From Calothrix sp. C42_A2020_038 (GTDB lineage Bacteria; Cyanobacteriota; Cyanobacteriia; Cyanobacteriales; Nostocaceae): a DNA stretch of 34,771 nt. Positions 1 to 34,771 of this stretch are shown piece after piece (positions within the stretch are counted from its first letter, which is position 1; every line of letters starts with the position of its first letter). The stretch spans positions 117,385 to 152,155 of the forward strand of contig JACYLQ010000016.1 in the NCBI GenBank assembly GCA_015272395.1, in the 5' to 3' direction. The notes beneath the pieces were generated by a model that saw only the letters and a program-made list of their open reading frames with translations, was not told the origin of the DNA and did not search any database. The translations under genes were made by a program, and so were the position numbers.

Positions 1-46
1 CACACAATCATATAGTAATCAAGCAGTTGCGAAACAAATCCAAGTA

Positions 47-328
47 ATGTCTAAACAAGACAATAAAGATGCAACAGGTTTAACAACTTCTCAAAAAATA
101 GCTTCTTTAACTAAAAATAAAGGTCAATTCGGTAGTGGAGACGAACTTCGTCGATACTTTTTCGGTGATTTAGAACCAATTTCTGTTCAACCTGGAGGCG
201 CCGGGATGGTTGTAAACCTTTACAATAAAGCAAGTGACACGACTTTTGCTTATTGTGCAACATTTGACGTAGTTGTCGCAATTAAACAGGGTCGAGTTAA
301 AGCTTTTGCTCCAAGTGAAGTTAAGTAA
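47..328 (+). CDS. Hypothetical small protein (93 aa)
   Basis: I do not recognise this family. The frame opens with ATG at 47 and codes for 93 residues. The N-terminal 25 residues are polar and probably disordered (Lys, Asp, Thr, Ser rich). A compact part follows, starting near the FGSGDELRRYFFGDLEP stretch and ending in a hydrophobic, beta-looking segment (CATFDVVVAIKQGRVKAFAP). There is no signal peptide or membrane segment, so it is probably cytoplasmic. It contains a GGCGCC palindrome at 197-202, like the native genes around it, and a strong terminator follows 14 bases after the stop, so it looks like a real expressed gene. It converges on the EamA transporter gene. Only about 46 bases of upstream sequence are in the window, so any operon partner is unseen. 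Confidence 0.6.
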   Translation: MSKQDNKDATGLTTSQKIASLTKNKGQFGSGDELRRYFFGDLEPISVQPGGAGMVVNLYNKASDTTFAYCATFDVVVAIKQGRVKAFAPSEVK

Positions 329-342
329 TTTAGATTATTTAG

Positions 343-374
343 ATTCCCGACACGCGATCTTAGTTGTCGGGAAT
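343..374. terminator. Bidirectional rho-independent-type terminator
   Basis: A perfect 10-bp inverted repeat (ATTCCCGACA at 343-352, TGTCGGGAAT at 365-374) with a 12-base loop sits between two convergent genes that end at 328 and 385. TTTGTTT follows on the plus strand and an A/T-rich run on the other side. It probably stops transcription from both directions. Confidence 0.75.
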
Positions 375-384
375 TTGTTTATGT

Positions 385-1434
385 TCACATTCCTTTAAAT
401 CCGACTTCACTTTCAATTTGTCTTAATTTATCAGTAGAATTTACTTTTTCTGTTTTAATATCAAACGATTGCTTTTGCTGACTACCAATATAACTAATAA
501 CTACACCTAATAAAATTACGATGCCACCAATATACTGTGCTAAAGTCGGAACTTCTGACAAAATCAAATAAGCAGCAATCACACTAGCGATAGGGGTAAA
601 CGAGCCAACTAATGAGGCTTTTGATACGCTAGAAGCTCTCAAGCCAGCAAGCCAAAATGATTGACCAACTACTACAATGACAGGTCCATAAATCAACATC
701 CACTTCCATAAGAAAGGTGAAAGCACATCCATAAAGTGATTGTGCCCATAAACGATTAAGGCAATAAAGAAAAATATCACTGTTCCCAAGGTTGTGCGAA
801 AAACGCTATAAATTCCTAGAGGAATTTTAGATAACTTTGCCTTACCAATAATTGTTGATGTAGCCAAAGCTACAGCAGCGATTGCTGCCAAAATTTCTCC
901 ATTTCCAAAATTAAAGTAGTTATTCGCAGATGCCATACCTTGGGATGTTGATGGTAATGCAATAGTTAAAGTTACACCAATAAATGAAACAAGTGCGCCA
1001 ATTATTTCCCAAGAATTTACTCGTTCTCGCAATAACCAAATAGATAAGGCTAAAGTTAAGGGTGGTTCTAGGCGTCCAACTAAGACAACATTATTAACTT
1101 TGGTTAATGCAAGTGCCTGAAAAATTAGACCAGGAGCAACAGCACTAGCCAAAATTGCGACAATGGTTAAATTCAGCCATTGATTTTTGGAAAACTGTTG
1201 TAATTGAGTTTTTGTTAACTGGCGCCTATAAATAATTATCAGAACTGCGAGCGCGCATAAATTCCCCACAAATAAAACGTTGCAAAACGATATAGGGTTA
1301 CGACCATCCACAAAACTTTGGGTGCCGATTTCTGTAAGTTTGCGCGTGACAGAATTCGCTGCACCAAAAATGAGGACAGCGAACCATAAATAAAGTTGTC
1401 CGGGAATACGAAGTGTAGGTAAGTGGCGCAACAT
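385..1434 (-). CDS. EamA/DMT-family membrane transporter
   Basis: This 349-residue, very hydrophobic protein has about ten predicted membrane helices arranged as two halves of five, the usual layout of drug/metabolite transporter (EamA, formerly DUF6) permeases. Recognisable parts are the first-half stretch VVLVGRLEPPLTLALSIWLL (family-typical xxRLEP region after helix 3) and the second-half GSFTPIASVIAAYLILSE followed by GGIVILLGVVIS. The C-terminal 30 residues are polar and cytoplasmic. The substrate cannot be told from sequence; members export amino acids, metabolites or drugs. The ATG at 1434 gives the full first helix. It is transcribed alone, with a shared terminator downstream at 343-374 and a MITE-like hairpin element just upstream. 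Confidence 0.85.
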   Translation of the reverse strand: MLRHLPTLRIPGQLYLWFAVLIFGAANSVTRKLTEIGTQSFVDGRNPISFCNVLFVGNLCALAVLIIIYRRQLTKTQLQQFSKNQWLNLTIVAILASAVAPGLIFQALALTKVNNVVLVGRLEPPLTLALSIWLLRERVNSWEIIGALVSFIGVTLTIALPSTSQGMASANNYFNFGNGEILAAIAAVALATSTIIGKAKLSKIPLGIYSVFRTTLGTVIFFFIALIVYGHNHFMDVLSPFLWKWMLIYGPVIVVVGQSFWLAGLRASSVSKASLVGSFTPIASVIAAYLILSEVPTLAQYIGGIVILLGVVISYIGSQQKQSFDIKTEKVNSTDKLRQIESEVGFKGM

Positions 1435-1449
1435 ATCAAGCCTTGCTAA

Positions 1450-1618
1450 AAGCTTGTTGAGAGGATATTTGAAAAGTATGATTATTGATTAAAAACCTAA
1501 CCCCTTGCAGGTAAGAGGAACAATAAAATAAGGCTTTCAAAGCCTCTCCCCCTGTTCAAGGTTGACCAGAGGGGTTTTAATACATACTTTGGGACTTTTC
1601 AAACATTCTCTCAAGCTT
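1450..1618. mobile_element. MITE-like palindromic element with terminal inverted repeats
   Basis: The ends form imperfect terminal inverted repeats: 1450-1477 (starting AAGCTTG, ending GAAAAGT) against the reverse complement of 1594-1618. Nested inside are further matching arms (GTATG...AAAACC..CCCC on the left, GGGGTTTTAATACATAC on the right) and a central hairpin AGGCTTTCAAAGCCT. The whole 169 bases could fold into one long imperfect hairpin and code for nothing, the pattern of a miniature non-autonomous element. It lies between the divergent EamA and ureD genes, so it may affect their promoters. No clear target-site duplication beyond a possible TA is visible. Confidence 0.5.
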
Positions 1619-1710
1619 ATTTTGATTCGGAAGTTAACTGAATTGTACAAGGCTTTGTATTACATTGCAGCTCGTAAAGTATATCTAAAAATATTTGCTT
1701 GGAAAAACAA

Positions 1711-2586
1711 ATGATTTGTGAAGAAAGTTCAGCAATACAAACGGCAGACAACTGGCATGGCAAGCTCGATTTAGTATACGCACATCCTGACGGTGCCACA
1801 CAATTGATTTACGCTCATCATCAAGCACCACTGAAAGTGCAACGTCCGTTTTACCCGGAAGGACAAGCAGTTTGCCATAGCGTGATTTTACATACGGCTG
1901 GGGGTGTTGTTGGTGGTGATAAATTATCTTATAATCTTCAGCTTCAGCCACAATCACAAGCGTTAATTACAACAGCGGCAGCAGGGAAAATTTATCGTAG
2001 TAACGGGCGCCTAGCAATACAAAATATTGATATCAAAGTTGATACAGGTGCGACACTAGAATGGTTACCACAAGAAATAATTGTATTTAATGGCGCCATA
2101 TATCGCCAAGACATACGTATAAATTTAGCTGAAAATGCAAACTTTATAGGGTGGGAAATTACACGATTTGGACGTAGCGCGCGGGGAGAAAAGTTCTTAC
2201 AGGGTAGTTGGAAAAGTTACACAGAAATTTGGCAGCAAAATAAACCACTGTGGATAGATAGACAATTTTTACCCGGTAGTGAAGAAGTGTTTCATAGTCC
2301 CCATGCATTAAACTCAAAACCTGTTGTCGGTACTTTAGTTTTTGTCGGTCAGGCAGTATCACCAGAATTTATCGAAAAAATTCGTTCTTTGGAACAGACG
2401 CGATCTATCTCATCTCTACATTTATTTGGGGTTACTCGGTTAGAACATGGATTTTTGTGTAGATATCGTGGTAGTTCTACTTCTGAGGTGAGAAACTGGT
2501 TTACGGCAGTGTGGCAGTTATTACGACAATCATTTTTAGGGCGTTCCGACTGCATACCGCGTGTTTGGTTTTCTTTAAAGGGGTAG
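1711..2586 (+). CDS. ureD: Urease accessory protein UreD
   Basis: UreD (UreH) binds apo-urease and, with UreF and UreG, helps carry nickel and CO2 into the active site. The protein has the family hallmarks near its N terminus: WHGKLDLVYAHPDGATQL, then APLKVQRPFYPEG, then HTAGGVVGGDKL, then TTAAAGKIYRS, and later LPGSEEVFHSPHALNSKPV. Length (about 291 residues) is normal. I chose the ATG at 1711, which has GGA about seven bases upstream; an in-frame TTG at 1699 would add four residues. The stop is followed only 3 bases later by the ureA start, so the two are co-translated. GGCGCC occurs at 2006 and 2092. ureE, ureF and ureG are not in the window. Confidence 0.93.
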   Translation: MICEESSAIQTADNWHGKLDLVYAHPDGATQLIYAHHQAPLKVQRPFYPEGQAVCHSVILHTAGGVVGGDKLSYNLQLQPQSQALITTAAAGKIYRSNGRLAIQNIDIKVDTGATLEWLPQEIIVFNGAIYRQDIRINLAENANFIGWEITRFGRSARGEKFLQGSWKSYTEIWQQNKPLWIDRQFLPGSEEVFHSPHALNSKPVVGTLVFVGQAVSPEFIEKIRSLEQTRSISSLHLFGVTRLEHGFLCRYRGSSTSEVRNWFTAVWQLLRQSFLGRSDCIPRVWFSLKG

Positions 2587-2589
2587 TAA

Positions 2590-2892
2590 ATGCAGCTAAC
2601 GCCGCAGGAAAAAGACAAATTACTAATTTTTACTGCTGCTTTATTGGCAGAAAGACGTAAAAACCGAGGTTTGAAGTTAAATTATCCAGAAGCAGTTGCT
2701 TTTATTACAGCCGCAATATTAGAAGGCGCCAGAGATGGACGCACGGTTGCTGAGTTAATGAGTTTTGGCACAACCTTATTAAAGCGGGATGATGTTATGG
2801 AAGGTGTACCAGAAATGGTGCATGAAGTACAAGTAGAAGCAACCTTTCCTGATGGGACAAAGTTGGTTACGGTACATAATCCCATTCAATAG
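2590..2892 (+). CDS. ureA: Urease subunit gamma
   Basis: This is the small gamma subunit of the (alpha-beta-gamma)3 urease, which hydrolyses urea to ammonia and carbamate in the cytoplasm. It is exactly 100 residues, the canonical length, begins [20 protein letters not shown], and contains the diagnostic [23 protein letters not shown] and [22 protein letters not shown] stretches. It starts 3 bases after the ureD stop and is followed by ureB after 46 bases, so it is inside the ure operon. GGCGCC occurs at 2725. Confidence 0.97.
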
Positions 2893-2938
2893 ATTTTGGA
2901 TTTTATGAAAGTAGAATTAAAGTAGGATTTTAGATTTT

Positions 2939-3244
2939 ATGATTCCAGGGGAAATTATTACGCTAGACGGCGAAATTGAGTTGAATGCAGGACGAGAAAC
3001 TGTAAGATTACAGGTCGCAAATACTGGAGATAGACCAATTCAAGTAGGTTCGCATTTTCACTTTTTTGAAGTCAATACAGCATTACACTTTGATAGAGAA
3101 CAAGCGCGCGGAATGCGTCTCGATATTCCTGCTGGTACTGCTGTACGTTTTGAACCTGGTGATGAGAAAGAGGTTATTTTAGTACCCTTGGCTGGAAGTC
3201 GTCAGGTATACGGTTTCAACGGATTGATAAATGGCGCTTTGTAA
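2939..3244 (+). CDS. ureB: Urease subunit beta
   Basis: The beta subunit of urease, 101 residues, begins [16 protein letters not shown] and contains the conserved [21 protein letters not shown] and [16 protein letters not shown] blocks, ending in the typical [16 protein letters not shown]-type tail. The short spacer before it contains a near-duplicate of GGATTTTAGATTTTAT, which looks like a small local duplication around the start. In many bacteria ureC follows within a few tens of bases; here a 334-base spacer with a gene relic intervenes, so ureC may need its own translation or transcription signals. Confidence 0.97.
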
Positions 3245-3361
3245 TGATCTAGTCGGACGGGCATTCTCTGACCATCGCACAAAAAGTTTACTAAAACTGA
3301 GGCTCTTTTTTCTCTCTATGCCAAAATTAATAAACTCTCTGTTTGCTAAGAGTTAAATTGG

Positions 3362-3484
3362 CTAATAATTTCGATTTTGCTGGTATCGTAAATTTTGGTC
3401 TGTAGTCAATAAAATTGTGAAACCATCTTCAGTCATGAGTTTTAGAAGTTCGCCTTTTGTATATTTATATTTCCAGCGCTGACA
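3362..3484 (-). pseudogene. Relic of a DUF5615-type (PIN-like) toxin gene
   Basis: The minus strand of the ureB-ureC spacer reads, without a stop for about 40 codons, a peptide containing GELLKLMTEDGFTILLTTDQ followed by NLRYQQN and then a stop at 3362-3364. This closely matches the C-terminal half of DUF5615 family PIN-like proteins, where a GELL..L....FD..LT.D.NL..QQN core is typical; these are usually toxins paired with a DUF433 antitoxin. No start codon, N-terminal half or antitoxin is visible, and the end is truncated. I infer a decayed insertion inside the urease operon, antisense to it. The identification rests on the motif only. Confidence 0.5.
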
Positions 3485-3578
3485 AATTTATAAATTTATA
3501 GAGAATATTTGATTTCACGTTCCTAAATTTGCTCAAGAATATTTAAATCGATACAACACCGTCTTCAGGAGTGCAATA

Positions 3579-5309
3579 ATGAGCTATCGAATGTCGCGCC
3601 GCGCGTATGCGGAAACTTTTGGTCCTACAGTTGGCGATAAAGTCCGTCTTGCCGACACTGAATTATTCATTGAAGTCGAACAAGATTTAACTATATATGG
3701 TGATGAAGTAAAGTTTGGTGGTGGTAAAGTTATTCGTGATGGCATGGGACAGGCGCCTATCTCTAACCAAGACGGCGCCGTTGATGTTGTTATTACCAAT
3801 GCTTTAATTCTTGATTGGTGGGGTATTGTTAAAGCTGATATTGGAATTAAAGACGGGAAGATATACAAAATAGGTAAAGCTGGTAATCCTTATATTCAAG
3901 ATAATGTAGATATTATTATTGGGCCGGGAACGGAAGCGATAGCAGGTGAGGGAATGATTCTCACTGCTGGTGGAATTGATACTCACATACACTTTATTTG
4001 TCCGCAGCAGATAGAAGTTGCCATAGCATCAGGTATTACAACAATGATAGGGGGTGGGACTGGGCCTGCTACGGGTACAAATGCGACTACTTGTACGCCG
4101 GGGCCTTGGAATATTTACCGGATGCTACAAGTGAGTGATGCGTTTCCAATGAATTTGGGATTTTTGGGAAAGGGCAATAGTAGTCAACCTCAAGGACTTG
4201 TTGAACAAATTGAAGCAGGTGCTATGGGGTTGAAGCTACATGAAGATTGGGGAACTACACCTGCTGCTATAGATACTTGTTTAAGCGTTGCCGATGATTA
4301 TGATGTGCAGGTGGCAATACATACTGATACTCTCAACGAAGCTGGTTTTGTTGAAAATACTATTGCCGCTTTTAAGAACCGTGTTATTCATACTTACCAT
4401 ACTGAGGGCGCCGGAGGAGGACATGCACCCGACATTATTAAAGTATGTGGGGAAGCGAATGTTCTGCCATCTTCGACTAACCCAACTCGTCCTTATACTG
4501 TAAATACTCTTGATGAACACCTTGATATGCTAATGGTGTGTCATCACCTAGATGCAGACATTCCTGAAGATGTGGCTTTTGCTGAGTCGCGTATTCGTCG
4601 CGAAACTATTGCTGCTGAGGATATTTTGCATGACTTAGGCGCCTTTAGTATGATTTCCTCTGACTCACAAGCAATGGGACGAGTTGGTGAGGTAATTATT
4701 CGCACTTGGCAAACGGGGCATAAAATGAAAGTACAGAGAGGAAACCTCACCCCCAGCCCCTCTCCTACGAGGAGAGGGGAGGAAAGAGCGGATAATTTTA
4801 GGGCTAAGAGGTATGTGGCGAAGTATACGATAAATCCAGCAACTACACATGGGATAGCTCAGTATGTGGGTTCTGTGGAGGAAGGTAAACTTGCTGATTT
4901 GTGTTTGTGGCGCCCTGGTTTTTTTGGTGTGAAGCCAGAGATGGTTATTAAGGGGGGAATGATTGCTTGGGCGCAAATGGGTGATGCGAATGCTAGTATT
5001 CCTACACCTCAACCTGTACACATGCGTCCAATGTTTGGTAGTTTTGGCGGTGCCTTGGGTAGAACTTCATTAACTTTTGTTTCCCACGAAGCTTTAAAAC
5101 GGGATATATCTAACCAATTAAAATTAAAAAAACAAGTCGTTGCTGTTTCTGGTATTCGTAATTTGAGCAAGCGGGATATGAAATTAAACGACGCAATGCC
5201 ACATATCGAAGTTGACCCAGAAACTTACGAAGTGCGCGCGGATGGTGAATTACTAACATGTGAACCTGCAACAATTTTACCTATGGCACAACGATATTTC
5301 TTGTTTTAA
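3579..5309 (+). CDS. ureC: Urease subunit alpha (with repeat-derived insertion)
   Basis: This is the catalytic urease subunit with a di-nickel centre. All key residues are visible: His136 and His138 (DTHIHF), the carbamylated Lys219 ([10 protein letters not shown]), His248 (AIHTDTLNE), His274 ([13 protein letters not shown]), Asp362 ([12 protein letters not shown]), plus flap Cys321 and catalytic His322 (MVCHHLD). The protein is 576 residues, several longer than usual. The excess lies at residues about 389-404, where the loop between KVQRG and DNFRAKRY reads [14 protein letters not shown], a translated cyanobacterial palindromic repeat. The frame is intact, so the enzyme is probably functional. 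The ATG follows AGGAG at 3568-3572. GGCGCC occurs five times inside the gene. Confidence 0.97.
4743..4782. repeat. Palindromic repeat inserted in frame inside ureC
   Basis: The core is a perfect 10-bp stem, CCCCTCTCCT at 4757-4766 and AGGAGAGGGG at 4770-4779, with a 3-base loop ACG, preceded by CCTCACCCCCAG. The same family normally lies between genes in cyanobacteria and translates as [12 protein letters not shown]. Here it is read in frame within the urease alpha subunit. Confidence 0.75.
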
Positions 5310-5318
5310 GGCTCCTAC

Positions 5319-5351
5319 TATCCCCCGAAATTGCGGAGGTCGTGGGGGATA
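5319..5351 (+). terminator. Possible terminator after ureC
   Basis: An 8-bp stem (TATCCCCC at 5319-5326, GGGGGATA at 5344-5351) lies ten bases after the ureC stop. There is no strong T-run after it, so it could also act only as an mRNA 3'-end stabiliser. Confidence 0.4.
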
Positions 5352-5501
5352 AATTCTCTTCCCATACTGCTCAGTTATGATAGCAATGATAAAGAACTTG
5401 CTGTTTCCCAAAGAAATAGAGAATTTAAGTATCTGATTATAATTAGCTGTTCATAACGTTAATATATAGTCAATCCATATTATTAACCCAGTAGTAGCAC
5501 T

Positions 5502-6251
5502 ATGTTAGCCAAAGAAGCCACGTATAAAGTGACCTGGGAAAAGTTACCAGACGATTTTATTTTAGACGATGAACCCGTGGACAATATTTCCCAACCTCCA
5601 CTTGCTGCAGCATTGACAGAAAGCTTGGTATTAAAACAAAAATTGGCGCCTAACGCTTTAACTACAACTAACTACGGTATTTGCGCTACCTTAAATGGAC
5701 AAACTGTGGTGAAGGCGCCTGACTGGGGTTATGTACCATCAATTAAAGTTCCCCGGTCAGAAGTAACACGCAGTTACACTCCACGACTTCAAGGGGATAT
5801 TCCCGTAATTGTCATGGAATTTATTTCAGCAACCGAAGGCACAGAGTATTCTAGCAAACCAACCTACCCTCCTGGTAAATGGTTCTTTTACGAAAAAATC
5901 TTAGAAGTACCCAACTACGCAATTTTTGAACCAGATATGGGGGTGCTAGAGGTATATAAATTAGATAGTTTAAAAAATTATCAACTACAAACACCTGATG
6001 GGAATAACCGATATTGGATAACTGAGATGAACCTGTTTTTAGGTGTATGGCAAGGTACTCGTGAAAACAGAACAGGTTATTGGTTGCGCTGGTGGGATGA
6101 AAATGGTGAATTATTGCTGTGGGGTTCAGAGTTGGCAGATAAAGAACGTCAACGTGCCGATGAAGAACGTCAACGTGCTGATGAAGAACGTCAACGAGTG
6201 GAAAGACTTGCACAACAACTAAGAGCAGCAGGTATTGAACCTGAGTTGTAA
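5502..6251 (+). CDS. Uma2-family protein (DUF820 nuclease fold) with heptad-repeat tail
   Basis: The protein (249 residues) matches the cyanobacterial Uma2 (DUF820, PD-(D/E)xK restriction-endonuclease-like fold) family: APDWGYVPSIKVPRSEVTRSYTP, then IPVIVMEFISATEGTEYSSKP, then PGKWFFYEKILEVPNYAIFEP, followed by YWITEMNLFLGVWQGTR. The conserved D..W / E(F)IS block is where the fold's acidic residues are expected. No role is established for most of these very numerous proteins. The C terminus carries three near-identical 7-residue units (DKERQRA, DEERQRA, DEERQRV) that predict a short coiled coil, ending QQLRAAGIEPEL, a tail common in this family. It appears monocistronic, about 190 bases after ureC. 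Confidence 0.8.
   Translation: MLAKEATYKVTWEKLPDDFILDDEPVDNISQPPLAAALTESLVLKQKLAPNALTTTNYGICATLNGQTVVKAPDWGYVPSIKVPRSEVTRSYTPRLQGDIPVIVMEFISATEGTEYSSKPTYPPGKWFFYEKILEVPNYAIFEPDMGVLEVYKLDSLKNYQLQTPDGNNRYWITEMNLFLGVWQGTRENRTGYWLRWWDENGELLLWGSELADKERQRADEERQRADEERQRVERLAQQLRAAGIEPEL
6138..6200 (+). repeat. Three tandem 21-bp repeats in the Uma2 gene
   Basis: Units 6138-6158, 6159-6179 and 6180-6200 share GA(T)(A/G)AAGAACGTCAACG and differ at only a few positions. Each codes for one coiled-coil heptad, so unit number could change by slippage without a frameshift. Confidence 0.85.
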
Positions 6252-6284
6252 CAGTTATTAGTAGTTTATACTCTCAGTGGCTAG

Positions 6285-6605
6285 GAACTTTGAATTCTCC
6301 ACGCCTTGAAAAACGTGGATTCTTAACTGTTGTTGCTGCATCGATTAGAAATCGACTACACAACGTTGCTCTACCCCAAAGGGGCTTTGACTGGCTCAAA
6401 CAGTCCTACCCGCCTCGCTTCCTTGAGAATGTGCGGCTACTTTAATTAAGTCGTGATGTTTTTTTATTATGGGTTTTTTGCCAACAACATCATGAGTGAA
6501 ATATTACCAAAGATTTGGGTTTAAAACAACAGGTTAAAACCTGTTTAGTTGCGTTTTATCCCCTCGTTAAAAGTAGGGGTTCTCACGCTCCCACGCTGTT
6601 TTTAT
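6285..6605 (-). mobile_element. Decayed IS200/IS605-like element (non-coding ends)
   Basis: Most of the 508-base gap between the Uma2 and histidine kinase genes holds this stretch. It has hairpins at both sides: CCACG...CGTGG around 6298-6319; CCCCAAAGGGG at 6374-6384; a perfect palindrome AACAGGTTAAAACCTGTT at 6528-6545; and CCCCT...AGGGG at 6560-6579, followed by TTCTCACGCTCCCACGCTG. This arrangement and wording resemble the structured ends of cyanobacterial IS200/IS605 elements in minus orientation. On the minus strand the last part translates as KNPRFSRRGEF, which looks like the peptide often predicted over such an end. No tnpA or tnpB reading frame is left, so it is either a deletion relic or a non-autonomous derivative. 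Confidence 0.4.
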
Positions 6606-6759
6606 AGGCGCCAGATCGTATATACAGTAACTTGATAATTGATTCCTGACAAAGAATCATTCTTAAGCATGAGGTAAAATCTATGAACTATACCAAAATA
6701 TAGATATTAATAAAACTTATTTCTATCTTTCGGCTATTAAATCAGTAATTTCTAAACAC

Positions 6760-7851
6760 ATGGTATATAATAACACTCAGCCTGACAAAATCCTAGTTGT
6801 TGATGATTCTCCCGATAATGTGTTTCTGATTGGCACCATTTTGGAAGAAGATGGTTATATTGTTAGCACCGCAGAAAATGGTGCGACTGCACTAGCAAAA
6901 ATCGAAGAATCTAGTTTTGATTTAGTACTGCTTGATTTGATGATGCCTGGGATGGATGGCTATGAGGTTACTCGTCGTATCCGTGCAAATAAGGGTATGT
7001 CGTTCATGCCAATTCTTTTAATTACGGCACATGACTCACCAAATGTTGCACAGGGATTGGATTTAGGAGCAGATGATTTTATTCGTAAGCCTGTAACTGT
7101 CGATGAGTTACTCGCGCGTGTGCGTTCTTTGTTACGTCTAAAACACAGTATTGATGAACGGGATGAAATCGCACGACAACGGGAGGATTTTGTCTCGCGT
7201 CTTACTCATGACTTGCGTACACCCTTGGTTGCTGCGGAACGAATGCTTGAACTATTATTACAAGGCGCCTTGGGTGAATTATCACCGCAAATGAATGAAA
7301 TAATTACCATTATGGGGCGCAGCAATACTAACTTGCTTGCGATGGTAAATACTTTACTGGAAGTTTATCGGTTTGATGCGGGACGTAAAGCACTAGCTTT
7401 TCTACCAGTAGATATAAAAACGCTATTACAAGAAGTTATAGCTGAGTTAACACCAATTGCCCAACCAAAAGGACTAACGATTAATTTGGAAGTTGGAGAA
7501 TTGAGTCAAACCACTGTAATGGGGGATCGTTTAGAACTTCATCGTCTTTTGACCAACTTAGTCGGTAACGCGATTAAATTCACTGATAAAGGTGGAGTAA
7601 AGATTCGTCTGAATGAAGAGAGTGATGATGTTATCAGAATTGAAATTGCTGACACAGGCACAGGCATTCCACCCGAAGAACAAGTAACTTTATTTGAACG
7701 ATTTCGCCAAGGAAGTCACAAACGTTCTGGTAGTGGTTTAGGTCTATATCTTTCACGTCGTATTGTTGAAGCGCATCAAGGTAGTATCCATGTCAGTTCA
7801 GAACTGGGCAAGGGAAGTGTTTTTACTATTTATTTGCCAACTAAACAGTAA
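6760..7851 (+). CDS. Receiver-histidine kinase protein (REC-HisKA-HATPase)
   Basis: This 363-residue soluble two-component protein begins with a receiver domain (about residues 10-128: DD at 15-16, phospho-acceptor Asp59 in LLDLMMPGMDGYEV, Lys110 in IRKP). Next is a HisKA dimerisation domain with phospho-His150 in SRLTHDLRTPL, then an HATPase_c domain with N-box Asn270 (NLVGNAIKF), G1 DTGTGIP at 298-304, F-box LFERFRQG and G2 GSGLGL at 324-329. There is no membrane segment or separate sensor domain, so its input is probably phosphotransfer or a partner protein. Such single-chain REC-kinases are common in cyanobacteria. No cognate regulator is adjacent. The start ATG at 6760 lacks a good Shine-Dalgarno sequence. 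GGCGCC occurs at 7264. Confidence 0.92.
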   Translation: MVYNNTQPDKILVVDDSPDNVFLIGTILEEDGYIVSTAENGATALAKIEESSFDLVLLDLMMPGMDGYEVTRRIRANKGMSFMPILLITAHDSPNVAQGLDLGADDFIRKPVTVDELLARVRSLLRLKHSIDERDEIARQREDFVSRLTHDLRTPLVAAERMLELLLQGALGELSPQMNEIITIMGRSNTNLLAMVNTLLEVYRFDAGRKALAFLPVDIKTLLQEVIAELTPIAQPKGLTINLEVGELSQTTVMGDRLELHRLLTNLVGNAIKFTDKGGVKIRLNEESDDVIRIEIADTGTGIPPEEQVTLFERFRQGSHKRSGSGLGLYLSRRIVEAHQGSIHVSSELGKGSVFTIYLPTKQ

Positions 7852-8132
7852 TTTAGTACTTTAGTAATACTTGAGAGTTTTTGGCAACTTAATACTAAGT
7901 AAATTTACGTAGATATCAAGCTATTATTCAGGATAAGGTTCGAGAGTTAGAAGAGATATAGGAGAAATAATCGGCGCCTACAAATTAATTTAACGTGAGT
8001 TCGACGGATAGGAAAGCGCAAAAAGCTGGCTATATATGAATTTGCTTAACTGGGCATCACAAAAGCGATGCCTGCGGCGGGCTTCGCCTACGCTACAATT
8101 AATTGAGAATAGGTAAAAAGTGACAAAAAAAC
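7852..8132. other. Intergenic region, mostly featureless
   Basis: No gene is seen between the histidine kinase and the IS982 fragment. It contains one GGCGCC (7973) and the short cyanobacterial repeat described separately at 8065-8093. The remainder shows no convincing promoter or open frame. Confidence 0.5.
8065..8093. repeat. Short G+C-rich cyanobacterial interspersed repeat
   Basis: The 29 bases from GCGATGCC to GCCTACGC (containing TGCGGCGGGCTTCG) stand out as G+C-rich in an A+T-rich spacer and can form a small GGCG/CGCC hairpin. The wording is typical of a short interspersed repeat family seen in many Nostocales spacers (recalled, not searched). Confidence 0.6.
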
Positions 8133-8173
8133 GCCGAAACTAAAAATAATATAAGAAAAATCAAGGTTTCGGC
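8133..8173 (+). promoter_or_regulatory. Stem-loop directly before the transposase start
   Basis: A perfect 8-bp inverted repeat (GCCGAAAC at 8133-8140, GTTTCGGC at 8166-8173) with a 25-base loop ends one base before the transposase ATG at 8175. In insertion sequences such a hairpin can hide the ribosome-binding site in read-through transcripts; that role is inferred. Confidence 0.45.
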
Positions 8174-8174
8174 T

Positions 8175-8522
8175 ATGTCTACTATTCTATCTCGCCTCGA
8201 CATTACACAAATTTTCTGCGACGTAGATAATTTTTGTCACCAATGGGAAAACCTCTGGCAGCAAGTACCACAATTGCCATCAACAATGGGAGAAAAGCGT
8301 AGTAAATCAAGGATGCATTTATCCGAAGTGATGACAATAGTCATAGCCTTTCATGGTAGTGGATATAAGACATTCAAGGAATTTTATACACTACAAGTTT
8401 TTCCGGGTTGGCGTGAAGCATTTCCGAATTTAGTCAGCTACACAAGGTTTGTGGAATTGATGCCTTGCTGCTTAATGTTATTATGTTGCTTTTTACATAT
8501 TGTTAATCAATTCCAATTGTGA
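8175..8522 (+). pseudogene. IS982-family transposase, N-terminal fragment
   Basis: The reading frame starts IFCDVDNFC after a short leader and includes KSRMHLSEVMTIVIAFHGSG, YKTFKEFYTLQVFPGWR and FPNLVSYTRFVELMP, the recognisable first third of IS982-family transposases (full length near 290-300 residues). Family resemblance ends near MLLCCFL at about 8495; the last residues are random and the frame runs antisense into the 3' end of the methylase gene (8503-8522). The DDE catalytic core is missing, so it cannot be active. The break marks the edge of the adjacent restriction-modification genes and suggests that an insertion or deletion joined them. Confidence 0.75.
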
Positions 8523-10050
8523 GAACGCATTTTAAATCAAAAAACGTATTTCCCAGTTCCTTAGGCTCCAACTTGTACAGTCCACCTCCATATACTCGAC
8601 CCTCAGAAATTAGGGCTTTATCAGAAATACTCTTAAGAGCTTGCCATACTTCCACTTTTAAGGAAGGCTGACGTAAAAACAACTCTGCCAAAGTTGGCTT
8701 GGGGTATAACATTAAGTAAACATTGCTAGCGATCGCATCAGAATTATTGAATATAAATCGAAATGGTTTACCCCGGCTGTTGTCAGTACGCCCCATATAA
8801 GTACAAAGGTATGGAGCAGGGAGACGATTTTCCTGGGAGTACCAAGGAGTGCGGTGTTTGCACAAGTAGCGCTCGCTAATGCCGCTTTTTTCACCCGCGA
8901 GGAAATATTTCCAGAGTGAAGGATAGTTAATTTGTACTTCAGATAAAGGTAAATTACAATCAAGTAAAAACAATTGTGGTTCTAAAATTGGATTACCTTT
9001 AGTATCTGCTTCAATTTTATCCACTGATAAATATTTGGGACTTGGTAAGATAGGCTTTAAAAATTGAGCAGGAATTTGATAAGTAGTAACTTGTGACTTT
9101 GTGAGGATAAATAAATCATTTGCTCCCGTTGCTAAACCACGCTTGATGGTAAATAAATCCTTGATTTGAAATTGCTTTAAGTCAGAATTTGTGGAGTTTG
9201 AATTTAGTGCAATAGTAGTCCATTTGCTAGTATTGTGTAATGCAGTGGCTGAAACAAACTTTCTTGTCTTAGGTGCAGCAAAGCTACCACCATAAGTAAA
9301 TTCAACTGTGTGATTTGGGGATGGCAAATCTTTCTTAAAGCAAATAATGGTGCTTGATACGAGCGCATCATCAAATTGCACATCATCAGGACAAAACTGA
9401 TGTACGCGCAGTAAAGTGACATTATTTAATAAATAATTTCTAATTTGTTGTCCATAATTTACATCCATAAACCCACTGGGAATTAACCACCCAGCAATAC
9501 AATTTGAAGCCATCCAGGCGTCAGCGATACATAAAAAATGGCAGTACAAGCTCGCCAATTGACTAAGTTTTATTCCCGCAATTTTTTGACTTTGGCTCTG
9601 TAACCGTAATTTTTCGCCACGACTCAAATGATGATGTCGTACATAAGGTGGATTACAAATCAGTAAATTAGCTTTTTTCTCTTCAGCTTTAGGTGGTATT
9701 GCAAGAGTAAAGTCACTAATATTTAGCTCTAAAGGTGTATTTGACCAAAGTAAAGTAGCTGACTCACCATAGTGCGGGTCTATTTCGTACCCAGTAGCTG
9801 TTTCTATTTTTGATAAAGAAAAGACCTCTAGCAGCGCTGAATAAAAAGAACCCGTACCAAATGCGGGGTCAATAAAGCGGATTTTATGATTTTGTGGAAA
9901 TAACTTCTTGGCGTATTCTACAATCTCAGTCGCCAAATTTGTTGGTGTCGCAAATTGACCAAGCTTGTTACGTTCTATTTGGGTTTTAGCTGCATCAAGT
10001 TGCTTTTGTCGCTTAAGACGTTCTTTCTCCGTAGTTGTCGTTATGCTCAT
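8503..10050 (-). CDS. Eco57I-type N6-adenine DNA methylase of a type II RM system
   Basis: This 515-residue SAM-dependent methylase has motif X-like GQFATP (31-36), the SAM-binding motif I DPAFGTGSFYSALL (61-74), an acidic motif II (GYEIDPHYGE) and catalytic motif IV NPPY (133-136), the order of gamma-class N6-adenine methylases (Eco57I/TaqI-like). The C-terminal half, from about residue 300, resembles a TaqI-like target-recognition domain. Its start overlaps the stop of the upstream nuclease gene (ATGA), so the two are translationally coupled. By association it should protect the nuclease's target (GTCGAC if the nuclease is a true XamI relative). It holds the window's only HIP1 octamer (8729-8736) and no GGCGCC, in line with acquisition from elsewhere. 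Confidence 0.88.
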   Translation of the reverse strand: MSITTTTEKERLKRQKQLDAAKTQIERNKLGQFATPTNLATEIVEYAKKLFPQNHKIRFIDPAFGTGSFYSALLEVFSLSKIETATGYEIDPHYGESATLLWSNTPLELNISDFTLAIPPKAEEKKANLLICNPPYVRHHHLSRGEKLRLQSQSQKIAGIKLSQLASLYCHFLCIADAWMASNCIAGWLIPSGFMDVNYGQQIRNYLLNNVTLLRVHQFCPDDVQFDDALVSSTIICFKKDLPSPNHTVEFTYGGSFAAPKTRKFVSATALHNTSKWTTIALNSNSTNSDLKQFQIKDLFTIKRGLATGANDLFILTKSQVTTYQIPAQFLKPILPSPKYLSVDKIEADTKGNPILEPQLFLLDCNLPLSEVQINYPSLWKYFLAGEKSGISERYLCKHRTPWYSQENRLPAPYLCTYMGRTDNSRGKPFRFIFNNSDAIASNVYLMLYPKPTLAELFLRQPSLKVEVWQALKSISDKALISEGRVYGGGLYKLEPKELGNTFFDLKCVLTIGID

Positions 10051-11003
10051 ATCCCAAATAATTCCAAATCATCAATCCGATGTTCCCAAAGCCAATCAAT
10101 ACCCTCTGCTGCTTCGTATCCTAAATACCCACTATCAAAATATCCACAAAGAAATAGGATAAAACGAATATTATCACCATAAGTGCTTTTTAACTGAGCT
10201 ATTTTCACAGCTTCCTCTTTACGCCGCTTGTTAGGATTTGTAAAGTCTCCAGCGGATTTCGCTTCAATCAATAGTGGTAAATGTCCAGGTAAAGATTGTA
10301 ACGGCATAATAACAGCATCCACTGGAATATTTACTTGTTTATTAGCAGATAAGCTGACAGGAATATTGAGACGGAACGCAAAATTACCCGGCTGTAGTGT
10401 ATTAAATCTTAGCCCAGCACCTCCCCGTACATGAGAGTAACCGCGTTCCTCCAACCATTGCCGGATTACAGCAAGTTGTCTTTGTTCTTGAGCATTACGA
10501 ATAATTGGGTCGGCTACCGCACCACAAAGACGGTCAGCAACGATTGTTGCGGCTCTATGAACTTGTGCATCTGTCGGCGACAAATTTGTTTCCAGCCAAG
10601 GAAAAATATCTTTGTCAATTAACCGCGCAAAAACTTGACTAATTTTCTCCAGTTCTGCTGACAGTATGGCGCTCTCCATTTTTGGTGGAATGCGCTGTCG
10701 CTCTTCCATATTTTTGACCAGGTTGGGTAGCACCCCCGCTAAACCTATCAAACGGTCGCGAGCTAGTGGCGGTGCGGTCGCCATCCGCAGTATAGGCAAC
10801 ACTGATGGATGCTGGCGCAATATCAAAGACGTTATGTTTGTCAAATTAGTAGTCCAAATTAGCGCCGATTCTACTTGTTGTGTAGTGGTAACACGAGTTT
10901 GACGGTAAGCTGTGGGAGCAAACTCCATGAACCAGTTGTTATATAAGTCTACCGAGAGGGCGATATCTTGTTTCCATAAGTGAGGTTTATCGGCGTTAAC
11001 GGA
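10047..11003 (-). CDS. XamI-like type II restriction endonuclease
   Basis: The protein (about 319 residues) resembles the XamI restriction enzyme family: WKQDIALSVDLYNNWFMEFAP near the N terminus, a helical middle, and a PD-(D/E)xK-like site formed by Asp230 (IPVDAVIMPL), Glu248 and Lys250 (LLIEAKSAG). XamI cuts GTCGAC. Translation starts at a GTG whose first base is near 11006, preceded by AAGGA about five to ten bases upstream. The gene ends in a 4-base ATGA overlap with the methylase. A dyad-symmetric stretch with a candidate promoter lies just upstream (11032-11072). The nuclease gene precedes the methylase, so expression timing matters for host safety; no separate controller gene is seen. 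Confidence 0.82.
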   Translation of the reverse strand, partial: SVNADKPHLWKQDIALSVDLYNNWFMEFAPTAYRQTRVTTTQQVESALIWTTNLTNITSLILRQHPSVLPILRMATAPPLARDRLIGLAGVLPNLVKNMEERQRIPPKMESAILSAELEKISQVFARLIDKDIFPWLETNLSPTDAQVHRAATIVADRLCGAVADPIIRNAQEQRQLAVIRQWLEERGYSHVRGGAGLRFNTLQPGNFAFRLNIPVSLSANKQVNIPVDAVIMPLQSLPGHLPLLIEAKSAGDFTNPNKRRKEEAVKIAQLKSTYGDNIRFILFLCGYFDSGYLGYEAAEGIDWLWEHRIDDLELFGI

Positions 11004-11025
11004 CACTGGTTTCCTTAATTTAGAC

Positions 11026-11072
11026 TAGAATACGTGGCGTCGTGTATTGTCAACATTATGACGGCGCCACGT
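11026..11072 (-). promoter_or_regulatory. Dyad with candidate RM-operon promoter
   Basis: An inverted repeat of 12-base arms (11032-11043 ACGTGGCGTCGT, 11061-11072 ACGGCGCCACGT; one mismatch) lies between the molybdoenzyme stop and the nuclease start. On the minus strand a TTGACA falls in its loop and a TATTCT follows 15 bases later at its far arm. It could be an operator-promoter for the RM operon, a terminator of the upstream gene, or both. One arm carries GGCGCC (11063-11068). Confidence 0.4.
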
Positions 11073-11088
11073 TACGTAATTAGATTAC

Positions 11089-11679
11089 TCAATAGCTGTA
11101 GCGTTCTTCGGCAAAGGGTTCACCACGGCGATGATAACCGTTACGTTCCCAGAAGCCTAAGTCTTCATTTTTGAGAAATTCTAAGCCATTTATCCACTTG
11201 GCGCTTTTCCAAGCGTAAAGGTGGGGTACAACTAAGCGCATTGGACCACCATGTTCTGCTGGTAATGGTTCACCAAATAATTTAAAGGCAAAAAAGTTTT
11301 CTTCCCGCACAAAATCTTCTATTGAGATATTAGTTGTGTAACCACCATAGCAGTGTTCCATCACATGCTTGGCTTTTGGATCGACTTCAATAGTTTTCAT
11401 GAAGTCGGTAACTTTAATACCTGTCCATTTGACATCGAGTTTTGACCAACGAGTAACGCAGTGGAAGTCAGCAGTAAATTCACTTTGAGGTAACTTCATA
11501 AAGTCATCCCAAGTGAAAATTTTAGACACCGCTAAACCCGATATGCGAAATTCCCATGTATTGATATCGACTTGAGGAGTGGCACCGTATGTTAGTACAG
11601 GGAAGCCATTTGTTAGATATTGACCAGGAGGTACCCGGTCATTTGCTTCGGTTGGTTTTTGAAAAAATTTCCCTGGCAT
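11089..11679 (-). CDS. Sulfite oxidase-like molybdopterin oxidoreductase
   Basis: The protein (196 residues from ATG 11679; a TTG at 11691 would add four) is a soluble member of the sulfite oxidase/MsrP-like molybdopterin family. Visible hallmarks are the Mo-ligating Cys in ADFHCVTRWSKLDVKWTGI, the cofactor-contacting MEHCYGGYTTNISIEDF and AEHGGPMRLVVPHLYAWKSA (substrate and pterin loops), and a C-terminal GFWERNGYHRRGEPFAEERY. There is no Tat or Sec signal, so it is likely cytoplasmic, unlike periplasmic MsrP. Its substrate is unknown. The gene follows bL32 on the same strand, separated by a tandem-repeat spacer. The final YSY residues end 17 bases before the dyad that precedes the RM operon. 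Confidence 0.88.
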   Translation of the reverse strand: MPGKFFQKPTEANDRVPPGQYLTNGFPVLTYGATPQVDINTWEFRISGLAVSKIFTWDDFMKLPQSEFTADFHCVTRWSKLDVKWTGIKVTDFMKTIEVDPKAKHVMEHCYGGYTTNISIEDFVREENFFAFKLFGEPLPAEHGGPMRLVVPHLYAWKSAKWINGLEFLKNEDLGFWERNGYHRRGEPFAEERYSY

Positions 11680-11696
11680 CGTTAGATTCAAGTTAA

Positions 11697-11760
11697 AAGT
11701 TATGAGTTAGGAGTTATCAGTCACTCTCAACTCATAACTTATAACTCCCCACTCATAACT
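11697..11760. repeat. TAACTCC/GAGTTA-type intergenic repeat
   Basis: AAGTTATGAGTT (11697-11708) and AACTCATAACTT (11729-11740) form a perfect 12-bp inverted repeat, and a third related copy, AACTCCCCACTCATAACT, follows. It fills the space between the bL32 stop and the molybdoenzyme start. The same family recurs at 14716-14785. Confidence 0.7.
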
Positions 11761-11764
11761 AATA

Positions 11765-11938
11765 TTACTCTTCGTCCTCTTCCTCTTCATCTGTCGGATA
11801 GACAAAAGTAGAACGGCCAGTCAAGATTGATTTACCGAGGGAAATAGCTTTCTGTGCTTGCACTTCGGCTTTGCGTCTCCAAGTAGCTCGCCGTGAGTCA
11901 CGTTTAGATTTTGAGGTTTTCTTCTTTGGAACAGCCAT
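11765..11938 (-). CDS. rpmF: 50S ribosomal protein bL32
   Basis: Ribosomal protein bL32 of the large subunit: the N terminus [20 protein letters not shown] is diagnostic, and the length (57 residues) is normal for cyanobacteria, with an acidic tail (TDEEEEDEE). I chose the ATG at 11938; the longer frame starting at 11965 would add nine residues not expected for bL32. The Zn-binding cysteines of some L32 proteins are absent, as in other cyanobacterial copies. It may be co-transcribed with the downstream molybdoenzyme gene. Confidence 0.95.
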
Positions 11939-12028
11939 GTTAGCGGATATCGCAATTTTTGACAACCTTTTTATTTTACGTCATTTATAAGAATTGAAAA
12001 CTGTTCTCCCTTAATCGGCTAAGGGTAA

Positions 12029-12553
12029 TTAATTCGGGTTTCTTGAACTTGGTGGTGCTGGTTCTGGTTGTTGACTTACTTGTGGGTCAAAGAATAATAA
12101 GCTGCGTGCGGCCCTAAAATATGTTGCCCAAACTTTTGGGTCAGGACGGTTACGCCATTGCTGACGACTAACTCGTAGTTCAAGTATTGGTGCAATTGCC
12201 CCATAATTTTGTCCAGAAATGATTACTGACACATCTGTAATCAATATATCTTGATCAAAAGTTCGTTGTGCTGCCGCACGCGCTGCCGCTTCTGCTCTAG
12301 TTAAGATGTTTTCGTAAGTTTCTTCGGACAAGCGGTCGATGACAATATCACCAGTCGCAGTATAAGCTCGCACTATTTGTGGGGTAGATATCACCGTAGC
12401 AACCCATAAAGGCACACCTGTACCTAACATTAATATGGCTTTAACTATCCGGATTTTTGCTCGTGACTTCGGCAAAGAGGGAGTAAATAACTTTAAAATA
12501 TTCTCCGTTTGTAGGGTATTTATGCTTAATGATTTATGAGTAGGTTTTTTCAT
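12029..12553 (-). CDS. Membrane-anchored or exported hypothetical protein
   Basis: I do not recognise a named domain. The 174-residue protein has a basic N terminus (KSRAKIRIVK near residues 28-40) followed by one hydrophobic segment (AILMLGTGVPLWVATVIS), consistent with a signal anchor or a late signal peptide. The remainder, beginning TATGDIVIDRLSEETYENIL, has an Ala-rich helix (RAEAAARAAAQRTF) and a beta-rich section (ILITDVSVIISGQNYGAIAPILELRVSR), ending in a Pro-rich tail (QQPEPAPPSSRNPN). It probably acts outside the cytoplasmic membrane. The ATG has AGGAG about ten bases upstream. It is transcribed divergently from the pseudo-orthocaspase gene, with a spacer of about 185 bases. Confidence 0.7.
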   Translation of the reverse strand: MKKPTHKSLSINTLQTENILKLFTPSLPKSRAKIRIVKAILMLGTGVPLWVATVISTPQIVRAYTATGDIVIDRLSEETYENILTRAEAAARAAAQRTFDQDILITDVSVIISGQNYGAIAPILELRVSRQQWRNRPDPKVWATYFRAARSLLFFDPQVSQQPEPAPPSSRNPN

Positions 12554-12738
12554 ATGTTTTTCGCTCCTGACTAACTCAAGCTTGAGATTGCATTAAAAAA
12601 CAAGTAATAAATTTAACCATTATGCTTTTGGGTCTGGCAATAATCACTTAGACTACTAGACATAGGTTAGCCTTGTTTTTTAGCAGAAGCAAACCGCAAT
12701 TATTCGACAATGTAAACCAAGTACATCTTTCAACAGTG

Positions 12739-14712
12739 ATGGCAAATAACTGGGCGATAGCCATCGGTATAAATCAATATCAGTTTCTACAACCTCTTGC
12801 TTGCGCTCAAGCTGATGCCGAGGCACTTAGGACTTTTTTGATTGATGATGGTGCTTTTAAACAGCAGCAGTGCTTGTTGATGAGCGATACTTCGCCGCCA
12901 ATTGGTGACCGACCAACTACTCCAACCAAGGAAAATATCCTATTACTGCTTGAGGATTTAGCGGCTGCTTGCTGGCGCCCGCAAGACCGGGTGTGGTTTT
13001 TTTTTAGTGGATACGGAGTTAACCACAACGGTAGAGATTACTTGATGCCCATCGATGGGAAATATGAGTGTATCGAAGAAACGGGCATTGAAGTAGCAGG
13101 CATTATGCAAAGCTTACAAGTATCAGGCGTTAATTCTTTAATACTGCTTGATATTAACCGTGCGTTTGGGACAATGAGCGATACGTATGTTGGGCAAGAA
13201 ATCATTGACCTCGCGCAAGAATTACAACTTCCACTGATTTTGTCGTGCCAACCCGAACAATTTTCCTATGAGAGTAGCGAGCTTGGACATAGTTTCTTTG
13301 CAGCAGCACTCTTAGAGGCTTTACGTTCGGGAAATGGCAATACCCTAGGCGAATTAGAAGCCTATTTGAGCATTCGGACACCAGAACTATGTCAGCATTT
13401 CTGGCGCCCGACGCAAAACCCTGTCACAGTTATTACTTCGAGCAAGCAGGTTATTTTGGGAAACTCTGAACTAGAAAACGATGACGCACCAGCGATAGTG
13501 GTATCTGAAGAAATCTTCGCCTCAGCACTATCAGCTCCGGTTTTGGAAAACGCTACAAGCAAAAATAATTCACACCATTTAGGGAATCATTATTCGCAAC
13601 ATCAAAATGTTCCAAATACTGACAACAAGATTGCCGCAACTAATTTTGGTGGGCAAGGATATACAAATTCGGGAATAAGGGAGTCAATTCAGCGAAGTGT
13701 ACCCCCTTCATTACCTCCAGCCAGACCAAGGGTAGAAACTCAGCAGCCTATCAATAGTATTGATAATCAACAGAACCATCAACCGCAAGAAAATAGCACA
13801 GGTGTGCCTTTTTGGTTACAGGTATTGTTGTGGGGTGGTAGCATGACATTGCTATTGGGGATGATAGTACTTTTATTGTTCCGCAATCAATCTGGGGTAG
13901 TTGAGCCAACTAACTCAACATCACCTAGTGTTACTCCCAATGAAACATCACTCGTTCAAACTGCTCCAGATAGCTCTGTTAATGAACCAACTGATAATAT
14001 ATCGGCGCCGATCACACCGACTACGGCTCCAACACCACAAGTAACACCACAAATAACAGCGACACCAACTGTAACAGCACAACCGGAAGCAGCATCACCA
14101 GCAGCAGAAACAAACAAACCGCAAAAACGTAAACAAGCACTAGCTGAGTTAGATAGATTATCGCTGACGCCGACGCAAGCAACCGATTTAAAAATCGCTA
14201 TTGCAACCGCACGTAAAGTCAAACCCGATAACCAGAAATATTCGCAAGCACAGGAGAATATTCAAATTTGGAACAGTATGATATTTGATTTAGCCCAAGA
14301 GCGCGCTCAAAAGCGTCAGTACTCTTCAGCTATTGCAGCAGCTCAATTAATTGGTGAAAATGAAGCGTTATACCCAAAAGCGGACACAGCTATTACCAAA
14401 TGGCGCCAACAAGCTAAACAGTATCTCAGTAACAAAACCGTCGTTGAAGCAGCTACAGGTTTAATTAAATCTGGGCAAGCATCGAGCTATAACCGCGCCA
14501 TCGAAGTTGCTAAAAAAGTACCAAAAGACGAACCAGGCTTTGATATTGCACAAAAATCTATCGACAAATGGAGCAAAGAAATCTTAAATTTAGCCAAAAA
14601 GCGTGCTGCCAAAGGTGATGTTAAAGCTGCAATTAGCACAGCAACCCTTGTCCCACAGGGAACACCCACTTACACAGCAGCTCAAAAAGCCATTCAAAAT
14701 TGGAAAAACTAA
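12739..14712 (+). CDS. Pseudo-orthocaspase: inactive caspase-like domain, TM helix, helical repeats
   Basis: The first 240 residues form a caspase/peptidase C14 (orthocaspase p20) domain: NNWAIAIGINQYQFLQPL, then PTKENILLLLEDLA, then FFFSGYGV, then SLILLDINRAFG. The catalytic His of the usual SGHG motif is Tyr (residue 92 from ATG 12739) and the catalytic Cys of DxCR is Asn (residue 140), so no cysteine-protease activity is expected. A Gln/Asn/Pro-rich linker, one membrane helix (about residues 358-381), a Thr/Pro/Ala linker and about four helical repeats (AI..A..V...Y..AQ..I..W) follow. It probably acts as a membrane-tethered scaffold or binding protein. I prefer ATG 12739 because homologues begin close to NWAIAIG; an upstream TTG at 12673 would add 22 residues. 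Confidence 0.85.
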   Translation: MANNWAIAIGINQYQFLQPLACAQADAEALRTFLIDDGAFKQQQCLLMSDTSPPIGDRPTTPTKENILLLLEDLAAACWRPQDRVWFFFSGYGVNHNGRDYLMPIDGKYECIEETGIEVAGIMQSLQVSGVNSLILLDINRAFGTMSDTYVGQEIIDLAQELQLPLILSCQPEQFSYESSELGHSFFAAALLEALRSGNGNTLGELEAYLSIRTPELCQHFWRPTQNPVTVITSSKQVILGNSELENDDAPAIVVSEEIFASALSAPVLENATSKNNSHHLGNHYSQHQNVPNTDNKIAATNFGGQGYTNSGIRESIQRSVPPSLPPARPRVETQQPINSIDNQQNHQPQENSTGVPFWLQVLLWGGSMTLLLGMIVLLLFRNQSGVVEPTNSTSPSVTPNETSLVQTAPDSSVNEPTDNISAPITPTTAPTPQVTPQITATPTVTAQPEAASPAAETNKPQKRKQALAELDRLSLTPTQATDLKIAIATARKVKPDNQKYSQAQENIQIWNSMIFDLAQERAQKRQYSSAIAAAQLIGENEALYPKADTAITKWRQQAKQYLSNKTVVEAATGLIKSGQASSYNRAIEVAKKVPKDEPGFDIAQKSIDKWSKEILNLAKKRAAKGDVKAAISTATLVPQGTPTYTAAQKAIQNWKN

Positions 14713-14715
14713 TCG

Positions 14716-14785
14716 GAGCTAGGAGTGAAAAGTTAGAAGTTAGCAATCTAACTCATAACTCCTAATTATTAACTCCTAACTATTA
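14716..14785. repeat. TAACTCC/GAGTTA-type intergenic repeat
   Basis: Several related units (AGTTAGAAGTTAG, AACTCATAACTCCTAA, TTAACTCCTAACTATTAAC) with opposite orientations fill the gap between two convergent genes. They belong to the same family as 11697-11760 and could fold into a hairpin that ends both transcripts. Confidence 0.7.
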
Positions 14786-15160
14786 ACAGTATTGCGAAAC
14801 ATCTTCGCCACATTGATCAGCGAGATAACACAACGCGCGAAATCGTAAACCAACTAACTCGTTATATAAAGGGTTTAGCTTACACATTGGCGGAATGTGA
14901 AACAAAGTTTTACCAAACAAATTGACATCTCGCTCAAACGGACATTGAGATGGAATAAGTTTACAAAGACGATGGGCCATTTTACGGTCACCAACTTCAA
15001 TGCTATTTACCCACCTACGTAATGGCTTCAAACAATCAAAACGTGGCTTTTGGGAAGAATAGTTTTGACTACCAGAGTTTTTGTCGTCAGGTTGCTCGTG
15101 ATTAAGAGATACCCAGCTTGCAAAGAAAATCTTTTGTGCGGTATTTCCAAATACCTTCAT
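14783..15160 (-). CDS. Mo-dependent nitrogenase C-terminal-domain protein
   Basis: The 125-residue protein matches the Mo-nitrogenase C-terminal domain family (Mo-nitro_C), which in cyanobacteria exists as small stand-alone proteins. The domain covers residues about 42-125: CLKPLRRWVNSIEVGD, HRLCKLIPSQCPFERDV, LFGKTLFHIPPMCKLNPLY and LRFRALCYLADQCGEDVSQY. Seven cysteines in this part are notable and could bind metal, but that is inference. The N-terminal 40 residues are variable and polar. Despite the name, the function is not established, and no nif genes are nearby. It converges on the pseudo-orthocaspase gene and ends within the repeat between them. Confidence 0.85.
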   Translation of the reverse strand: MKVFGNTAQKIFFASWVSLNHEQPDDKNSGSQNYSSQKPRFDCLKPLRRWVNSIEVGDRKMAHRLCKLIPSQCPFERDVNLFGKTLFHIPPMCKLNPLYNELVGLRFRALCYLADQCGEDVSQYC

Positions 15161-15740
15161 GGTTCACTCCTCTGTCGGATTGAGGGACTTGAACTAAAAC
15201 AGTAATCTACTACTAAAAGCTAATTATCTCTCCCGGAAGAAATTGGCTTTGCGCCTTGATGCAATCTGATGAACTAATGCAACACAATCTAGGTTTTTAT
15301 TGCGCCACACAATCTAAGTGTTTAGTGCTAGCTACTTAAATCAGAGTTCACTTAATTATCTACGTCCAGTTAACCGCAATTTCCAGATAAACGGTAGTGC
15401 GATGTTACTATCTTGTTGATAACTTGACATAATTGAAATTCTAATAAAGTCATCTACCTTTGGACAGGTCTACACCTCACATTGTTCAAGTTTTTTTGAG
15501 ACAAAAACTGGCTTTACTATAGATAATTACCTATACTACGTATTTTACTGAGCATCATTGATATAGACGAATTATCATAAAAACCACTCGTTAACATCAG
15601 AAGCAAGCTACTGTACATTAGTTCCCAAAAATCGAAATTTAATTGAGTTGAGCAAATTCTACAGAGATTATAAGTTTGAGAAAGTGAGTTGGGATACTTA
15701 CTCAAGAGTCAACAAGTAACAAATATTACATTAAAGAATT
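15161..15740. other. 580-base intergenic region
   Basis: No credible gene is present. It separates the divergent Mo-nitro_C-type gene and the permease gene, so it must hold both promoters. An imperfect direct repeat (AACACAATCTAGGTTTTTATT and CACACAATCTAAGTGTTTA, near 15281-15325) and a TTGACA near 15423 are the only structures I can point to; neither is convincing on its own. Confidence 0.4.
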
Positions 15741-16937
15741 GTGAATATCTACCAAATAGTTATCTACAGTGTATTAGGGCTGACCTACCTAGGGTTAGGA
15801 GTTGGTTACATACCAGGTTTGCGGATGAACCGTGCCACAATTGCCTTTGTTGGTTCAAGCTTTCTGATTTGTCTTGGAGCTGTTAATTTAGAAGAAGCAT
15901 GGCAAGCGATTGATGTTAAGACCATCATGTTTTTGTTGAGTATGATGGTAGTTAACGCCAATTTAACTTATGCGGGTTTTTTTTCACGGGCGTTATCGCT
16001 GCTTTTACGTTTTACGCGCAGTCCATTTGGATTGTTGATAGCTTTGACAGTGGGGAGTGGTTTTCTTTCCGCCTTTTTTTTGAATGACACACTGGCGTTA
16101 ATTTTTACTCCACTGACTTTAAGTTTGACTCAGACCTTAAATCTGAATCCCATACCCTATTTATTAGCGTCGGTAGCAGCAACGAATATAGGTTCTGTTG
16201 CCACTCTAAGCGGCAACCCCCAGAACATATTGATTGGTTCTTTTTCGGGTATTGCCTATATTGATTTTCTCGCTTCACTGGCGCCGATTGCTGTAGCAGG
16301 GATGGCAATTCAAATTATTTTACTTTCATATTTTTATCCAGAAGTCCGCTCGATGCAGCCATGCGAGAATTTTTCGATCAAAAATCAGCGGATATACAAA
16401 CCCTTACTTAATAAAACGCTTCTAATTGTCACAGGGCTTTTAATTGGCTTTGCGATTGGTTTACCATTAGCACAGACAGCACTAATTGCCGCTAGCTTAT
16501 TACTGCTAACGCGGCGCCTGAAGCCAGAGCGCATTCTCGGAAATTTAGATTGGAATTTACTATTAATGTTTTCTGGGTTATTTATTCTGAGTAGAGTGAC
16601 TCAGAAATTAAACTTAATTCAACCGTTCACGCAACTAGTCGATACATCAGCAGGTTTAATCACCGTTACTTCTATTCTCGCGAACTTGATATCAAACGTT
16701 CCTGCTGTCCTACTTTTAGAACCATTGATTTCTAAAAATGATACACAATCATGGATGTTACTTGCTGCAGCATCAACATTAGCAGGAAATTTAACATTAT
16801 TTGGTTCGGTGGCTAACTTAATTGTTGCAGAAGCAGCCACAAATTCAGGATATAAGTTAAGTTTTTGGGAACACTTACGGTTCGGGGTACCCCTAACAGT
16901 GTTGACATTAGGTCTAGTTTATTTGTGGGTTAGATAA
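15741..16937 (+). CDS. SLC13/ArsB-like anion permease
   Basis: This 398-residue integral membrane protein has about eleven hydrophobic helices and resembles the ion-transporter superfamily members (ArsB/NhaD/CitM, annotated as anion transporter or SLC13 family). Typical segments are FLLSMMVVNANLTYAGFFSR, FFLNDTLALIFTPLTLSL, the signature ATNIGSVATLSGNPQNILIG, LDWNLLLMFSGLFIL and, in the second half, NLISNVPAVLLLEPL and GNLTLFGSVANLIVAEAA. The two SN/NP-type re-entrant motifs are intact, so it is probably functional; the transported anion is unknown. Translation appears to start at GTG 15741 (MNIYQIVIYSVLGLTY); no ATG gives a better N terminus. Confidence 0.85.
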   Translation: MNIYQIVIYSVLGLTYLGLGVGYIPGLRMNRATIAFVGSSFLICLGAVNLEEAWQAIDVKTIMFLLSMMVVNANLTYAGFFSRALSLLLRFTRSPFGLLIALTVGSGFLSAFFLNDTLALIFTPLTLSLTQTLNLNPIPYLLASVAATNIGSVATLSGNPQNILIGSFSGIAYIDFLASLAPIAVAGMAIQIILLSYFYPEVRSMQPCENFSIKNQRIYKPLLNKTLLIVTGLLIGFAIGLPLAQTALIAASLLLLTRRLKPERILGNLDWNLLLMFSGLFILSRVTQKLNLIQPFTQLVDTSAGLITVTSILANLISNVPAVLLLEPLISKNDTQSWMLLAAASTLAGNLTLFGSVANLIVAEAATNSGYKLSFWEHLRFGVPLTVLTLGLVYLWVR

Positions 16938-16953
16938 GGGAGGAGATTGGCAA

Positions 16954-17003
16954 AATGTAACGAGTAATGGATTTGTTGGTTACGAATCAATTACCGTTAC
17001 ATT
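16954..17003. terminator. Inverted repeat after the permease gene
   Basis: AATGTAACG..GTAAT and ATTAC.CGTTACATT pair over 14 positions with one bulge and a loop of about 21 bases. It lies between the convergent permease and rnj genes. It is A+T-rich and lacks a T-run, so its terminator role is moderately supported. Confidence 0.45.
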
Positions 17004-17133
17004 CGTTGTATTTATTACCAATTTACAGCAAATATCAAGTTGGTTAAACACAGCCGAGCGGGCACTCTCTGCCCACTCCACAACAGTTTGATTGTTATCT
17101 GTGTACAAAAGCGCAACCTAAAAACTGCTGTAA

Positions 17134-18948
17134 TTACGAAGCAACTTGGGCAGCAGTACGAGTTCGGCGCCTTCTACCATCAGTAGCAACAGTTGTTGTC
17201 GTTGTTGTCGTTGTTGTCGTTGTGGGAGCAGCTACTATTTGCGGTTCATCAGGAACTTGCATCAATAATGTAACGGTAGGCTGACAGTGCAACTCTTTAC
17301 GTAATGAGCGAGCTAAATCACGTTCGATCAAACCTTGTAAACCACCCCAGTCTACATCGGTTTTTCCTTCGTAAGTTTGGGCAAATTCACTCCAACGCAC
17401 GCTGAGAATTTCTTCAATTCGTTGCTGCACCCATTTTTGCAGTAAAGGTTTTTCAATACTTGTTACCACCCCACGCAAGTGAATTTCAGGTTTCGCAAGT
17501 AACTTACCACTCCAATCAATTGCAGCAGCAATAGTAACAAGACCCTCTTCAGCCATTTTCTGGCGTTCTTGTAGGACACGGGCACTAACCATACCTGAGC
17601 CAGAAGTGTCAACCAACTCTAAACCAGATGGGACTTTGCCAGCTACACGAATCGATTCCTGCGTTAACTCGATAACATCCCCATTATCGATAATCACCAT
17701 ATTTTCTTTTGGAACACCCATACTTTGTGCTGTTTGTGAGTGTTTAATTAGCATCCGGTGTTCGCCGTGAACGGGCACAAAGAACTTGGGTCGAGTGAGT
17801 GCTAGCATTAATTTCTGGTCTTCTTGGCAACCATGTCCAGAAACGTGAATCCCTTTTTCGCGTCCGTAAACAACGTTGGCGCCTTGCATCATTAATTTAT
17901 CGATAGTGTTTACCACAGCTATCGTGTTACCAGGAATTGGATTGGCTGAAAATACTACCGTGTCACCTTCACGAATCTTAATGTGAGGGTGTTCTTTGTT
18001 GGCAATTCGCGTCATTGCCGACATTGGCTCACCTTGCGAACCTGTAGTTAAAATCAATACCTTTTCGTCTGGTAAATTACGAATAGTATTAAGTGGTTGC
18101 AATAAATTATCTGGGCACTTGATATAACCGAGGTTACGAGCGTGAGCAATCAAGTTGAGCATTGAACGTCCCACAACACTAACAACTCGACCGTGCTTTT
18201 GGGCTAACTCCAAAATCATATTGATGCGGTGAACGCTCGACGCAAAAGTTGTTATGAACAATCTTCCTTCAGTTTGGCTGAAGACTCGATCAAGTCCAGG
18301 ATATACCGAACGTTCAGATGGTGTAAATCCCGGTACTTCAGAGTTAGTTGAATCACTGAGAAGACAAAGTACTCCTCGCTCTCCATGTTCAGCCAATCTC
18401 TGGATATCAAAGCGTTCTCCATCAACAGGTGTATGGTCAAACTTAAAGTCACCCGTGTGAATAATTACACCTATTGGAGTATGAATAGCCACCGTGAAAC
18501 TATCAGCGATGGAATGGGTATTGCGAATGTATTCAACCAAGAAATTCTTGCCAATCCGCACAACATCACGCGGCATGACAGAACGTAGTTCAGTGCGGTC
18601 ACGTACTCCAGCTTCTTCCAACTTACCTTCAAGCATAGCTAATGCTAGACGGGGGCCGTACATAACAGGAATTTCAAATTGCTTCAGGTGGAACGCAATC
18701 CCACCAATATGGTCTTCATGTCCGTGTGTGATAACCATTCCCTTAATTTTATGGCGATTTTCACGCACGTAAGTCATATCAGGAAGAACAATATTCACAC
18801 CATGCATTCCATCAGTCGGAAATGCCAAACCTGCATCTAGAAGAATTATTTCATCGTCGTACTCAAACACGCAGGTATTTTTACCAATCTCATGTAAACC
18901 GCCCAAAGGAATAATTTTGAGGGCGGCTGAATTATCGTTTTTAGCCAT
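17134..18948 (-). CDS. rnj: Ribonuclease J
   Basis: RNase J is a metallo-beta-lactamase/beta-CASP ribonuclease (endo- and 5'-3' exonuclease) that works in mRNA turnover and rRNA maturation. The protein is 604 residues. The Zn-binding motif HGHEDHIGG supplies His75, His77, Asp79 and His80; further active-site parts are HTGDFKFDHTP, the beta-CASP TTGSQGEPMSA and the late HVSGHGCQED and VPVHGEHRML motifs. The C-terminal domain is conserved through LLMQVPDEPQ, then ends in a run of eleven Thr and a basic tail (GRRRRTRTAAQVAS), which may contact RNA. The ATG has AAGGAG six bases upstream. It lies downstream of asd and dapA on the same strand, with a 310-base spacer before it. Confidence 0.96.
   Translation of the reverse strand: MAKNDNSAALKIIPLGGLHEIGKNTCVFEYDDEIILLDAGLAFPTDGMHGVNIVLPDMTYVRENRHKIKGMVITHGHEDHIGGIAFHLKQFEIPVMYGPRLALAMLEGKLEEAGVRDRTELRSVMPRDVVRIGKNFLVEYIRNTHSIADSFTVAIHTPIGVIIHTGDFKFDHTPVDGERFDIQRLAEHGERGVLCLLSDSTNSEVPGFTPSERSVYPGLDRVFSQTEGRLFITTFASSVHRINMILELAQKHGRVVSVVGRSMLNLIAHARNLGYIKCPDNLLQPLNTIRNLPDEKVLILTTGSQGEPMSAMTRIANKEHPHIKIREGDTVVFSANPIPGNTIAVVNTIDKLMMQGANVVYGREKGIHVSGHGCQEDQKLMLALTRPKFFVPVHGEHRMLIKHSQTAQSMGVPKENMVIIDNGDVIELTQESIRVAGKVPSGLELVDTSGSGMVSARVLQERQKMAEEGLVTIAAAIDWSGKLLAKPEIHLRGVVTSIEKPLLQKWVQQRIEEILSVRWSEFAQTYEGKTDVDWGGLQGLIERDLARSLRKELHCQPTVTLLMQVPDEPQIVAAPTTTTTTTTTTTVATDGRRRRTRTAAQVAS
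17192..17218. repeat. 9-bp microsatellite in the rnj tail
   Basis: Three exact copies of GTTGTTGTC (plus-strand reading) followed by a partial unit encode the poly-threonine tract near the RNase J C terminus. The repeat unit is a multiple of three, so slippage would only change tract length. Confidence 0.85.
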
Positions 18949-19258
18949 TTTCTCCTTAGATTTTAACGAGTGTTGATTGTTGATTTATTAACAGCAAATT
19001 TGATACACGTCCCAAAACAGTTATCAAATACCTAAAAATCAATGTGACAGCAGCTTTGCTTGATATATGGATGTTTAATTTGGATACTCAATCAATCGCT
19101 TTAATAAAATTTGTCTACTCAATTAAGTAAGTCATATGAACAAGCTATATACATTTATTCGTAACACAATTACCTCACCTGTCACCTGGTGAAAATTACG
19201 CAGGACATCTATATGTATCTTCTACTACTTTAACTTGCAACAGTAGAAAAAACCCTGT
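18949..19258. other. Spacer between dapA and rnj
   Basis: No open frame of note lies in these 310 bases. The AAGGAG ribosome-binding site of rnj is at about 18953-18958. The length leaves room for a separate rnj promoter, but I cannot point to one with confidence. The direct repeat TCACCTG TCACCTG near 19173-19187 is the only visible motif. Confidence 0.4.
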
Positions 19259-20143
19259 TTAAATTAAATCCAGTTCTTTTAAAACAGCCTCTAACTTTTG
19301 GATGACTTCGGGTGAAACATCGCCAAGTGGTAGACGACATGAACCGACATTAAAGCCAGATAGCCGAAGAGCGGCTTTGATAGGAATTGGGTTAGTTGTC
19401 ACAAATAATGCTTTAAATAAGGGGAAAAACCGAAGGTGAATGGAGGTGGCCTGCTGCACTTGCCCCGAATTATAAGCTTGAATCATTTGTTGTAGTTGCA
19501 TTCCAACCAGGTGCGAAGCTACGCTGACTACGCCTTTAGCCCCAATGGATAATAGAGGTAAAGTTAACGAATCATCACCAGAATAAATGTGAAACTCTGG
19601 TGGAGTTAAGCGTCGCATTTCGCTTGCTTGGTCTAAATTCCCACTTGCTTCTTTAATACCAATTATATTATTTACTTCAGCGAGCCGAGCGACAGTTTCT
19701 GGTTGCAGGTTTTGGCCCGTGCGACCTGGAACGTTATATAGCAATAGTGGTAATTCCGGCTCGGCTTCGGCTACCGCACGAAAATGTTGATATAATCCTG
19801 CTTGCGGCGGCTTATTGTAATAAGGAACTACTTGTAGACAACCATGTACTCCTATTTTAGCGGCTTTTTGGGTTGCTGCGATAGCTTCTTGAGTTGAATT
19901 CGAGCCACAACCTGCTATCACTTTCGCTTTACCAGCTACAGCCTCTAGGATTACGCTAAATAACTTGTACTCTTCATCCCATGAAAGCGTTGGTGATTCG
20001 CCAGTGGTTCCGCAAACTACTAATGTATCACTACCTTTAGATGCAAGATGTGCCGCAAAACTTGCTGCTAAATCGTAGTTTAGGCTGCCGTCTTCTTTAA
20101 ACGGTGTAATCATTGCAGTTAAAACTCTACCAAAATCTACCAC
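19259..20143 (-). CDS. dapA: 4-hydroxy-tetrahydrodipicolinate synthase
   Basis: DapA condenses pyruvate with aspartate semialdehyde, the first committed step of the diaminopimelate/lysine branch. The 294-residue TIM-barrel protein shows the Schiff-base Lys164 ([10 protein letters not shown]), catalytic Tyr136 ([11 protein letters not shown]), the pyruvate-binding [10 protein letters not shown] loop (Thr46-Thr47) and the [21 protein letters not shown] region. Length and start are standard ([15 protein letters not shown]). It lies 115 bases downstream of asd, whose product is its substrate, so the two are very likely co-transcribed. Confidence 0.97.
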
Positions 20144-20258
20144 CCTTTTTTCACTCCTGATTTATGTTTAAGCCATTTGTCTTGGATATTTGATACATGT
20201 TATTAACACATTTAAATGGGTTCAACAAATAAATTACTCAGACCATAAATGACCAAAA

Positions 20259-21302
20259 CTACGTTAGTACTAGTGCGTCACTGGATTTAACTATATTTTT
20301 TTCTACCAATAACTCAGCAATTTGAATCGCATTTAATGCTGCACCCTTACGTATTTGGTCTCCACACAACCATAGCTCTAATCCGCTCTGCAAAGAAATA
20401 TCCTGACGTATTCTGCCTACTAAAACCTCATCACGACCGGTTGCATCAATGGGCATTGGAAAATAGTTTGCTTGCCAATCTTCAACTAGTTTTACCCCTG
20501 GCGCCGATTTGAGAATTTCTCGCGCTTCGTCTGGGTCAAAAGGTTCTTCAAATTCAAGATTTATCGCTTCTGAATGCGCACGTAATACAGGAACCCGAAC
20601 GCAGGTTGCTGTCACCCTAATTTCTTGGCTAGCAAAAATTTTCCGAGTTTCGTTAACCATCTTCATTTCTTCTTCGCAGTACCCCATATCATTTAACGGA
20701 GTATTGTGAGGAAACAAATTAAAAGCCAACGGATAAGGAAATACTGATGTTTTCGGTTGCTGACCCGATAAAATGGCACTTGCTTGCGCTTGTACCTCTG
20801 CCATTGCCTTTGCTCCCGCACCACTAGCAGACTGATAAGTAGCTGCAACAATTCTTTTTATTTTTTTTATTTTATGCAACGGATACACCGCTACAGCCAT
20901 TAATATTGTCGTACAGTTAGGATTAGCAATAATACCTTTATGGTCATGTGCAGCACCTGGATTAACTTCCGGTACTATCAGTGGCACCTCTGGATTCATT
21001 CTAAAGGCACTGGAATTATCAATAAACACTGCACCTGAACGAATTGCTTTAGGTGCAATTGCTTTTGATGTAGAACCTCCTGCACTAGCTAAAACTATAT
21101 CGACACCATCAAAAGAGCTTTCGCTAACAGCTTCAACTGTTAAATTTTCTCCTTGAAACGGTAGTTTTATTCCTACACTACGTGTTGATGCCAATAATTT
21201 TAAATCAGCAAGGGGGAAATTGCGGTGTTCCAGCAATTCCAAAAGTTCCTTACCTACAGCTCCAGTCGCTCCCAAAATAGCTACACGATAGGGTTTAGAC
21301 AA
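20259..21302 (-). CDS. asd: Aspartate-semialdehyde dehydrogenase
   Basis: Asd reduces aspartyl phosphate to aspartate semialdehyde with NADPH, feeding lysine, diaminopimelate, threonine and methionine synthesis. The 347-residue protein has the NADP-binding GATGAVGKELLELL (residues 11-24), the catalytic Cys130 in NPNCTTI and active-site His243 in LRAHSEAINLEFEEPFD. SASGAGAKAMAE and the C-terminal VLVGRIRQD are also family features. It is the first gene of the asd-dapA(-rnj) group, with a 957-base upstream region shared with the divergent tig gene. GGCGCC occurs at 20500. Confidence 0.97.
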   Translation of the reverse strand: MSKPYRVAILGATGAVGKELLELLEHRNFPLADLKLLASTRSVGIKLPFQGENLTVEAVSESSFDGVDIVLASAGGSTSKAIAPKAIRSGAVFIDNSSAFRMNPEVPLIVPEVNPGAAHDHKGIIANPNCTTILMAVAVYPLHKIKKIKRIVAATYQSASGAGAKAMAEVQAQASAILSGQQPKTSVFPYPLAFNLFPHNTPLNDMGYCEEEMKMVNETRKIFASQEIRVTATCVRVPVLRAHSEAINLEFEEPFDPDEAREILKSAPGVKLVEDWQANYFPMPIDATGRDEVLVGRIRQDISLQSGLELWLCGDQIRKGAALNAIQIAELLVEKNIVKSSDALVLT

Positions 21303-22259
21303 ACTGGCTTCCTCCTCTTAATACTAATTATGCATGATTTTTAAGAATTTTTCCCAAATTAACCTGACAAATCTGATGTAGTCAAAAACTTATTTCCAAT
21401 TTAAAATCCATACTTCTTTTATTACTAATAATTTTTTACAATAGTTTGAATTTACTATACTATTAACTTTTTGATACCACCTATTATTTTTTTCACACCT
21501 TTAATATAGAACCTCATATAGAACCCTAAAAGTATTACAATTAATTTATTAACTTATAAAAGTATTTAGAATATGTATTATACAGTAAATTTATTTTTGT
21601 GCTGAAAGTAGAAAATTACCTAGTCATTACTTAGTCATATTTTTAATCATAAACCACCGAGTCAACTATCATAGCACATTACCAAGAGAACAAAAAATAA
21701 ATTTATACTTAGTTTTCGATGAATAACTATCGTCTTTTACGGTTGACAGTAGTATCACAAACATGCATGTACTGGTGAATAGCGATTTGTAGACTATATG
21801 AACGTAATATGACTAAATCAGCATGAGCTTAGGCGGCAGCACTTATGTACTTTACTATGCTTAGAACTTATAATTGACAGGCTACTTGTTCTAACTTTCG
21901 GCAGCTTGTAAGCTAGGAAACTCGTAGTAGCATGGTAAGTTGTTGAGAACCAGAATATCACAACTGGAGGAATCCAACGCGATCAGTTAAGCACATCAGA
22001 AGTTGAAGACATAAACTTATTTGTCTAAAAGTGTCAAGTTTTTTGGCACTGGCTGTAAACTAAATTTTTACAATCGTAATTGTTAGCTCTTGTTGTAAGC
22101 AATGCTGTTGCAATGCACTAGCATCCCAAGAGTACAGGATACTATCGTCGGATATTATCACATAGGCGCCCACCTTGATTTAGACGTGAAAAAGTAGCAC
22201 TTTTTTGAGGTGCCCGTGTCTTAGAAGTAAAAATACCATTCTTAGAATCGAGATAAAGC
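21303..22259. other. Long divergent regulatory region between asd and tig
   Basis: No credible gene is found in these 957 bases. The asd-proximal part (21340-21620) is very A+T-rich and contains a 10-bp direct repeat ATATAGAACC at 21504-21513 and 21516-21525 (12-base period). The tig-proximal part is more mixed and has a small hairpin (AGTGTC...GGCACT near 22031-22051), an AAAAAGT/ACTTTTT hairpin near 22189-22206 and one GGCGCC at 22165. It must contain the promoters of both operons; it could also hold an untranslated leader or small RNA, which I cannot identify. Confidence 0.4.
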
Positions 22260-23681
22260 ATGAAAGTTACCCAGGAGAAGCTTCCCAAAAGCCAAATTGG
22301 ACTGTCCATAGAAATCGCGCCGGAAACCACTAAGCAAACTTACGAGCAAGTAGTACAAAATCTCTCTCGTACCGTTAACATTCCTGGGTTTCGTAAAGGC
22401 AAGGTACCGCGTTCAATCTTGCTACAGCGCTTAGGAACGACTCGCGTCAAAGCAGCTGCGGTGGAAGAACTTATCCAAGATGGGATTAAGAAAGCCCTTG
22501 ACCAAGAAAAAATTCCAGCGATCGGTCAACCACAGCTGCGCTCCACATTTGATGACTTGATTAGTAGTTACGAGCCAGGCAAAGCACTAACATTCTCGGC
22601 AGCTGTTGACGTTGAGCCAGAAATCAAAATTGGTAACTATACTGGCTTAGAAGTTAAAGCAGAAGAAGTAAAATACGATGCGTCACGTATTGATAGTGTG
22701 TTAGATAGTGAACGTCAGCAAATGGGAACATTGATTCCCGTAGAAGGACGCGCAGCACAAATGGGAGATACTGCAGTCGTAGACTTTAAAGGAGTTATAC
22801 CTAAAGCAGAAGGCGAAGAAGGAGAAGATGAGCCGATTCCAGGTGGGGAAGCAGAAGATTTTCAAGTTGAATTGCAAGAAGACCGTTTTATACCAGGATT
22901 TGTCAGTGGAATTATTGGAATGAACCCAGGTGAAACCAGGGAAGTTTCAGCACAATTCCCAGACCCATATGTCAATCAAGAGTTGGCAGGAAAACCAGCA
23001 AGGTTTACAGTTACGCTTAAGGAAATTAAAGAAAAAGAACTTCCAGAGTTAAATGACGACTTTGCTCAAGAGGTCAGCGAGTTTAAAACGCTAGCAGAAC
23101 TACGCGCTTCGCTAGAAGAACGGTTCCAGAAAGAAGCAAGTGATAAGACAAAATTAAATCAGCACGAAGCTTTACTAAAAGAATTAGTTAAGAACGTCGA
23201 AATTGACTTGCCTGAAACAATGATTCAACAAGAAGTTGACGCAATGCTGACACAAACAGCCGTACGACTGCAACAGCAAGGTATGGATGTTCGTAAACTG
23301 TTTACGCAGGATATAGTTTCCAAATTAAGGGAAAACTCTCGTGCGGAAGCCTCTGAAAAAATTGTACGTTCTTTGACGCTACGCGAAATCGGTAAACGCG
23401 AGTCTCTCAAAGTTGCTGACGAGGAAGTAAACACACGTGTCAATGAACTAATGCAAGAATATGCAGGTCAAGACATCGACGAAGATAGATTACGTACAGT
23501 CGTCGAGAATGATATGCTAACCGAAAAAATTCTTGACTGGCTTGTTGAACACTCAACCGTCGAATTGGTACCCGAAGGTTCCTTAAAAGTTGAAGAACCT
23601 GAAGAAATTGTAGATTCTTTACAATCAGAGGAAGCCCAAGAAACAAACCCAGAAACCCAAACCACAGAATCAGGGGAGTAA
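22260..23681 (+). CDS. tig: Trigger factor
   Basis: Trigger factor is the ribosome-bound chaperone and peptidyl-prolyl isomerase that meets nascent chains. The 473-residue protein has the N-terminal ribosome-binding signature GFRKGKVPR (43-51), the FKBP-type PPIase domain (about 165-250: GDTAVVDFKG, FIPGFVSGIIGMNPGE, FTVTLKEIKEKELPELNDDF), and the helical C-terminal arm domain ending in an acidic tail. Length fits cyanobacterial homologues. It is followed by clpP and clpX on the same strand, a common cyanobacterial order that links folding with proteolysis. The 315-base spacer before clpP, with a hairpin, suggests at least partial transcriptional separation. Confidence 0.97.
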   Translation: MKVTQEKLPKSQIGLSIEIAPETTKQTYEQVVQNLSRTVNIPGFRKGKVPRSILLQRLGTTRVKAAAVEELIQDGIKKALDQEKIPAIGQPQLRSTFDDLISSYEPGKALTFSAAVDVEPEIKIGNYTGLEVKAEEVKYDASRIDSVLDSERQQMGTLIPVEGRAAQMGDTAVVDFKGVIPKAEGEEGEDEPIPGGEAEDFQVELQEDRFIPGFVSGIIGMNPGETREVSAQFPDPYVNQELAGKPARFTVTLKEIKEKELPELNDDFAQEVSEFKTLAELRASLEERFQKEASDKTKLNQHEALLKELVKNVEIDLPETMIQQEVDAMLTQTAVRLQQQGMDVRKLFTQDIVSKLRENSRAEASEKIVRSLTLREIGKRESLKVADEEVNTRVNELMQEYAGQDIDEDRLRTVVENDMLTEKILDWLVEHSTVELVPEGSLKVEEPEEIVDSLQSEEAQETNPETQTTESGE

Positions 23682-23697
23682 TAAGGAGTGTAGAAGC

Positions 23698-23741
23698 GTG
23701 AGAAAGTGGGAGTGTCTGTGTTAAAACTCTCACATTCTCAC
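23698..23741 (+). terminator. Hairpin after tig
   Basis: Arms 23698-23712 (GTGAGAAAGTGGGAG) and 23727-23741 (CTCTCACATTCTCAC) pair at 13 of 15 positions around a 14-base loop, starting 16 bases after the tig stop. It may attenuate transcription between tig and clpP. The rest of the 315-base spacer (to 23996) shows no gene. Confidence 0.5.
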
Positions 23742-23996
23742 CCATCTTAAAAGCTGGCAGAATCAAGCAATTTTTTAAAATTTTTATAAAATAAGCGAAG
23801 ATTCTGACGGATATTACTACTTATTAGTTATTGGTGTGTTAAGACGTTAGAAAATCAGATGAGGCATAATGGTAAACACATACCTAAATAAAACTAACGG
23901 AATGTTCGCAGCCGTTGGCGTGTGGTTACTAACTCGCGCTCCCGGTACTAGTGCCGTATAATTTACTGTTCCATTGATTGAAGCCGACTAACTGTT

Positions 23997-24671
23997 ATGC
24001 TTGTATCACAATCGGGAAACTACCCCATTAGTAGCTTGGGTCGATTAGAAGTAAACTCCATCAGCAGTCCTAGCAACATCGTCCCGATGGTGGTAGAACA
24101 ATCAGGAGTTGGAGAACGAGCCTTTGATATTTACTCACGTTTACTGCGTGAGCGAATTATATTCTTAGGAACACCTGTAGATGATACAGTCGCAAACTCA
24201 ATCATCGCTCAACTGCTTTTTCTAGATGCTGAAGATTCTGAGAAAGATATTCAGCTTTACATCAATTCTCCTGGCGGATCAGTTACAGCAGGAATGGCAA
24301 TTTATGATACAATCCAGCAAATTCGCCCTGATGTTGTTACTATATGTTTTGGATTAGCCGCGAGTATGGGAGCATTTTTATTAGCAGCAGGCGCCGCTGG
24401 TAAACGTATGTCTCTACCGGATTCCCGGATAATGATTCACCAACCTTTAGGCGGCGCACAGGGACAAGCTGTTGATATCGAGATACAAGCCAAAGAAATT
24501 CTTTATCATAAAGCTAAGTTGAATCAGTTGTTGGCACAGCACACTGGTCAACCACTAGAGAGAATTGAAGCCGATACAGAGCGCGACTTTTTTATGTCAG
24601 CTCTTGAGGCAAAAAATTATGGGTTGATTGATCAGGTCATCTCCAAGCAAAATCTTCCATCCAAGGCGTGA
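23997..24671 (+). CDS. clpP: ATP-dependent Clp protease proteolytic subunit
   Basis: ClpP is the tetradecameric serine protease core that degrades proteins fed by ClpX or ClpC. The catalytic triad is visible: Ser123 in [11 protein letters not shown], His148 in [10 protein letters not shown] and Asp197 in DTERDFFMS. At 224 residues it has an N-terminal extension of about 30 residues before [18 protein letters not shown], probably a propeptide that is removed by processing. It is 33 bases upstream of clpX, so the pair forms an operon; this copy is therefore most likely the ClpX partner. GGCGCC occurs at 24390. Confidence 0.97.
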
Positions 24672-24704
24672 AAACCCTACTGTTGTCTAAATAATGAGGC
24701 TGGT

Positions 24705-26048
24705 ATGTCTAAGTACGACTCCCATTTAAAATGTTCGTTTTGTGGCAAGTCTCAAGAGCAGGTGCGTAAGCTAATCGCTGGTCCGGGAGTCTACATCTGC
24801 GATGAATGCGTAGACTTGTGCAATGAAATACTAGATGAGGAGTTGCTCGACACAAACGGTGCTGCGGCTTCCCAACCTGCTCCAAGGTCTGAACAGCCAC
24901 AAAAACGCCGCACCCGTTCCAGCAATCTCTCGTTTAATCAAATACCTAAACCACGAGAGATAAAGAAGTATCTTGACGAGCATGTTATCGGTCAAGACGA
25001 AGCCAAAAAAGTGCTATCAGTCGCTGTTTACAACCACTATAAACGACTGTCGATTGTCCAATCCAAAGGAAGTGGCAAAACTTCTCCTGATGATGCCGTC
25101 GAGTTACAAAAGTCTAATATTTTATTGATTGGTCCAACTGGCTGCGGTAAAACACTTTTAGCTCAAACGCTTGCTAAAATTCTTGATGTACCCTTCGCTG
25201 TAGCAGACGCAACAACATTGACCGAAGCAGGCTATGTCGGTGAAGATGTAGAAAACATTTTGCTGCGACTTCTACAGGTAGCAGACCTTGATGTGGAAGA
25301 AGCGCAACGCGGTATTATTTACATTGATGAAATTGATAAAATAGCTCGTAAGAGTGAAAATCCATCAATAACTCGTGATGTTTCTGGCGAAGGTGTACAG
25401 CAAGCTCTTCTAAAGATGCTCGAAGGCACTGTTGCGAATGTACCTCCCCAAGGTGGTCGAAAGCATCCCTATCAGGATTGTATTCAAATTGATACAAGTA
25501 ACATCTTGTTTATTTGTGGTGGTGCCTTTGTTGGGTTAGAAAAAGTTGTAGAGCAGAGAATAGGTAAAAAGTCAATAGGTTTTGTACAACCTGGTGAAGG
25601 ACAATCAAAGGAAAAGCGTATTGCCGATACGCTACACCATTTGGAACCAGATGATTTAGTCAAGTTTGGAATGATACCCGAATTTATTGGACGGGTACCA
25701 ATGGTGGCCGTGGTTGACCCACTAGACGAAGAAGCTTTGATGGCAATTTTGACGCAGCCCAGAAGTGCATTGGTCAAGCAATATCAAAAACTGCTCAAAA
25801 TGGACAGTGTGCAGCTTGAATTTAAACCAGATGCACTACGTGCTATCGCTCAAGAAGCTTATCGTCGTAAAACAGGCGCCCGTGCATTACGAGGTATTGT
25901 TGAGGAGTTAATGTTGGATGTAATGTACGAAATGCCTTCACGTAAAGACGTAGGTCGTTGTACAGTTACCCGAGAGATGGTGGAAAAACGGTCAACAGCC
26001 GAATTAATAATGCATCCGTCTTCATTACCAAAACCAGAGTCGGCATAG
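24705..26048 (+). CDS. clpX: Clp protease ATP-binding subunit ClpX
   Basis: ClpX is the AAA+ unfoldase that delivers substrates to ClpP. The 447-residue protein has the N-terminal zinc-binding domain with Cys10, Cys13, Cys32 and Cys35, Walker A GPTGCGKT (143-150), Walker [11 protein letters not shown] (from 204), the pore loop AGYVGED, and sensor/C-terminal features ([12 protein letters not shown] with the ClpP-interacting loop IGF just before, and [11 protein letters not shown]). The start ATG follows GAGG about 8 bases upstream. It is the last gene of the clpP-clpX operon. GGCGCC occurs at 25875. Confidence 0.98.
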
Positions 26049-26394
26049 TAGGGTATGTGGCGCCACCAATAAATTCACACCGAATTATCAACGGCGGGGT
26101 AGTTCCTAAATTTTATTTATGGGGGTAAGCCGGGGCGAGATTTTAATCGCAGTCTTGATGGTAAAATTAAAATTAGGGTAAACGAAACTCATGCAGTGAG
26201 TTGGAACCCCCCGGATTTATCCGTGGGGTAGTTCAAACCTGACTTTAAGCGTAGACTTTAGAAGTTCAGAAGAGTTAAGAGACGTTAGAATAGTTTTGAT
26301 TACTGAGCTGACTTTAAAGTTGGTACGTGACACTAGAATAATCCCAATCAGCCAGCTAATTTTTTAGTCGCGTCACACACCCTACGTTTAGATT
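26049..26394. other. Intergenic region with decayed ORF and hairpin
   Basis: Between 26103 and 26231 one plus-strand frame stays open with a peptide containing YGGKPGRDFNRSLDGKIKIR and NETHAVSWNPPDLSVG before a stop, and a strong hairpin (CCCCCCGGAT TT ATCCGTGGGG, about 26207-26228) overlaps its end. The combination of a short open tail plus hairpin is reminiscent of the 3' end of a tnpB gene of IS200/IS605 elements, but the match is weak. One GGCGCC is at 26059. The rest (26232-26394) shows nothing definite. Confidence 0.3.
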
Positions 26395-27282
26395 ATGTCC
26401 TACATTAATGTACGTGGTGTTGATCATTATTATGAATGGATAAAGCAACCACCGGAGAAAAAACCCATAATGGTTTTTATTCATGGTTGGGCTGGTTCAA
26501 GTCGTTACTGGCGAAGTACTGCACAAGCTTTGTCAGAAAAATTTGATTGTTTGCTTTATGATATGCGTGGGTTTGGACGTTCCAAAGGTAAACCCAGTAC
26601 TTTAGAGGCAAGTGAAGCTGTTGCTGAGTCAAGGTCGATAGAGCAAGAAACTATAGCAATTCGAGAATTAAGCTACGAATTGAATGAGTACGCTTATGAT
26701 TTAGCTGTGTTATTAGACCAGCTGCAACTCCAAAAAGTTTATATAAATGCTCACTCTATGGGTGCCTCAATAGCTACGTTGTTTCTTAACTGCTATCCAC
26801 ACAAAGTTGAAAAAGCCATTTTAACATGTAGCGGTGTATTCGAGTACGATGAAAAAGCATTTGCAGCATTCCACAAATTTGGCGCCTACGTAGTTAAATT
26901 TCGGCCAAGATGGTTAAGAAAAATACCATTTATTGACCAGATTTTCATGGCACGTTTTTTACACCGCTCAATCCCAGCATCCGAACGCCAAGCATTTTTA
27001 GAAGATTTTTTAGTAGCAGATTATGAAGCAGCACTGGGAACAATTTTTACTTCTGTAAGCAAATATCAAGCAGAAGTCATGCCAGGAGAATTTGAAAAAT
27101 TAACTCTTCCAACACTTTTAATTTCAGGGGAATATGACAAAATTATTCCTGCTGATTTGGGGCGTAAGGCAGCAGCACTAACAGATAAAGTCCAGCTTGT
27201 AGTCATGAAAAACACAGCCCACTTTCCAATGTTGGAGGATGAAGAAACTTATTTGCAGGTTGTACAAGAATTTTTAAAGTGA
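26395..27282 (+). CDS. Alpha/beta-hydrolase fold protein
   Basis: The 295-residue protein has the full alpha/beta-hydrolase layout: oxyanion-loop HGWAGSSRYW (30-39), YDMRGFGRSKG, nucleophile Ser121 in NAHSMGAS, acid Asp248 in ISGEYDKIIP and His276 in NTAHFPMLED. The region between strands 6 and 7 (residues about 150-225) is a helical cap rich in aromatic and basic residues. There is no signal peptide. The substrate cannot be predicted; esterase, lipase and C-C hydrolase members look alike. It appears monocistronic. GGCGCC occurs at 26881. Confidence 0.88.
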   Translation: MSYINVRGVDHYYEWIKQPPEKKPIMVFIHGWAGSSRYWRSTAQALSEKFDCLLYDMRGFGRSKGKPSTLEASEAVAESRSIEQETIAIRELSYELNEYAYDLAVLLDQLQLQKVYINAHSMGASIATLFLNCYPHKVEKAILTCSGVFEYDEKAFAAFHKFGAYVVKFRPRWLRKIPFIDQIFMARFLHRSIPASERQAFLEDFLVADYEAALGTIFTSVSKYQAEVMPGEFEKLTLPTLLISGEYDKIIPADLGRKAAALTDKVQLVVMKNTAHFPMLEDEETYLQVVQEFLK

Positions 27283-27333
27283 CATCCTCCCTAACTAAAT
27301 TTATTTCATCAACCAAGCTATGGGAACGTTAGT

Positions 27334-27450
27334 TCAATAGTAGTTGTCGTGCCAATCATTTTCACACCATTCCCATAGATTACCATGCATATGAGATGAA
27401 CTAGAAGGATTGGTGGGACAGGCAGCGACATCGGTAGTTATTCTGCGATA
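27334..27450 (-). pseudogene. Relic of a formylglycine-generating-enzyme (FGE-sulfatase) domain gene
   Basis: On the minus strand an open frame reads ...RITTDVAACPTNPSSSSH followed by MHGNLWEWCENDWHDNYY and a stop at 27334-27336. The MHGN(V/L)WEWC.DDWHDNY block is the hallmark of FGE-sulfatase domain proteins, and ITTDV(A) is found some 40-50 residues earlier in them. The two blocks are here joined directly, so an internal deletion has occurred, and neither the N-terminal majority nor the C-terminal end is present. The relic overlaps the 5' side only slightly with the end of the GntR gene. Function is lost. Confidence 0.6.
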
Positions 27451-27451
27451 T

Positions 27452-28444
27452 TTATCCCAAACCTAATTCCCGTCGCAGCAAGCTAATTGATTTTTCACCA
27501 ATATAATTATCGCTACGAATGATTTTAGGCGGACGAATAATATCATCTACAACTACTTGCACTGCGCTTTGCACTGCTGTAAAACTTGCTTGGTCGCTAC
27601 AGAAAATCATGTGCGCGCGCTTGACTATTGCATGGAGTTTATATATGTCTTTTGGCTGTGAGGTCATTACTAAAAGTTCGTCACCTCGAATACCGTGAAT
27701 GATAACTTCAGTTGCACGTAGAATACCTGAACTAACGCTAACAATTCCAATACAGCTATCCGTTGGCAAACTTCTAACAATGTTAAGCTCTTTAGCATAA
27801 TCATGAATATCAAGCGGAATTACACGCACGGATTTGGGAGCAGCAATAGATTCGACATCAGCAATAAAATACCGACTAGTAACAACTGTTGCACTAGAAG
27901 TTTGTTCGAGTACTGACTCCAATTCTTCTGTTGCCACTAGCTGTACAGGTATTTTTAATGCTTGTTCAAGTTCACCTGCCATCAATTCACCGGCGCCAAT
28001 ATCTTGCCTAGGAACCGCTACTAATACACGGGCACTACAACGTAACCTCCAATCAATTTCAGCCAAAAATATTTCGCGCGCTTGGGAAAGACTACAACCT
28101 TGGGAAAGCAAATCATCGAGTGCTTGTTGAACAACTTTGTAGGCTTGTGGATACTGCTCAAGAATTGGAGAACGCAATCTGCTTCCTCCTTCATGTCCTT
28201 GAGCGCGCACGTAAATTCCGGAACCAGCAAGACTCTCAACAAAACCGTCTTCTTCAAGCTGGCGGTATACTTTGCTAATCGTATTACGATGTAAACCAGT
28301 TTGCATAGCAAGAGCGCGTGTGCTTGGCAACTTGTAACCAGGTGGATACTGCCGAGATGCAATTGCAAACCGAATTTGGTTAAATAGCTGGTTTGAGGCG
28401 GGAATTTCACTATCGGGTTGAATGCGGAATTGAATCATTTCCAT
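27452..28444 (-). CDS. GntR-family transcriptional regulator
   Basis: The protein (about 330 residues) starts with a GntR winged-helix domain (residues about 8-75: MIQFRIQPDSEIPASNQLFN, then PPGYKLPSTRALAMQTGLHR, NTISKVYRQLEEDGFVES and GSGIYVRAQG). The remaining 250 residues form a ligand-binding or oligomerisation domain that I do not match to the classical FadR, HutC or MocR types; the pattern is conserved among cyanobacterial homologues as I recall them. I chose the ATG at 28444 because AGGAG lies just upstream; the second ATG at 28438 is also possible, while the longer frame from 28495 has no ribosome-binding site. It is divergent from the dienelactone hydrolase gene, which makes it a candidate regulator of that gene and of itself. 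GGCGCC occurs at 27992. Confidence 0.88.
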   Translation of the reverse strand: MEMIQFRIQPDSEIPASNQLFNQIRFAIASRQYPPGYKLPSTRALAMQTGLHRNTISKVYRQLEEDGFVESLAGSGIYVRAQGHEGGSRLRSPILEQYPQAYKVVQQALDDLLSQGCSLSQAREIFLAEIDWRLRCSARVLVAVPRQDIGAGELMAGELEQALKIPVQLVATEELESVLEQTSSATVVTSRYFIADVESIAAPKSVRVIPLDIHDYAKELNIVRSLPTDSCIGIVSVSSGILRATEVIIHGIRGDELLVMTSQPKDIYKLHAIVKRAHMIFCSDQASFTAVQSAVQVVVDDIIRPPKIIRSDNYIGEKSISLLRRELGLG

Positions 28445-28503
28445 ATGCTCCTGGAGACTAGTAGCGCTACGCGACCAGCTGCATGTACTTGTCAAATATT
28501 TTA

Positions 28504-28527
28504 TTTATACATTGATTTATACATTGA
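28504..28527. promoter_or_regulatory. Tandem 12-bp direct repeat in the divergent promoter region
   Basis: TTTATACATTGA occurs twice in exact tandem (28504-28515, 28516-28527), 60 bases upstream of the GntR gene start and 120 bases upstream of the hydrolase start. It is a candidate operator for the adjacent regulator, or the -10-like element of one promoter; binding is not demonstrated. Confidence 0.4.
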
Positions 28528-28649
28528 ATAGTTCTAGTAGAAATTTCCAATGCACAAAGTGCCTTAAAAAGGTAATTTGGTTAGAGATGGACTTCGATTA
28601 CTCGCATAGAGATGCATGTAATAAGCACACGGTACTAGTAAAAACTATT

Positions 28650-29405
28650 ATGACAGAGAGCGCAATCGATACCTCAAGCATTAAAATTTTGCAAGATGAA
28701 CTAAATCTATCAGCATACTTGGCATATCCAACTACACCAGGTATCTACCCAGGTGTAGTGTTACTACAAGAAATTTTTGGTGTCAACGCGCACATCCGCT
28801 CTTGTGCAGAAAGAATCGCGCATGAAGGTTATGTGGCAATTGCACCCGCATTATTTGAACGTTTTGCACCTGGATTTGAAACTGGTTATACAAGCAAAGA
28901 TATCGAAATTGGTCGTCATTATGCTTGGGGACAGACTAAAGCCAACGAACTTTTGAGTGATATACAAGCTGCAATAGATTACCTAAAAACCCTACCAAAT
29001 GTCAAAAAAGAAGGTTTTGGCTGTATCGGATTTTGCTTTGGTGGTCACGTTGCATATCTTGCAGCAACTTTACCCGATATCAAGGCAACTGCCTCATTTT
29101 ATGGTGCAAGAATTACCAGCACTACACCCGGAGGAGGTAATACTACTACTCTTTCGCGTACTTGTGAAATTAAAGGTACGTTATATGCGTTTTTTGGCAT
29201 GGAAGATGCGAGTATCCCACCAGAGCAAGTTAATCAAATAGAAGCTGAATTAAAAAAATATAAGATACCATCACGTGTCTTCCGCTACGATGGAGCTGAC
29301 CACGGATTTTTTTGTGACCATCGCAAAAGTTATAATCCATTAGCTGCAAATGATGCTTGGGAAAAAGTCAAACAATTATTTGCACAGCTAGGGAATAGGA
29401 AATAG
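28650..29405 (+). CDS. Dienelactone hydrolase family protein
   Basis: The protein (251 residues from ATG 28650) belongs to the dienelactone hydrolase branch of alpha/beta hydrolases: YPGVVLLQEIFGVNAHIRSC, then EGYVAIAPALFERFAPGFE, the nucleophile Cys in GCIGFCFGGHVAYL, the acid Asp in FGMEDASIP and the catalytic His in DGADHGFFCDHR. In this family a Cys-Asp-His triad hydrolyses dienelactones or related esters; the physiological substrate in cyanobacteria is unknown. An in-frame upstream TTG (28512) would add 46 residues that do not look like the family, so I prefer the ATG. It is divergent from the GntR regulator. Confidence 0.9.
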   Translation: MTESAIDTSSIKILQDELNLSAYLAYPTTPGIYPGVVLLQEIFGVNAHIRSCAERIAHEGYVAIAPALFERFAPGFETGYTSKDIEIGRHYAWGQTKANELLSDIQAAIDYLKTLPNVKKEGFGCIGFCFGGHVAYLAATLPDIKATASFYGARITSTTPGGGNTTTLSRTCEIKGTLYAFFGMEDASIPPEQVNQIEAELKKYKIPSRVFRYDGADHGFFCDHRKSYNPLAANDAWEKVKQLFAQLGNRK

Positions 29406-29482
29406 GGACTAGGAATTAGATACCAATACCTAATCTTTAACCCAAAATCTCTAATCCCTAGACCTCAGCCCCTAGCCCCTGT
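29395..29482. repeat. CTAGGxATTAG / CTAATCCCTAG intergenic repeat
   Basis: The spacer before the S1 gene is made of degenerate units such as GGGACTAGGAATTAG, CTAATCCCTAGACC and CCCCTAGCCCCTG, in opposite orientations, able to form an imperfect hairpin. It is another common cyanobacterial spacer-repeat type. Confidence 0.6.
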
Positions 29483-29511
29483 CTTCGGACATATCTATTT
29501 TTTATAAAGTT

Positions 29512-30411
29512 ATGAATTCTGAAACCAAATCTCAAAAAGCTGATTCATCATTTACGATGGATGATTTCGCGAAGGCTCTCGATCAGCACGATTACCAATT
29601 TCAAAAAGGACAAGTTGTAAATGGTAAAGTGTTTCAAATCGACCATGATGGCGCCTATGTCGATATTGGCGGTAAAGCCAGTGCGTTTTTACCTCGTGAT
29701 GAAGCTTCTTTGAGAAATATCACTAATTTGTCAGAGGTGTTACCACTAGATGAAAGATTAGATTTTCTTATTATTCGCGAACAGGATGCTGAAGGTCAAG
29801 TCACCCTTTCTCGGCGCCAGTTAGAAATTCGCCATATCTGGGAACGAGTTAACCAGATGAAAGAAAACAACCAAAGTGTAGAAGCACGTGTTGTCGGCAC
29901 TAATAAAGGTGGTATTAACGTCGATGTTCTAGGTATACGTGGATTTATTCCACGTTCACATTTAGTTGAACGCGATAATCTCGACGCACTTAAAGGACAA
30001 ACTCTCACAGTCGGTTTCTTGGAAGTTGAAGCAAGCAGTAAACGTCTGATACTATCACAACGCTTAGTAACTCGTTCTGCCAACTTTAGCACACTCTCTA
30101 TTGGTCAACTTGTAGAGGGGAAAGTAACTGGAATAAAACCATTTGGTGTATTTGTAGAACTAAATGGTGTTGGTGCTTTGCTTCACATTAAGCAAGTGAC
30201 TCAAAAATTTATTGATAACCTCGAAAAAGTTTTTCAAATCGGTCAGTCAATTAAAGCTGTAATTATTGACATTGATGAACCTAAAGGTCGAGTTGCACTC
30301 TCTACAAGAGTTTTAGAAAACTTCCCTGGAGAAATCCTCGAAAACATGGAAGAAGTTATGGCTTTTGCCGAAGCACGAGCGCAAAAATCTAAAAATCAAA
30401 ACATCGAATAA
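29512..30411 (+). CDS. Short ribosomal protein S1 paralogue
   Basis: The 299-residue protein has three S1 RNA-binding domains (about residues 32-101, 118-182 and 197-265): GQVVNGKVFQIDHDGAYVDI, then VEARVVGTNKGGINVDVLGI and GQLVEGKVTGIKPFGVFVEL. Bacterial S1 usually has four to six domains; cyanobacteria have 3-domain S1 forms and often a second short copy of about 300 residues, which this fits (often annotated rpsA or rps1B). It binds mRNA and may help the 30S subunit. It has a strong terminator just downstream and appears monocistronic. GGCGCC occurs at 29650 and 29813. Confidence 0.88.
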   Translation: MNSETKSQKADSSFTMDDFAKALDQHDYQFQKGQVVNGKVFQIDHDGAYVDIGGKASAFLPRDEASLRNITNLSEVLPLDERLDFLIIREQDAEGQVTLSRRQLEIRHIWERVNQMKENNQSVEARVVGTNKGGINVDVLGIRGFIPRSHLVERDNLDALKGQTLTVGFLEVEASSKRLILSQRLVTRSANFSTLSIGQLVEGKVTGIKPFGVFVELNGVGALLHIKQVTQKFIDNLEKVFQIGQSIKAVIIDIDEPKGRVALSTRVLENFPGEILENMEEVMAFAEARAQKSKNQNIE

Positions 30412-30420
30412 ATAGATTTT

Positions 30421-30450
30421 GGATAGGCTTTGAGCCTATCCTTTGCTTTT
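30421..30450 (+). terminator. Rho-independent terminator after the S1 gene
   Basis: A perfect 9-bp stem (GGATAGGCT, loop TTG, AGCCTATCC at 30421-30441) is followed by TTTGCTTTT, ten bases after the stop codon. Confidence 0.85.
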
Positions 30451-30789
30451 AGATTATACTATTGCACTCAGTATATAAAATAGCTAGCTTATCTAATACT
30501 AACTACACCAGCAAATTACCAAAAACATTGTCCAGTCTAAATTTGGTGCTTACTAAAGCAAAAACTTTATGTAAGACAACTATTTCAACAAATCGCGTTC
30601 CTCTGCAATCCAGGAGTATTGCAGTCCATCCTCGAAGGCAGTTTTTCTAGAATAACTTAATTTATTCGCGATTGTCGCTATTTTTCGCGAAAAGCTATAA
30701 ACGAAATTATACATTATGTGTATACCAATACAGATATTCCTGCCAATCTGCACAGCTAATGAAAAACACTATTTTCTTACTGATGAATA
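30451..30789. other. Intergenic region between S1 gene and tRNA-Ser
   Basis: No gene is visible. A 7-bp hairpin CTGCAAT...ATTGCAG (30603-30624) is present, without a terminator tail. Short plus-strand frames here and across the tRNA are chance. Confidence 0.4.
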
Positions 30790-30876
30790 CGGAGAGGGTG
30801 GGATTTGAACCCACGGTGACATCTCTGCCACACTCGATTTCAAGTCGAGCGCAATCGACCACTCTGCCACCTCTCC
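30790..30876 (-). tRNA. tRNA-Ser (anticodon UGA)
   Basis: Read on the minus strand the gene starts GGAGAGGTGGCAGAG and ends with the complementary CCTCTCC plus discriminator G. The acceptor stem is 7 bp, the anticodon stem CTCGA/TCGAG encloses the loop CTTGAAA with anticodon TGA, and the T arm contains GGGTTCAAATCCC. A long variable arm, typical of serine tRNAs, brings the length to 87 bases. CCA is not encoded. It lies 62 bases downstream of the metallophosphoesterase gene on the same strand. Confidence 0.93.
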
Positions 30877-30937
30877 AATTAAACTGTCAGCGGTCAGGAA
30901 TTTTATTTACTGACCGACTACACATCATAGCACAACT

Positions 30938-31840
30938 TCAAACAGTTTGCACTACTTGATTCGATTGTTCATATAAAATCTCTTTAGATGCAATCGTGAA
31001 GTCTTCGCCAACCCATACTGATAAGGTTTGAATTACAACACCATCAGAGATATTGACTATTGAGAAGTTCCGTTGTTTTCCAGTATTTGTGTCGATAACT
31101 CGCGGTACAGCAGCTGCGTTTAAGTAAATTATTCCTTCCGGGCTTCTGAAAATACGCTTACGAATGACCTTTTTGGTATGTCGTAATGAGTGGTGCATGT
31201 GCCCAAAAGTAACTAGAGGTATTGTTTTTCCTGCTGTAATAGCTTGGGATATTACTTCAGCAAAATCTGGGTCGCCAAAGTCTCCACCAACTGGATGCCA
31301 GTCTTTTCCACAAGGGTCTTCAGGTCTATCACCTAATCCTGACGGTCCATTATGCCCAACAAAAATGATTGTCTTATAATCTGCACTTTTAACCGACTCA
31401 AAAATCCGAGATGCTGATTCTTCCAGAGTCATTACATTATAACGTTGCTTGCAGATATCAGCAAATTTCATGTCTGGTCCACCCCAGCTAAAGGGGCGCC
31501 CACCAACAACAGTTAAATTAAACTGCGGAAAATCGAGTTTGCTGTATCCGACATGAGTCTCACCCAATAAATCAAGTTGTTCCTGAACCCAATCTTCTTT
31601 GGTGCGGTCGTAAGGACATTTTTTACGTCCCCATTCAGTTGCAGAATACCACGCATCATGGTTACCCATTACCACTGCTTTGGGGATGTCAAGAGATGCT
31701 ACTCGCCGTACTACATCTACTGACTCGTTGCCAAAATCCCCAACAAACAGCACTAAGTCCACTCCCAGCGTATGAAGCGCTATTTGATCTTCCTCTTCCC
31801 ACTGGTCGTGAACATCTCCAACAACAGCAATTTTTATCAT
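30938..31840 (-). CDS. Metallophosphoesterase (TIGR04168-like)
   Basis: The 300-residue protein contains the calcineurin-like phosphoesterase metal motifs in order: GDVHDQW (Asp9, His11), VGDFGNE, MGNHDAWY, then VGHNGPSGLG and GHMHHSLR near the C terminus. The spacing and the RPFSWGGPD insert resemble a cyanobacterial/plant metallophosphoesterase family (TIGR04168). The substrate is unknown, probably a phosphoester or nucleotide. There is no signal peptide. A stem-loop lies upstream (31856-31883). GGCGCC occurs at 31495. Confidence 0.87.
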   Translation of the reverse strand: MIKIAVVGDVHDQWEEEDQIALHTLGVDLVLFVGDFGNESVDVVRRVASLDIPKAVVMGNHDAWYSATEWGRKKCPYDRTKEDWVQEQLDLLGETHVGYSKLDFPQFNLTVVGGRPFSWGGPDMKFADICKQRYNVMTLEESASRIFESVKSADYKTIIFVGHNGPSGLGDRPEDPCGKDWHPVGGDFGDPDFAEVISQAITAGKTIPLVTFGHMHHSLRHTKKVIRKRIFRSPEGIIYLNAAAVPRVIDTNTGKQRNFSIVNISDGVVIQTLSVWVGEDFTIASKEILYEQSNQVVQTV

Positions 31841-31855
31841 CTTTGAGTTTTTAGT

Positions 31856-31883
31856 CTTGCCTTATGCTTCCAGCATAGGCAAG
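31856..31883. promoter_or_regulatory. Stem-loop in the divergent spacer before nadA
   Basis: CTTGCCT-T-ATGCT and AGCATAGGCAAG pair over 12 bp with one bulged base and a 3-base loop. It would form in the 5' leader of the metallophosphoesterase mRNA (16 bases before its start) or upstream of nadA. Its role is unknown. Confidence 0.45.
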
Positions 31884-31950
31884 ATGATGGGATTTTGACA
31901 CATTTTTAAGAAAAGAGCATCAGCTTGTACATATTTTTGGTAAAAAATAC

Positions 31951-31956
31951 TATAAT
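31951..31956 (+). promoter_or_regulatory. Candidate -10 box for nadA
   Basis: A perfect TATAAT stands in the spacer upstream of nadA. A TTGTAC lies 20 bases before it and a TACATA at 17 bases; neither is an ideal -35 box, so the call rests mostly on the -10 sequence. Confidence 0.35.
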
Positions 31957-32098
31957 TAGTGTGACAAGAATAATACCAACCTTGCAATCACTAATAAGTC
32001 TTATAACCTCCTCAATATACTATAAGAAGGAGGAGAGGGAAGATATTTGGTGTCAAAGCAAGAATTCAGACTTTTAGAAAAATAGGTAACACCATACT

Positions 32099-33073
32099 GT
32101 GTTTACAACTGCACGAACTGTACTTGAAAAGACCCAACCGGGTGCATCACCATTGGATTTATTTGCGGCGATTGAGAGTTTGAAAAAATCACTCAATGCT
32201 GTGATTTTGGCGCATTACTATCAAGAGCCTGATATTCAGGACATAGCAGATTATATTGGGGACTCGCTGCAATTAGCCAGAGCCGCAGCGCAAACGGATG
32301 CCGAGGTTATAGTTTTTGCTGGTGTCCATTTTATGGCAGAGACTGCGAAGATTCTCAATCCTGATAAATTAGTGTTACTACCAGATTTGAATGCTGGATG
32401 TTCGCTTGCTGATACTTGTCCTGCTGAGGAGTTTGCTCTGTTTAAACGTGCGCATCCGGAACATTTGGTAATTTCCTACATCAACTGCTCCGCCGAAATT
32501 AAGGCAATGAGCGATATCATTTGTACTAGTTCAAATGCTGTTAAGATAATTCAGCAAATACCAGAAGAGCAACCAATAATATTTACCCCTGACCGAAACT
32601 TAGGGCGGTATGTAATGCGGCAAACAGGGCGTGATATGGTGTTATGGCAAGGAAGTTGTATTGTGCATGAAACGTTCTCAGAGAAAAAGATTGTACAGCT
32701 AAAGATTACACATCCTAAAGCAGAAACAATCGCGCATCCAGAATGTGAAGAGTCGGTTTTGCGTCATGCCAATTATATTGGTTCAACAGCGGCTTTACTC
32801 AAGTACTGTCAGGAAAGTTCCTCGCAAGAGTTTATTGTTGCCACTGAACCAGGAATTATTCACCAAATGCAAAAAGCGGCGCCACATAAAACTTTTATCC
32901 CGGCACCACCAGAGAATAACTGTAACTGCAACGAATGTCCGTTTATGCGCTTGAATACCCTGGAAAAACTTTATTTAGCAATGAAAAATCAGGCGCCGGA
33001 GATTACTATGGACGAAGAAATAAGGGTTAAAGCTTGGCGCCCAATTCAACGCATGTTAGAAATAAGTGCTTAG
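32099..33073 (+). CDS. nadA: Quinolinate synthase A
   Basis: NadA condenses iminoaspartate with dihydroxyacetone phosphate to quinolinate, for de novo NAD synthesis, using an oxygen-sensitive [4Fe-4S] cluster. The 324-residue protein has [20 protein letters not shown] at the N terminus, then [28 protein letters not shown] (Cys101), [21 protein letters not shown] (Cys187) and [10 protein letters not shown] (Cys275, 277, 280). Cys101, Cys187 and one of the last three are the expected cluster ligands from family spacing. It starts with GTG at 32099 ([13 protein letters not shown]). It is monocistronic and followed by a hairpin terminator. GGCGCC occurs at 32878, 32992 and 33036. Confidence 0.96.
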
Positions 33074-33086
33074 GTAAAGTTTGTAA

Positions 33087-33111
33087 AGACGCGACAAATA
33101 AACTCGCGTCT
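33087..33111 (+). terminator. Hairpin after nadA
   Basis: AGACGCGA (33087-33094) and TCGCGTCT (33104-33111) form an 8-bp stem with flanking GTA/TAC pairs, 14 bases after the stop. The wording AGACGCGA...TCGCGTCTCTAC is also a frequent cyanobacterial intergenic repeat. Confidence 0.55.
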
Positions 33112-33273
33112 CTACAAAACAACTTTAAATCAAGTTAGATAGACAAGTCATAAACAATCTCTTGTCACCACTGTTCGCTTCCTCCAGATTAGACACGCAG
33201 CACAACAGACATTGGGTGTGGATGCATATGATTAAGCTGTATTTCTGAGTTTGTTATAATTATCTACAATTTA

Positions 33274-34212
33274 TTAGTTATTCTTTTCTGCTTCTTTCTG
33301 TGCGGTTTCACTATATTGACGATATAGCTTAGTGCGAATTTGCGCTTCCTTATACCGACTATGGTCAGGCGCCACTTTAGCCATTAAATCTGACGCACGT
33401 TGCCAACTCGCTGCGTTCTCAAGCCATTGAGTTGAATTACGAGCTTTTTTGCCATTTGTCGTTGCTTGATTTGCAATTCTCACAGCATCTACAAAATAAT
33501 CTTCAGTCAATTTAGAGTTATTATCATTAATAGCTATAGGAGATTGTTTTTGTTTAGATTCCTCATTTATAGAGGATTCTAAAGTATTAGTTACTGGCAA
33601 TAAAAGTTTTGAATCGGATGCGAGCATGGGCAATTTGAGTTTATCACCTAGTAAACTATAGAAAGCCAAACCAGTAATTCCAAACAATACACATATACTA
33701 ACACCTAATAACAACCATCCCCAAGCTGAATTTTTGTGTTGATTTTTTTTTATAATCACTATCGAACTTGATTGTGGTGTTTTGGGTAAACTTATTTTTA
33801 CTGGTTCTGATTTGCGTTCTTGCAAGTCTTTAATCAACTGTTGAAAAACATTAGGTTTGTCTAAAGTCAATTCCTCCGACCATAATAATTGATTATCTCC
33901 TTCTTTGCGGCTAATTTCTTCTAGCCAAAGTAATTGTTGCTCACGAACAATACGGGTGTTGATGTTAATTCTATAAATATTTCGTGGCGCAATCGATTCG
34001 AGTATTTCACGAATTGTACTGACCAAGGTTGATTTTTCTAGCTTATCTTCGGTACGTGCTTCACAAAGTAGTTGCAGTACACCATCAGCAAACATTGCCC
34101 TAGTCCTAACACCTGAAGAAGACAACCTTTGATTCAATAGCTGAATAATCGCAGCAACACTACCTTGCTGTGCTTGCCAAAAGATATCGTTAATCCTGTC
34201 TACCATCACCAT
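33274..34212 (-). CDS. Single-pass membrane protein with C-terminal helical segment, unknown function
   Basis: I do not recognise a named domain. The 312-residue protein has a soluble N-terminal domain (about 1-140; INDIFWQAQQGSVAAIIQLL, LQLLCEARTEDKLEKSTLVS), one membrane helix (about 170-195: WGWLLLGVSICVLFGITGLA), a polar linker and a C-terminal helical segment (SWQRASDLMAKVAPDHSRYK, EAQIRTKLYRQYSETAQKEA). The last part resembles one unit of the helical repeats at the C terminus of the pseudo-orthocaspase. The ATG at 34206 (MVDRIND) is an alternative to 34212. It is downstream of the rRNA operon end on the same strand, but a strong terminator intervenes. Confidence 0.75.
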   Translation of the reverse strand: MVMVDRINDIFWQAQQGSVAAIIQLLNQRLSSSGVRTRAMFADGVLQLLCEARTEDKLEKSTLVSTIREILESIAPRNIYRININTRIVREQQLLWLEEISRKEGDNQLLWSEELTLDKPNVFQQLIKDLQERKSEPVKISLPKTPQSSSIVIIKKNQHKNSAWGWLLLGVSICVLFGITGLAFYSLLGDKLKLPMLASDSKLLLPVTNTLESSINEESKQKQSPIAINDNNSKLTEDYFVDAVRIANQATTNGKKARNSTQWLENAASWQRASDLMAKVAPDHSRYKEAQIRTKLYRQYSETAQKEAEKNN

Positions 34213-34697
34213 CAGCGTTTACTTACAGCCCTTTACCCTGAATTGTTTACAAATCGACCATACACAAGTTAGTGTTTTATGTGACAATAACTTATTACTC
34301 GATTGTATTAGGAAAAACATTACGTTGCCAAATTTTACACAAATCATCTCTCTTTCGGATGAGTAGAGAGTTGTTATTAACCTAATATTTGCTATTTGAC
34401 AACAGCATATTTGTTAATTTATCTGAAAAGAATCAAATTTTGCTAGGCTAAAGCAGCTTGAACGCGTAATGAACAAATAGCTGGTAGTGTGCCAGAATAC
34501 TGCGGTTTTGATTAACTTTGTAGAAAATGACTTTTTCTGCCATTGGTATCAAGTTAAGAAAAATCGAGCCTTGTCAAGCGCGACACCAGATATGGTTAGA
34601 CTCATTGACAATCAGTATCTATTTTCTCTTAAACATTTTAAACATCTGATGGAGAAAGCTTGAAGTATTTGTAATAAGCTATTTGTGCAATAAAAAC
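34213..34697. other. Intergenic region between 5S rRNA terminator and the membrane-protein gene
   Basis: No gene or convincing structure is seen in these A+T-rich 485 bases; they presumably hold the promoter of the minus-strand membrane-protein gene. Confidence 0.4.
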
Positions 34698-34732
34698 AAA
34701 AGTCTTCTCTATGTAGGGAAGAGAAGACTTTT
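34698..34732 (-). terminator. Strong terminator of the rRNA operon
   Basis: A perfect 13-bp stem (AAAAGTCTTCTCT at 34698-34710, AGAGAAGACTTTT at 34720-34732, 9-base loop). On the minus strand it is followed by GTTTTTATTG, and it lies about 12 bases after the 5S rRNA 3' end. Confidence 0.8.
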
Positions 34733-34744
34733 GATTGTAATATT

Positions 34745-34771
34745 GCCCTGGCACCGAGCAATTGTTGCAGG
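34745..34771 (-). rRNA. rrf: 5S rRNA, 3' end only (cut by the window edge)
   Basis: On the minus strand the last bases read CCTGCAACAATTGCTCGGTG followed by CCAGGG. The GCTCGGTGCCAGG ending is the usual 3' helix of cyanobacterial 5S rRNA (pairing with a 5' CCTGGTG outside the window). The strong terminator directly downstream fits the end of an rrn operon. Only about 27 bases are in view, so the call is moderately sure. Confidence 0.65.

Follow-up and report, generated by a model that had tools for sequence, protein, structure and literature searches.

GGCGCC is a genus-wide alternate highly iterated palindrome in the relatives of Calothrix sp. C42_A2020_038

Cyanobacteria carry highly iterated palindromes (HIPs). 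The usual one, HIP1 (GCGATCGC), is a GC-rich palindrome that occurs about once per kb in all reading frames and is linked to solitary methyltransferases acting on CGATCG or GATC. Elhai (2015; PMC4390886) described GGCGCC as an alternate HIP in Calothrix sp. PCC 7103 and in 19 kb of Calothrix D253, alternate HIPs, at about 1000–2000/Mb, being confined to genomes in which HIP1 is scarce or almost missing. Exceptional HIPs were regarded as sporadic and non-persistent in a model based on three odd single strains, and their sporadic occurrence was taken to mean that only HIP1 is selected. That study further suggested that a second methyltransferase copy is critical, called the methylated base unknown and named GrCGyC methyltransferases with or without an endonuclease in other strains. 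BsaHI, HgiDI, HgiGI and HindVP are restriction–modification systems for GRCGYC, and M.BsaHI methylates the central C of this sequence (PMC2413257).

The window, the whole 34,771-nt stretch of DNA analysed here, contains 38 exact matches to GGCGCC.

197..202, no strand, GGCGCC site, exact match
1221..1226, no strand, GGCGCC site, exact match
2006..2011, no strand, GGCGCC site, exact match
2092..2097, no strand, GGCGCC site, exact match
2725..2730, no strand, GGCGCC site, exact match
3752..3757, no strand, GGCGCC site, exact match
3774..3779, no strand, GGCGCC site, exact match
4407..4412, no strand, GGCGCC site, exact match
4638..4643, no strand, GGCGCC site, exact match
4909..4914, no strand, GGCGCC site, exact match
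5645..5650, no strand, GGCGCC site, exact match
5714..5719, no strand, GGCGCC site, exact match
6607..6612, no strand, GGCGCC site, exact match
7264..7269, no strand, GGCGCC site, exact match
7973..7978, no strand, GGCGCC site, exact match
11063..11068, no strand, GGCGCC site, exact match
12974..12979, no strand, GGCGCC site, exact match
13403..13408, no strand, GGCGCC site, exact match
14004..14009, no strand, GGCGCC site, exact match
14402..14407, no strand, GGCGCC site, exact match
16280..16285, no strand, GGCGCC site, exact match
16513..16518, no strand, GGCGCC site, exact match
17166..17171, no strand, GGCGCC site, exact match
17878..17883, no strand, GGCGCC site, exact match
20500..20505, no strand, GGCGCC site, exact match
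22165..22170, no strand, GGCGCC site, exact match
24390..24395, no strand, GGCGCC site, exact match
25875..25880, no strand, GGCGCC site, exact match
26059..26064, no strand, GGCGCC site, exact match
26881..26886, no strand, GGCGCC site, exact match
27992..27997, no strand, GGCGCC site, exact match
29650..29655, no strand, GGCGCC site, exact match
29813..29818, no strand, GGCGCC site, exact match
31495..31500, no strand, GGCGCC site, exact match
32878..32883, no strand, GGCGCC site, exact match
32992..32997, no strand, GGCGCC site, exact match
33036..33041, no strand, GGCGCC site, exact match
33368..33373, no strand, GGCGCC site, last of the 38, exact match

The sequence-only reading of the window had counted 38 sites by eye, with about two expected; every position was exact and none had been missed, and the expectation is 2.3 under a zero-order and 3.2 under a first-order Markov model. 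Its single HIP1 copy was likewise found, as was the spread of sites over all frames and spacers, with 33 sites inside 28 selected ORFs (13, 11 and 9 in the three frames) and five outside. The idea that a HIP-type word stands in place of HIP1 was borne out in the source genome (G000, Calothrix sp. C42_A2020_038, 6.53 Mb), which carries 7,475 copies of GGCGCC (1,144/Mb) versus two of the control word CCGCGG, and in which HIP1 is not frequent (147 copies). The Markov comparison of palindromes proposed in that reading, made in a 435-kb sample of G000, placed GGCGCC at the top of the hexamers expected at least 5 times, with 499 observed versus 29.3 expected at order 2 (ratio 17) and 215.6 at order 4. 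An equal excess of GC-rich hexamers, which was to count against the idea, was not seen, as CCGCGG (29.6 expected), GGGCCC (17.3), CCCGGG (17.5) and CGGCCG (14.0) were all at 0. The three GRCGYC words other than GGCGCC were depleted (GACGTC, 3 versus 26.5 expected; GGCGTC, 9.5 versus 27.9). The bases flanking GGCGCC were variable, the sole avoidance being that of an outer G, and the possible 8-base unit raised earlier was thus ruled out in favour of a 6-bp unit. The word differs from HIP1 in sequence, in length (6 bp versus 8 bp) and in having no GATC core. The next word in the hexamer ranking of the same sample was CGCGCG, a second, weaker word with a ratio of 4.4.

GGCGCC is a genus-wide alternate HIP, common to every sampled species. 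In a family sample of 217 genomes, its density was 1,144–1,711/Mb in all seven genomes of the genus, versus at most 111/Mb in the 210 others. Members of this genus are Calothrix sp. PCC 7103 (G061), PCC 7716, NIES-4105 and HK-06 (G062) as well as Dulcicalothrix desertica PCC 7102. HIP1 was present in 31–163 copies (4–23/Mb) in the seven, and among the 210 others only G182 (9/Mb) was equally poor in it. The extreme genome-wide excess, the scarcity of HIP1 and a density within 1000–2000/Mb are those of an alternate HIP, and all seven genomes also encode a methyltransferase whose predicted targets include GGCGCC (see below). The word, the loss of HIP1 and the genus agree with the PCC 7103 report, which concerned one strain; GGCGCC as an alternate HIP was thus already published for that strain in 2015. 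What is new is its sharing between species across the genus, which runs against the view of exceptional HIPs as sporadic (Elhai, 2015), together with the synonymous conservation of sites and a candidate methylase of one clade, without a HindVP-type endonuclease, at a locus shared by six of the seven genomes.

The comparison with near relatives proposed in the sequence-only reading revealed far stronger conservation of synonymous positions within sites than in identical codons off-site. Third (synonymous) bases within sites were conserved at 0.85–0.92 between G060 and G063, versus 0.56–0.57 in the same codons off-site, and at 0.74–0.86 between G063 and G000, versus 0.44. This held in all four codon classes against both G063 and G000, and was significant in only two of the four against the close relative G061. 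Across 18% divergence, the identity of GGCGCC with G000 was 0.55, versus 0.32 for other all-GC hexamers. Central C-to-T changes were more frequent at sites (37/1126) than in other GCG contexts (80/4589; p=0.002); since off-site GGCGxx was as high (14/408), this excess is only suggestive of methylation and was set aside as a footprint of it.

The best candidate for the GGCGCC methylase is the L004-type enzyme, whose gene in the source genome lies outside the window (G000:C32:50744-51724; loci L004 and L051) and whose C5 methylase domain matches PF00145 at E 1.8e-66. It is present in seven of seven genus genomes as one clade (support 100/100), at one syntenic locus in six of them, the flanking genes being read as ORFs, and in HK-06 only on a 16.8-kb contig. 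The enzyme tree groups G000 with G063, and genome distances place G063 nearer the other five. Relatives outside the genus share 63–72% identity, and among 20 neighbourhoods examined outside the genus, 15 have RE_HindVP next to the methyltransferase, some of these genes being broken. Among the best 80 loci from 84,980 species, 49 had a HindVP endonuclease match, some only a piece, and its absence from the rest may reflect contig ends. As to the TL-loop features of the family, all 20 sequences aligned have an Arg 11 residues before the TI pair and, directly after this Arg, a Gly or an Ala; the Gly/Ala residue is ten upstream by our count and nine upstream in PMC2413257. Based on neighbourhood and target-recognition loop, the L004-type enzyme is predicted to be an m5C methyltransferase of the BsaHI/HindVP family (GRCGYC), probably the remnant of a defence system. 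Matches to RE_HindVP (PF09519), counting fragments and broken genes, came from 43 of the 217 family genomes and from none of the seven in the genus, and GGCGCC in the genus is enriched, not avoided, unlike the situation of those restriction–modification systems. Accordingly, the solitary methyltransferase proposed in the sequence-only reading stands in so far as the HindVP-type endonuclease was found in none of the seven genomes and the family specificity includes GGCGCC, but the predicted specificity is broader than that word, and the aligned recognition loops gave no evident sign of having narrowed in the genus. Whereas a second copy was suggested to be critical and the methylated base was called unknown for PCC 7103, G000 and G060 have one L004-type copy each at E<=1e-60, which rules out a requirement for two, and the base is known for M.BsaHI.

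Among 55 other carriers of the methyltransferase, 39 had at least part of the HindVP endonuclease, a count that includes fragments and broken genes, and 16 had no match. These 16 had a median of 8.5 GGCGCC/Mb versus 5.07 in non-carriers (p=0.35); the enzyme without the endonuclease is thus not sufficient for an excess. The control word CCGCGG had a median of 3.5/Mb in genomes with both genes versus 9.6 in those with neither, and the depletion of GGCGCC in the former may therefore be partly compositional. An L161-type methyltransferase, whose specificity we infer from its ubiquity to be CGATCG, was checked and seen in 11 of 13 other genomes (41–68% identity to L161); the two left out are G092, whose locus L162 lacked a central reading frame, and G194, whose copy had no locus. 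In the genus, where the comparison covered the nine PF00145 matches in G000 and most of those in the six remaining genomes, full-length identity to it was at best 36%, with a 173-residue piece of L002/L011 at 43%.

Very short patch repair (Dcm/Vsr) is a methylation-linked repair able to enrich a methylated word. It would resemble the process proposed below in that respect and was rejected here, as Vsr (PF03852) had no match at E<=0.1 in the seven genus genomes, with a positive E. coli control.

Considering these results, we propose the following scenario, to which we give a probability of roughly 60%: GGCGCC is the HIP of the genus, sustained by a GRCGYC methyltransferase kept without its endonuclease after loss of the CGATCG methyltransferase. 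The ancestor of the genus would have lost the usual methyltransferase of the HIP1 core CGATCG and kept the m5C methyltransferase of a BsaHI/HindVP-type system minus the endonuclease. The retained enzyme would modify GG(m5C)GCC. A process tied to this methylation may then have brought GGCGCC to about 1.1–1.7 per kb and made its loss slower; the likeliest ones are a repair bias as in Elhai's proposal and weak selection on methylated GC marks that serve in repair. If the R/Y positions drift toward G/C, the shortage of the remaining three GRCGYC words is as expected. More tentatively, and at somewhat less than even odds, a HIP system may switch its word and hold on to the new one while a genus diversifies, by domesticating a methyltransferase whose restriction–modification system has been lost, with CGCGCG as an ancestral second HIP kept in two lineages and decaying in the clade of five. 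If so, the genus would offer a natural series in which HIP words are gained, maintained and lost. A genus with a common alternate word, a named candidate enzyme, a fixed locus and cultured sister species makes the 2015 argument testable, and such strains could help to tell repair bias from selection.

The turnover of sites bears on two other readings. Five terminal branches showed 55 losses and 2 gains of GGCGCC, 36 of the losses being single changes to GGTGCC/GGCACC. The maintenance suggested in the sequence-only reading is upheld by the synonymous positions, though losses predominate on recent branches. With 522 sites kept and 55 lost at the tips, versus 5922 and 639 for CpG-rich controls, loss was near the control rate in four of five genomes; a strong ongoing ratchet was thus not seen. 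A stricter count, with few opportunities, gave 2 gains versus 0.54 expected from trinucleotide contexts and 31 losses versus 27.5, 21 of them to GGCACC/GGTGCC versus 11.0. These losses, with GGTGCC at 1.02–1.77 times its expected count in four samples from the genus, are consistent with a process halted after a single build-up in the ancestor, leaving a slowly decaying relic. However, the deeper G063 branch lost sites at about one third of the control rate (69 kept and 7 lost, versus 573 and 185), the G060 tip lost only 2 of 127, and identity with G000 is high, which makes the relic quite improbable. Deep conservation with near-normal recent loss also fits slow purging of mildly harmful losses under direct selection on the sites (as a repair strand signal, or for chromosome organisation or recombination), the methyltransferase being secondary or unneeded, and the Background section of a 2019 paper reports statistical support for selection on HIP1. 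Spacing was clearly more even than random in the 180-kb sample of G062 (CV 0.81 versus 0.99 ± 0.05), but the nine other samples departed from random by no more than about two standard deviations (CV 0.81–1.08 across all ten; random about 1.0), and regular spacing was rejected as a general property. Since direct selection also leaves unexplained both the coincidence of the word with a covering methyltransferase family and the depletion of the other GRCGYC words, we consider it unlikely.

Sustenance by the L004-type enzyme must also be weighed against its being a bystander, with another methyltransferase, or none, responsible. Endonuclease-less carriers elsewhere have no more GGCGCC, and other enzymes are as widespread in the genus, or nearly so. 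Three of 29 clusters of cytosine-capable methyltransferases (main PF00145 and PF01555 matches, omitting the L008-type of G064, a second L004-type copy that is truncated in G062, and weak PF01555 matches) occur in all seven genomes, namely the L004-type, L007 and L070, and only the L004-type family has a known specificity covering GGCGCC, those of the other two being assumed; all seven also share a weak match to PF01555, about 450 aa long. Yet L007 is widespread in the family, with close relatives in many genomes lacking a GGCGCC excess, and the L008-type (30/217 at E<=1e-60), present in six of seven genus genomes including G064, gave no match in G062, and 24 genomes outside the genus carry it but lack the excess. 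A bystander role is doubtful, about as much so as the relic. Codon, protein or base-composition bias has a negligible probability, and the sequence-only reading had already dismissed the first two: coding DNA holds 291 of the 352 sites sampled in G060, at 1,976/Mb versus 1,157/Mb elsewhere, but the sites occupy all three frames and spacers, CCGCGG of the same composition is at 0, and conservation of identical codons against both G063 and G000 is much lower off-site.

The 38 GGCGCC sites listed by the sequence-only reading, against about two expected, were all exact and made up the whole total in the window (34,771 bases, G+C 40.1%), where 2.3 would be expected from base composition and 3.2 from a first-order Markov chain. 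The usual cyanobacterial highly iterated palindrome (HIP), HIP1, occurred once, as stated there, and the sites indeed fell in all frames and in spacers, with 33 inside 28 selected ORFs (frames 13/11/9) and five outside. Over 435 kb sampled from this genome (G000), GGCGCC ranked first among hexamers with an expectation of at least 5, with 499 observed against 29.3 (order 2) and 215.6 (order 4) expected, and the runner-up was CGCGCG at 4.4-fold. Extension of the flanks in this sample revealed, outside the six bases, only avoidance of an outer G. The whole genome (6.53 Mb) contained 7,475 GGCGCC and two copies of the reversed control of equal composition, CCGCGG.

The seven genomes of the genus carried 7,475 to 20,380 GGCGCC sites each (1,144-1,711/Mb), and the other 210 of the 217 family genomes had at most 111/Mb (median 3.7), these per-Mb densities resting on rounded genome sizes. 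HIP1 was the mirror image, with 31-163 copies per genus genome (3.6-23/Mb), bearing out the view that GGCGCC replaces it. The lowest HIP1 count among the 210 others was found in G182 (30 in 3.2 Mb; 88% complete), followed by G194 (535 in 10.7 Mb), G191 (574 in 7.0 Mb) and G184 (990 in 9.5 Mb). The passages of Elhai (2015; PMC4390886) drawn on here describe GGCGCC as an alternate HIP in Calothrix sp. PCC 7103 and also, over 19 kb, in Calothrix D253, together with low HIP1, two GrCGyC methyltransferases and loss of the CGATCG m5C enzyme; this was the sole paper found in the open-licence PMC literature on GGCGCC together with Calothrix, and additional searches, judged from titles and the openings of abstracts, yielded none on the topic. 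Because GGCGCC was reported earlier for PCC 7103, its abundance in the genus is a further member of a phenomenon already published, to which the present analysis adds persistence, recent turnover and methyltransferase evidence across the genus. In the same passages, exceptional HIPs are sporadic, not clade-wide and non-persistent, and G(meC)-dependent mismatch repair is modelled as a ratchet.

Blocks of 180-200 kb round one locus in the seven genomes were aligned to Dulcicalothrix desertica PCC 7102 (G060), with 102-151 kb aligned (77-138 kb in other pairs); five genomes were 4.7-6.0% apart, NIES-4105 (G063) was 13% divergent and G000 18%. The advised comparison with near relatives revealed clear conservation: G060 GGCGCC sites were identical in G063 at 170 of 231 (0.74) against 259 of 609 (0.43) other all-GC hexamers, and in G000 at 132 of 241 (0.55) against 195 of 611 (0.32). 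With G060 as reference, GGC, GCC, CGC and GCG codons that specify the same amino acid in both genomes kept their third base inside/outside sites at 0.81/0.55, 0.89/0.50, 0.92/0.66 and 0.82/0.62, respectively, in G063 (p from 0.012 to 1e-14), and at 0.64/0.40, 0.73/0.37, 0.78/0.51 and 0.64/0.35 in G000 (p from 0.0016 to 8e-11). In the close PCC 7103 (G061), the values were 0.86/0.77, 0.97/0.84, 0.89/0.80 and 0.80/0.77 (p = 0.024, 3e-5, 0.17 and 0.74), significant for GGC and GCC only. A codon-matched test over all codons gave 0.92 inside versus 0.57 outside sites (G063 to G060), 0.86 versus 0.44 (G000 to G063) and 0.90 versus 0.80 (G060 to G061). As this synonymous conservation spans three reading frames, protein constraint does not explain it, in line with the dismissal of protein bias in the sequence-only reading. 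The sites may be conserved because they resist loss or because lost copies are restored again and again.

Recent turnover, however, cuts against this picture of persistence. By parsimony, with CpG-rich hexamers as controls, GGCGCC was kept 522 times, lost 55 times and gained twice on five terminal branches (G060, G061, HK-06/NIES-2101 [G062], G064 and PCC 7716 [G065]; controls 5922/639/562), kept 69, lost 7 and gained 3 times on the G063 branch (controls 573/185/274), and lost once and gained twice on the stem branch (controls 213 and 216). A strongly running ratchet should yield gains, and their small number is thus evidence against one. New gains are limited by the scarcity of several one-step neighbours in four genus samples (observed/expected: GGCGTC 0.20-0.44, AGCGCC 0.40-0.44, GGCGCA 0.26-0.43), though GGCGAC (0.81-1.13) and GGTGCC (1.02-1.77) were not scarce. 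A single transition to GGTGCC or GGCACC accounted for 36 of the 55 losses. Central C-to-T change was more frequent at GGCGCC sites (37/1126) than in pooled other GCG contexts (80/4589; p = 0.002), an excess of the kind that m5C deamination would give; this footprint is weak because GGCG outside sites was equally high (14/408). Close species differed in GGCGCC loss, with 2/127 in G060 versus 16/139 in G061, 11/88 in G062, 18/142 in G064 and 8/81 in G065, and no gene difference accounting for this contrast was found.

Of the nine PF00145 matches in G000, two belong to the same gene and another is a fragment. Clustering of the genus's main PF00145 and PF01555 proteins gave three methyltransferase families, L004, L007 and L070 (N4 type), that were present in all seven genomes. 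A weak match to PF01555, about 450 aa long, also occurs in each of the seven. Many family genomes outside the genus carry close relatives of L007. L004, an m5C methyltransferase candidate of the BsaHI/HindVP family (GRCGYC; PMC2413257) lying outside the window (G000:C32:50744-51724), showed 80-90% identity to the G000 copy across the genus and 55-73% in 55 of the 210 other genomes. Outside the genus, its relative adjoins a gene of one cluster in 15 of 20 neighbourhoods, broken in some, which is RE_HindVP by Pfam (E 1.9e-123) and a type II endonuclease by PADLOC. RE_HindVP was found, whole or partial, in 43 of the 217 family genomes and in none of the seven of the genus. The solitary GGCGCC methyltransferase that had been envisaged thus has a candidate counterpart in L004, which lacks its endonuclease but is predicted to be broader in specificity: as the recognition loop is conserved among the seven genus enzymes and 13 outside relatives, the predicted target is GRCGYC and not GGCGCC alone. 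In six genomes, L004 lies at one locus without the HindVP gene, flanked as follows:

One flank: S-layer-homology-like ORF starting MVSN.TTFSDIQNHW or similar
Other flank: ORF starting MAIEVDYRF or MTIEVDYRF

In G060 and G061 (loci L052 and L053), another C5 methyltransferase, of the L005 type (661 aa), is encoded some 3 kb away from L004; G000 has it on a different contig. In G062, the L004-type gene was found only on a 16.8-kb contig (L054/L326) with DnaB-like and other mobile-looking ORFs, which also carries a truncated second copy; no further copies were found in that genome at E<=1e-60. A tree of 86 proteins placed all seven genus copies in a single clade (100/100) and grouped the six chromosomal copies at 93/60, leaving the extra copies of PCC 7103, NIES-4105, G064 and PCC 7716 outside the genus clade. 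The copy nearest to that of G000 was from NIES-4105, in conflict with genome distances, which group G063 with the other five, so gene exchange within the genus is possible. Passages of Elhai (2015) suggest that a second methyltransferase copy was possibly the critical gain; a further copy of this family is unnecessary, since G000 and G060 each have one copy at E<=1e-60.

Outside the genus, the median GGCGCC density was 0.71/Mb in genomes with both methyltransferase and RE_HindVP (n = 39), 5.07 in those with neither (n = 151; p = 2e-6) and 8.5 in those with the methyltransferase only (n = 16; p = 0.35 versus neither), compared with more than 1,100 in the genus. Because CCGCGG followed a weaker parallel trend (3.5, 9.6 and 5.4/Mb, respectively), the depletion where both genes occur may be partly compositional. 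Among the best 80 relatives in an 84,980-species collection, excess was confined to the five genus loci (16-41 sites, 1.0-2.2 expected), the remaining 75 having 0-3 (0.1-11.4 expected). The enzyme without its endonuclease is therefore not enough alone to create the word. Loss of HIP1 sets the genus apart from other L004-type carriers. An L161-type methyltransferase, presumably the CGATCG (HIP1-core) enzyme, was present in 11 of 13 genomes sampled elsewhere, and none of the genus loci examined encoded a close relative; G182 has kept it although HIP1 is nearly gone.

We propose the following sequence of events. The CGATCG methyltransferase may have been lost first, after which the GRCGYC enzyme, orphaned from its endonuclease, would have taken over the supply of the G(m5C) mark, and repair bias or weak selection may then have raised GGCGCC, with the other three GRCGYC words falling. 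GACGTC (3 versus 26.5 expected) and GGCGTC (9.5 versus 27.9) were depleted. Elhai (2015) states that no GrCGyC-specific enzyme has a known methylated base, but M.BsaHI methylates the central C of GRCGYC (PMC2413257). The classic short-patch repair route is unlikely, as the seven genus genomes had no Vsr-family match.

CGCGCG appears to be another HIP-like word, one in decay within the clade of five species. It was 4.4-fold enriched in the G000 sample (249 versus 56.4 expected), 4.1-fold in 200 kb of G063 (179 versus 43.2) and about 2-fold in both G060 and G061. Of two pooled samples outside the genus, one lacked it (0 versus 6.9) and the other showed depletion (2 versus 13.5). At synonymous positions, CGCGCG of G000 was kept in G063 (0.86 versus 0.50; reverse direction 0.55 versus 0.45), and that of G063 was under-kept in G060 (0.48 versus 0.61). 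On the five terminal branches, 22 losses stood against 2 gains. The string is absent from the main text of Elhai (2015).

Many other palindromes were almost absent from the 435-kb G000 sample (TTCGAA 1 versus 161.7 expected, GCATGC 0 versus 60.1, GTGCAC 0 versus 61.7, ACGCGT 1 versus 60.6, TGCGCA 6 versus 132.5), which suggests several restriction systems, past or present. Further features of the window were as follows:

3579-5309: urease alpha subunit frame, with a stretch near codon 400 that looks like an in-frame dispersed-repeat insertion
8503-11006: XamI-type restriction-modification pair (PF09572 endonuclease and Eco57I-like methylase)
12673-14712: protein with a caspase domain (Peptidase_C14) and a linker rich in proline and threonine

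The window's longest stretch lacking GGCGCC (7973-11063), by itself not unusual, is filled by the XamI-type pair. GTCGAC, which we take to be the XamI recognition site, had 0 occurrences versus 40.3 expected in the same 435-kb sample.
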